A program made the translations under genes and the position numbers. Below the pieces are notes generated by a model. It did no database searches. It was not told the origin of the DNA and worked only from the letters and a program-made list of their open reading frames with translations. Below, piece by piece: positions 1 to 64,000 of a stretch of DNA of 64,000 nucleotides. Each line of letters starts with the position of its first letter. Within the stretch, counting starts at the first letter, position 1. Source of the DNA: Ascidia mentula (lineage: Eukaryota > Chordata > Ascidiacea > Phlebobranchia > Ascidiidae); the NCBI GenBank assembly GCA_947561715.1, contig OX387200.1, forward strand, positions 19,346,501 through 19,410,500, read 5' to 3'.

Positions 1-561
1 TTTCTCATGCGGGTGCGCAAGCCAACAACAAAACTTAATTGTTTGTACTGAATTTATTGTCGGCACAGGACCGTTACTAAAGGGAGGCATGACAGAAAAA
101 AGTTTAAGAACCACTGGTGTAAACCCTCCTGTGTAAGGGCATAACGAACCCAAACATCACAATGAAATAATGAAGGGTTTGACTACCATAAGAGTATACT
201 GTATCCATTTGTTTTTGTTGCCATGGTAACAGGTTGTTGTCAAACCAGTAAGTTTAAATAAAATGCTGCAAGGTATTTCATTAGCCTTATTTCTGTATTA
301 TATAACTATAGAAATCTAGATTGCTTGACAATTTTATGTAAACTTTAATATGTAAATCTGAGATCTGAGTAATTATTTTGTGGTGACATCGCAGTCTTGG
401 TATGAAATACCAGATATGTAATGCAACAGACATAATTTTTTTTTTCACATAATGTGATGATCTTTTTTTTTAGAAAGAAATATTCTAAATTATAATAACG
501 TTGGTTTTATTTAAACAAATGCAACAAACAAGTGATTTTAAGGTTTACAATTTTTGAAAAG
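1..561. other. Probable intron, no exon recognised
   Basis: AT-rich sequence with T runs and no open stretch that fits a CTLD or linker exon. It precedes an exon coding the second half of a CTLD, so it is most likely the intron that splits that domain, with the first half lying upstream of the window. Confidence 0.5.
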
Positions 562-732
562 GTTCATTTCTGTGGGTAAATGGTGACAAATTGCAGCCAA
601 GTGATTACAGCAATTGGGATCCTACTTTACCAAGCTCACATGTGAATGAGGATTGTGTTGTAACGGGTAGAAACACTCATACATGGAAGGTTGTTGATTG
701 TTCTGATGTACGTCCTTTTATTTGCCAAGAAG
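562..732 (+). CDS. Exon: C-terminal half of CTLD 1
   Basis: The exon follows an AG at 560-561 and ends before GT at 733 (phase 1 in, phase 1 out, 171 nt). It encodes a typical late CTLD segment: LWVNGD near the start, then SNWDP, EDCV, a Trp, VVDC and finally FICQE. These match the conserved WxxG, EDC, DC and FxC positions of the C-type lectin fold. The Gly-Asp-Lys and Asn-Trp context lacks a clear EPN or QPD sugar-binding triplet, so Ca-dependent sugar binding is not evident. The first half of the domain is not in the window. Confidence 0.8.
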
Positions 733-3700
733 GTATTGGGTCTTTACATAAAAATAAAAAATATATTTAAAAAAAAAAAAATTTTTTAATAATTGTTTTT
801 TGATAGTAGGTTGTGTACTTTTAGTTGCAGTTAGATGTTGAAGAGCCTCTCAGTAATATATATATTTTTTTAAATTTTTTGCAGTTAATTGTGCCAACCC
901 CTCTATCCGCCCTGTTGAAGAACCATTAGGTAATTGTTGACATATTTTTATAAATTTCATAAAAAGGATTAATATACCAATACATGTCTGTCACCAAGTA
1001 TGATAATCCAAGTAAAGATTTTGGTACAAAAGTTTTGACTTTTCAATGTTTAAAGATTTTTCGAAGATATGTGATCCACCTTGTTCTTCTCATGAAGAGT
1101 GCATCAACAACAAATGTCAGTGCTCGCATTTGTTTTCTTCATATAATTGTTTGTGGAATGCAGGTGCGTTAAATGTGTACAGTTTTCTATTAGAAGCTTA
1201 ACATTATTTTTGACAAACAAAGGAATGGGGGCTGCATATGAGGAACTATTTTGGGGTAAAAAGTTACTTATCTTCAAAGAAAAAGCTACTTGGCACCAAG
1301 CTTCGGATTATTGCAAAGGTGTTTAAAAAAATTTTTTTTTAACATATATGTTATTTGTTGCATTTGGTTATTTTAAACAATCTTTTAAAAAAATTTCCTA
1401 TAGTGGAATTTATTTATAACCACTCAAATGTCCTTCAGTAGTTACAACAAGAATATATGCACCTTGTTAAAATTTCCATTGAAATTGTCAATTGTTTTGT
1501 TTTCATTGACAGTTTTGATGATTTTTCAGATCTTGGCGGTTATTTACTTCCACCTGAAACATTAGCCAAACACAATTATGTTTTGGCGAAAGCAAGACAA
1601 GTCCAATTACATCATGTTTCTAATGCATTTTGGATTGGAATGAGTGACCTTGAAGTTGAAGGTAGATGGAAGTTTGAAGGTGGAGGAGGATTGGTCAACT
1701 TGCATCCCATATTTAAAAGATTTAGTAAGTATCTCATTTGTGATGTTTCACAATTATGTTTTTCAGTGCTCAATTTTTAAATGTTTATGTTTTAACAAGA
1801 ATCTTAACTTTACTATGATGTGATTTTTTTGTCAGACATGACTGGCAATGGAGCAATACCAATGTACACTTACAACACAACTTCTAGTGACGGGTACAGG
1901 CATTTCATGTATAATCAAGCTGATTTGCTGCTGAATCGATCAGAAGCAGTTACTTTTTGTTCACATATGAAGGGTCGTTTGCCAATACTTCGCGAATCTG
2001 ATGAAAATGGAAGAATAGGACATTTCTTTTGGGTAACTGGAAGTTCTAAATATTGTATTTCTCATGTGTTTACATGCATTTTTCTTCATTCCCATTCAAT
2101 AATGCTCAAAAATTATTTTGTTTTGAAAAGGAGATGACATGAGTATCCATGCTGGTTTAAAAAAAAAATATATGAACTGTCTGTTTTTGAGTTGGGTTGG
2201 AGATTAAACTTGTCATGTTGCTTTTTTTTATTCCTGCCCCGACATACCAGTGACCATGATTCTTAATGCGTACCTTGGTCAATTAGGCAATTTAATTTCA
2301 AACATTCATGCTATCTACATTAGATTAATGACCAGAAATAGCTAACACTGTACTTCCCCTGTATTTAACGAACTACCATTATGTACATCCAAGAAGAGCA
2401 ACAATTTCTGACATTTAATGTTGCAGCTATATGATAATGTATTTCGGGCTGAATTTCCAATATCTGAACCTCTACATCATGAATTGGCTTGGATAGGGAT
2501 GACCAGACGTGCAGGGGACCCTATACAAACGCTAATATGGGATGATGGAGTTCAACAATACCTTTATCCAGATTTTTATACCGCTCATGGATTACCCCAG
2601 CCTACTGGTACCTTTGCAGCAAGTAAGTAGAAACTCATTATTTCAGGTTATTTTATATTTGGTTTTGATAAGCTGGTGTATCTGTTGACAAAGATGTCAC
2701 TGTGCTAGCTGACTTTAACCTAATGTTGGAAAACAAGCCTTTTTTTCAAGATTTAGCTACAATTTAAACCATGACACTACAACTAGGTGAAATATGTATA
2801 TTAGAAAAAGAAGACCTGGTACAACAACACTCAGTGTTCCTAGTAATCAGATATAACTCAGCAAATTCCTCCAGATTATAGGTATACCCACTTTACTTCG
2901 TTTCCACAGTGTTTACCCATTGGAAGGCTTACTCACCGAATGGAGTTGTTTTGATTGGTGGTGTTCCCCACGACGAACTGTGTGTCAATATTAAAGGTCA
3001 AGATGCAACATGGGACGACTATGAATGCGGGCATAAGTTGCATGTTGTTTGTGAACTGGGTATGTAGGTTGATAACAAGTAGTTTATTCATAGTAAACTT
3101 TAAACATAATGTTGAACAGTTTTATTTGCAGTGCAGTATGTGAGAAGTATAGCTATTGTAAAACAAAAACTATACAAGAAAAACAATGAGAACAAAGAAA
3201 AATTTCCTAAAGATTTATTTACTTTTGAAAAAATTGTGCTCAGGCCCTTATACTGGGTATGAGCGCTGGTTTAGTGGCGGAAGTGAAGAACACGGCGAAC
3301 CAAATGATGCTTGGTGCCAAGAGGATTGCGGGACAATTAGACTTGATTTGCCGGATGGTGAGTTTGCCCTCACTGCAAGATGGAGTGATTTCTGGAATGA
3401 TTATTCGTGTAAAGGGAAGTTTGGATTTGCATGTGAAGTTGGTGAGTTTTAACTGTTAGCAATTTCAAAAAAGTTTGAGTAAAATCTTCTGTTTTCTTTG
3501 CAAAAGCAGTTGTGTTTTTTGTCTCTGGTGTTTTAACATGTTGTTGCTGTTGCTACAAGTCATTTTTTTGTGGTTTTATTTCAATGACGCTTTCCTGTGT
3601 ATAATTATATTTGCATGATTTTTTACATTAGTAAAGTTACCAATTTGACTCTCAACCACTGACTTATGTACTGGTTGTTAATATTAATTTTATGATGTAA

Positions 3701-6700
3701 CAGAAAAAAAGTTATCAACCAATGTAAAACTAACAACATCTACTTTAGATGTTTGCTAATTGTAATTGTGTAGGAGTTCAAGAATTTTTCATGTGAATAA
3801 GAAATCACTATAAATAATGTTGAATGTTCAACAGAGTTACCTATATTTGGATGCCCGAACTACAATCCTGCACTCACCTATTACTGCATCCGCCAAGTTT
3901 CAACATGGGTAAAATGATGTTATCTTGTAATGACTAAAGTTATTTATACAGTTGTTACATTAAATAAAAACTGCTTTTATTGATATCTCATTCTACATTT
4001 AAGGCAAACATTTTGTTGTGTATTTGTTAGGGATGGGCAATGTAGAATAATACACTATTCTAGAACTTTCTAGAATAGTTAAATCGAATCCAGAATACTG
4101 AATCCTATTCTGTTTTTGTTTTACCTTGTGCACTGAAGCACAATAAACATACAAGATTTTTTCACAGGACTCCAACAACAAAGCACAATCAAAGAATAAA
4201 TTTATTGCACTGTAGTATATTTAGGCTCTCTATGTGCTTGTCTGCCAAGTGACAACGTAATTTTGTGGCTGTAAAACATACATGTCACAACCACAGCAGA
4301 AGATTGACAAAAAAAGATACGCACCGTATTTACTTGATTGTAAGCAGTGGATTGAGGGCGACTTATGTTATTTAATGTCAAGCCGATAATTTTTTTTTCA
4401 ATGAAATTCACCTTTAGCTCGTTTTGTTGAGCCAATACATGTTATCAAACACAGTTATCAGTGTACCTGACAATTTTAACGACATATTTGTTGACAATTA
4501 TTGTAGGGCACCAAAGTTTGCCTTTGTTATTTACTTGCGGCTAATATTTATTTTTTAACACACTCGTATGCCCAAATACAGAAAGTTACCGTACATAGAA
4601 GATAAATAACGGATATTTTAAGATTCGAATCCTTCCTCCGGAGTCAGTATTCTGAATTGCCCATCCCTAGTATTTGTTGACTTTAAACTTAAATACTGAG
4701 CAAAACAATAGTAGAAAGTTAACTGCATGCAGGCAAATTGTTCGGAAACTTTTTTGCCTGACAACATTTTGGACTACTTCACCCCGAAAACAGTTGGATA
4801 CATCATGAGTCAATTTCGAGAGATAAGAGCACGATCAAACTCAAAAGAAGATATTTATGCTGAAATGTGTGACTTTCAAGGTAAACAGAGAGTCACAAAA
4901 GAGGGTTATGTTTTGTGACTGCTTTTTAATTTGTTTATCTTGTGGTTTAGCAACTGACAACTATTATCAGTGATTTTTTTCCATTTCTTTGTTTGTTTTA
5001 GGAAATTTATTTATATTAACGTACGTTTATTGTTTTTTGTTGAGGTTTTCGCAATTTCGAGAGGGGTATCGATGTGAAGTATTACCTTGAGGCTTCAAAA
5101 TATAATGATGCCGCAGGAGTGTGCACAAGTGAAAATGCTTTATTACCAACGGTATTTACTACTGCAAACTGTACGTGATTTCCAAGATAGGGCCTACTCA
5201 ATCGCATAATTGTTAAGGACCTCTTTTATGTGAAAAAATTATTGTAGGCCACAATTGTTTTTTCCAAAATTAAGTTCCAATTCAGTTCATCGCTTTTTAA
5301 AAACTATGTTCCTGTCACAGATTCGGTGTTTGCCTAAAAAAACAAAGTATCATCGTCCATTTCTTGAAAAAGCAGAAACACAATTTTGTTTAATTTTGAC
5401 ATAAAAAGCAGATTTTTTTTACTTGGCCATGTGCCCAAAAATCATTCATAATTTTTTTTCTTAACGCTGCATGCAGTTTAGTAGGTTGATCATTACTGTG
5501 CAACATGACTTCATACATTAGTATCTAAACAATGCAAACTAATGTTTCAAGATGAAAAACTCAACTTTTGCTGCAAACCTTTCAAGCATACTTGCCAACT
5601 CCCTTATTGCTGGTGTAACAAAATGGTGGATTGGTTTGGATGACCAACATACTGAAGGTAAACAAAATTTTGTCACACGTTTTTATTCATTATTTTTACT
5701 TGTGTGCAGGGCGTCGATTTTTTGTTGCGCGTTGAACATCTTGAGAAAATTTGTCGTGCGTGTCTAATAGCAAAATGTCGCATCTGGTAACTAACGCATA
5801 AGAACGACCAGGCTTATTTCGATCACAGGATTCTTGTACTTACATCACGTTAAAATAACAACAAAACAATTAAAAAACCTTGCATGTTGCAGTCTACTAT
5901 GTCTCTTTTAAGATCTGATTGAATGAAAAATGGTACTTGATTCGTAACAATGCAATATGTTCGGTAACAATGCCTCGTGTTCGGTAACAATGCTCGATGT
6001 TTGGAAACAGTGGTTAGTTTTAGGTATAATGTGGTTATTCGTTGAACGTTAGGTTAAGTGTTGACAGCTATTTGCATTGATTTTGTCCAAAAAATTTTTA
6101 CGATTGTGTTTATTTAGCCATCTAAACAGAAAAAATTATTTTAGGTGGGGTTCCCAAAGTTTTCAACACTACGTAACCGTTCAGTTAAATGCTGTTGTTT
6201 AATAGTGACTCGAAATAGAAATTTCTTCAATTTATGGACATTTGTAGATAACAATTGCGTTTGTCAGTACGGTAACTTAACAGTTATTCGCTGCCCGTGT
6301 CAAACAGTGGCGCCGCATATCGAACACTTAGAATGGCGAAAAAGGTATAAATCAACACCCTGCATGTCTGTAGGTTGGTGAAGTTTTTGTAAATAATTGA
6401 AATACGATCTACAAAACTTGGAAACATATTTGTTTTCTTTTGCAAATTTTGACGGAATTTGTAGCAATAGCTGTTTGGAACGAAATCATATCAATGGTTT
6501 TGAAACCAGCATGTTTTGTGTGATGTAAACAACATTATTGCTTTAATGCCTTTACTTGTGTCAAATTGTATTGTGTTATTTTGTTGAAGATATTCACATT
6601 CAGAAATGACTAATATTCTTTTGTATCCAACACACCACAGGGGTATATGTATGGTCAGACGGGGAAGAACTGGACATACTTAATGGTGATTATACAAACT

Positions 6701-9700
6701 GGTCACCAACTTATACTGGACCTGTGGGCAGTAAAGACTGTGTGGTGGTGGACGTTACTGACAAGCGATGGACTGTAGAAGACTGCATCAACATCAAGCA
6801 CAGTTTTGTTTGCATACGAAGTTAGTGACTGGTTGAATATGTATGTGTTTTAGTTGGTAATTCTTCCATGTCTGCAATCAGGATCATAGGCGTCGATTTT
6901 TCAACGTTTTGTAAAATATAATGGGTGACTTTTCCAGATTTTAAAAACACGCAAAAAACATTTCGTCAGTCGTATCGCCCTAAACATAGGAAACGATGCA
7001 AATTCCCTTTCGTGTCAGTTTCTTTTTACACCAAACCATGTTGGTCTAGCACTAAATTTTAAACACTTCGATTATGAACCCTCTTACTGAAAGCGGGACA
7101 TTTTTGTTTCACTTGATCCATTGCAAATTTAGTAATTATGAAGTAACAAACAAATCTATTACGCAACAGTGCCGTTTCTTACCATTATGCTACAACAATT
7201 GTTAACAATCCACGAGGCGCTTGTGTTTGTCATGATTGTGACGATGAAAATAAAGGACTTTTTAAACTACCTTAACGCATAGTATAATGTATGTGGTTTT
7301 TCTGACAATAATTTTTAACTTAAACGAAATACAGAGGTGACAATACATGCACCCCTATTTGTTTGTGAGGGGGGACATGTCACCCCAGTCACCCCTAAAT
7401 CGACGCCTATGATCATGATGGTATATCACTTGAAGACCCTTTTATTTACATTTAAATTAATGGCTTGATGCTTTTGAGTCCAGTTCTTATGTATAATTAA
7501 CAATCTGTTGCTTTTTTATTTTCATTTTTATTTGTCACTGTTTACACTTTAAATTCATTTTGGTTTAAAATTATCAAAAAACAACAGAAATTCGCTTGTA
7601 CTATCTGTTGGCTAAAATCAGAGTTCTTATCGAATTAGCAATGGATCTAGATACATTCGAAACATTTGCTTATGAATTTAAGAGCAGTTAAATGGGCTAT
7701 ACTGTTTTTCTTAATACTTTCCAATTGGTAACTTATTTGTTTGCTTATTTTCTTCTTTAAAAAAAATGATCTCAAAGCATACATCAAACATGTTGTTCTG
7801 TTTTACGAACAGGATATTCAGTTTTTTGTGCAAACTTCTCTGGGCCTCACTCACTTGCAAGTATGAATGGTGTTTGGAGTTTAGTCGGTTGTTTGGCGGA
7901 GGGAGATAAATCCCCTGATAACTTGTCGCCAACTGAAAGAAGTGCACTTTCAGGAATGAACTGCCAGTAAATAGTTGCTTTGTTTGTTTGTTGTTTTTTT
8001 TTGAAATAATTTTCTGTCACAAAATTCGATGATGTTCCAACATCTGCGAACATTTGCTTAAGATATCCCCCCCCCAATGTTGCAAAATAACTTTCTTGGA
8101 GTAGTATAATTGTTTCCAGCCTAAAATGTTTTTCGTGTAACTGACGAGGAAATGCAATCATTTATTTTCCTGAGATAGAATATTTGAATAAGACAGAAAA
8201 TGAGGATGCCAAATGGCGAAATTAATATTTTGGTTAAAAATAAAGATCATACACCGTAGCTGATCGTCCTTTACTCCTTTTGGCGTCTTAGAAATTTCAT
8301 ATATTGATTCACAAAGATACATCTGCCGGTCATCGATCTCAACAGGCTGTTCCCTGCAGTCGTTTTTGACATTTTCTCTAGAAATGCAATTGTTTTTTGC
8401 CCTAAATGTAAGACTTTCTTATCCCAACACAGGGAACTTGAGGCTCACATGCAGTCTTTTAGAGATGATGCAGATACTGGTGACACAGCAGCTCAAACTG
8501 ACTGTTTAGGCATAGGTAACTATTTACTTGCCTAGAATAAGTTGTCAACTCAGATTTTTGAAAATTTCGATAGTTTTGCCAACTTCTTGTCTCAATTATA
8601 ATGGACCACATTCAATGGATTGTCTAAAAGCGGTTTGGATTTCCGTTGGTTGTGTACCAGAGGGTGAAGAATATCCAGAAAATCTTATTAATTCAGAAAT
8701 AAGCAGATTGTCTGGCTTGGATTACCGGTGCGTCAATGGTTGTCATATTTTTTTTACATATATGATTAAATGTCTCCACTTAATATTAACATTGAAGGAC
8801 ACTACAAGCTGAAATGGAGGATGTTAAAGCAGATGCTGACAGCGAGACAACTTCTGGACAACTAAATTGTTTTGGAATAGGTTGGGTTTGATATTCTTAT
8901 GTATGTCTATGGACACTAATTAACTAGTTGAACGTTTAGATTTGCCAATAAATTGTCCAACATATGTCGGTACACATTCCTTGGATTGCCTTAGATATGT
9001 TTGGAGTTCTGTTGGATGTCTCCCTTCAGGAGATGGTCATCCTGATGTACTTTCCAATACCCAAATTTCTGATTTGTCAGCCCTTAATTACAGGTGGCTA
9101 CTTTACTTACACATAACGATACCTTTAGCACAGTGTAATGCAAATATGGATTGATTCAACAAAAAATAAGTTTTTCCTAAAGATACATCAAAATATTTAT
9201 TTTCTTTTAACAGAGCTCTTGTGGACCGAATGAATACTACCAAGATAGAAGCTGATAATGGGAACAATGTTGCTCAAATGAATTGCTATGGGAATGGTAT
9301 GTTATTTTATGATTGCAAATCAGGATGTACCCGCACTGTTTCGACCTGTAAGGTCTCGTCAGTGCAGCTGTTGACAGTGGCACTGTGCTAGCTTTTACAC
9401 TAGCAGGCACAATAATTTTCACTTTGTGGTACCTTTCGGTCAACGTAGATCAGTTGGGTACCCTATACTGAGTACCGAAAAACAGAGACCAACCACTGTG
9501 GAGCGCACTATGGCCAAACGGACCTGCTTGGTAACCAATAGCGCTAAAGGCAAAAACACCAATGCAATATATGCGCAAAAAAAGCCATAATAACATTGGC
9601 GAGCTGCAGACATGGTGTGTACATGCACTGTTTCGACCTGTGAGGTCTCATCAGTGCAGCTGTTGCAGTGGCACTGTGCTAGCTTTTACACTAGCGGGCA

Positions 9701-12700
9701 CAAAAAATTTCACTTTGTGGTACCTTTCGGTCAACGTAGATCAGTTGGGTACCCTATACTGAGTACCGAAAAACAGAGACGAACCACTGTGGAGTGCATT
9801 ATTGCCAAGTTATTATGGCTTTTTGCACATTTTTCTTATTCACATGTAAGATTTTCTTTACATCATTGTGAAAGTTTTGTGAATATTGTTTTGTATGCTT
9901 GAGTGCGACATGGTTCACAACCTTAGTTTTATGTAATAAAATTTAACTATTTACTAACTGAGCTAAATGAACAAATATTTCATCGAGGTTGGGAAATGCT
10001 GTATTAAAACAATTTGTTGAAAATACAAAAACTTTCTAAAAGAACGGTTTAGAATGTACATTAAAATACATGACTGCCTTGAAATCATCCAAGGTTAATT
10101 GGTCTGCAATCAGTAAATTTGTGATTGTGGTAACTTCCTTTAATCAACTTTTTTTTGAAAAGTTTTGCCAGCTGTTTGTCCAAGCTTCACTGGACCGCAT
10201 TCAATGGATTGTTTAAAAGAGGTTTGGGCTTCTGCTGGTTGTTTACCAGAGGGTGACAAATATCCTGCAAAACTTGCTGGTCCGGAATTTACCGATTTGT
10301 CTGACTTGGATTACACGTAAGTTAACAGTTGTCAAAATGTTTCATATTGTTTGCATGTAAATCAAAAATAAAATTTATGGTCATGCATGACCTAAATGTG
10401 ACCGGTAATTACTAACATTTATTTTCATGCGAAGGACATTAGTATCTAGAATGGAAGATGCGAAAGCAGTTGCTGACAGTGGATCAAGTACTGGACAACT
10501 AAATTGTTTTGGAATAAGTTGGGATGGCGTTATTACATACATTTTATAGACATTAACTATCTGGTGTAACATGTAGATTTGCCAAAAAGTTGTCCTACAT
10601 ATAATGGTCCACACTCTGCTGCTTGTCTGAAAATTGTCTGGTCTTCTGTTGGATGTTTGCCTGCTGGAACTGAATATCCTGATAAACTCTCAAATACAGC
10701 AATTGATGGTTTGTCAAAACTTAAGTACAGGTGACTGTTTGTTGATAAGTAACATAATTATGAATTTGTATTGCGATAATGTTTTAAAAAAACTCTGAAA
10801 ACTGACTAAAATAAAATAGGGGAACTACCCCAATTAGCTTTCCAAAAGACATCCTTAAACTGCTGAGATATCCATGGGTATTTTGTAAAAATCTTTGTAT
10901 TTTTTAGGGTGTTATTAAATCAAATGAACACGACTAAAATAAAAGCTGATAATGGAGATGCATCAGAAGTACTTGCATGTTTTGGAACTGGTAAACCTCA
11001 CTTGACACTAAAGACTATTATATTGAGAATTCAATGTTTTTTGCAGCACTTCCTACTTCCTGTACAACATTTAGTGGACCACATTCTTTGGATTGTTTAA
11101 GATCTGTTTGGGATTTGGTTGGTTGTTTACCAGAGGGTGCAGAGTATCCAGACAAGTTGACTCCCACCCAGAGAAATACTCTCTCAAAAATGACTTATAC
11201 GTAATTTTATTTTCTGGGGCATTTAAAATTAATTTGAAAAATGTTAATTGTGTTGGCAGAGTTCTTAGAGCTGAAATGACTTCAACCAAGACAGACGCAG
11301 ATACTGGGAATAACGTTGCCCAATCGAATTGCTTTGGGATAGGTATTCATTCATTTTCAAACTTGCAGTTGTTAATTGGTATAGTGTAGATTAATAAATT
11401 CGTATGTAAGAAAGGTTTTTTCATTACTTTAAAGTTTGGTGATTAATGTTTAACTTGCTTAAAAATTAACATCAACTTTTGGTTCACGACCTTAAATTTA
11501 CCATACAATCACCCTGTACATTTCCAAAATTCTGAATATACTAGGATTGTGGTTGTACTAACTTTTTGTCATTTCCTTTTTTAATAAAGCTTTGTCAAAT
11601 GTTTGCCCAAACTACAATGGACCACATTCAATGGATTGTTTAAAAGAGGTTTGGGCTTCTGCTGGTTGTTTGCCAGAGGGTGAAGAATATCCAGGAAAAC
11701 TTGTGGTTTCAAAATTTAACAGTTTGTCCGGTTTGGATTATCGGTGAGCCAATGGTTGTCAAAGTGTTGTTGCTTTCTGCACATAATAGACACATAAAAA
11801 AATTGATAAAGGGCACTGAAATCTGAAATGGAAGATGTCAAAGCATTAGCTGATGGTGGATCAAACACTGCACAACTAAATTGTTTTGGAACAGGTATAA
11901 TGAATGTTCAAAAAAACTATTTTTTGTAAATCATGTCTGTAATCCGCTCAAATTTTTAGTGTGTATTGGAGAATATCATACTAAAAATCCTAGTTGCAAT
12001 GACTTGGTTTTGTATTTCTATTGCAACAGTAATTTACAAGTACTAATGCACGAAATTGGGCAGAAATTTTTGTTTTTATGTTAATGCTTTCAATTACTTG
12101 TAATGGCACTGATCACTTTTAGGATATAAAAATATGTCACCTTTGGGCGTGATGGTTATAGTAGTATTAAATGCTATTTTTAAAAATCCATATTTTAATG
12201 TGGCTGCATAAGACATCACAATAAGTAATAAAAGAAAAAAGTGTCAACTGGAATTTCAGTACAACGTCCCTATTTTCACCTATGAAAGAATTGGCTCTAA
12301 AAGCTATGATCTTCTTGAAAAAAAATTAAGTTAGATTATGACACTGCAGAACATAAAGTCTAAATTAAAAGGACGTGCTAACTCATGCTGCTGACTAAAG
12401 GAAATTGTTTTTGCATTGTGTTGGAAATGCTCTTGAACTTCTCCGATTTAGGAAAACCACACTTGCATCACTAAACATATCTTACTTGTGTTAGATTGTT
12501 GGCTGTACTTATATATCTCTTGTCTTTACTCTATTTTTCATAACTTGCTCCTTATTGCTACAATAAAATGTATGTATTATTAAAACCACTTTTGGTAAAA
12601 TCTTATCTGCAAAGTAAATACCGCATTTTTATCTTGAAACATTATTTTTGAAATTGTCATAACAAGTAGTTTAAAAAAAATAATCCTGACAAATCAAATC

Positions 12701-15700
12701 ATTTTTTCGCATGCAAAGTTACTGCACACATAACCAAACAAAATCAAAATGCCATGTGCACCACTTCCCTATAATATAATACTTTCCTATTATATTACAT
12801 ATTACTGATATGGTGTAACATTAGATTTGCCGAAAAGTTGTCCTACATATAATGGTCCACACTCCAAGGATTGTCTCAAAATTGTCTGGTCTTCTGTTGG
12901 ATGTTTGCCTGAAGGAAATGAATATCCTGATAAACTCTCAAATTCAACATTCCATGATTTGTCACAACTTACTTACAGGTAAGTTTTTATTGATAACTAA
13001 CATAATTATGTATTAGTGCTTATATCAAAAGAACTTTTTCAAAACCTTCAAGAATCTAAAAAATAGTTTCTTGGAATAACCTGAATATTTGTATTATGCA
13101 GTAATTTGTTAAATCGAATGACCACAACCAAGTCTGATGCAGATAATGGAGATGCATCAGAGCTGCTTGCTTGTTTTGGAATTGGTAAATCTTTATTATT
13201 TTGCACAAATGTTTTTTGCATGCATTTATTTTACTTTAGTTCTTTCTGGTTCTTGTACAACCATGGCTGGTCCCCATTCCTTAGATTGTTTAAAAACTGT
13301 TTGGAATTTTGTTGGTTGTTCAATACAAGGGGCAGAGCATCCTGACAAGTTAACTACTTCCAAAAGACAAACACTCTCAAATTTGAATTATATGTAAGTT
13401 TATTTTTCTGAAGCATTTCAAGCAAATTTGAAGTTCTGTAAAAGAATGTTGTTTCTTTTGTAAAGAGATCTTGTCGCCAACATGAATTCAACGAAGTCAG
13501 ATGCTGATGCTGGGGATAACAATGCCCAAACGAATTGCTACGGGATAGGTAATTATACAACTTTAATCTTAACATTTATTGACCAAATTGGGATAAAGTT
13601 ATGACTACTGTATGAGGAACATCTCTATTTTTTTTTTGTCATGGTTTTTCATTTTTGAATTTCAATATTTTTTGTGATTGGCTGAATGATAGTGATTAAT
13701 TCATTCTATTGATTTACAATGCCAATTGATGCCAAAAAGCCCTGACTAACTGAGCATGTATTTAATCAGGGTTAACCCTTTTAGCTTATTTCTTTGGGCA
13801 TAGAATTGTTGTTCGAAATTGGAGAATCTGCAATCTGTGAGATTATGGTTTCAAAACTTATAATTTACTTTCTTTGATAAAGGTTTGCCAAATGTTTGTC
13901 CAAACTTTAATGGACCACATTCGTTGGACTGCCTGAAGGAGGTTTGGGCTTCTGCTGGTTGTTTACCAGAGGGTGAAGAATATCCACCAAAACTTGTTCA
14001 TACACAATTTAACAGATTATCCGGGTTGGATTACCGGTGATTCAACAGTGATGCATTAGTTTTTGCCTTTCCATATGAATTTGAAACCAATTCAAGTCAT
14101 ACATTACATAATTGTGCTTGCTAAGTTATTACTTTTATTTTGATATTAAGGACACTAGTATCTGAAATGGAAGGTGTTAAAGCATCAGCTGATGGTGGAT
14201 CAAGTAGTGGACAATTAAACTGCTTTGGAATAGGTTGGGTTTGGCATTCTTATATATATATTATGGACACTAACTATTTGGTGTAACTTTAAGATTTGCC
14301 AAAAAGTTGTCCTACTTATGGAGGTCCACATTCCAGGGATTGTCTCAAATTTGTCTGGACTTTTGTTGGATGTTTACCTGCTGGAACTGAATATCCTGAG
14401 AAACTCTCGAATTCTAAAGCTTCGGATTTGTCACGACTTACTTACAAGTGAATTTGGGTCAACTTCAATTTCAATTTGTTTAACTAAATTTTTGAAATAA
14501 ATCATAAGAGCAACGTATAATATTTTAAACTTGTTTAACTCTAAGATAACCTTTTATAACATGATAATCATGACTCAATCTGTCTTGAATTTGTTGTAAA
14601 GATAAATATTTTATTGATTGAAGCTTTTTTGAGATTTCTTTCAATTTTGACAAATACTCAAGTTTGTTTGTTGAGTAAACTAAATATTTTTCAGAGAATT
14701 AATAGATCGAATGAACAAAACCAAATTAGAAGCTGATAATGGAGATGCATCAGATGTACTTGCATGTTTTGGAACTGGTAAACCTCACTTGCCACTAAAG
14801 ACTCTTTTATTTAGAATTTATTGTTTTCCACAGCACTTCCTACTTCCTGTACAACATTTAGTGGACCACATTCTCTAGATTGTCTAAAATCTGTTTGGAA
14901 TTTGGTTGGTTGTTTACCAGAGGGTGCAGAGTATCCAGACAAGTTGACTTCCTCCCAGAGGGATGATCTCTCAAAAATGACTTACACGTAGTTTTCTTCT
15001 ATGGGACATTTAAAGTTATTCTCTGAATTTCTTTGTTTCTTTGCACAGAAATCTTGTGGCCAACATGAATTCGACCAAGACTGAAGCTGATGCTGGAGAT
15101 AATATTGATCAAAATAATTGCTATGGAATAGGTATTAATTACAACTATAACCTCTTTATTTGTTTCTTGCAATAAGGAAAGGATCAATAACCTATGTATA
15201 TGAAAGTTTGAGTTTGAAAATATTTGATTTTAGGAAGGCTGTAAGAACTATTTTCTGCATTTTTCTAATATTTGATTTTGTTTATTTGTCTGGTTTATCA
15301 GAACCAAACTTTAGTTTGTTACATTTTAGTTACTAACACATGACATATAACCACAATTTAATTAAATGAAACTTTTTCTGCCCAAGCAAATATTCAATTG
15401 AGATAGGAAAGTAATGTAATCTAACATAACAGAATTTGGTTAAACCCGTTTGTATTTGTATTTGTCCTTGTTAGATGAGGTTTCAGATTTTGTTTGAATA
15501 TGTTTGTGTCATTGCTGTTGTTTGTGGTTCACATCTTATCAGTAAAATTCATCTTTATTAAACACATCTGAGTATCTTGAAGATTGGAAAAAGCCCTACA
15601 CCAATTTTTTTTGACCTTAACCGCTGAAAACTTGGGATTATGTCACATGCGAAACAATGATGGCAGTTAGTAATGGTTGTTAAAAAGTTGCAGGTAGAGA

Positions 15701-18700
15701 ACTACGTGGTTAAACTAGAATCCAAACCACACATACTGGTTGTGAATAAACATGAAATAAACATGGTTTTTCATGTGAGTGCACGGTAAGAGAGGTATTC
15801 ACTCAAATACACGTTCTTATAAAACAATCAATTCTTATCTGGAATTGACAATGGTCCAGAAACAGTATTTCAAATTATGAAAAGCTTTTGTTAGAAAAAT
15901 TATATTTACCATCAACTTCAAAAAAAATTGGAAGCAGTTTCCGATAAACAAAATTTAGATTAACCAAGCTGTGTTGCATTTTATTGCAATCTGTGAAAAG
16001 AGTTTTTGAAGAAATGTCCTAGTTTTAGATTGTAGATTTGTGTACAGTAAGATTATGCTTGTATGGTTATTTTATTAACTTTTTGTCCACAGTTTTGCCA
16101 TCCGTATGCCCAAGCTACAATGGACCACGTTCAATGGATTGTTTAAAAGAGGTTTGGGCTTCTGCTGGATGTTTACCAGAGGGTGAGGAATATCCAGGAA
16201 ATCTTATTGCTTCTGAAGTTGAGAGATTATCCGGCTTGGATTACCGGTGAGTCAGCAAAAATGTATGTTCATTTAGTGCTTGTATGCATTTACACCAAAC
16301 TTATGTCGTACACAGCTCAAACATTTTTACCAAATATTTACATTGACCTTTTGTTAAGAACACTTGTATCTGAAATGGAAGATATAAAAACAGATGCTGA
16401 CAGTGGATCATTTAAAGGACAATTAAGCTGTTTTGGAATAGGTAGAGTTTGGTATTCATTTATGTCGACAATGAAAATCTACTGTAACGTTTAGATTTGC
16501 CAAACCTCTGTCCTACATATGGAGGTCCACACTCCATGGATTGTCTTAAATCTATCTGGTCTTCTGTTGGATGTGTGCCTGCAGGGAATGAATATCCTGG
16601 GAAACTTTCAAATCCTGAATTTTCTGTTTTGTCGAATCTTACATACAGGTGTCTGTTTTGTCAATGCATTTATTTGCACTTTCATTAGTATATGTATTGT
16701 GTTTGATTTGATTCAGTTCTGGGGAAAAGTGAATGTTTGTATGTTTTTCAGGGTTTTGTTGAATCGAATGAAGAAAACCAAATCTGACGCAGATAGTGGA
16801 GATGCATCAGAAGTGCTTGCATGTTTCGGAGCTGGTGAACACCACCTGATACAAAAAACTTCTATAATAAAATTAAAATTTTTTCATAGCACTTCCTACT
16901 TCCTGTACAACTTTCACTGGTCCACATTCCCTGGATTGTCTGAAATCTGTTTGGAATTTGGTTGGTTGTTTACCAGAGGGTGCAGAATACCCAGATAAGT
17001 TGACTGCCTCCCAGAGAAATACTCTCTCAAAAATGACTTATACGTAATTTTATTTTTGTCAACCATTTGTAAAAGATTTATAGGTAAGTTAACATTGTTT
17101 TTGTTTTTTCAAAGAAATCTTGTGGCCAACATGAATTCAACAAAGACTGAAGCTGATACTGGTAATAACAATGCCCAAACAAACTGCTTTGGGATAGGTA
17201 TGTATGTCATTTTAGTCTTGTTATTTTCTATTTGCAACAACATAGTATGATATTTGTGTAATGGTAAGGTTTTTAAAGATTTTTGTGTACATGACTATAT
17301 TAAAGGATCCTACTAGGTTTAACTTTAAAACAGAGGCTCTTAAACTTATTAGGTTCTTGTGTAATCCTCTAGATCTTTTATGACACTCCCTAATTTATTA
17401 TTATTGTCAAATCAATGTGTTTTAAAATGTTGTAACAGAATAAGTCCTTTCATAACAATTTTGGTAATTGGTTCATTTCTTGAAAAATCCTGGTTCAATT
17501 CATGGATTTTTTTTGTAAATGCCCCAAATTCATGAGCCTACTTTCAGTAGTTTTGTTATTGTACTTCTTTGAACTACCTCTTTTGAAAAGATTTGCCTGG
17601 TGTTTGTCCAACCTTTAATGGACCACATTCAATGGAATGTCTGAATAAAGTTTGGACTTCTGTTGGTTGTGTACCAGAGGGTGAAGAATATCCAGAAAAA
17701 CTTATTGATTCAAAAGTTAAGAGATTGTCTGGCTTGGCGTACACGTGAGTCAACGGTGGTCAATGTATTTTTTTCCTGTTTGAACACAAATTTTGAAAAC
17801 GGATTTTTATGGTCCATAGCCTAAATATTTGGGCTAGAATTTATACTAAACTTTTATATAAAGGAAACTAGTTTCTGAAATGGAAATTGTCAAAGCATCG
17901 GCTGATGGTGGATCAGTTACTGGACAACTAAATTGTTTTGGGATAGGTTTGGTTTCACATTCTTATCAATAAATTGTGGGGACACTAACTATCTGATGTA
18001 AATTATAGATTTGCCAAAAAGTTGTCCTACATATAAAGGTCCACATGCCATGAATTGTATCAAATCTGTCTGGTCTTCTGTTGGATGTTTGCCTGATGGA
18101 ACTGAATATCCTGAGAAACTCTCAAATCATGAAATTGATGTTTTGTCAGACCTTACATACAAGTGAATTTTGTGTAAATTGTTATTTATTTAACAAAAAC
18201 ATTATTGTAACAATTTGGTCTAGCAAAGTTTAGGAAATAATGCATTAAAGCAACTTATGTTTTTGGTCTTGATTAACTCCAAATAACCCTTGTAACATGC
18301 TAATATTTACCCAATGTTTCTTGAATTTGTTGTAAAATTTTTTGAGAAAAGCTTTTGTGATAATTTTTTCAGTTTAAAGGAAACTTCGGTTTGTTTGTAG
18401 GAAATGCTAAACGTTTTGTATTGTTGTAGGGAATTATTAAATCAAATGAACACAACCAAAGTAGCAGCCGATAATGGAGATGCATCAGAAGTACTTGCAT
18501 GTTTTGGAACTGGTAAACCTCACTTGACACTAAAGACTCTTATATTCAAAATTTAACGTTTTCTGCAGTACTTCCCACTTCCTGTACAACTTTCACTGGT
18601 CCACATTCTTTGGATTGTCTGAAATCTGTTTGGAATTTGGTTGGTTGTTTACCAGAGGGTGCAGAATACCCAGACAATTTGACTTTCTCCCAGAGGGATG

Positions 18701-21700
18701 ATCTCTCAAAAATGACTTATACGTAATTTTCTTCTATGGGACATTTAAAGTTATTCTCTGAATTTCTTTGTTTCTTTGCACAGAAATCTTGTGACCAACA
18801 TGAATTCAACCAAGACTGAAGCTGATGGAGGGAATAACATTGACCAAAATAATTGTTATGGGATAGGTATTTAATACAACTTACTCCTCTTTATTTTGTT
18901 GATTGCAATTTAATAGAATAATAACTTATTGACAGGGAAGGTTTGGCATTTTTGTGATGTTGATTTTGTTTTTCTGTCTGTTTTTTTTTGTTTTTCTGTC
19001 TATTAAAACCATACTTTATCGTGTTCAATTTGGTTACAAACACATGACTTATTCCTTTACAATGGCAATTTAATTGATCAAAACTTTTACTATCCAAGCA
19101 TGTGTTCAATCAAGATTGCTGAGTAAAGTAGAAAAATGCAACAGATTTGGTTTATCTGGGTTCAGTTTGTCCATATTACATGGTGTTCCAGATTGTATGA
19201 AGATGTTTCTGTCTTGTCTAGTGTTGTGTAGTTAGAAGGATATTAGTAAAAGTAACTGTAATTTTTGCGCAACTAAGACATCTTAGTAGCATCAAGATCA
19301 GAAAAAGGCCTGTGACACATTTTTTTAACCTTGGTCGCTGCAAAAAATTGGGATAAAATGATGACAGTTAGTAATAATTGTTAAGAAAGTTGTAGGTAGA
19401 GAACTATGTAGTTAAACTAGAATCCAAACCACACATATTTGTTAGGAATAAACATGAATTATACTGAATTATATTATACGAATACAAAGTACAAGACACA
19501 AAATTCACTTCAATTCTGATTCTTATATATAAAACAAGCAATTCTTATCTGAAATTAGCATTGATCCAGAATTCTTTTTCAGATTGTTGATACCAGCCAT
19601 ATTGCATTTTAATTAAACTGTTCTCCTGGCACATTTAAACCTAACGTTTTTCACAAGCATTTCTCCTAATGAATAAAAGTTACATTTATTTGTGTTACTA
19701 GAGCAGGTTAGTTAAAATTATTTTCACCTATAATGTCATGAAATTTTGCGCAGTTTCCGATAAACAGAGTTCAGATTAACCAAGTTCTCTTGCATTGGAG
19801 TGACATATGCCAAAGACTTTTTGTGAATGTTTTTTAGTTAAAGATTATAGATTTGTGTACAATAAGATTATGCTTGTATGGTTATTTTAATTAATTGTTT
19901 GTCCAAAGTTTTGCCATCCATTTGCCCAAGCTACAATGGACCTTATTCAATGGATTGTTTGAAAGAGGTTTGGGCTTTAGCTGGTTGTATACCAGAGGGT
20001 GAAGAATATCCAGAAAAACGTATTGATTCTGAACTGAACAGATTGTCCAGTTTGAAATACCGGTGAGTCAGCAAAAATGTGTGCTCATTTATTGCATGCA
20101 CGTATTTACATAAAATTTCAAAAGTTGTACGTAGCTCTAATGTTTATAGCAAATATTTACATTGACCTTTTCTTGTTTAGGAAACTTCTATCCGAAATGG
20201 AAGATATAAAAACAGATGCTGACAGTGATTCGCGTACTGGACAACTAAGCTGTTTTGGAATAGGTTGGATTTGGTATTTATATATGGTATATGATGACAC
20301 TGACTATCTGGTGTAACGTTTAGATTTGCCACCAAGTTGTCCCACATACGGAGGTCCGCACTCCATGGATTGCCTTAAAAAGGTCTGGTCTTCTGTTGGA
20401 TGTTTACCTGCAGGGGATGGATATCCTGAGAAACTTTCTGATCCTGAATTTAATTTTTTGTCAGGACGTACTTACAGGTGGCTGTTTTGTCAAAGTTTAA
20501 AATTTTATGTATCATGTGTGCTTAGTTTTAGTTTTGGGATAAACTGAATGTGTGTTTTTTTTTCAGGGTTTTGTTGAGTCGAATGAACAAAACCAAATCA
20601 GACGCAGATAGTGGAGATGCATCAGAAATGCTTGCATGTTTTGGAGCTGGTAAACATCACATAATAAAAAAAAAAAATAATAAAAATTTAATTTTTCCAC
20701 AGTACTTCCTACTTCCTGTGCATCATTTAGTGGACCACATTCTTTAAATTGCCTAAGATCTGTTTGGAAATCTGTTGGTTGTTTACCTGAGGGTGCAGAA
20801 TATCCAGACAAGTTGACTCCCACCCAGAGAAATACTCTTTCAAAAATGACTTATACGTAATTTATTTTTGTTGACCATTTGAAAAAGATTTATTGGTAAA
20901 TTAACACTTTTTTGTTTCTTTGCACAGAAATCTTGTGGCCAAAATGAATTTAACCAAGACAGATGCTGATACTGGAAATAACATTACCCAAGCCAATTGC
21001 TATGGGACATGTATGTGGAATATTACAAAACTATGTATCTTGCTAGCACACTTTGAAATAGAGGATCCTAAATTTATTAGTGTTATGCAACATCCTCCAG
21101 ATATGTTTGCGGCACTCCTTATTTGAAAATTATTGTCAAATCAATGTACTTTGAAACATTGTTACAGAATAAGTCTTACTTTGATTCATGAAATTGTTTT
21201 GTAAATGACCATAATTCAAGAGCCTACTTTTGGTATTGTTGTTTTTGAACTATGTCTTTTAAAAAGCTTTGCCAGCTGTTTGTCCAACCTTCAATGGACC
21301 ACATTCGATGAATTGTCTAAAAAATGTTTGGACTTTTGCTGGGTGTTTACCAGAGGGTGAAGATTATCCTGAAAAACGTATTCGTTCTGAAGTTAACAGA
21401 TTGTCTGGATTGGCGTACACGTGAGTCAATGAAGGTCGAAATATTTGTTTCTTGTTTAAACATAAATTTTAGTGATGTGTTGCGCCGGATCCGGGTACCC
21501 GGACCCGGCCAGATATTGACCAATTTTCAATAACCGGACCCGGCCGGATAATACACTTAATTTTACCGGATATAGTTGGGAAAGCATTTTTGTCCTAAAA
21601 GCGGACAAACATTTCGCAAATTACTCGTTTTTTGGGGACCAGTCTGTTATACTCGCCGACGTAAGATTTTTGTGTTATTTGTTATTAAGGTTTTTTGTGG

Positions 21701-24700
21701 CGTGTTATACCACATTAATAAATGCCCATCGTTTATTTGTTTCGCTCATGACAGGCTAACCTTAACATAGCATTCTGTTTGGCAATCAAACATTTTTGCC
21801 ATACCGATAAAATACACGAATCAGTGTTAACAAACTGCCGGATCCAAATTATCCGGCCGGATTTGATTGATAACTATCCGGATCCGGCCGGGCCGGATAA
21901 TTTGGAACTGGGAACATCACTAATAAATTTTGAAACAGATTTAAATCATACGTAGCTTGCATATATTTGCTAGACTTTTATATAAAGGACATTAGTTTCT
22001 GAAATGGAAGGTGTTAAAGCATCAGCTGATGGTGGATCAAGTACTGCACAACTAAATTGTTTTGGAACAGGTTAGTTGGTTTGGGTATTTTTGTATCTAT
22101 ATATTTTGCGGACATTAACTATCTGTTGTAATGTTTAGATTTGCCAAAAAGTTGTCCTGCATATAATGGTCCACACTCTGATGCTTGTCTGAAAATTGTC
22201 TGGTCTTCTGTTGGATGTTTGCCTGCTGGAACTGAATATCCTGATAAACTCTCAAATTCTGAAATTACTGCTTTGTCAAAACTTACTTACAGGTGAATAT
22301 TTTGGTGATATTCATCATATTTATATATTTGTATTATTGCATGTGTCTCTTATGAGACAACTCTAATGATGACAAATTCGTCTGACCAAATTTTGGAATT
22401 ATGGCATTAAGACCACTTCATTGTTATGGACTTGATTAACTCTTAAGATAACCCTTATACATCCTTCTTTTCTTCCGATGTGTGTTTAATTTGTTATAAA
22501 GATATTTTTTTTTGATAAATGCTTATGCGATATTTTCTCAGTTTAAAGAAAATAGGTTTGCTTGTTGGGAAAACTAAATGTTTTTTATTTTTTTAGGAAA
22601 TTATTAAATCAAATGAACACAACCAAAGTAGCAGCCGATAATGGAGATGCATCAAAAGTACTTGCATGTTTTGGAACTGGTAAAGATCACTTGAGATAAA
22701 AGACTCTTTTTTTTAGAATTTAATGTTTTCCACAGAACTTGCTACTTCCTGTACAACATTTGGTGGACCACATTCTCTGGATTGTCTGAAATCTGTTTGG
22801 GATTTGGTTGGTTGTTTACCTGAGGGTGCAGAATATCCAGACAAGTTGACTCCCACCCAGAGAAATACTCTCTCAAAAATGACTTATACGTAATTTTGTT
22901 TTCTGCAGCATTTAAAATTATATTCTAATCTTCTTTGTTTCGTTGCACAGAAATCTTGTGACCAAAATGAACTCAACCAAGACTAATGCCGATGGAGGAA
23001 ATAACATTGACCAAAATAGTTGCTATGGAATAGGTATTCATACAGTTTCCTCCCTGTAGTTGTTAATTGCAATGGCGTAGATTATTAAATTATATACAAG
23101 AAAGGTGTTTTCATCATGTCAAAATTTTGTGATATTGGTAAATTTTGTGAATATTTGGTAAAAAATTAACATCAACTTTTGGTTCATAACCTTAAACTGA
23201 TCATGCATTTGCCTAATACCTAATATTCATTACCTTCATTTTCTAGGATTGTGGTTGTACTAACTTTTTGTCATTTCCTTTTTTAATAAAGCTTTGCCAA
23301 ATGTTTGCCCAAATTACAATGGACCACATTCAATGGATTGTTTAAAAGGGGTTTGGGCTTCTGCTGGTTGTTTACCAGAGGGTGAAGAATATCCACCAAA
23401 CCTCGTTGATTCAAAATTTCTCAAATTATCTGGTTCAGATTACCGGCAAGTCAATGGTTTTCAAAGTATTGTTGCTTATAGTGCATAATATGAAAAAATA
23501 ATAATTTTGTATAAAGGACGCTAGTATCTGAAATGAAAAATATCAAGGCAGATGCTGACAGTGGATCACCTACTGGGCAACTAAAATGTTTTGGAATAGG
23601 TTGGCTTCATATATAACTTTTCATATTATCCCATGCACCCTTCCAATTTGTGATGTTGTAGCTAGAAAATACAACTATCCTATTATACTACATGTTTATG
23701 GTTACTTATATGGTGTAACATTAGATTTGCCATCAAATTGCCCTACGTATAATGGTCCTCATTCTATGGATTGTCTCAAAATTGTCTGGTCTTCTGTTGG
23801 ATGTTTGTCTGAAGGAAATGAATATCCTGATAAACTCTCAAATACAGCAATTGATGATTTGTCAGGCCTTACTTACAGGTAACTTTTTATTGATAAGTAA
23901 CACAATTATGTAGTAATGCAAGTGTCAACCATCATTCTTCTTCTTTAGAGTCACATTAGTTTTACAAAGCTATTGTAATATCCTTGCAAACAATCCTAAT
24001 TACTTTAAAACTAAATTAATGCAAAAGTAGAACACTTACTGCCTTACCATCAGTTTCTCCAATTAAAAAAAAAATACATAACAAACAAAATTGCCACTGC
24101 AAAAATGAGGAAATATTTAAGGCGCAATTTTTGTGATCTACTACTTCCCATTTTTTACTTATCGTCATTTCGCCATTACCATTTTGCCTTGACTGCATTT
24201 TACTCTGAAAATGATTGTAGTACAACAATTAAAACATCTCTATCATGAAATTCTCAACTATTGCATTGACTATTTTGCTTGTATTGCAGATTTACAAACC
24301 GTCAGTTATGCTCCTACATACCGTATTTCCTCCATTGTAAGCCGCCGCCTACATTATTTAATGTCGTGCCGATATTTTGTCTGTGCTCTGTATTTTGATG
24401 AAATTTACTATCAACTCGCTCCATCGTATCAATATATTTTATTGCTCAAGACTGTTGGCGTATCTCACAATTTTGAAGGACAGATGTGTTGGCAATTATT
24501 GTTGTGAAGCGCCTAAGTTTGTCTTTAACATTGACATGCGGCTTACATTCAAGGGTGGCTCATATTATTTTTTAACACCGTGGTCATGCGCCTTACAATC
24601 AAGGACGGCTAGCAATCTCGCAAATACAGTATATATAAAGAACTTTGATCAAAAGGACTTTTTTGAACCTGCAAACATCTAAAAATTTATTTCTCAGAAT

Positions 24701-27700
24701 GATCTGAATATTTTTATCATGCAGTGACTTGTTAAATCGAATGACCACAACCAAGTCTGATGCAGATAATGGAGATGCATCAGAGCTGCTTGCTTGTTTT
24801 GGAATTGGTAAACCTTTATTATTTTGCACAAATGTTTTTTAATGTGCATTTATTTTACTTTAGTTCTTTCTGGTTCTTGTACAACTATGGCTGGTCCCCA
24901 TTCCTTAGGTTGTTTGAAAGCTGTTTGGAATTTTGTTGGTTGTTCAATACAAGGGGCAGAGCATCCTGATAAGTTAACTCCTGCCAAAAGACAAACACTC
25001 TCAAAAATGAATTATATGTAAGTTTGGCATTCAAAGCAAATTTGAAATTCTGTAAAAGAATGTTGTTTCTTTTGTAAAGAGATCTTGTGGCCGACATGAA
25101 TTCAACAAAGACTGATGCTGATGCTGGGGATAACAATGCCCAAACAAATTGCTATGGGATAGGTAATTATACAACTTTAATCTTAACATTTATTGACCGA
25201 ATTGGGATAAAGTTATGACTACTGTATGAGGAACATCTCTATTTTTTATTTTGTCATGGTTTTTCATTTTTGAATTTCAATATTTTTTGTGATTGGCTGA
25301 ATGATAGTGATTAATTCATTCCATTGATTTACAACGGCAATTGATGCCAAAAAGCCCTGACTAACTGAGCATGTATTTAATCAGGGTTAACCCTTTTAGC
25401 TTATTTCTTTGGGCATAGAATTGTTGTTCGAAATTGGAGAATCTGCAATCTGTGAGATTATGGTTTCAAAACTTATTATTTACTTTCTTTGATAAAGGTT
25501 TGCCAAATGTTTGTCCAAACTTTAATGGACCACATTCGTTGGACTGCCTGAAGGAGGTTTGGGCTTCTGCTGGTTGTTTACCAGAGGGTGACGAATATCC
25601 GGAAAAACTTGTTCATACACAATTTAACAGATTATCCGGGTTGGATTACCGGTGATTCAACAGTGATGCATTATTTTTTGCCTTTTCATATGAATTTGAA
25701 ACCAATTCAAGTCATATATTACATAATTGTGCTTGCTATGTTATTACTTTTATTTTGATATTAAGGACACTAGTATCTGAAATGGAAGATGTTAAAGCAT
25801 CAGCTGATGGTGGATCAAGTAGTGGACAATTAAACTGCTTTGGAATAGGTTGGGTTTGGCATTCTTATATATATATTATGGACACTAACTATTTGGTGTA
25901 ACTTTAAGATTTGCCAAAAAGTTGTCCTACTTATGGAGGTCCACATTCCAAGGATTGTCTCAAAATTGTCTGGACTTCTGTTGGATGTTTGCCTGCTGGA
26001 ACTGAATATCCTGAGAAACTCTCAAATTCTAAAGCTTCGGATTTGTCACGACTTACTTACAAGTGAATTTGGGTCAATTTCAATTTCTCCAGCAAAAACA
26101 TTATTTTCACAATTTGTTTGACTAAATTTTTGAAATAAAGCATAAGAGCCACGTATATTATTTTGAACTTATTTAACTCTAAGCTAACCTTCATAACATA
26201 ATAATCATGACTCAGTGTGTGTTGAATTTGTTGCAAAGATAAATATTTTATTGATTGAAGCTTTTTTTGAGATTTCTTTCAATTTTGACAAATACTCAAA
26301 AGTTTGTTTGTGGTGTAAACTGAATATTTTTTTAGAGAATTAATAGATCGAATGAACAAAACCAAAGTAGCAGCCGATAATGGAGATGCATCAGAAGTAC
26401 TTGCATGTTTTGGAACTGGTAAACCTCACTTGACACTAAAGACTCTTTTATTCAGAATTTAATGTTTTCCACAGTACTTCCTACTTCCTGTACAACATTT
26501 AGTGGACCACATTCTTTGGATTGTTTAAAAAGTGTTTGGAATTTGGTTGGTTGTTTACCAGAGGGTGCAGAGTATCCAGACAAGTTGACTCCCACCCAGA
26601 GGGATGATCTCATAAAAATGACTTATACGTAATTTTCTTCTATGGGACATTTAAAGTTATTCTCCGAATTTCTTTGTTTCTTTGCACAGAAATCTTGTGA
26701 CCAACATGAATTCCACCAAGACTGAAGCTGATGCTGGAGATAATATTGATCAAAATAATTGCTATGGAATAGGTATTAATTACAACTATAACATCTTCAT
26801 TTGTTTCTTGCAATAAGAAGGAACAATGACCTATGTATATGAAAGTTTGAGTTTGAAAATATTTGATTTTAGGAAAGCTGTAAGAACTATTTTCTGCATT
26901 TTTCTAATATTGATTTTGTTTATTTGTCTGGTTTATCAGAACCAAGCTTTAGTTTGTTACATTTTAGTTACTAACACATGACATATAACCACAATTTAAT
27001 TTAATGAAACTTTTTCTGCCTAAGCAAATATTCAATTGAGATAGGAAAGTAATGTAATCTAACATAACAGAATTTGGTTAAACCGTTTAAATTTGTTTTT
27101 GTTAGATTAGGTTTCAGATTTTGTTTGAATATGTTTGTGTCATTGCTATTGTTTGTGGTTCACATCTTATCAGTAAAAGTCATCTTTATTAAACACATCT
27201 GAGTATCTTGACGATTGGAAAAAGCCTTACACCAATTTTTTTTTACCTTAACCGCTGAAAACTTGGGATTATGTCACATGCGAAACAATGATGGCAGTTA
27301 GTAATGGTTGTTAAAAAGTTTCAGGTAGAGAACTACGTGGTTAAACTAGAATCCAACCACACATACTGGTTGTGAATAAACATGAAATAAACAGGGTTTT
27401 TCATGTGAGTGCACGGTAAGAGAGGTATTCACTCAAATACACGTTCTTATAAAACAATTAATTCTTATCTGGAATTGACAGTGGTCCAGAAACAGTATTT
27501 CAAATTATGAAAAGCTTTTGTTAGAAAAATTATGTTTAACATCAACTTCAAAAAAAAATTGGAAGCAGTTTCCGATAAACAAAATTTAGATTAACCAAGC
27601 TGTGTTGTATTTTATTGCAATCTGTGAAAAGAGTTTTTGAAGAAATGTCCTAGTTTTAGATTGTAGATTTGTGTACAGTAAGATTATGCTTGTATGGTTA

Positions 27701-30700
27701 TTTTATTAACTTTTCGTCCAAAGTTTTGCCATCCATATGCCCAAGCTACAATGGACCACGTTCAATGGATTGTTTAAAAGAGGTTTGGGCTTCTGCTGGA
27801 TGTTTACCAGAGGGTGAGGAATATCCAGGAAATCTTATTGCTTCTGAAGTTGAGAGATTATCCGGCTTGGATTATCGGTGAGTCAGCAAAAATGAATGTT
27901 CATTTAGTGCTTGTATGCATTTACACCAAACTTATGTCGTACACAGCTCAAACATTTTTACCAAATATTTACATTGACCTTTTGTTAAGAACACTTGTAT
28001 CTGAAATGGAAGATATAAAAACAGATGCTGACAGTGGATCATTTAAAGGACAATTAAGCTGTTTTGGAATAGGTAGAGTTTGGTATTCATTTATGTCGAC
28101 AATGAAAATCTACTGTAACGTTTAGGTTTGCCAAACCTCTGTCCTACATATGGAGGTCCACACTCCATGGATTGTCTCAAAAAGGTCTGGTCTTCTGTTG
28201 GATGTTTGCCTGCAGGGAATGAATATCCTGGGAAACTTTCGGATCCTGAATTTTCTATTTTGTCGAATCTTACATACAGGTGTCTGTTTTGTCAATGCAT
28301 ATATTTACACTTTCATTAGTATATGTATTGTGTTTGATTTGATTCAGTTCTGGGGAAAAGTGAATGTTTGTATGTTTTTCAGGGTTTTGTTGAATCGAAT
28401 GAAGAAAACCAAATCTGACGCAGATAGTGGAGATGCATCAGAAGTTCTTGCATGTTTCGGAGCTGGTAAACTTCACATAATAAGAAAAACTTTTATAATA
28501 AATCCAAAATTTTCCACAGTACTTCCCACTTCCTGTACAAAATTTAGTGGACCACATTCTTTAGATTGTTTAAAATCTGTTTGGAATTTGGTTGGTTGTT
28601 TACCAGAGGGTGCAGAATATCCAGATAAGTTGACTACCTCCCAGAGAAATACTCTCTCAAAAATGACTTATACGTAATTTTATTTTTGTTAACCTTTTGT
28701 AAAAGTTTTATAGGTAAGTTAACATTGTTTTTGTTTTTTTCACAGAAATCTTGTGGCCGACATGAATTCAACAAAGACTGAAGCTGATACTGGTAATAAC
28801 AATGCCCAAACAAACTGCTTTGGGATAGGTATGTATGTCATTTTAGTCTTGTTATTTTCTATTTGCAACAACATAGTATGATATTTGTGTAATGGTAAGG
28901 TTTTTAAAGATTCTTGTGTACATGACTATATTAAAGGATCCTACTAGGTTTAACTTTAAAACAGAGGTTCTTAAACTTATTAGGTTCTTGTGTAATCCTT
29001 TAGATCTTTTATGACACTCCCTAATTTATTATTATTGTCAAATCAATGGTTTTTAAAATGTTGTAACAGAATAAGTCCTTTCATAAGAATGTTGGTAATT
29101 GGTTCATTTCTTGAAAAATCCTGGTTTAATTCATGGATTTTTTTTGTAAATGCCCAAAATTCATGAGCCTACTTTCAGTAGTTTTGTTGTTGTACTTCTT
29201 TGAACTACCTCTTTTGAAAAGATTTGCCTGGTGTTTGTCCAACCTTCAATGGACCACATTCAATGGAATGTCTGAATAAGGTTTGGACTTCTGTTGGTTG
29301 TGTACCAGAGGGTGAAGAATATCCAGAAAAACTTATTGATTCAAAAGTTAAGAGATTGTCTGGCTTGGCGTACACGTGAGTCAACGGTGGTCAATGTATT
29401 TTTTTCCTGTTTGAACACAAATTTTGAAAACGGATTTTTATGGTCCATAGCCTAAATATTTGGGCTAGAATTTATACTAAACTTTTATATAAAGGAAACT
29501 AGTTTCTGAAATGGAAACTGTCAAAGCATCGGCTGATGGTGGATCAGTTACTGGACAACTAAATTGTTTTGGGATAGGTTTGGTTTCACATTCTTATCAA
29601 TAAATTGTGGGGACACTAACTATCTGATGTAAATTATAGATTTGCCAAAAAGTTGTCCTACATATAAAGGTCCACATGCCATGAATTGTATCAAATCTGT
29701 CTGGTCTTCTGTTGGATGTTTGCCTGATGGAACTGAATATCCTGAGAAACTCTCAAATCATGAAATTGATGTTTTGTCAGACCTTACATACAAGTGAATT
29801 TTGTGTAAATTGTTATTTATTTAACAAAAACATTATTGTAACAATTTAGTCTAGCAAAGTTTAGGAAATAATGCATTAAAGCAACTTATGTTTTTGGTCT
29901 TGATTAACTCCAAATAACCCTTGTAACATGCTAATATTTACCCAATGTTTCTTGAATTTGTTGTAAAATTTTTTGAGAAAAGCTTTTGTGATATTTTTTT
30001 CAGTTTAAAGAAAACTTTGGTTTGTTTGTAGGAAATGCTAAACGTTTTGTATTGTTGTAGGGAATTATTAAATCAAATGAACACAACCAAAGTAGCAGCC
30101 GATAATGGAGATGCATCAGAAGTACTTGCATGTTTTGGAACTGGTAAACCTCACTTGACACTAAAGACTCTTATATTCAAAATTTAACGTTTTCTGCAGT
30201 ACTTCCCACTTTCTGTACAACTTTCACTGGTCCACATTCTTTGGATTGTCTGAAATCTGTTTGGAATTTGGTTGGTTGTTTACCTGAGGGTGCAGAATAC
30301 CCAGACAATTTGACTTTCTCCCAGAGGGATGATCTCTCAAAAATGACTTACATGTAATTTTGTTTTTTCCGGAGCATTTAAAATTATGTTCTAATCTTTT
30401 TTGTTTCTTTGCACAGAAATCTTGTGGCCAACATGAATTCAACCAAGACTGATGCTGATGGAGGGAATAATATTGACCAAAATAATTGTTATGGGATAGG
30501 TATTTAATACAACTTACCCTTTTTATTTTGTTGAGTGCAATTTAATAGAATAATAACTTATTGACTGGGAAGGTTTGGCATTTTTGTGATGTTGATTTTG
30601 TTTTTCTGTCTGTTTTTTTTTCTGTTTTTCTGTCTATTAAAACCATACTTTATCCTGTTCAATTTGGTTACAAACACATGACTTATTCCTTTACAATGGC

Positions 30701-33700
30701 AATTTAATTGATCAAAACTTTTACTACCCAAGCATGTGTTCAATCAAGATTGCTGAGTAAAGTGGAAAAATGCAACAGATTTGGTTTATCTGGGTTCAGT
30801 TTGTCCATATTAGATGGTGTTCCAGATTGTATGAAGATATTTCTGTCTTGTCTAGTGTTGTGTAGTTAGAAGGATATTAGTAAAAGTAACTGTAATTTTT
30901 GGGCAACTAATACATCTTAGTAGCATCAAGATCAGAAAAAGGCCTGTGACACATTTTTTTTAACCTTGGTCGCTGCAAAAAATTGGGATAAAATGATGAC
31001 AGTTAGTAATAATTATTAAGAAAGTTGTAGGTAGAGAACTATGCAGTTAAACTAGAATCCAAACCACACATATTTGTTATGAATAAACATGAATTATACT
31101 GAGTTATTTATACGAATACAAAGTACAAGACACAAAATTCACTTCAATTCTGATTCTTATATATAAAACAAGCAATTCTTATCTGAAATTAGCATTGATC
31201 CAGAATTCTTTTTCAGATTGTTGATACCAGCCATATTGCATTTTAATTAAACTGTTCTCCTGGCACATTTAAACCTAACGTTTTTTAACAAGCATTTCTC
31301 CTAATGAATAAAAGTTACATTTATTTGTGTTACTAGAGCAGGTTAGTTAAAATTATTTTCACCTATATTGTCATGAAATTTTGCGCAGTTTCCGATAAAC
31401 AGAGTTCAGATTAACCAAGTTCTCTTGCATTGGAGTGACATATGCCAAAGACTTTTTGAGAATGTTTTTTAGTTAAAGATTATAGATTTGTGTACAATAA
31501 GATTATGCTTGTATGGTTATTTTAATTAATTGTTTGTCCAAAGTTTTGCCATCCATTTGCCCAAGCTACAATGGACCTTATTCAATGGATTGTTTGAAAG
31601 AGGTTTGGGCTTTAGCTGGTTGTATACCAGAGGGTGAAGAATATCCAGAAAAACGTATTGATTCTGAACTGAACAGATTGTCCAGTTTGAAATACCGGTG
31701 AGACAGCAAAAATGTGTGCTCATTTATTGCATGCACGTATTTACATAAAATTTCAAAAGTTGTACGTAGCTCTAATGTTTATAGCAAATATTTACATTGA
31801 CCTTTTCTTGTTTAGGAAACTTCTATCCGAAATGGAAGATATAAAAACAGATGCTGACAGTGATTCGCGTACTGGACAACTAAGCTGTTTTGGAATAGGT
31901 TGGATTTGGTATTTATATATGGTATATGATGACACTGACTATCTGGTGTAACGTTTAGATTTGCCACCAAGTTGTCCCACATACGGAGGTCCGCACTCCA
32001 TGGATTGCCTTAAAAAGGTCTGGTCTTCTGTTGGATGTTTACCTGCAGGGGATGGATATCCTGAGAAACTTTCTGATCCTGAATTTGATTTTTTGTCAGA
32101 ACGTCCTTACAGGTGGCTGTTTTGTCAAAGTTTAAAATTTTATGTGTCATGTGTGCTTAGTTTTAGTTTTGGGATAAACTGAATGTGTGTTTTTTTTTCA
32201 GGGTTTTGTTGAATCGAATGAACAAAACCAAATCAGACGCAGATAATGGAGATGCATCAGAAATGCTTGCATGTTTTGGAGCTGGTAAACATCACATAAT
32301 AACAAAAAAAAAATAATAAAAATTTAATTTTTCCACAGTACTTCCTACTTCCTGTGCAACATTTAGTGGACCACATTCTTTAAATTGTCTAAGATCTGTT
32401 TGGAAATCTGTTGGTTGTTTACCTGAGGGTGCAGAATATCCAGACAAGTTGACTCCCACCCAGAGAAATACTCTCTCAAAAATGACTTATACGTAATTTA
32501 TTTTTGTTGACCATTTGAAAAAGATTTATTGGTAAATTAACACTTTTTTGTTTCTTTGCACAGAAATCTTGTGGCCAAAATGAATTTAACCAAGACAGAT
32601 GCTGATACTGGAAATAACATTACCCAAGCCAATTGCTATGGGACATGTATGTGGAATATTACAAAACTATGTATCTTGCTAGCAAACTTTGAAATAGAGG
32701 ATCCTAAATTTATTAGTGTCGTGCAACATCCTCCAGATATGTTTGCGGCACTCCTTATTTGAAAATTATTGTCAAATCAATGTACTTTGAAACATTGTTA
32801 CAGAATAAGTCTTACTTTGATTCATGAAATTGTTTTGTAAATGACCATAATTCAAGAGCCTACTTTTGGTATTGTTGTTTTTAAACTACGTCTTTTAAAA
32901 AGCTTTGCCAGCTGTTTGTCCAACCTTCAATGGACCACATTCGATGAATTGTCTAAAAAGTGTTTGGACTTTTGCTGGGTGTTTACCAGAGGGTGAAGAT
33001 TATCCTGAAAAACGTATTCGTTCTGAAGTTAACAGATTGTCTGGATTGGCATACACGTGAGTCAATGAATGTCGAAATATTTGTTTCTTGTTTAAACATA
33101 AATTTTAGTGATGTGTTGCGCCGGATCTGGGTACCCGGCCCCGGCCGGATATTGACCAATTTTCAATAACCGGACCCAGTCGGATAATACACTTAATTTT
33201 ACCGGATATAGTTGGGAAAGCATTTTTGTCCTAAAAGCGGACAAACATTTCGCAAATTACTCGTTTTTGGGACCCAGTCTGTTATACTTGCCGACGTAAG
33301 ATTTTTGTGTTATTTGTTATTAAGGTTTTTTGTGACTTGTTATACCACATTAATAAATGCCCATCGTTTATTTGTTTCGCTCATGACAGGCTAACCTTAA
33401 CATAGCATTCTGTTTGGCAATCAAACATTTTTGCCATACCGATAAAATACACGAATCAGTGTTAACAAACTGCCGGATCCAAATTATCCGGCCGGATTTG
33501 ATTGATGACTATCCGGATCCGGCCGGGCCGGATAATTTGGAACTGGGAACATCACTAATAAATTTTGAAACAGATTTAAATCATACGTAGCTTGCATATA
33601 TTTGCTAGACTTCACTTTTATATAAAGGACATTAGTTTCTGAAATGGAAGGTGTTAAAGCATCAGCTGATGGTGGATCAAGTACTGCACAACTAAATTGT

Positions 33701-36700
33701 TTTGGAACAGGTTAGTTGGGTTGGGTATTTTTATATCTATATATTTTGAGGACATTAACTATCTGTTGTAATGTTTAGATTTGCCAAAAAGTTGTCCTGC
33801 ATATAATGGTCCACACTCTGATGCTTGTCTGAAAATTGTCTGGTCTTCTGTTGGATGTTTGCCTGCTGGAACTGAATATCCTGATAAACTCTCAAATTCT
33901 GAAATTACTGCTTTGTCAAAACTTACTTACAGGTGAATATTTTGGTGATATTCATCATATTTATATATTTGTATTATTGCATGTGTCTCTTATGAGACAA
34001 CTCTAATGATGACAAATTTGTCTGACCAAATTTTGGAATTATGGCATTAAGACCACTTCATTGTTATGGACTTGATTAACTCTTAAGATAACCCTTATAC
34101 ATCCTTCTTTTCTTCCGATGTGTGTTTAATTTGTTGTAAAGATATTTTTTTTTGATAAATGCTTACGCGATATTTTCTCAGTTTAAAGAAAATAGGTTTG
34201 TTTGTTGGGAAAACTAAATGTTTTTTTAGGAATTTATTAAATCAAATGAACACAACCAAAGTAGCAGCTGATAATGGAGATGCATCAAAAGTACTTGCAT
34301 GTTTTGGAACTGGTAAAGATCACTTGAGATAAAAGACTCTTTTTTTAGAATTTAATGTTTTCCACAGAACTTGCTACTTCCTGTACAACATTTGGTGGAC
34401 CACATTCTCTGGATTGTCTGAAATCTGTTTGGGATTTGGTTGGTTGTTTACCTGAGGGTGCAGAATATCCAGACAAGTTGACTCCCACCCAGAGAAATAC
34501 TCTCTCAAAAATGACTTATACGTAATTTTGTTTTCTGCAGCATTTAAAATTATATTCTAATCTTCTTTGTTTCGTTGCACAGAAATCTTGTGACCAAAAT
34601 GAACTCAACCAAGACTAATGCCGATGGAGGAAATAACATTGACCAAAATAGTTGCTATGGAATAGGTATTCATACAGTTTCCTCCCTGTCATGAAAGTGA
34701 TCAATTAGTAATCTCTTGCTTCAAATAGCCATAACAACCCTAAACTAGCACGAGGATTTCTCCTAAAAAGGGACAAAAGCAACCAAATTCACAAACCGAC
34801 TGCGACCTCGTCAGCGCCAATGAAAACAACGTGTCAGGCTTTTTTACTGACGTCATGCCTCCGTGAGGACTTCTAAGCAGACAATGCTATGACCAATCTC
34901 CACAATCAACCCTAAATTGCCATCAGTCACATCCGTTTAAAAATTAACTAACGTTTCGTACATGATTTAATTAAATCTAAACAACACTTTCAAATTCACC
35001 TGTCACCTTTTTTTGTGCAGACGGTGCTCTGAACATCATAAACTCAATAAAAAAATATCGACATGGCCACTAACGTCAGGCGTATGCTTATTAACAATAA
35101 ACGTTTCACATGCGCAAAACATGAAGTCGACACAACAAATTCATGAGAAAAACAAACTGTCCAAACCTGAAATTGACCAAACTGAAAACTCTGACTGACA
35201 AAAACACAACAAAACTGCAAAAGATCGCTCGTGGGCACCAAAAAGAGAATTTTGATGCCTTAAAGCCACAAACTCGGTGCACCAATTCGAATGTTGCGAC
35301 CTATTATGTCAAATATGAGTCTCGAATTTGGTCTTAACAATTTTATTTATGATCGATGGGAATCCTATTTGATTAGCGCATTTGACATTAGATCGCACGT
35401 GAGTTCTAATTGTTGTGTTTTCCTAACCTGACTTTACTTAACTCTCGATGCAAACACTACACCAATATTTATTTACCACGAACAATTTTGGATACGAAAT
35501 TAACATGCCCAATTATACCAACGCCAAACTGAGTGAATTTATGCCCAAACGTCCAGACAGAATTGAACAAAACCGAATTACAAAATAGTAACCCCTAACT
35601 CGCGCACACTGCAAACCACGCACACTCATTATATAAAGCGAGAATACAAAAGACCAATGATCAGCGGACAGTTTAACAAAAACAGGTTGTTTGAAAGACG
35701 ATACAGGACAGTCACACAAGAAAACGTCTAGCGTCTTAAAAACGCCTTTCATCTCTTATAGCTACCACACCAAACACTTCACACTGGCCAATGAAATCAC
35801 TTGACAACGCAACAGTTGCTTTAAAACTACACAAGTCTTAACATTAATATGACACCAAAACAGTTGAGAAACAGTTGGAAAGGACACATAGGACACAAAT
35901 CACGTGAATACACAACCGTTGCTAACGCTACAGTTTGAAATGAACACGCCTGGCAAGACGACCTACTTATGACTTTACCCAACCCAATGATGAGAAATTC
36001 CGAACAATGACTTACTGGCCATGCAACCTACTTCCATAAATGCACATTGTTATGTAACGTAAAATTACGTCACAAGTTGTTAATTGCCATGGCGTAGATT
36101 ATTAAATTATATGCAAGAAAGGTGTTTTCATCATGTCAAAATTTTGTGATATTGGTAAATTTTGTGAATATTTAGTAAAAAATTGACATCAACTTTTGGT
36201 TCATAACCTTAAATTTATCATGCATTTGCCTAATACCTAATATTCATTACCTTCATTTTCTAGGATTGTGGTTGTACTAACTTTTTGTCATTTCCTTTTT
36301 TAATAAAGCTTTGCCAAATGTTTGCCCAAATTACAATGGACCACATTCAATGGATTGTTTAAAAGAGGTTTGGGCTTCTGCTGGTTGTTTACCAGAGGGT
36401 GAAGAATATCCACCAAACCTTGTTGATTCAAAATTTCTCAAATTATCTGGTTCAGATTACCGGCAAGTCAATGGTTTTCAAAGTATTGTTGCTGATAGTG
36501 CATAATATGAAAAAATAATAATTTTGTATAAAGGACGCTAGTATCTGAAATGAAAAATATCAAGGCAGATGCTGACAGTGGATCACCTACTGGGCAACTA
36601 AAATGTTTTGGAATAGGTTGGCTTCATATATAACTTTTCATATTATCCCATGCACCCTTCCAATTTGTGATGTTGTAGCTAGAAAATACAACTATCCTAT

Positions 36701-39700
36701 TATACTACATGTTTATGGTTACTTGTATGGTGTAACATTAGATTTGCCATCAAATTGCCCTACGTATAATGGTCCTCATTCTATGGATTGTCTCAAAATT
36801 GTCTGGTCTTCTGTTGGATGTTTGTCTGAAGGAAATGAATATCCTGATAAACTCTCAAATACAGCAATTGATGATTTGTCAGGCCTTACTTACAGGTAAC
36901 TTTTTATTGATAAGTAACACAATTATGTAGTAATGCAAGTGTCAACCATCATTATTCTTCTTTAGAGTCACATTAGTTTTACAAAGGTATTGTAATATCC
37001 TTGCAAACAATCCTCATCACTTTAAAACTAAATTAATGTAAAAGTAGAACACTTACTGCCTTACCATAAGTTTCTCTAAATAAAAAAAAATACATTAGCA
37101 ACAAAATTGCAAAAATGAGGAAATATTTGAGGCGCAGTTTTTGAGATCTACTACTTTCCATTTTTTACTTATCGTCATTTTGCCTTGACTGCATTTTACT
37201 CTGAAAATGATTGTAGTACAACAATTAAAACATTTCTATCATGAAATTCTCAACTATTGCATTGACTACTTTGTTTTTATTGAAGATTTACAAAACCGCC
37301 AGTTATGCTCCTACATACCGTATTTGCTCCATTGTAAGCCGCCGCCTACATTATTTAATGTCGTGCCTATTTTTTGTCTGCGCTCTGTATTTTGATGAAA
37401 TTTACCATCAACTCGCTCCATCGTACCAATATATTTTATTGCTCAAGATTGTTGACGTATCTCACAATTTTGAAGGACAGATGTGTTGGCAATTATTGTT
37501 GTGAAGCGCCTAAGTTTGTCTTTAACATTAACATGCGGCTTACATTCAAGGGTGGCTCATATTATTTTTTAACACCGTGGGCATGCACCTTACAATCAAG
37601 GGCGGCTAGCAATCTTGCAAATACAGTATATATAAAGAACTTTGATCAAAAGGACTTTTTTGAACCTGCAAACATCTAAAAATTTGTTTCTCAGAATGAT
37701 CTGAATATTTTTATCATGCAGTGACTTGTTAAATCGAATGACCAAAACCAAGTCTGATGCAGATAATGGAGATGCATCAGAGCTGCTTGCTTGTTTTGGA
37801 ATTGGTAAACCTTTATTATTTTGCACAAATGTTTTTTAATGTGCATTTATTTTACTTTAGTTCTTTCTGGTTCTTGTACAACCATGGTTGGTCCCCATTC
37901 CTTAGGTTGTTTAAAAGCTGTTTGGAATTTTGTTGGTTGTTCAATACAAGGGGCAGAGCATCCTGATAAGTTAACTCCTGCCAAAAGACAAACACTCTCA
38001 AAAATGAATTATATGTAAGTTTAGCATTTAAAGCAAATTTGAAATTCTGCAAAAGAATGTTGTTTCTTTTGTAAAGAGATCTTGTGGCCGACATGAATTC
38101 AACAAAGACTGATGCTGATGCTGGGGATAACAATGCCCAAACAAATTGCTATGGGATAGGTATTTATACAATTTGATTCTTGACATTAATTGACCGCATT
38201 GGGATGAAGTTATGACTACTGTATGAGGAACATTTGTTTTTGAATTTTGTTTTTTATCTTTGAATCTAAATCATTTTGTGTTTGACCTGAAGTTAGTGAT
38301 CAATTTAACCTATTGATGCACAACGGCAATTTATGCCAAAAAGCTCCGACTAACTGAAGAGAATATATTTAATTGAAGTTAAGCCTTGCATGCTTATTTC
38401 TTTGGGCACATACTTTTTGTTCGAAATTCAAGAATATGTAAGATTATGGATGTATGACTTATAATTTTTATGTTTATGAAGTTTTGACAGCTGTTTGTCC
38501 AAATTTTAATGGACCACATTCAAGGGATTGTCTAAAAGAGGTTTGGTCTTCTGCTGGTTGTTTACCAGAGGGTGAAGAATATCCACCAAAACTTGTTGAT
38601 ACACAATTTAACAGATTATCCGGGTTGGATTACCGGTGAGTCAACATTGATGCATTATTTTTTGCCTTTCCATGTGAATTTGAAACCAATTCAAGTCATA
38701 CATTACATAATTGTGCTTGCTAAGTTATTACTTTTATTTTGATATTAAGGGCACTAGTATCTGAAATGGAAGGTGTTAAAGCATCAGCTGATAATGGATC
38801 ACGTAGTGGACAATTAAACTGCTTCGGAATAGGTTGGGTTTGGCATTCTTACATATATATATATTATGGACACTAACTATTTGGTGTAACTTTAAGATTT
38901 GCCAAACACATGTCCTACTTATGGAGGTCCGCATTCCAGGGATTGTCTCAAATTTGTCTGGAATTCTGTTGGATGTTTGCCTGCTGGAACTAAATATCCT
39001 GAGAAACTATCAAATACTGAAACTTCTGCTTTGTCAAGGCTTACTTACAAGTGAATTTTGTTTTGATTGTAATGCATTTAACAAAAGCGTTATGTCACAA
39101 TTCTGTGTAACTAAATTTTGGAAATTTTGTGTAAATGTGACATATATTATCATGAGCATTCTGATTAACTCTAAGATAACCTTTATAACATGATAATCTT
39201 GGCTCAGTGAGTCTCAAATATGTTGTAAAGATATATATTTTATTGATAAAAGCTTTTGTGAGGTTTCTTTCAGTTTCATGACGACAAAAGTTTGTTTGTT
39301 GAGTAAACTAAATGTTTTTTTTAGGAAATTATTAAATCAAATGAACACAACTAAAACAAAAGCTGATAATGGAGATGCATCAGAAGTACTTGCATGTTTT
39401 GGAACTGGTAAACCTCACTTGCCAGTAAGGACTCTTTTTTTGAGAATTTAATGTTTTCTGCAGTACTTCCTACTTCCTGTACAACATTTAGTGGACCACA
39501 TTCTTTGGATTGTCTGAAATCTGTTTGGGATTTGGTTGGTTGTTTACCTGAGGGTGCAGAATATCCAGACAAGTTGACTCCCACCCAGAGAAATACTTTC
39601 TCAAAAATGACTTATATGTAATTTATTTTTGTTGACCATTTGTAAAAGATTTATTGGTAAGTTAACATTGTTTTGTTTCTTTGCACAGAAATCTTGTGGC

Positions 39701-42700
39701 CAAAATGAATTTGACCAAAACTGAAGCTGACACCGGGAATGACATTGACCAAAATAATTGCTATGGAATAGGTGTGAATTACAACTTTAACTTCTTCATT
39801 TGTTTATTGCATTGAGATAGAACTGTATCCTATGTATGAGATGTTTTTTTTTCAAAAGTGATCTTAATAAATCACATCTAAGACATTTTATTATCTTTGA
39901 TAAAAGCCATAAAAAAAACATATTTTTCTAACCTTGCTAAAAACTTGGGATTATATCACATGCGAAAGACATTTAGTAGTCAATAATAAAAGTTTTTGGT
40001 AGAGAACTATGCAGTTAAACAAAAATCCAACCACACATACTTGTTTCGAATAAAAAATGAATTGATCAGGGTTTTTATGTATAAATGCATGGTAGAGGTG
40101 GAAAAGTCACTTAATTTCTGATTCTTATGTGTAAAACAAGCAATATTTACCTAGGATTGGCAATGATCCAGAATTAATATTTCTGATTATGAAAAGCTTT
40201 TGTTGCGAAAATTGTATTTACCTTTAACTTCATAAAACATTTAACAGTTTCAGTTGAACAAAATATAGATTATCCCAGCCCTGTAGTATTTGGTTGGAAT
40301 CTGTGAAAAGAGTTTTTGAATTTATGTGCAGTACGATTTTGCTGATGTGCTTATTTTAATTAACATTTTGTCCGAAGCTTTGCCACTCATTTGCCCAAGC
40401 TACAATGGACCACATTCAATGGACTGTTTGAAAGAGGTTTGGGCTTCTGCTGGATGTTTGCCAGAGGGTGAAGAATATCCAGAAAATCTTGTTGATTCTG
40501 AAGTTAACAAATTATACTACTTGGATTACCGGTGAGTCAGTGAAAATGTATGTTCAATTATTGTTTGTTTTTATGTACACAAAATTTGAGCAGTACATGG
40601 CTCAAACGTATTTACTTGGACCCTTTTTCGTTAAGGACACTTGTATCTGAAATGGAAGACATAAAAACAGATGCTGACAATGGATCGCGCACTGGACAAC
40701 TAAGCTGTTTTGGAATAGGTTGGGTTTGGTACTATTGTAAAGTATATGTTGAAACTGATTATCTGGTGTAACTTTTAGATATGCCAAACTCTTGTCCTAC
40801 ATACGGAGGTCCTCACTCTATGGAGTGCCTTAAAATTGTTTGGTCTTCTGTTGGATGTTTACCTTCAGGGGATGGATATCCTGAGAAACTTTCTGATGTT
40901 GAATTTAAGTTTATGTCAGAACGTACTTACAGGTGGCTGTTTTGCCAAAGTTTAAAATTTTATGTATCGTGTGTGCTTAGTTTCAGTTTTGGGATAAACT
41001 GAATATGTGTGTTTTTTTTAAGGGTTTTGTTGAATGGAATGAACAAAACCAAATCAGACGCAGATAATGGAGATGCATCAGAAGTGCTTGCATGTTTTGG
41101 AGCTGGTAAACATCACTTGCTATGAAACGCTCTATTAAAAAATTGTAAATTTTTCCACAGTACTTCCGACTTCCTGTACAACTTTCACTGGTCCACATTC
41201 TTTGGATTGTTTAAAAACTGTTTGGAATTCTGTTGGTTGTTTACCAGAGGGTGGAGAATATCCAGAAAAGTTGACTCCCACCCAGAGAAATACTCTCTCA
41301 AAAATGACTTATACGTAATTTTATTTTTGTTCACCTTTTTGCATAAGTTTTATAGGTAAGTTAACATTTTTTGTTTCTTTCACAGAAATCTTGTGGCCAG
41401 CATGAATTTAACCAAGACTGAAGCTGATACTGGTAATAACAATGCCCAAACAAACTGCTTTGGGATAGGTATGTATGGCATTTTAGTCTTATTATTTTCT
41501 ATTGGCAACAAGGTAGTATGATATTTTTTTAACGATTTGATTTTTGAGGATTTTTGTGAACATGGCTGTAGTTTGTCTTTGACTACTGATGAAGACCATT
41601 TTGTGTGACGCTGGTCATAAATGTTTTTGCCTTTTTGTCCACAATCACAAAATGACTCAAAACTAGCTTTACATAAATTTCATCAAGGTTGGAAATTACT
41701 ACAATAAAACAATTGGATAGTATCTTACAAAACTATATAAAAAGATCTTTCTGGTTGAAACTTTAAAGAAGACTCTCTTAAACTCATTAGGGCTCATCTA
41801 TTTAGAAAACTATTGTCAAATCAATGTATTTAAAACATTGTTACAGAATTATTGTGGGTAATTTGGCTCCTGTCTGGAGAAATAATGGTTTATTTAATAC
41901 AACTGCTTTGTAAATGTTCAGAACTCAAGAGCCTACTGTTAGTAGTGTTGCTTTTATACTTCTTTCCCCAAAAAGATTTGCCTTCTGTTTGTCCAACCTT
42001 CAATGGACCGCATTCGATGGATTGTCTGAATAAGGTTTGGACTTCTGCTGGTTGTTTGCCAGAAGGTGACGATTATCCTGAAAAACTTATTGATTCAAAA
42101 GTTGACAGATTGTCAGATTTGGTGTACACGTGAGTCAACGATGGTCATTGTATTTGTTTCTTGTTTGCACATGAATTTTAAAACAGATTTAAATCGAACT
42201 TAGCTTAAATATTTTGGCTAGAATTCAACTTTACTTTTATGCAAAGGGCACTTGTATCTGAAATGGAAGGTGTTAAAGCATCAGCTGACGGGGGATCAAG
42301 TACCTCACAGCTTAATTGTTTTGGAATAGGTTTAGTTTGTGATTGTTTTATATATATGTTTTTGGACACTAACTATCTGTTGTAACGTTTAGATTTGCCA
42401 TCAAGTTGTTCTACATATGATGGTCCACACTCCGATGCTTGTCTTAAATCTGTCTGGACTTCTGTTGGGTGTTTGCCTTCTGGAAATGAATATCCTGAGA
42501 AACTCTCAAATTTTGAACTTACTGTTTTGTCAAAACTTCCTTACAAGTGAATTTTGTGTCACTTGTGATTGATGTAACAAAAACATCAATTCCTCGAAAC
42601 TAAATTTTGTTGATAAAGTGTTAAAGCAACTTTTATTTTTTTGGACTTGATTAACTCTAAGATAATGTTGATGAAACATGTTAATTATTCCCAATGCTTT

Positions 42701-45700
42701 TTGAAGGTGTTAAGATGATAAATGTTTTTATTGCTAAAAGCTTTTGTAATATTTGTTCAGTTTTAAAGAAAGCATATGTTTGTTCATTGCGAAAACTAAA
42801 TGTTTTGTATTTTTTAGGAAATTAATAAAACGAATGAACACAACCAAAGTAAAAGCTGATAGTGGAGATGCATCACAAGTGCTTGCATGTTTTGGAACTG
42901 GTAAACATTACTTGACACTAAAGACTCTTTTATTGAGAATTTAATGTTTTCTGCAGTACTTCCTACCTTCTGTACAACATTTGGTGGACCACATTCTTTG
43001 GATTGTTTGAAATCTGTTTGGGATTTGGTTGGTTGTTTGCCACAAGGTGCAGAATACCCAGACAATTTGACTTCCTCCCAGAGGGATGATCTCTCAAAAA
43101 TGACTTATACGTAATTTTCTTCTTTGGGACATTTAAAGTTATTCTCTGAATTTCTTTGTTTCTTTGCACAGAAATCTTGTGGCCAAAATGAATTCGACCA
43201 AGACTGAAGCTGATGGAGGGAATAATGATGAACAAAATAATTGCTATGGAATAGGTATTTCATACGACTTTTACCTTTTCATTATAAATTGCAATATAGT
43301 AGAACAGTAATCTATTGATACGAAAGGTTTTGTTTAAAAATACTTTATCCACATTAAAGGTGAACAGTCTAGTGCAACAAGAATCTAAACCACACATATT
43401 TGTTATGAATAAACATGATTTAAACAGGGTTCTATATACGATTGAAAGGTAAGAGGTGGAGAATTCACTCCATCCAGATTTTTGTGTGTAAAAAAGCAAG
43501 GCTTATCTGGAATTGGCAATGTCCAGAAACAATATTTCAGATTATGAAAAGCTATTGTCAGGAGAATTATATTATTCTGTTGCTGTTAATGCCAGGCACA
43601 TTGCATTTTAATAAATCTGTTCTTCTGGCACATTTGCAGTTAACTTTAACTCACCGACGTTTCAGCTGGTAAAGAAAAGATATCTTTGATTGTATGAAAT
43701 GGACAGATTTGTTAAAATTATTATTACTGTTAACTTCATAAAATTTGGAGCTTATTTTCTTAAATAAAATTAGGATTAACTAAGCTTTGTTGTATTGTTG
43801 AAACCAGCATTTGGGGGAAAATATCGTAGTTGAAAATTATAGATTTCTGAACAGTAAGATTGTTCTTGTATGGTTACTTTAATTAACGTTTTGTCCAAAG
43901 TTTTGCCACCCATTTGCCCAAGCTACAATGGACCTTATTCAATGGAATGTCTGAATAAGGTTTGGACTTCTGCTGGTTGTTTGCCAGAGGGTGAAGAATA
44001 TCCAGAAAAACTTAATGATGCACAAGTTAATAGATTATCCGGCTTGGATTACCGGTGAGTCTTCAAAAAAATAATGAAACAAGTGTATATTCATTATTTG
44101 CACTTATCACGTATATTTTGCCTAAAATTTTTGCCTAAAGTCCTAAATTGCTCAAACGTTTTTACCATATATGTATATTGACCCCTTTTTGTTAAGAACA
44201 CTTGTATCTGAAATGGAAGATATAAAAACAGATGCTGACAGTGGATCGCCTACTGAACAACTAAACTGTTTTGGAATAGGTTTGGTTTAGTGTTTATGTT
44301 TAGTATATGTCCGCACTGACTATCTGGTGTAACATTTAGATTTGCCGAAAAATTGTCCTACATACGGAGGTCCACACTCCATGGATTGCCTTAAAAAGGT
44401 CTGGTCTTCTGTTGGATGTTTACCTGCAGGGGATGAATATCCTGGGAAACTTTCGGATCCTGAATTTTCTGTTTTGTCGAATCTTACATACAGGTGTCTT
44501 TTTTGTTAATGCATATATTTACACTTTCATTAGTATATGTATTGTGTTTGCTTGGATTCAGTTCTGTGGAAAAGTGAATGTTTGTACGTTTTTCAGGGTT
44601 TTGTTGAATCGAATGAACAAAACCAAATCAGACGCAGATAGTGGAGATGCATCAGAAGTGCTTGCATGTTTTGGAACTGGTAACACCACCTGATACACAA
44701 AACTCCATTAATAAAATTAAAATTTTGTCATAGCACTTCCTACTTCCTGTACAACTTTCAGTGGTCCACATTCTTTGAATTGTCTGAAATCTGTTTGGAA
44801 TTTGGTTGGTTGTTTACCTGAGGGTGCAGAATATCCAGACAAGTTGACTCCCACCCAGAGGAATACTCTCTCAAAAATGACTTATACGTAATTTTGTTTT
44901 TGTTCACCCCTCGTAAAAGATTTATAGGTAAGTTAACATTTCTTTGTTTCTTTGCACAGAAATCTTGTGGCCAACATGAATTCGACCAAGACAGATGCTG
45001 ATACTGGAGATGATAATGCCCAAAAAAATTGCTATGGGATATGTAAGTGGAATATTACAAAACTAACTTTAAGATCTTGCTGGTTTAAACTTTGAAGCAG
45101 ACACTGTTAAATTTATAAGGGTCAACAACTTTGGCAATTTGCGCATGTGTTGAGAAATTTTGCCTCAACTTAGAGAATTGCTTTGTAAATGGCCATAATT
45201 CACTAGCCTACTTTCAGTAGTGTTATTGTTTTTCCTTCTATAAAGTGCATATGATAGGGCCATGGCAACTTTGTGTAAAACTGAAAGTACATCTACTAAC
45301 ATATATCCAAAGTTTTTCGGTTTTACGTGAACTAAAAAATAAAGAAAATTGCGTGAAAAGTAGCACCTTTTGCACTGTGGTGAAATTGACATCACACAAG
45401 GTGCTCGCGTTGAAAAAATGCATTGTTTACATAGGAAAAGGCACCTTATATTGTAGATATAGAATAGTTTCAAGCATAGGAGAATCCACAGATTACGTTA
45501 CCTCAAAGGTCATGACAAGGTTTTACAACACAAAAAAAACATCACTGTGACTTCACAATCCAAAGGCTTATTTGTCCCTGATTATCGGAAGACTAAAGGG
45601 TATAGCAGCAACGACGTTGCTCTGTACTTCGATAAGACCGGGATGGTGCGTTTCTTTGCTCAGTGACATTACATGACGTCTTTTTGGGTGTGATGTCATA

Positions 45701-48700
45701 ACTTTAACCTCACCTTTGTCTTGACTTTAATTTGATGATTGCAACATTTCTAGTTACAACTATATTGCGAAAAATACATTAGTGGTTGATTGTGGCGAAT
45801 TAATCAAATCATTTATGATGCGAACTTGTAGGCAACACTACTGCCAGACAAAAAGTGCTACTATCACAGAATAACAGTGTTATGTTGCATAATTAGCCAA
45901 TTTGGTCATTTTTTCTCTCGGCAGGCTTTGCCAGCCTCGAACTTTAATTAACCTACTTCTATCTTTTGCTGTGAGTGGACACAACGACAATGTTAAATTG
46001 ACGGTTTGTCTCTGTCATGTTTTCCAAAGTTGATGTATGAAGTTAGCGATCATAAGTACTGTAACAACAAGAACATCCTTTCGCAGTAACTGTTTTTTTT
46101 TATTACACAACTAAATAAGACATAATAAGTCAAAACAGCGGCCATCTCTCTGCAGGTAAAATTAATATCAAAGTCTTTTACATTGCTTTCCATTCCTACG
46201 CATAAGGCTTGCGGCCAGCACTCGCGCGGTCACAGCGCCTTCTATTACGTTACGCAACAATAATCTCGCTTTCGCACGATTCCTTCGCAGCGATAAAAAT
46301 GAGACTTTGAACAGCTGTGTCTCAGAAACCAGTCGCCAGATCAAGCTACTTTTTTCACCAAAAAAAAGTTATGAACATCTCTTAATTTAATTATTAACAT
46401 TATTTATTTTCCATGTCACATGCACTTTAAACTACCTCTTTTGAAAAGCATTGCCTGCTGTTTGTTCAACCTTCAATGGACCACATTCGATGGATTGTTT
46501 AAAGGAGGTTTGGAATTCTGCTGGATGTTCATCAGAGGGTGAAGAGTATCCTGAAAAACTTACTAACTCAAAAATCAAAAGATTGTCTGATTTGGTGTAT
46601 ACGTGAGTCAGCGATGATCAATATATTTTTTTATTGTTTGAACATAAGTTTTAAATCATATTTGAATCGTACTTAGCCTCAATATTTGTGCTAGAATTCA
46701 ACTTTACTTTTATATAAAGGACATTAGTTTCTGAAATGGAAGGTGTTAAAGCATCAGCTGATGGTGGATCAAGTACTGCACAACTAAATTGTTTTGGAAC
46801 AGGTTAGTTGGTTTGGGTATTCTTATATCTATATATTTTGCGGACACTGACTATCTGTTGTAACGTTTAGATTTGCCAAAAAGTTGTCCTACATATAATG
46901 GTCCACACTCTGATGCTTGTCTGAAAATTGTCTGGTCTTCTGTTGGATGTTTGCCTGCTGGAACTGAATATCCTGATAAACTCTCAAATTCTGAAATTAC
47001 TGCTTTGTCAAAACTTACTTACAGGTGAATATTTTGGTGATATTTACCGTATTTATATATTTGTAACATGACATGTCTCTATTGTGATTTATTTAATAAA
47101 AACAATATTGGTAATCAAGCATTAGGGCAACCTTAATTACTATGGACTTGATTAACTCTAAGATAACCCTCATAACATGCATTTTTTTGTTGGATGTGTC
47201 TTGAATTTGTTGTAAAGATAAATATTTTTTGATAAAAGCTTGTGTGAAAATTTTTAAAAAGTTTCTTTGTAGGAAATGCTAAATGTTTTGTATTGTTGTA
47301 GAAAATTATTAAATCAAATGAACACAACCAAAGTAGCAGCCGATAATGGAGATGCATCAGAAGTACTTGCATGTTTTGGAACTGGTAAACCTCACTTGAT
47401 ATGAAGGGATCCTTTATTGAGAATTTAATGTTTCCTACAGTACTTCCAACATCTTGTGCAACTTTCACTGGTCCGCATTCTTTGGATTGTCTGAAATCTG
47501 TTTGGGATTTGGTTGGTTGTTTACCACAAGGTGCAGAATATCCAGACAATTTGACTTTCTCACAGAGAAATACTCTCAAAGAAATGCCCTATCCGTAATT
47601 TTATATTATGGAGCATTTGAACTTATTTTGCAAGTGTTCATTGTTTTGACAGAAACCTTGTGGCGGATATGAATTTAACCAAGACTGTTGCTGATGCAGG
47701 AAATGACATTGACCAAAATAATTGCTATGGGATAGGTATTTATGCAGCTTTCACCTGGTAGTTGTTAATTGCAATAGTGTTGATAGTAAAGGGTTGACAA
47801 GACCGACAGATTTCAGCCTGAAACGAAAGTTTCTTAGATAGTGTATAATAAAGGGTTTTCATCATTTCAAATATATTTAATTGTTGTTTTATATGTATCA
47901 CTACATTTTTCATGGTTTAACATCAACGTATACACAACCTTAAATTTACCATTGCCTTTTACATAATATTCAGGATTTTACATTTTCTTGGTTTGTGGTT
48001 GTACTAATGTTTTTCAATTGCCTTTTTTTGATAAAGCTTTGCCAGGTGTTTGTCCAAGCTACAATGGACCACATTCAATGGATTGTTTAAAAGAGGTTTG
48101 GGCTTCTGTTGGTTGTTTGCCAGAGGGTGAAGATTATCCTGGAAATCTTGCAGATACAGAAGTTGGCAGATTATCTCGTTTGGATTACCGGTAAGTTAGT
48201 ATTTGACATAGTCTTGTTGCTGTAGGGCATAATACCCAAGACAATTTTTTTTTTTTATAAAGGGTACTGGTATCTGAAATGAAAGATGTCAAAGCAGCTG
48301 CTGACGGTGGATCAGATGCTGGACAACTAGGTTGTTTCGGAATAGGTTAGATTTGGTATTCTTTTCTATGACAATTGTTCTAAATACTCGTTTATTAAAT
48401 CGTGTCTGTAATCCCCTTAAATTATTTGTTTGCGTAGATGAATAAGATAACAGTAACTTTTTTTGAATTTCATGTCTGTGATCCCCTCAAGTTGTTAGTT
48501 TGCATAAAGCGAATAGAATACTAAAAATCCGTCTGCAGTTATTTTTATTTTGTATTTCCACTGCAACAGTAATTTACATGAAATATGAACGACTAGGCTT
48601 CCTCAGAGAACAAAACAATTTTGAAGAAGCCTAGTCGTTTGTTCAGGCAAAACGTCAGATCGTTTTAAACAAAAGGTTTTAAACATTTGTTGTTTTTTTT

Positions 48701-51700
48701 ATCAGAGGAATGTCAGATTTGTATTTTATTATACCTGTTGGTCAAAACCTATTTTCAGTTTTCTGTCTTCAGTAATTTACATGTGCTAATTTTACAACCA
48801 ATAATAAGACACCATTTAGAGATGCTTGGTGACACAAATTTAGATTTTTTAAAGTCTTTAAAGAGCTCGTTAGCATTTTATTCACATTGCAGTTCAAATT
48901 CCGTTTAAGCAGAATATACATTAAAACGTACTGTCGAATCACTGCAAAAAGGCTCTTCTAGCATTAATATTTCATGAAAAATTAATGCACACATAGAAAG
49001 TAAGAAATAATAATTGGTAAGAAGTGGCTGGAGGTACACATATCTCAGTTTATGTGCCTCAACATTTGACCACTTTGTTTACAACATTTACACAAGTACT
49101 TCCTGATGAAGGTTGTTGCATACCAAATTAAATGTCCCTCTTTATGAATATTACTGCCAGGAGAGCGTTTTTGCAGTGATAGTATGCCTGGCATAGGGAT
49201 GGGCAATTCAGAATAACAAATCTGGAGTATTCGAATCTTAAACTTTCCGTATCCACATTGTCTTCAAACCGATTAGTAGGTTACTTTATTTATCTTCAAT
49301 GTACAGTTCAGCACATGATTTTCTGTATTTAATTATTTGTAAGCCGCATGGGACGGTGTTAAAAAAATTAACATAAGCCGCACATAAATGTTAAAGGCAA
49401 ACTTTGGTACCCTACAATATTTGTCAACAAATTTGTTGTTTAAAATTGTCAGGTACACAGATCACTGTGTTCGATAAAACGTATTGGTACGGCAGAGTGA
49501 GTTACAAATAAAATATTGGCGTGACATTAAATAATATATGCTGCCCTCGATTGTAAGTATCACAAACAGTAGGTTAAACAACTTTATAAGCTGCTGCTTA
49601 CAATCGAGTACATACAGTGCATATCTTTTTTGAGAACTTTTTGTCAATCAACTGCTACAGTTGTGATGATGTCCAGGTTTAACAGCAACAAAGTTTCGCA
49701 CTCACTTGACAGGCAAGCACGTAGAGAGCCTAAATATATTACACTGCAATAAATTTATTCTTCGATTGTTTTTGTTATTGCAGTCGTGTAATAACTTCTT
49801 TCATGTTCATTGTGCTTCAGTGCAAAAGCTAAAACAAAAACAGAATAGGATGTGGTGTTCTGGATTCAATTTAAGAATTCTAGAATGTTCCAGAATAGTA
49901 TATTATTCTATATTGCCCATCCCTAGCTTGGCAGCATGAGTAATGAATAATGTTGAATCCCTTTTTTACCTTAATATGTTTACTACCATCCAGATGTTAA
50001 AAACTTGTGCTCTGCATCTTATTTTGGACTTCGCAAATGCCAAGTCATTTACTATGAATTTTAGCAACTGAATTACTAGAATGGATCTTTCATAAAAAAT
50101 CCATAGATATTGGAGCAGACATGTTGTGAAATAGACTTTATTGGAGATATCATTGTGACTGATTTTTCATGCCAATTTTTTCTTGATCTGAACAAAAAAG
50201 TTAATTTAAGCAAACGGCAAATTTGTGCCAACTGTTCTGTAAGATCAGATGAGAAATTTCTGCAAGAGCTGTAGCGGCAACATCAAATCATCTTTCTTCG
50301 GAAAGTAAATAAAAATTTGCATGCAAGATTTTCCATACTTGCACAACTCATCAGAAATAATTAAATCAATATTAGGTTTTTTGAAGCACATCATGTCCAA
50401 TCTGCCTGTTGAAAGATGTATTCTTGTATGAAGTCCCTAGTTACTCCTATAAAGGAATTGGTTGTAAAAGCATTGATTGAAATATTTGTATCAAGTTAAA
50501 GTAGCATATGGCACTGCAGAACAAGGAGACAAGATTACAAGGATGTGTTAACGCATGACGCTGATAATTGGTTTAGCACTGTGTTGAAAATTCTCTGCAA
50601 CTGTCCGATATATTAAATCCAAACTTGCATCACCAAACATAACTTACCTAGTGTTAGATTGTTGGCTGTACTGATATGTCTCTTGTCTCCACTCTATTTT
50701 TCCTAACTTGCTCCTTAGGGCTACAGTATATTTTTATCTTGGAACGGTAATTATATTGTGTCGAAAATGGAAATTGTGGCAATACAAGTAATTGAAAAAG
50801 TAATCCTGACAAATTAAATCTTTTTTTTGCAAGCAAATTTACTGCACACTTTCAACATGACACTCAAATTGGCATGTGCTCTAATAAAACCTTGAGGTTT
50901 ATCAAATCAGGCGCCCAAACAAAATATCTTATTTTTTTGCAATGGCATTTGTACTGGAAATTTTTAAATGTCTGTGCAGTGTGAATAAATACAAAATAAT
51001 TTATAGGGGTTGTACCTAGAAATTTAACTATCCTATTATAGTACATGTTTATGGACACTTGCTTACATGGTGTAACATTAGATATGCCATCAAGTTGCCC
51101 TAAATATAATGGTCCACACTCCAAGGATTGTCTCAAAATTGTCTGGTCTTCTGTTGGATGTTTGCCTGAAGGAAATGAATATCCTGAGAAACTCTCAAAT
51201 TCCACATTCCATGATTTGTCACGACTTACATACAGGTAATTTTTTATTGATAACTAGCATAATTATGTAGTAGCGCAAGTGTTGATCATTCTTCTTCTTG
51301 ACGGACACATTAGTTTTACAAAGCTATTTTGATGTCCCAACAAAGAATACTTATTACTTTAATAAATGCTTTCTGATACCTGCAAGAATCTAAAAATTGT
51401 TTCTTGGAATTACCTGAATATTTGTATTATTCAGAGAATTGTTGAACAGAATGACCACAACCAAATCTGATGCAGATAATGGAGATGCATCAGAGCTGCT
51501 TGCTTGTTTTGGAATTGGTAAACCTTTATTATTTGGCACAAATGTTTTTTAATGTGCATTTATTTTACTTCAGTTCTTTCTGGTTCTTGTACAACCATGG
51601 CTGGTCCCCATTCCTTAGGTTGTTTGAAAGCTGTTTGGAATTTTGTTGGTTGTTCAATACAAGGGGCAGAGCATCCTGACAAGTTAACTCCTGCCAAAAG

Positions 51701-54700
51701 ACAAACACTCTCAAAAATGAATTATATGTAAGTTTGGCATTCAAAGCAAATTTGAAATTCTGTGAAGGAATGTTGTTTCTTTTGTAAAGAGATCTTGTGG
51801 CCGACATGAATTCAACAAAGACTGATGCTGATGCTGGGGATAACAATGCCCAAACAAATTGCTATGGGATAGGTATTTATACAATCTGATTCTTGACATT
51901 AATTGACTGCATTGGGATGAAGTTATGACTACTGTATGAGGAACATTTGAGTTTTGAATTTGTTTTGAATCTAAATCGTTGTGTGTTTGTCCGAAAGTTA
52001 GTGATCAATTTAACCTATTGATTTACAACAGCAATTTATGACCTTGCAGTTTATTTCTTTGGGCACAAATTAAGATTATGGATGTGGGACTTAAAATTTT
52101 TTTTTGATTAGTTTTGACAGCTGTTTGTCCAAACTTTAATGGACCACATTCAAGGGATTGTCTAAAAGAGGTTTGGGCTTCTGCTGGTTGTTTACCAGAG
52201 GGTGAAGAATATCCAGAAAAACTCATTGCTTCGAAAGTGAACAGATTATCTGGCTTGGATTACCGGTGAGCTAGCAGTAATGCATTATTATTTTGCCTTT
52301 TCATGTGAATTTTGAAACCAAATCATACATCACAAAAATGTGCTTGCTATGTTATTACTTTTGTTTTGATATTAAGGACACTAGTATCTGAAATGAAAGG
52401 TGTTAAAGCATCAGCTGATAATGGATCACGTACTGGACAATTAAATTGTTTTGGAATAGGTTGGGTTTGGCATTCTTATATAACTATATACAGCAGACAC
52501 TGAGTATATGGTGTAACGTTTAGATTTGCCAAACCCTTGTCCCACATACGGAGGTCCACACTCCATGGATTGTCTCAAAATTGTCTGGACTTCTGTTGGA
52601 TGTTTGCCTGCTGGAAATGAATATCCTGGGAAACTTTCAAATTCTGAATTTACTGCCTTGTCACGACTTACTTACAAGTGATTTTTTTGTCAATTGTAAT
52701 TTATTTAACAAAAGCACTTTACCTTAATGGTTGCCCACAAACTTAGGAACACAAATCCAATTTTTTTCATAATTCTGAGTATAAAGAGACTGGCCCATAT
52801 CCAATAACAATATGGGCCAGTCTCTTAATATTCAGAATTATGAGAAAAAGTGAGTTGTGTTCCTATGTCTGACTGAATTTTAGAAATGCAACTTAAATTA
52901 TTTTAAACTTGATTAACTCTAAAGCAACTCTCATAACATGCTAATTGTGAATCAGTTTGTCTTGAATTTATTGTAGATACATACTTTATTGATAAAAGTT
53001 TTCTTTTACATTTTTGAAGAAAAATTTTTTTTTTTAGGGTTAAGCTAAATGTTTTTTTTAGGAAATTATTAAATCAAATGAACACAACTAAAATAGAAGC
53101 TGATAATGGAGATGCATCAGAAGTACTTGCATGTTTTGGAACTGGTAAACCTCACTTGACACTAAAGACTATTATATTCAGAATTTAATGTTTTCCACAG
53201 CACTTCCTACTTCCTGTACAACATTTAGTGGTCCACATTCTTTGGATTGTTTGAAATATGTTTGGAATTTGGTAGGTTGCTTACCTGAAGGTGCAGAATA
53301 CCCAGACAATTTGACTTCCTCCCAGAGGGATGATCTCTCAAAAATGACTTATACGTAATTTTCTTCTATGGGACATTTAAACTTATTCTCTGAATTTCTT
53401 TGTTTCCTTGCACAGAAATCTTGTGACCCAAATGAATTCGACGAAGACTGAAGCTGATGATGGGAATAATATTGAGCAAAATAATTGCTATGGGATAGGT
53501 ATGAATTACCACTTCTCTTTTGTTTTTTGATTGCTGTAGAATAAAACAATACCGTATTAATAGGAAAGGTTTTCTCTAAAAATTCTTGTATTACAAAACT
53601 CTGTTGTATGTGGTTGAAACATCAAAACCATTTTTTGGAAAATGTCTTAGTTTAAGATTGTGGATTTTTCTACCATAAGATTATACTTGTATGGTTGTTT
53701 TAATTAAATTTTTGTCCAAAGTTTTGCCACGCGTTTGCCCAAGCTACAATGGACCACATTCAATGGATTGTTTGAAAGAGGTTTGGGCTTTTGCTGGTTG
53801 TTTACCAGAGGGTGAAGAATATCCACCAAGCCTTGTTGATTCACAAGTTAACAGATTATCTGATTTGGATTACCGGTAAGTCATTAAAAATTTATGCTGA
53901 TATATTTCATGTATCAAGTTTAAGTTCAAACGTTTTTTCCCATTACTTGCATTCACCCTTTTTGGTGAAGGATACTTGTGTCTGAAATGGAGTATATATT
54001 TGTGGAAAATGATTAATTTTGTTGTATTGTGGTAATATTAAATGCAATAGCATGATAGGCAGGATTGCCCCACTGCGCAGGTACTTGCTTGGCGATCACA
54101 GCTAACATATCGCGATCATGAGGTTTTCAGGCTTGGCAGCCCAGGCAATGCAGCCCAGCTGAATCATTTTTGGTAGCTGTGATCGCCAACCAAGTACCTG
54201 CACAGTGGGGTGATCCTGCCTATCATACTATTGCATGTAATATTACTGCGTTACCTGATACGATGGTAGAGATCCCCTATGTAAATGTGAAGGTTGCCTG
54301 GCAATTTGTGCGCTTGCGTACCAGTGTACCTTGGCCACAATATAACCCGTGAAGCCACTGAGCTTCTGTAGTTCAGTTGGTAGAGCGTTGGGCCTGGTTA
54401 GCCCAGGGTCGTGAGTTCAAACCTCACCGGGAGATTGATTTTTCAAATCTTGCTTCCGACTTGTCAGGAAAAAGTGGCTGATCCAGCTAGGCTGCATTGC
54501 CTGGGCTGCCTAGCCTGAAAACCTCATGATGTTTTGTATTGTTGTAGGGAATTAACAGATGAAATGAACACAACAAAAACAGATGCTGACAGTGGATCGC
54601 CTACTGAACAACTAAACTGTTTTGGAATAGGTTTGGTTTGCTGTTTATGTTTAGTATATGTCCGCACTGACTGTCTGGTGTAACATTTAGATTTGCCAAA

Positions 54701-57700
54701 CCTTTGTCCCACATACGGAGGTCCACACTCCATGGATTGCCTTAAAAAGGTCTGGACTTCTGTTGGATGTTTACCTGCAGGGGATGAGTATCCTGAGAAA
54801 CTTTCTGATGTTGAAATTGTTTTTTTGTCGAAACTAAAATACAGGTGGTTGTTTTGTCAGTGTACAGTATTGCATTTGTATGAGTATATGTGTAATGTGT
54901 ACTTAGATTCAGTTGTGAAAAAACTGGATTTTTCTTTCAGGAATCTGTTGAGTCGAATGAAAAAAACCAAATCAGACGCAGATAATGGAGATGCATCAGA
55001 AGTGCTTGCATGTTTTGGAGCTGGTAAACTTCACATAATAAGAAAAACTTTTTTAATAAATCCAAAATTTTCCACAGTACTTCCTACTTCCTGTGCATCA
55101 TTTAGTGGACCACATTCTTTGAATTGTTTAAGATCTGTTTGGAATTCTGTTGGTTGTTTACCTGAGGGTGCAGAATATCCCGACAAGTTGACTCCCACCC
55201 AGAGAAATACTCTCTCAAAAATGACTTATACGTAATTTATTTTTGTCAAACATCTGAAAAAGATTTATAGGTAAGACAACACTTTTTGTTTCTTTTGACA
55301 GAGTTCTTGTGGACGAAATGAATTCGACCAAGACTGAAGCTGATACTGGAGATGATAATGCCCAAACAAATTGCTATGGGATATGTAAGTGGAATACTAC
55401 AACTCTGAGATTAAAATTCTTATTAATTTATTCTTCAAAGTAGAGATAAACTTATTAGGGCTGTGCAACATCCGCTGGATCTGTTTGTTGGACACCTAAT
55501 TTAAAATTTATTACCAAACCGATGTATTTTGAAACACTGTTATATAATAAGTCCATTAATAACAATGTAGGTAATTAGCACACATCTTTATAAATCCTTC
55601 TTTAATTCGTGGAGTTGCTTTGCAATTGTCAAAAATGCATTAGTCTACTCTCAGTAAAGTAGTTGCAATACTTCTCTGAACTAATTCTTTTGAAAAGCAT
55701 TGCCTGGTGTTTGCCCAACCTTCAATGGACCACATTCGATGGATTGTTTAAAAGAGGTTTGGATTTCTGCTGGGTGTTTGCAAGTGGGTCAAGAATATCC
55801 AGAGAAACTTGACAATTCAAAAGCTAACAGATTGTCTGAATTGGTGTATACGTGAGTCAATCATGGTCAATATATTTTTTTTCTTGTTTGAACATAAATT
55901 TTAAATCATATTTGAATCGTACTTAGCCTAAATATTTGTGCCTGAATTCAAACTTTAATTTTATATAAAGGACACTGGTTTCTGAAATGGAAGGTGTTAA
56001 AGCATCAGCTGATGGTGGATCAAGTACTGGACAACTAAATTGTTTTGGAACAGGTTAGTTGGGTTGGGTATTTTTATATCTATATATTTTGGGGACACTA
56101 ACTATCTGTTGTAATGTTTAGATTTGCCAAAAAGTTGTCCTACATATAATGGTCCACATTCCTTGGATTGTCTGAAAATTGTTTGGTCTTCTGTTGGTTG
56201 TTTGCCTGCTGGAACTGAATATCCTGATAAACTCTCAAATTCTGAATTTACTGCTTTGTCAGACCTTACTTACAAGTGAATTTTTAGGGAATGTTGATAT
56301 ATTTGTATTATTGCATTTGTCAATTGTTATTCAATTAACAAAAATATTATGATCATAGTTCTCTCTGATTAAGGTTTGGAAATAAAGCCTAAAAGCAAAT
56401 TACATTATTATGGACTTAATGAACTTTAAGATCACCTTCATAACATGCTTATATTATCCAATGTTTCTTGAATTTGTTGTGAAATTTTTTTGAGACAAGC
56501 TTTTATGATTACTTTTTCAGTTTGATAAAAACTTAGGTTTGTTTGTAGGAAATGCTAAATGTTTTGTATTGTTGTAGGAAACTATTAAATCAAATGAACA
56601 CAACCAAAGTAGAAGCCGATAATGGTGTGTCGATGAAAGTGCTTGCATGTTTTGGAACTGGTAAACCTCACTTGACACTAAAGACTCTTATGTTGAGAAT
56701 TTAATGTTTTCTGCAGTACTTCCTACTTCCTGTACAACATTTAGTGGACCACATTCTTTGGATTGTTTAAAATCTGTTTGGGATTTGGTTGGTTGTTTGC
56801 CACAAGGTGGAGAATACCCAGACAATTTGACTTCCTCCCAGAGGGATGATTTGTCAAAAATGACTTATAAGTAATTTATTTTTGTTGACCATTTGTAAAA
56901 GATTCATTGGTAAGTTAACATGTTTTTTTTTCTTTTTGCAGAAATCTTGTGGCCTACATGAATTTAACCAAGACTGATGCTGATAATGGGAATAACATAG
57001 AACAAAATAATTGCTATGGGATAGGTATTTATTTCGATTTCACCTCTTCATTAGTTAGTTTCAAGTGGAGAGAACAATAACCTATTAATAAGAAAGTTTT
57101 GTTAAAATATATTTCATTGATAGGAAAGGTATAACAAATATTTTCAGCATTTTTGTAATGCTGATTTTGTTTGTTCTTCGAATTGATTGAAACCATACTG
57201 TATTTTGGTCCTTTTAGTTACAAACACTTCACCTATTCCTTTTGCAAAAGCGATTTATTTTCACAAATATAATGTTTTTGTTGCTGCCAGGCATATTGTT
57301 ACTTAATAATCTGTTCTTCTGGTATATATAAAACGTAACTTGAGGAAGCCTTGTTGAATAACAGGCGAAACTTAGGTGAATAAAGTTACGTTTTATGTAT
57401 GCCAGAAGAACAGATTATTAAGTTGCGATTTATTTTATTGAATTTTTTTTCCCAAGCATGTATTCAATTGAGATTTGGAATTAAAGTAGTGAAATATAAC
57501 TTAATTTGGGTAATCTGGTTTTAATTTCTCCCCATCAGTTGATGTTCCGTATTGCTTGAAGATGTTTCTATCTGATCCATTGCTGTGTAGTTAGCAGGAT
57601 ATTAGTAAAAGTATCCTTAATTTTAGCACAGCTAAAACATCTTAGTAGGAAAAAGCCCTGCAACGTATTTTTTTTTAACCTTATTCCTTGATAGAACTTG

Positions 57701-60700
57701 GGATTATGTCACATGCAAAAAACTGATGGCAGTTAGCTATCATTATTTAACATTTGTAGGTAGAGAACAATGTGGTTAAAGGAGAATCAAACCACACTTA
57801 CTTTTTATGAATAAACATATCTTAAACTGAGCTCTGTATATGAATGCAAAGTAAAAGGTGAAAAATTCACTTTAATCTGGATTCCCCATATGTAAAACAA
57901 GCAACGGTTATCTGGAATTGGCAATGATGCAGAAATGATATTAGAGATTATAAAGAGCTTTTGTTAGGAACATTGTATAATTATATTTCTTTTGATGCAG
58001 GGCTAATTGCATTTTATTAATTTGTTCTTCTGGCACATCTAAATGTAACTTTAATTCATTGATGTTTCACCTAGTTAATAAAAGTTATGTTTAATTGTTT
58101 GACAAGAACAGATAAGTTCATTTTGTTTTTACGTTTAATTACATAATATTTTGAACATTTTTTCTCAAACAAAATTGAGATTAAGGAAGCTCTGTTGTGT
58201 TTGATTGAAACATAACGAAGGACTTTTTGAGGAAATGTCCTAGTTTAAGATTATAGTATTGTGTACAGTAAGATTATGCTTGTATGGTTATTTTAGTAAC
58301 TTGTTGTCTAAAGATTTGCCATCCATATGCCCAAACTACAATGGACCACATTCAATGGATTGTTTAAAAGAGGTTTGGGATTCTGCTGGTTGTTTACCAG
58401 AGGGCGAAGAATATCCACCAAAACTTGTTGATTCAAGATTTAACGAATTGTCCGGCTTGGATTATCGGTGAATTATCAAAAATTTATGCCGATTTATTGC
58501 ATGTTTCATGTATATATTTTATTCAAGTTTAAGTCTTACATAGCTCAAATGCGTTTGACAAATATTTACATTAACCTTTTGTTAAGGATGCTTGTATCTG
58601 AAATAAAAGATATAAAAACAGATGCTGACAATGGTTCGCGCACTGGACAACTAAACTGTTTTGGAATAGGTTGGATTTGGTGATTATGTATATTACATGT
58701 TGACACTGACTTCCTGGTGTAACTTCTAGAATTGCCGAAAAATTGTCCTACATACGGAGGTCCGCACTCTATGGATTGCCTTAAAAAGGTCTGGTCTTCT
58801 GTTGGATGTTTGCCTGCAGGGGATGAATATCCGGAGAAACTCTCTAAACCTGAATTTGATTTTTTGTCAGGACTTACTTACAGGTGATTGTTTTGTGAAA
58901 GTGCAGTTTCCGCTTGTGTTAGTATATGTATCATATGTGCATAGTTTCGGTTCTGGGCAAAACTGAATGTATGTATTGTTTCAGAAATCTGTTGAATCGA
59001 ATAAACAAAACCAAATCAGACGCAGATAATGGAGATGCATCAGAAGTGCTTGCATGTTTTGGAACTGGTAAACATTAACTGATGAAAAAACTTTTTTTAT
59101 AAAATCTAAATTTTTCCACAGTACTTCCTACATCCTGTACAACTTTCAGTGGACCACATTCTTTGAATTGTTTAAAATCTGTTTGGAATTCTGTTGGTTG
59201 TTTTCCAGAGGGTGCAGAATATCCAGACAAGTTGACTACTACCCAAAGAAATACTCTCTCAAAAATGTCTTATATGTAATTTAGTCTTTGTCAACCTTTT
59301 GTACAAGATTTATAGGTAAGACAACACTTTTTTGTTTCTATTTGCAGAGTTCTTGTGGCCGAAATGAATTCGACCAAGACAGATGCTGATACTGGAGATG
59401 ATCGTGCCCAAACCAATTGCTATGGGATAGGTAAGAGGAATGTTACAACTCTGTGTAAAAAAATCTTGTTAGTTTATTCTTCAATCAGAGTTGAACTTAT
59501 TAGGGTTGTGCAACATCTGCTCGATCTGTTTGTTGGACACCTAATTAAAAAATTATTGTCAAACTCTTGTATTTTAAAACATTGTTACAAAATTAGTCCA
59601 TTTGTAACAATGTAGGTAATTAGCACACATCTTTAGAAATCCTTCTTAATTCTTGGAGTTGCTTTGCCATTGTCCAAAATGCATTAGTCTACTCTCAGTA
59701 TTGTAGTTGCTATACTTTTTTAAACTAGCTTTTTTGAAAAGTTTTGCCTGCCGTTTGTCCTACCTTCAATGGACGCCATTCGATGGATTGTTTAAAAAAG
59801 GTTTGGATTTCTGCTGGTTGTTTGCAAGTGGGTCAGGAATATCCAGAAAAACTTGACAATTCAGAAGTTAACAGATTGTCTAGATTGGCGTACACGTGAG
59901 TCAATGACGGTCAATATATTTTTTTCTTGTTTGAACATAAATTTTGAAATATAAAGGACACTAGTTTCTGAAATGGAAGATGTTAAAGCATTAGCTGATG
60001 GTGGATCAAGTAATGGACAACTAAATTGTTTTGGAACAGGTTAGTTGGGTTGGGTATTCTTATATCTATATATTTTTGGGACACTGACTATCTGTTGTAA
60101 TGTTTAGATTTGCCAAAAAGTTGTCCTACATATAATGGTCCACACTCTGTTGCTTGTCTGAAAACTGTCTGGTCTTCTGTTGGATGTTTGCCTGCTGGAA
60201 CTGAATATCCTGATAAACTCTCAAATTCTGAAATTACTGCTTTGTCACACCTTACCTACAAGTGAATTTTTTAGTGATATTAAACATATTTAAACATATG
60301 CATATGTCAATTTCCATTGATGTACTTTTTTTATCAAAAACATTGTGATAAGAATTCTGACTAAATTATGGAAATAAAGTACAGAAGCAACTTATATAAT
60401 TATGGACTTGACCTTCATAAGATGCTAGTGTTTGCTCAGTGTGTCTTGAATTTGTTGTGAAATAAATGTTTTATGTATGGATGCACCGAAAGTTTGGTTT
60501 GCCGGATTTGTTCAGCTGAAACTATCAGCGTTGCATGCATTAAAAAAGTTTGTTTTGGCCGAATATTTCTGCAAAATTTGGCCGAAACTGAAACTTTTTG
60601 TACTTCATGTAACGCTGATACACAAAGTTTACAAAAGGTCAGAATCCTTGTTTAAACTATACGAATTTCTTCGTTTCTTTTGTTTATTTTCTCAGAAAAT

Positions 60701-63700
60701 ATGAAAATCAACTTTTAGCAGTTGGTGCAGAAGACGAGGTTATTCTTTAAGCGTCAAAAAGGCTGTATGATAGGATTAGATCCAACCCAGTACATGTTTT
60801 GCTTAAATTGATTGCGTATAAAGAGATGATATACCAAAATTTGTTTCAGCTTATTGGGCCGAATTAATTTGGCAACTTTTGCCGAATATTCGGTTTGGCC
60901 GAATACAAAAATAGCTGTTTCGGTGCATCACTAGTTTTATTGACAAAAGCGTTTGTGAGATTACTTTTAGTTTTGTGAAGACGAAAGTTTGTTTGTAAGG
61001 TAAACTTACTGTTTTTTTTAGAAAATTAATAGGTCAAATGAACACAACCAAAGTAGAAGCTGATAGTGGAGATGCATCACAAGTGCTTGCATGTTATGGA
61101 ACTGGTAAACCTCACTTGACACTAAAGACTCTTTTGTTGAGAATTTAATGTTTTCTGCAGTACTTCCTACTTCCTGTACAACATTTAGTGGACCACATTC
61201 TTTGGATTGTTTGAAATCTGTTTGGGATTTGGTTGGTTGTTTGCCACAAGGTGCAGAATACCCAGACAATTTGACTTCCTCCCAGAGGGATGATTTGTCA
61301 AAAATGACTTATAAGTAATTTATTTTTGTTGACCATTTGTAAAAGATTTATTGGTAAGTTAACATTGTTTTGTTTCTTTGCACAGAGATCTTGTGGCCTA
61401 CATGACTTCAACCAAGACTGATGCTGATACAGGGAATAACATAGAACAGAATAATTGCTATGGAATAGGTGTGAATTACAACTTTAACTTCTTCATTTTT
61501 TGATTTTAATAGGATAGAACAATAATCTATGTATGAGAATGTTTTTGCTTAAAAATACTTTGTTAAAAACTTTTACTACCTAAGAATGTATTCAATTAAG
61601 ATTGAGAACTAAAGTAATAAAATACAACAGAATTTGGGTTAATCCTGATTCAATGTTTCGATGTTGTTTTAGATTGTTTGCAGATGTTTCTGTCATTGCT
61701 TTTGTTGTGTAGTTTACACGATAATAGTAAAAGTGATCTTAATTAAAGACATCTTAGTATCTCCAAGATTAGAAACAGCCCTGCAACAACCTTATCGCTG
61801 AATAAATTTGTTAACCTTGATCGCTGAATAAACTTGGGATTATGTCACATGCGAAACATTGATGGCAGTTAGTAATGGTTGTTAAAAGTTGCAGGTAGAG
61901 AACTACGTGGTTAAACTAGAATCCAACCACACATACTTGTTGTAAATATACATTAATTACCAGAGTTCTGTATATGAATGCAAAATAAAACAAAAGTTCA
62001 CTCAAATCCTGATTCCCTATGTGTAAAACAAGCAATACTTATCTGGAATTGGTAATGCTCCAGAATTTGTATTCCATTTCATAATAAGCATTTTTTTGGG
62101 AAAATAGTAGTAATATGTTGCTGTTGCTGAAAGGCATTTTGCATTTCAATTGATTTGATCTTCTGGTACATTTAAACCTAACTTTTTTTCACCGTTGTTT
62201 CACCTAGAAAATAAAAGTTATGTTTGATTGTACCAGGAAAACTTATTAATAAAAAATATGTTTACCTTAAACTGGATAAAAAATTGGAGCTGTTTCCCAT
62301 ATACAAAATTTAGATGAACTAAGCTCTGTTGTATTGGTTGAATAGTATCAAAAGAAGCTTTTGTTATGAAAATTACGTTTTCCTTCAACTTAATAAAAAA
62401 ATTGAGCAGTTTCCAATAAACAGACTTTAGATGAACTAAGATGTGTTGTATTTAATTGGAAAGTTTGAAAAGTCTTTTTGATGAAATTTCGTTTAAGATT
62501 ATTGATTGGTGTACAGAACGATTGTGTTTGTGTGCTTGTTTTAATTAACGTTTTGTCTAAAGTTTTGCCACGCATTTGCCCAAGCTACAATGGACCACAT
62601 TCAATGGATTGTTTAAAAGAGGTTTGGGCTTTTGCTGGTTGTTTACCAGAGGGTGAAGAATATCCACCAAACCTCGTTGATTCACAAGTTAACAGATTGT
62701 CCGGTTTGAATTATCGGTAAGTCATTAAAAATTTTTGCTGATATATTTCATGTATCAAGTTTAAGTTCAAACGTTTTTTCCCATTACTTACAATCACCCT
62801 TTTTGGTGAAGGATACTTGTGTCTGAAATGGAGTATATATTTGTAGGAAATGATAAATGTTTTGTACTGTTGTAGGGAATTAACAGATGAAATGAACACA
62901 ACAAAAGCAGATGCTGACAGTGGATCGCCTACTGAACAACTAAACTGTTTTGGAATAGGTTTGGTTTAGTGTTTATGTTTAGTATATGTCCACACTGACT
63001 ATCTGATGTAACGTTTAGATTTGCCAAACCCTTGTCCCACATACGGAGGTCCACACACCATGGATTGTCTTAAAAAGGTCTGGTCTTCTGTTGGATGTTT
63101 ACCTGCAGGGGATGAGTATCCTGAGAAACTTTCTGATGTTGAATTTGATTTTTTGTCAGAACGTACTTACCGGTAACTGTTTTGTTGATGTGCACTATTA
63201 CCATTGCATTAGTATGTGTATCATATGTGCTTAGTTTCAGTTCTGGTGAAAAGTGAATGTTTATATATTTTTCAGGGTTTTGTTGAGTAAAATGAACAAA
63301 ACCAAATCAGATGCAGATAATGGAGATGCATCAGAAGTGCTTGCATGTTTTGGAGCTGGTAAACTTCACATAATAAGAAAAACTTTTATAATAAATCCAA
63401 AATTTTCCACAGTACTTCCCACTTCCTGTACAACATTTAGTGGACCACATTCTTTAGATTGTTTAAGATCTGTTTGGAATTCTGTTGGTTGTTTACCTGA
63501 GGGTGCAGAATACCCAGACAAGTTGACTCCCACCCAGAGAAATACTCTCTCAAAAATGACTTATATGTAATTTTGTTTTTGTTCACCCTTTGTAAAAGAT
63601 TTATAGGTAAGTTAACATTTTTTTGTTTCTTTGCACAGAAATCTTGTGGCCAGCATGAATTTAACCAAGACAGATGCTGATACTGGAGATGACGTTGCCC

Positions 63701-63721
63701 AAACCGATTGCTATGGAATAT
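562..63721 (+). CDS. Giant CTLD/EGF/79-residue-repeat gene, partial at both ends
   Basis: One multi-exon reading frame can be followed through about 177 exons, all on this strand: 15 exons of the CTLD/EGF mosaic (690 codons) and 162 exons of the repeat array (about 6,396 codons). Exon phases stay compatible throughout. A divergent copy of the repeat domain sits between CTLDs at 3835-4880, which ties the lectin part and the array into one gene. The domain content implies an extracellular or secreted, disulfide-rich, probably filamentous protein. No signal peptide, membrane segment, start or stop is inside the window. The weakest join is the exon at 7588-7686, whose donor is poor and is followed by an in-frame stop. 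If that join is wrong, two neighbouring genes are present. I do not recognise the gene and give no function. Confidence 0.75.
885..929 (+). CDS. Exon: short linker after CTLD 1
   Basis: A 45-nt exon between an acceptor ending GCAG (884) and donor GTAATT. It is phase 1-1 and codes about 15 residues (NCANPSIRPVEEPL) with one Cys and several Pro. It links CTLD 1 to the EGF-like exon. It is short, so the call rests on phase agreement and good splice sites. Confidence 0.55.
   Translation, partial: LIVPTPLSALLKNH
1056..1163 (+). CDS. Exon: EGF-like domain
   Basis: A 108-nt phase 1-1 exon holding six Cys with spacing C-x3-C-x5-C-x4-C-x1-C-x8-C, the order and single-residue CxC of an EGF-like module. 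It begins DFSKICDPPC and ends just after the sixth Cys with LWNA. No calcium-binding D/N-x-D/N-E/Q signature precedes the first Cys. EGF modules with symmetric phase-1 introns are standard in animal extracellular mosaics. Choosing acceptor AG at 1054-1055 avoids the stop that appears if the later AG is used. Confidence 0.8.
1223..1724 (+). CDS. Exons: N-terminal half of CTLD 2
   Basis: Two phase 1-1 exons, 1223-1318 and 1530-1724. The first gives a CTLD start with a Trp/Ala-rich helix (ATWHQASDYCK); the second continues with LGGYLLPP and reaches FWIGMSD and GRWKF, the conserved WIG element. The usual C-terminal half with its Cys pair does not follow directly: the next exon starts another CTLD. 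The fitting C-terminal half appears at 3244-3441, after a complete CTLD, so this domain is either split by a nested CTLD or truncated. Confidence 0.75.
1836..3059 (+). CDS. Exons: CTLD 3, complete
   Basis: Three exons, 1836-2032 (phase 1 to 0), 2427-2622 (0 to 1) and 2910-3059 (1-1). They encode a whole CTLD: YRHFMYN near the start, SEAVTFCSHMKGRLP (first helix with Cys and GxLP), LAWIGM (WIG element), LIWDDG, then DELCVNI, ATWDDYECG and HVVCEL. The Cys pattern C...C...C...C fits a canonical domain. The EPN/QPD position reads poorly (SPNG), so sugar binding is uncertain. The 2033-2426 intron holds nothing I recognise. Confidence 0.8.
3244..3441 (+). CDS. Exon: CTLD C-terminal half with EPN and WND motifs
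   Basis: A 198-nt phase 1-1 exon after CTCAG. It contains GEPNDAWCQEDC, a mannose-type EPN triplet next to the EDC motif, then RWSDFWNDYSC with the WND calcium-site motif and GFACEV at the end. In C-type lectins EPN plus WND usually marks a working Ca-dependent sugar site; that is family knowledge, not shown here. It has no N-terminal half of its own beside it. The natural partner is the half domain at 1223-1724, with CTLD 3 in between. Confidence 0.8.
3835..4880 (+). CDS. Divergent founder-like copy of the repeat domain
   Basis: Two exons, 3835-3908 (phase 1 to 0) and 4733-4880 (0 to 1), 74 residues. The first gives ELPIFGCPNYNPALTYYC and then IRQVSTW, aligning with the array core LPxxCPxYNGPHSxDCLKxVW. 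The second gives ANCSET, a helix-like middle and EMCDFQG, matching Cys27 and the terminal Cys76-Phe-Gly of the array domain. The intron falls after the conserved Trp, not at residue 52 as in all array copies. It lies between CTLDs, so the domain was present before the array grew. The intron holds the hAT-like element at 4028-4669. Confidence 0.7.
4028..4669 (-). mobile_element. hAT-like non-autonomous element, family a
   Basis: Terminal inverted repeats TAGGGATGGGCAAT at both ends and a perfect 8-bp target duplication GTATTTGT at 4020-4027 and 4670-4677. It is 642 bp with no transposase-like frame. An 8-bp duplication with a TA-G-G-rich terminus is characteristic of hAT elements. A second copy in opposite orientation is at 49194. 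Strand given is arbitrary. Confidence 0.88.
5045..6820 (+). CDS. Exons: CTLD 4, complete
   Basis: Three exons: 5045-5151 (phase 1 to 0), 5552-5657 (0 to 1) and 6641-6820 (1-1). They encode GIDVKYYLEASKYND, GVCTSENALLP, WWIGLDD, VYVWSDG, YTNWSP, KDCVVV, RWTVEDC and SFVC, the full order of CTLD landmarks. No EPN/QPD triplet is present. The donor at 5152 was chosen inside a longer open stretch because it gives the phase the next exon needs and joins LLPT to MKNST cleanly. The last donor is GTTAGT, weaker than its neighbours. Confidence 0.75.
5941..6015. repeat. Short tandem repeat, about 20-bp unit
   Basis: Three to four degenerate copies of TTCGGTAACAATGCNNNNTG in the intron inside CTLD 4. Non-coding. 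Confidence 0.65.
6885..7411. mobile_element. hAT-like non-autonomous element, family b
   Basis: Termini CATAGGCGTCGATTT and its complement; flanks ATCAGGAT (6877-6884) and ATCATGAT (7412-7419), a 7/8 match. It is 527 bp, non-coding, in the intron after CTLD 4. A lone GGCGTCGATTTTTT near 5710 resembles this terminus without a visible partner. Confidence 0.82.
7588..7686 (+). CDS. Exon: 33-codon linker, or possible terminal exon
   Basis: After AACAACAG the frame reads KIRLYYLLAKIRVLIELAMD and on to EFKS, amphipathic and helix-like. A GTTAAA donor at 7687 would make a 99-nt phase 1-1 exon joining CTLD 4 to the first array domain. If that weak donor is not used, the same frame meets TAA at once (AGT TAA), which would end the lectin gene here. 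The phase match to both neighbours favours the splice reading, but only modestly. Confidence 0.45.
7822..8515 (+). CDS. Array domain 0, type III-like, first of the array
   Basis: Exons 7822-7966 (145 nt) and 8433-8515 (83 nt), 76 residues. It carries FSGPHSL, GVWSLVGC, SPTERSALSGM and DTGDTAAQTDC, the marks of type III. It is three residues short at its start, and Cys17 is replaced by Ser. A different Cys near residue 48 (MNCQ) may compensate. This is the only array copy not 79 residues long. The 466-nt intron between its exons has no recognised element. Confidence 0.8.
8574..9296 (+). CDS. Triplet T1: two domains, I and a II/III hybrid
   Basis: Exons I 8574-8727 and 8798-8880; II 8940-9093 and 9214-9296. 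The type I domain has NYNGPHSMDC and PEGEEYPENL. The second begins as type II (PTYVGTHSLDC), but its last exon starts type II-like (RMNTTKIEADNG) and ends type III-like (NNVAQMNCYG). A type III domain is missing, so this looks like a deletion that fused a II second exon to a III second exon. Length stays 79 residues per domain. Confidence 0.85.
9334..9807. repeat. Two 183-bp direct repeats
   Basis: Units at about 9334-9516 and 9626-9807, offset 292 bp, share CACTGTTTCGACCTGT, GGTACCTTTCGGTCAACGTA and GTACCGAAAAACAGAGAC. The spacer contains AAAAAGCCATAATAAC, whose complement follows the second unit (about 9803-9828), so the block also has an inverted component. Probably a mobile-element remnant. 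Confidence 0.75.
10163..11342 (+). CDS. Triplet T2 (domains I, II, III)
   Basis: Exons I 10163-10316, 10435-10517; II 10577-10730, 10908-10990; III 11047-11200, 11260-11342. First complete triplet. All four Cys (6, 17, 27, 76) are kept in each domain. The first donor after domain I is ATAA|GTTGGG, so the boundary residue becomes Asn rather than Asp. Domain II has HSAACLK in place of HSMDCLK. Confidence 0.87.
11590..13548 (+). CDS. Triplet T3, carries the variant type III
   Basis: Exons I 11590-11743, 11812-11894; II 12825-12978, 13102-13184; III 13240-13393, 13466-13548. Domain III is the variant LSGSCTTMAGPHSL with GCSIQGAEHPDKLT, which recurs in T9, T15 and T21. Residue 52 of domain II is Ser (AG|T) instead of Arg. 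The 930-nt intron before domain II resembles the one in T21, with shared stretches around 11960-12050 and 12340-12540. Confidence 0.87.
11895..12824. other. Long intron in T3
   Basis: 930 nt, AT-rich, no exon. Shares several stretches with the 2.7-kb T21 intron (for example CAACAGTAATTTACA and GTTAGATTGTTGGCTGTACT), while T9 and T15 have a 125-nt intron here. Confidence 0.7.
13883..15131 (+). CDS. Triplet T4 (first triplet of duplicate A)
   Basis: Exons I 13883-14036, 14151-14233; II 14294-14447, 14695-14777; III 14834-14987, 15049-15131. Domain I is the FNGPHSLDCL form, domain II the AGTEYPEKLSNSKASDL form with Lys at residue 52, domain III the SSQRDDLSKM form. Introns and exons match T10 closely, which marks the left part of the recent duplication. 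Confidence 0.88.
15132..16092. other. Long intron T4-T5, conserved intronic block
   Basis: 961 nt, no exon. It contains a block near 15640-15740 (GGGATTATGTCACATGCGAAA, then GGTAGAGAACTACGTGG and CCAAACCACACATACT). Versions of this block recur in introns at 18867-19908, 26773-27723, 30500-31543, 39772-40377, 43255-43900, 57025-58313 and 61469-62562, mostly before odd triplets. Confidence 0.65.
16093..17197 (+). CDS. Triplet T5 (odd form)
   Basis: Exons I 16093-16246, 16359-16441; II 16495-16648, 16752-16834; III 16890-17043, 17115-17197. It has the odd-triplet marks: MEDIKTDADSGS in domain I, YGGPHSMDCLK in II, and RMKKTKSDADSGDASE with CFGAG at the end of II. Near-identical to T11. The acceptor before the last exon is CAAAG rather than the usual CACAG. 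Confidence 0.88.
17591..18866 (+). CDS. Triplet T6 (even form)
   Basis: Exons I 17591-17744, 17864-17946; II 18009-18162, 18430-18512; III 18569-18722, 18784-18866. Domain I has HSMECLNKVWTSVGC, shared only with T12 and partly T18. Domain II has KGPHAMNCIKSVW, the most altered core among type II domains, with Cys17 kept. Near-identical to T12. Confidence 0.88.
18867..19908. other. Long intron T6-T7
   Basis: 1,042 nt without an exon. Holds the conserved block near 19350-19450 and a decayed relative of the 57302 hairpin near 19618-19690. Confidence 0.6.
19909..21010 (+). CDS. Triplet T7 (odd form)
   Basis: Exons I 19909-20062, 20181-20263; II 20324-20477, 20567-20649; III 20703-20856, 20928-21010. 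Domain I ends KRIDSELNRLSSLKYR, domain II has AGDGYPEKLSDPEF, domain III has HSLNCLRSVWKSVGC. The last exon ends ACAT|GTATGT, so the next domain starts with Ser. Near-identical to T13. Confidence 0.88.
21267..23033 (+). CDS. Triplet T8 (even form), intron carries a hAT-like element
   Basis: Exons I 21267-21420, 21988-22070; II 22139-22292, 22597-22679; III 22736-22889, 22951-23033. Domain I has HSMNCLKNVWTFAGC, domain II AYNGPHSDACLKIVW, domain III begins LATSC rather than LPTSC. The intron inside domain I contains the element at 21470-21922. Near-identical to T14, which carries the same element at the same site. Confidence 0.88.
21470..21922. mobile_element. hAT-like non-autonomous element, family c, copy in T8
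   Basis: Short termini TAGTGATGT and ACATCACTA with a perfect 8-bp target duplication ATAAATTT (21462-21469, 21923-21930). It is 453 bp with GC-rich subterminal CCGGATCCGG and GGCCGGATAA repeats that stand out strongly from the host intron. No coding potential. Confidence 0.88.
23292..25162 (+). CDS. Triplet T9, GC donor and variant type III
   Basis: Exons I 23292-23445, 23517-23599; II 23725-23878, 24725-24807; III 24864-25017, 25080-25162. The donor after the first exon is CCG|GCAAGT, a GC-AG intron with an otherwise strong consensus; T15 has the same. Domain II has GCLSEGNEYP. Domain III is the GCSIQGAEHP variant of T3, T15 and T21. It closes duplicate A. Confidence 0.87.
23879..24724. 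other. Intron in T9 with small element
   Basis: 846 nt; holds the inverted-repeat element 24319-24631. No exon seen in the rest. The T15 intron 36896-37721 is its copy. Confidence 0.6.
24319..24631. mobile_element. Small inverted-repeat element, copy in T9 intron
   Basis: Imperfect terminal repeats, TACCGTATTT at the left and AAATACAGTA at the right, with AGCCGCC-like subterminal matches. The interior resembles parts of the family a hAT-like elements (AAGCCGC, CGGCTTACA, TTTTTTAACAC blocks), so it may be a derivative or a nested element. No clear target duplication. Confidence 0.55.
25498..26772 (+). CDS. Triplet T10 (first triplet of duplicate B)
   Basis: Exons I 25498-25651, 25766-25848; II 25909-26062, 26336-26418; III 26475-26628, 26690-26772. 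Counterpart of T4 at about 11.6 kb. Small differences include EGDEYPEKL for EGEEYPPKL in domain I, IVWTSVGC for FVWTFVGC in II, and DDLIKM for DDLSKM in III. Confidence 0.88.
26773..27723. other. Long intron T10-T11
   Basis: 951 nt, near-identical copy of 15132-16092, no exon. Confidence 0.65.
27724..28828 (+). CDS. Triplet T11 (odd form)
   Basis: Exons I 27724-27877, 27990-28072; II 28126-28279, 28383-28465; III 28520-28673, 28746-28828. Counterpart of T5. Domain II differs locally: LKKVWSSVGCLPAG against LKSIWSSVGCVPAG in T5, and the domain starts with Gly (GTTTG) instead of Asp. Domain III has KFSGPHSL where T5 has TFTGPHSL. These clustered changes look like conversion from another copy. 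Confidence 0.88.
29222..30499 (+). CDS. Triplet T12 (even form)
   Basis: Exons I 29222-29375, 29495-29577; II 29640-29793, 30061-30143; III 30200-30353, 30417-30499. Counterpart of T6, with the same KGPHAMNCIKSVW core in domain II. Domain III has LPTFC for LPTSC. Its last intron (CATG|TAATT region to CACAG) matches other copies better than T6 does, again suggesting a local conversion tract. Confidence 0.88.
30500..31543. other. Long intron T12-T13
   Basis: 1,044 nt, near-identical copy of 18867-19908, with the decayed hairpin relative near 31253. No exon. Confidence 0.65.
31544..32646 (+). CDS. Triplet T13 (odd form)
   Basis: Exons I 31544-31697, 31816-31898; II 31959-32112, 32202-32284; III 32339-32492, 32564-32646. 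Counterpart of T7, with identical domain I protein in the part I compared. Domain II ends FDFLSERPYR against FNFLSGRTYR in T7. The terminal ACAT|GTATGT donor is kept. Confidence 0.88.
32903..34665 (+). CDS. Triplet T14 (even form), intron carries a hAT-like element
   Basis: Exons I 32903-33056, 33628-33710; II 33779-33932, 34230-34312; III 34368-34521, 34583-34665. Counterpart of T8, with the same element in the same intron (33106-33557) and the same LATSC start in domain III. The II second exon starts RNLLNQ instead of RKLLNQ. Confidence 0.88.
33106..33557. mobile_element. hAT-like non-autonomous element, family c, copy in T14
   Basis: Same element, same flanking ATAAATTT duplication (33098-33105, 33558-33565) and same intron position as 21470-21922. 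It was copied with the T4-T9 unit, not inserted again. A handful of substitutions separate the two. Confidence 0.88.
34690..36074. mobile_element. 1,385-bp insertion unique to duplicate B
   Basis: Aligning the T8-T9 intron (CTCCCTGT then AGTTGTTAATTGC) with the T14-T15 intron shows these 1,385 bases added between the two halves. Exon offsets change from 11,632 to 13,017 across it. It lacks an obvious terminal inverted repeat, poly(A) tail or coding frame; the right end has a near-palindrome, TGTAACGTAAAATTACGTCA. Class unknown. Confidence 0.7.
36309..38159 (+). CDS. Triplet T15, GC donor and variant type III
   Basis: Exons I 36309-36462, 36534-36616; II 36742-36895, 37722-37804; III 37861-38014, 38077-38159. 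Counterpart of T9, including the CCG|GCAAGT donor at 36463 and the GCSIQGAEHP type III. Domain III reads TMVGPHSL for TMAGPHSL. The intron before it carries the 1,385-bp insertion (34690-36074) absent from T9. It closes duplicate B. Confidence 0.87.
37316..37628. mobile_element. Small inverted-repeat element, copy in T15 intron
   Basis: Counterpart of 24319-24631 at the same intron position, inherited with the unit duplication. Differences are scattered substitutions and small indels. Confidence 0.55.
38482..39771 (+). CDS. Triplet T16 (even form)
   Basis: Exons I 38482-38635, 38750-38832; II 38897-39050, 39325-39407; III 39464-39617, 39689-39771. It holds the T4/T10 position of the next 18-domain unit, but divergence in both exons and introns is clearly greater. 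Domain I starts VLTAVC, domain II has AGTKYPEKLSNTETSALS. Domain III has the TPTQRNTFSKM form. Confidence 0.87.
39772..40377. other. Intron T16-T17
   Basis: 606 nt, more diverged relative of the T4-T5 intron; keeps part of the conserved block near 39945-40045. No exon. Confidence 0.55.
40378..41468 (+). CDS. Triplet T17 (odd form)
   Basis: Exons I 40378-40531, 40636-40718; II 40779-40932, 41023-41105; III 41161-41314, 41386-41468. Domain I ends NKLYYLDYR, replacing the usual LSGLDYR. Domain II starts DMPNSC and has SGDGYPEKLSDVEF like T7/T13; its second exon has NGMNKTK for NRMNKTK. Domain III has EGGEYPEKLT. The acceptor before the II second exon is TTTAAG. Confidence 0.86.
41469..41975. 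other. Intron T17-T18
   Basis: 507 nt, related to the 393-nt introns at 17198 and 28829 but longer. No exon or element recognised. Confidence 0.5.
41976..43254 (+). CDS. Triplet T18 (even form)
   Basis: Exons I 41976-42129, 42247-42329; II 42393-42546, 42818-42900; III 42957-43110, 43172-43254. Domain II has SCSTYDGPHSDACLK; the Pro after Cys6 is Ser. The II second exon reads KRMNTTKVKADSGDASQ. Domain III has LPTFC and LPQGAEYPDNLTSSQRDD, a form also seen in T24 and T26. Confidence 0.87.
43255..43900. other. Intron T18-T19
   Basis: 646 nt. Carries a reduced conserved block near 43380-43420 and a decayed hairpin relative near 43608-43690. No exon. Confidence 0.55.
43901..45042 (+). CDS. Triplet T19 (odd form)
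   Basis: Exons I 43901-44054, 44197-44279; II 44340-44493, 44597-44679; III 44734-44887, 44960-45042. The domain I second exon has SGSPTEQLNC, the form that also ends the chimeric exons in T23 and T27, so it may share their source. The last exon ends ATAT|GTAAGT, so the next residue is Ser. Confidence 0.87.
45241..46429. mobile_element. 1.2-kb element with 14-bp terminal inverted repeats
   Basis: Left end TAAAGTGCATATGA, right end TCACATGCACTTTA, complementary except for one position. It interrupts an intron that is about 256 nt in T7-T8 and T13-T14; removing it leaves about 217 nt. Base composition is less AT-rich than the host. Short frames inside show nothing recognisable. Target duplication not resolved. 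Confidence 0.65.
46449..47735 (+). CDS. Triplet T20 (even form)
   Basis: Exons I 46449-46602, 46720-46802; II 46871-47024, 47302-47384; III 47441-47594, 47653-47735. Domain I has VCSTFNGPHS and GCSSEGEEYP, two local departures from CP and GCLPEG. Domain III ends LKEMPYP, and residue 52 becomes Pro (CC|A). Domain II matches T8/T14 (HSDACLKIVW). The acceptor of the III second exon follows TTTTGACAG. Confidence 0.86.
48037..51872 (+). CDS. Triplet T21, variant type III, very long internal intron
   Basis: Exons I 48037-48190, 48263-48345; II 51082-51235, 51435-51517; III 51574-51727, 51790-51872. Same class as T3, T9 and T15: domain III is the GCSIQGAEHP variant. The intron before domain II is 2.7 kb because it holds a hairpin (48584-48643) and a hAT-like element (49194-49925). 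Remaining stretches of that intron resemble the T3 intron. The I second exon has QLGCFG for QLNCFG. Confidence 0.87.
48584..48643. repeat. Short hairpin, ACGACTAGGCTTC arms
   Basis: Inverted repeat ACGACTAGGCTTC and GAAGCCTAGTCGT around a loop of about 25 bases, followed by AGGCAAAACGTCAG, similar to the AGGCGAAAC block of the 57302 hairpin. In the long T21 intron. Confidence 0.65.
49194..49925 (+). mobile_element. hAT-like non-autonomous element, family a, second copy
   Basis: Same TAGGGATGGGCAAT termini as 4028. Flanks are GCCTGGCA (49186-49193) and GCTTGGCA (49926-49933), a 7/8 target duplication. The right end, read in reverse, matches the left end of the 4028 copy, so the two are inverted relative to each other. 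It is 732 bp. Confidence 0.85.
52112..53498 (+). CDS. Triplet T22 (even form)
   Basis: Exons I 52112-52265, 52377-52459; II 52524-52677, 53062-53144; III 53201-53354, 53416-53498. Domain I starts VLTAVC as in T16, its counterpart in the previous 18-domain unit. Domain III has LKYVWNLVGC and ends with the SSQRDD form. The intron before the II second exon contains the fold-back element at 52746-52863. Confidence 0.87.
52746..52863. mobile_element. Fold-back element flanked by TA
   Basis: A 118-bp near-perfect palindrome bounded by TA on each side (52744-52745, 52864-52865). Arms begin GGAACACA and include CATAATTCTGA and AAGAGACTGGCCCATAT around a short loop. TA flanks suggest a Tc1/mariner-type miniature element. 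Confidence 0.75.
53722..55384 (+). CDS. Triplet T23, chimeric second exon in domain I
   Basis: Exons I 53722-53875, 54548-54630; II 54691-54844, 54941-55023; III 55078-55231, 55302-55384. The I second exon begins type II-like (ELTDEMNTTK) and ends type I-like (DADSGSPTEQLNC), still 83 nt. An unused stub of the original exon start remains at 53971-53999. A composite palindromic element (54030-54531) sits between stub and exon. The last exon ends ATAT|GTAAGT. Confidence 0.85.
53971..53999 (+). pseudogene. Abandoned 5' end of a type I second exon (T23)
   Basis: After GGTGAAG the sequence reads as ILVSEMEYI, matching the first 30 or so bases of a normal type I second exon, then runs into intron-like sequence and an in-frame TAA. 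It keeps its acceptor AG, but using it would end the frame. The live exon starts at 54548. Confidence 0.75.
54030..54531. mobile_element. Composite palindromic element with tRNA-like segment
   Basis: Two interlocking inverted repeats. Arms of about 70 bp at 54030-54102 and 54176-54248 (ATGATAGGCAGGAT and its complement) enclose a stretch at 54113-54161 whose complement lies at 54485-54530 (AGGCTGCATTGCCTGGGCTG). Between the second pair is a tRNA-like sequence. The whole lies in the T23 intron and is absent from the matching T27 intron. It could be a SINE inserted in, or joined to, a fold-back element. Confidence 0.7.
54362..54434 (+). tRNA. tRNA-like segment, probably a SINE head or pseudogene
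   Basis: It has an A-box-like TAGTTCAGTTGG, a perfect anticodon stem TGGGC/GCCCA with loop CTGGTTA (anticodon GGT, nominally Thr), and a perfect T arm GTGAG-TTCAAAC-CTCAC. Faults are a mismatch at the first acceptor pair, one extra base before the anticodon stem, and an anticodon not normally used by eukaryotic tRNA-Thr. It lies inside a mobile element, so a working tRNA gene is unlikely. Confidence 0.5.
55698..57024 (+). CDS. Triplet T24 (even form)
   Basis: Exons I 55698-55851, 55971-56053; II 56122-56275, 56578-56660; III 56717-56870, 56942-57024. Domain I has CLQVGQEYPEKLDNS, shared only with T26. The II second exon has ADNGVSMKVLACFG, where GDASE is replaced by GVSMK with length kept. 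Domain III has LPQGGEYPDNL and Lys at residue 52. Confidence 0.87.
57025..58313. other. Long intron T24-T25
   Basis: 1,289 nt. Contains the full hairpin 57302-57421, the conserved block near 57695-57810 and a decayed hairpin relative near 58018-58095. No exon. Confidence 0.6.
57302..57421. repeat. 120-bp hairpin repeat
   Basis: Arms CTTAATAATCTGTTCTTCTGG and complement, continuing through AAAACGTAACT, with a loop containing ACAGGCGAAAC. Decayed relatives without a full second arm appear near 19618, 31253, 43608, 58018 and 62150, in introns at equivalent array positions. Confidence 0.75.
58314..59430 (+). CDS. Triplet T25 (odd form)
   Basis: Exons I 58314-58467, 58587-58669; II 58730-58883, 58985-59067; III 59122-59275, 59348-59430. 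Domain II begins with Glu (ELPKNC). Met is replaced by Ile in both the I second exon (SEIKDIK) and the II second exon (NRINKTK). Domain III has GCFPEG for GCLPEG. Confidence 0.87.
59742..61468 (+). CDS. Triplet T26 (even form), intron carries a hAT-like element
   Basis: Exons I 59742-59895, 59957-60039; II 60108-60261, 61022-61104; III 61161-61314, 61386-61468. Domain I has FNGRHSMDC (Pro12 to Arg) and CLQVGQEYP as in T24. The II second exon ends LACYGTG. The element at 60476-60933 lies in the intron within domain II. The similarity to T24 suggests a local two- or four-triplet duplication at this end. Confidence 0.87.
60476..60933. mobile_element. hAT-like non-autonomous element, family d
   Basis: Termini TATGGATGCACCGAAA and TTTCGGTGCATCACTA; flanks GTTTTATG (60468-60475) and GTTTTATT (60934-60941), 7/8. 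It is 458 bp with repeated GCCGAA motifs inside. It sits in the intron within domain II of T26. Confidence 0.85.
61469..62562. other. Long intron T26-T27
   Basis: 1,094 nt. Conserved block near 61838-61940; decayed hairpin relative near 62150-62225; a local near-repeat of AAACTTAGATGAACTAAG-type sequence around 62310 and 62425. No exon. Confidence 0.6.
62563..63721 (+). CDS. Triplet T27, chimeric second exon in domain I
   Basis: Exons I 62563-62716, 62876-62958; II 63019-63172, 63276-63358; III 63413-63566, 63639-63721. It has the same chimeric exon as T23 (ELTDEMNTTK start, SPTEQLNC end) and the same stub upstream, but without the palindromic insertion. Domain II has HTMDCLKKVW. The last donor is ATAT|GTATGT, and the frame continues beyond the window. 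Confidence 0.85.
62812..62840 (+). pseudogene. Abandoned 5' end of a type I second exon (T27)
   Basis: Same stub as at 53971 (ILVSEMEYI), following GGTGAAG. Here only 35 bases separate it from the live exon at 62876, and those bases match the intron end that precedes type II second exons in even triplets. Confidence 0.75.
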
Positions 63722-64000
63722 GTATGTAGAATATTACAAAACTGTGTTAAAATATCTTACCAGTTCTTATTTCAAAGCAGAGGCCCATAAAGTTAGGGTA
63801 GATATGTTTGTGGCACACTTATTTTAAAAATTATTGTCAAATCAATGTATTTTAAAACATTGTTACAGAATAAGTCCATTCATAACAATGTTGGTAAAGT
63901 CCTGAGAAATCTTGGTTAACTTTATGGAATTGCTGTGTAAATGCCCAAAATTCTTGAACCTACTTTCAGTAGTGTTGTTGTTGTACTTCTCTAAACTAGC
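63722..64000. other. Intron after T27, runs off the window
   Basis: Intron sequence like those that precede even triplets elsewhere (for example ACTTTCAGTAGTGTTGTTGTTGT), so another type I exon is expected just beyond base 64000. Confidence 0.65.

Follow-up and report, generated by a model that had tools for sequence, protein, structure and literature searches.

The window analysed here, a stretch of 64,000 nucleotides of the Ascidia mentula genome (assembly GCA_947561715.1, contig OX387200.1, positions 19,346,501 to 19,410,500 of the forward strand), opens with exons of C-type-lectin and EGF-like domains and is then occupied by an array of a four-cysteine domain, each copy of which is encoded by a pair of exons, A and B (Table 1). 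Its G+C content is 32-36% in 4-kb steps. The array runs past the window edge to window coordinate 172,720 and holds 271 copies over ~165 kb (7813-172,720), the whole being 3.3 times as long as the share found in the window. It belongs to the first of three paralogous genes on this contig, and the protein that it appears to encode ranks, among those predicted in animals, with the largest.

Table 1. Features of the locus and of the paralogous genes (window coordinates unless given in Mb; negative values lie upstream of the window)
Feature	Position	Strand	Evidence and remarks
Gene 1	OX387200.1, about 19.344-19.548 Mb	+	271 domains
Gene 2	OX387200.1, about 18.986-18.928 Mb	-	39 domains read
Gene 3	OX387200.1, about 18.997-19.122 Mb	+	at least 58 exon-A matches
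First C-type lectin domain seen, earlier exons	about -2378 to -2075	+	upstream of the window
First C-type lectin domain seen, last exon	562-732	+	Pfam Lectin_C E=2.3e-16 on hand-joined pieces; kept in gene 2
EGF-like exon, phase 1-1	1056-1163	+	exon chain; Pfam EGF below cut-off; similar exon after the array
Two C-type-lectin-like domains	1223-1318, 1530-1724, 1836-2032, 2427-2622, 2910-3059, 3244-3441	+	Pfam Lectin_C E=2.4e-19, 2 stretches (1223-3441); exon chain; paralogues in genes 2 and 3
Variant four-cysteine domain, intron elsewhere	3835-3908 and 4733-4880	+	exon chain, by eye
C-type lectin domain just before the array	5045-5174, about 5543-5660, 6641-6820	+	Pfam Lectin_C E=1.6e-12; kept in gene 2
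81 complete four-cysteine domains of gene 1	7813-63721	+	exon scans, profile caller; no decayed copies between
First array domain	7813-8515	+	Cys17 missing, Cys51 gained; exon A residues are those of the first exon A of gene 2
Tandem duplication, 18-domain block	13024-34689	+	13024-23057 matches 24648-34689

The repeat domain and its exons

The array was first detected by a scan for AG-exon-GT units; exon A was scanned at all lengths from 142 to 169 nt in one scan, so that a length of 154 nt was not forced there. A later caller used a separate profile for each exon type and returned the order A-B-A-B. This profile caller takes stop-free exons in steps of three only, so the absence of stops and the open frame of its calls are partly built in, and a broken copy could not have shown. 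As a control independent of it, the array (7,700-172,000) was searched by tblastn, after masking of the called exons, with pieces from every ninth copy, 31 of exon A and 31 of exon B, and no decayed copy was found at E <= 0.01. The introns hold 0.062 stops per codon over the three frames.

The first-pass annotation had described an 81-copy array in the window, and this count stands, each of the 81 pairs consisting of a 154-nt and an 83-nt exon (79 residues, phases 1-2-1). It had given 79 residues for 80 of the 81 copies; the fixed length is right but the odd copy is not, as all 81 conform once the acceptor at 7813 is used. The choice of an acceptor at 7822, where the one at 7813 gives an exon of 154 nt, would explain it. 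The near-invariance noticed for Cys6, Cys17, Trp22, Cys27 and Cys76 is likewise borne out, all being present in 81 of 81 copies save Cys17 (80/81). The first copies of genes 1 and 2 are alike in having lost Cys17 and gained Cys51, an exchange which hints that position 51 may lie near the partner of Cys17. Introns in the window measure 58-846 nt within domains and 53-2736 nt between them.

Over the 271 copies, the domain has 79 residues in 262 and 76-83 in the other nine. The four-cysteine pattern is kept in 270, the first copy being the exception (the status of the last copy depends on how it is read), and a spare cysteine is found in a single copy. Both exons have GT donors in 264 copies, and one exon has a GC donor in seven; in the window, GC donors were seen on two of the 81 A exons (those at 23292 and 36309, with donors after 23445 and 36462), which are duplicate copies. 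There are 1.3 N-glycosylation sequons per domain, and the product of the array would comprise 21,408 residues (2.36 MDa, pI 4.7).

The 271 A-B pairs alternate, save for low-scoring extras and one false B exon at 9585, which goes back to a bogus peptide from 9585 among the sequences that trained the B profile. These surplus B calls, the false B exon and a 133-nt A call at 108,342 were left out of the count. For the last copy, the pairing made by the script, of an exon at 171,954 with the B exon at 172,632, was rejected by eye. Judged in the same way, this B exon more probably belongs to a variant domain at 172,322-172,720, and 171,954-172,169 reads as a whole domain in a single 216-nt exon.

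Two further elements were noticed between the array exons. A ~200-bp stretch lying between the first two of them (8180-8380) is matched at places on several further contigs, with 40 of 313 candidates scored, and probably represents a short interspersed repeat. An array intron contains, at 54361-54436, a sequence resembling tRNA-Thr (anticodon ggt), which may be a tRNA-derived repeat.

The domain had been called unrecognised, and the searches agree, no relative having been found in Pfam-A, among PDB sequences or among PDB folds. In Pfam-A, one copy and one exon A matched no family, and 20 diverse copies (of 34 chosen) gave stray single matches only, each in one of the 20 (best E 0.0042). The profile found no relative among PDB sequences (best E 0.29, a histone deacetylase-like protein), Foldseek of the domain model gave no match among PDB folds (best E 1.3), and none was found in the prokaryote genomes and viral contigs scanned with one copy. 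Two of the checks proposed at first, a profile or domain-database search and a fold prediction, ended without a named family in Pfam-A or the PDB, and with a three-helix model to which the PDB holds no fold match. This model is of moderate confidence (mean pLDDT 72.6, pTM 0.56; other models pLDDT 62-68). Its query was the single-exon copy at 171,954-172,169, with an alignment of 49 exon-A pieces from which the exon-B pieces and three variant exons, being misaligned, were removed; since the query copy is divergent and its last third is without aligned relatives, the predicted fold is tentative. The core of the repeat may loosely resemble the CLxxxW..GC repeats of other animals, as the first-pass annotation had suggested.

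Recent growth and old constraint

The strict length of the domain had been ascribed to structural constraint, to homogenisation, or to both. It is both, split along the array: the ~100 first copies are recent, and ~165 others are older and under constraint. In copies 1-83, mean protein identity reaches 0.69, 0.76 and 0.85 at lags of 3, 6 and 18 domains, and is about 0.50 where the lag is not divisible by 3. The 18-domain block is duplicated in tandem with 96.6% identity over 10,078 columns, at an offset of 11,624 bp, and the introns of the two copies (n=21) differ by 5.4%. A trace of a 6-domain period is seen in copies 113-230 (0.53 versus 0.45), and copies 231-269 have no clear period. For nearest-copy pairs along the array, dS is 0.08, 0.20, 0.68, 1.19 and 1.60, with dN/dS of 0.45, 0.44, 0.32, 0.30 and 0.16, the ratio being 0.42-0.45 in recent pairs and 0.16-0.32 in old ones. 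Recent growth by nested units of 3, 6 and 18 domains gave rise to the first ~100 copies (dS 0.08-0.20), and purifying selection acts across the whole array, its oldest part included.

Among the old copies 105-268, many of which are near synonymous saturation, 158 of 164 retain a length of exactly 79 residues; throughout these 158, C6, C17, W22, C27, G31, C76 and G78 are invariant. Recent homogenisation cannot explain a fixed length in copies so close to saturation, and structural constraint can.

An intron of the second 18-domain block carries a 1.39-kb insertion (34690-36074) that the first block lacks, the corresponding empty stretch lying near 23,057. Places on nine numbered contigs match parts of it, with identities of up to 98-99%, and apart from the insertion itself no match is full-length (40 of 359 candidates scored); it probably consists of recent transposable elements.

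Exons on either side of the array

Beyond the array, the gene was followed with a simple exon-chain program, for which the splice sites and codons of the array served as training data. It gives in-phase chains only, and agreement of phase is therefore partly built in. In a trial on the array itself (30,000-34,000), it returned six of six A exons and five of six B exons exactly, the remaining B exon being too long, and added three short false exons, so that weak exons elsewhere in the chain are unreliable. Some of the Pfam query pieces were joined by hand from ORFs.

On the upstream side, the chain leads from exons of C-type-lectin and EGF-like type into the first exon of the array, in phase 1, and Lectin_C is above the Pfam cut-off in three of three pieces (E 2.4e-19 to 1.6e-12). 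The middle piece of the lectin domain that precedes the array was taken from an ORF, the exon chain not having picked it. The variant four-cysteine domain has a counterpart past the array, at 176,626-177,213. A start exon and a signal peptide were sought upstream and no convincing one was found; homology with gene 2 sets in near -3.7 kb. A separate ORF, C-type-lectin-like and with a hydrophobic segment, was seen by eye still farther upstream, at about -27,464 to -26,766 on the strand of the giant gene, which probably does not extend beyond it in the 5' direction. An upstream stretch is also repeated, at about -22,300 and -17,100, with the same ORF translations at a 5,215-base offset.

Past the array, the chain runs through a second EGF/lectin module, homologous to the first, then through lectin-like and ricin-like pieces, Sushi and F5/8C domains, and a last ORF ending at 201,214. 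All three module pieces are above the cut-off for Lectin_C (E 2e-17 to 1.5e-8). A further lectin-like piece at 178-179 kb and the ricin-like and EGF-like pieces are below the Pfam cut-off, and a piece at about 180.1-180.9 kb has no Pfam match. Sushi was found in 22 stretches (E=9.7e-108) on the 181-197 kb chain taken without the ricin-like piece, most of the strong Sushi exons being of phase 1-1, and F5_F8_type_C scored 32.3 bits against a cut-off of 28.2 (E=1.2e-7) on hand-joined pieces. Five hydrophobic segments (hydropathy >1.4 in a 19-residue scan) precede the stop, laid out as one segment, a soluble stretch and four more. An AATAAA lies ~70 nt past the stop, which says little as the word is common here (1.2-1.3 per kb).

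Three genes with the same order

In a search of the genome (195.8 Mb, 79 contigs), the last ORF (429 residues) had three matches at E <= 0.01, namely itself and two others at 41% and 38% identity. All three lie on the same strand as, and downstream of, an array of the four-cysteine domain, and in each of the three genes a lectin module precedes the array and again succeeds it. Such an order, conserved through two duplications, is as predicted if these parts form one gene. Gene 3 was placed by matches only, not read through, and has the lectin module at two upstream places (18.997 and 19.007 Mb). The repeat matches listed all fall in this part of OX387200.1 (150 of 892 candidates scored), and copies elsewhere are possible.

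In gene 2, domain pairs lie about 1.05 kb apart, and the matches of gene 3 have spacings of about 6.02 kb and about 0.72 kb; each paralogue seems to grow by a unit size of its own, different from that of gene 1. The same genome contains two GH6 glycosyl hydrolase places over the cut-off, one with a TGA inside. Among animals, GH6 is regarded as a mark of tunicates, and these places point to a tunicate genome.

Discussion

We propose that there is one giant gene, in which the array encodes the stalk, and that the product is probably a membrane-anchored protein of ~26,000 residues whose disulphide-braced stalk carries lectin heads. The size is the sum of the 21,408 residues of the array and, by the exon chain, a rough 700 before and 3,900 after it. 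Such a protein, if read from one transcript, would begin with C-type-lectin and EGF-like domains, continue through the 271 four-cysteine domains into the second lectin/EGF module, and end with the lectin-like and ricin-like pieces, 22 Sushi repeats, the F5/8C domain and five hydrophobic segments, which hydropathy predicts to lie in the membrane. With its fixed length, its four cysteines and almost no spare cysteine, each 79-residue domain could form a compact disulphide-braced bead. A compact bead of 9 kDa measures roughly 2.5-3 nm, and 271 such beads would reach about 0.7-0.8 micrometre. The beads might build a stalk several tenths of a micrometre long, holding the sugar-binding heads far from the cell surface. 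The working of the protein would most likely be mechanical and adhesive. Glycans on the tunic, in mucus, on eggs or sperm, or on microbes are all candidate ligands of its lectin heads, none being favoured, and splicing of the symmetrical cassettes may set the length of the stalk.

This last property leads to another reading, in which the exons are real and most transcripts use few of them, alternative splicing dropping whole two-exon phase 1-1 cassettes to give a family of lengths. The cassettes are symmetrical for all called domains, and the omission of any one of them would keep the reading frame. The array-wide purifying selection and the absence of decayed copies argue that the exons are used, though the number used at once is given by neither. 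We consider it unlikely, while far from negligible, that most transcripts are short.

The first-pass annotation had foreseen an exceptionally long secreted filament. The array does look extracellular, with its four cysteines and 1.3 sequons per domain. However, the same-strand run from the array ends in F5/8C and five hydrophobic segments, and the order of lectin module, array, lectin module and C-terminal ORF is common to three genes. A filament of the repeat devoid of a membrane anchor is thus improbable, and we find this part of the earlier description unsupported.

The C-terminal layout, one hydrophobic segment followed by a soluble stretch and four more, recalls that of polycystin-1-like proteins. 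The order of transmembrane segments around a soluble stretch is possibly similar in s-Themis, the sperm receptors of ascidian self-sterility. s-Themis-A and -B are described as polycystin-1-like, with a PKD channel in the B type only (PMC7018956). The gene might then encode a receptor of this kind, akin to s-Themis, with a hugely extended ectodomain serving gamete or self recognition. We first read the C-terminal stretch as the PLAT domain of a polycystin-1-like protein, and the Pfam and PDB searches did not support it: the soluble stretch has no Pfam match up to E 10, PLAT/LH2 included, a PLAT scan of the genome gives no place at 19.546 Mb of OX387200.1, and the C-terminal 499 residues have no PDB relative, the two matches being at chance level (best E 0.91). 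Neither REJ nor GPS was matched in the pieces scanned, which cover part of the exons. Taken together, these results make such a receptor quite doubtful.

Part of the copy number could also be an artefact of assembly, through false duplication of haplotypes, and the 5.4% difference in the 21 introns of the 18-domain copies could be allelic in an ascidian. Nevertheless, these copies stand in tandem in one contig, one with the 1.39-kb insertion and the other without it, and copies 105-268 are far too diverged for alleles. In addition, kaAscMent1.1 is described as a PacBio assembly of QV 64.9 (PMC11109543), which bears on the present sequence if the two are the same genome. An artefact of this kind is very improbable. 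Finally, an array that codes for no protein, satellite-like or made of pseudogenes whose copies unequal crossing over keeps similar, which the recent amplification in nested units might suggest, is already contradicted by the lack of decayed copies despite 0.062 stops per codon in the introns and by a dN/dS well below 1 even between copies near synonymous saturation.

Returning to the membrane-anchored stalk, a wider proposal can be made, to which we hold more tentatively. The domain may represent a new extracellular family and the array the longest cell-surface stalk known, in a single membrane-anchored protein of nearly 3 MDa that would act as a sub-micrometre to micrometre tether with lectin heads. 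The three paralogous genes, on one tunicate chromosome, would then differ mainly in the length of the stalk (271, 39 and at least 58 domains), and stalk length itself would be the evolving trait. If it is transcribed as one unit, the gene would encode one of the largest proteins known, from a domain that Pfam-A does not describe, and to our knowledge the largest membrane-anchored one. The three neighbours share their ends and differ greatly in array length, and one array carries an age gradient; together they would offer a natural experiment in the growth of repeat number and in the way selection keeps domain length and cysteines during the turnover of copies.

Comparison with known systems

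Giant modular proteins as such are known. We know of no earlier case of the stalk domain, of its copy number in an extracellular membrane protein, or of the three-gene set, and our literature searches on giant tunicate proteins, on lectin, Sushi and giant ascidian proteins, and on tandem cysteine-domain arrays returned nothing on this gene. The closest systems are of three kinds. Cell-surface proteins with lectin, Sushi and F5/8C domains (PF00059, PF00084, PF00754) share with it these domains, which are above cut-off around the array; a 271-copy array of a further domain appeared in no member listed by the literature searches, and no such protein is known to us. s-Themis is likewise a tunicate membrane protein (PMC7018956), whereas the giant gene has no PLAT/LH2 match and no REJ or GPS in the pieces scanned, and carries the repeat stalk with Sushi and F5/8C domains in their place. 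Hundreds of small domains chained with nested super-repeats are also found in titin and other giant modular proteins. The ascidian stalk would differ from these in being extracellular and disulphide-rich, in its domain without Pfam relative, in its lectin ends and in its predicted membrane anchor.
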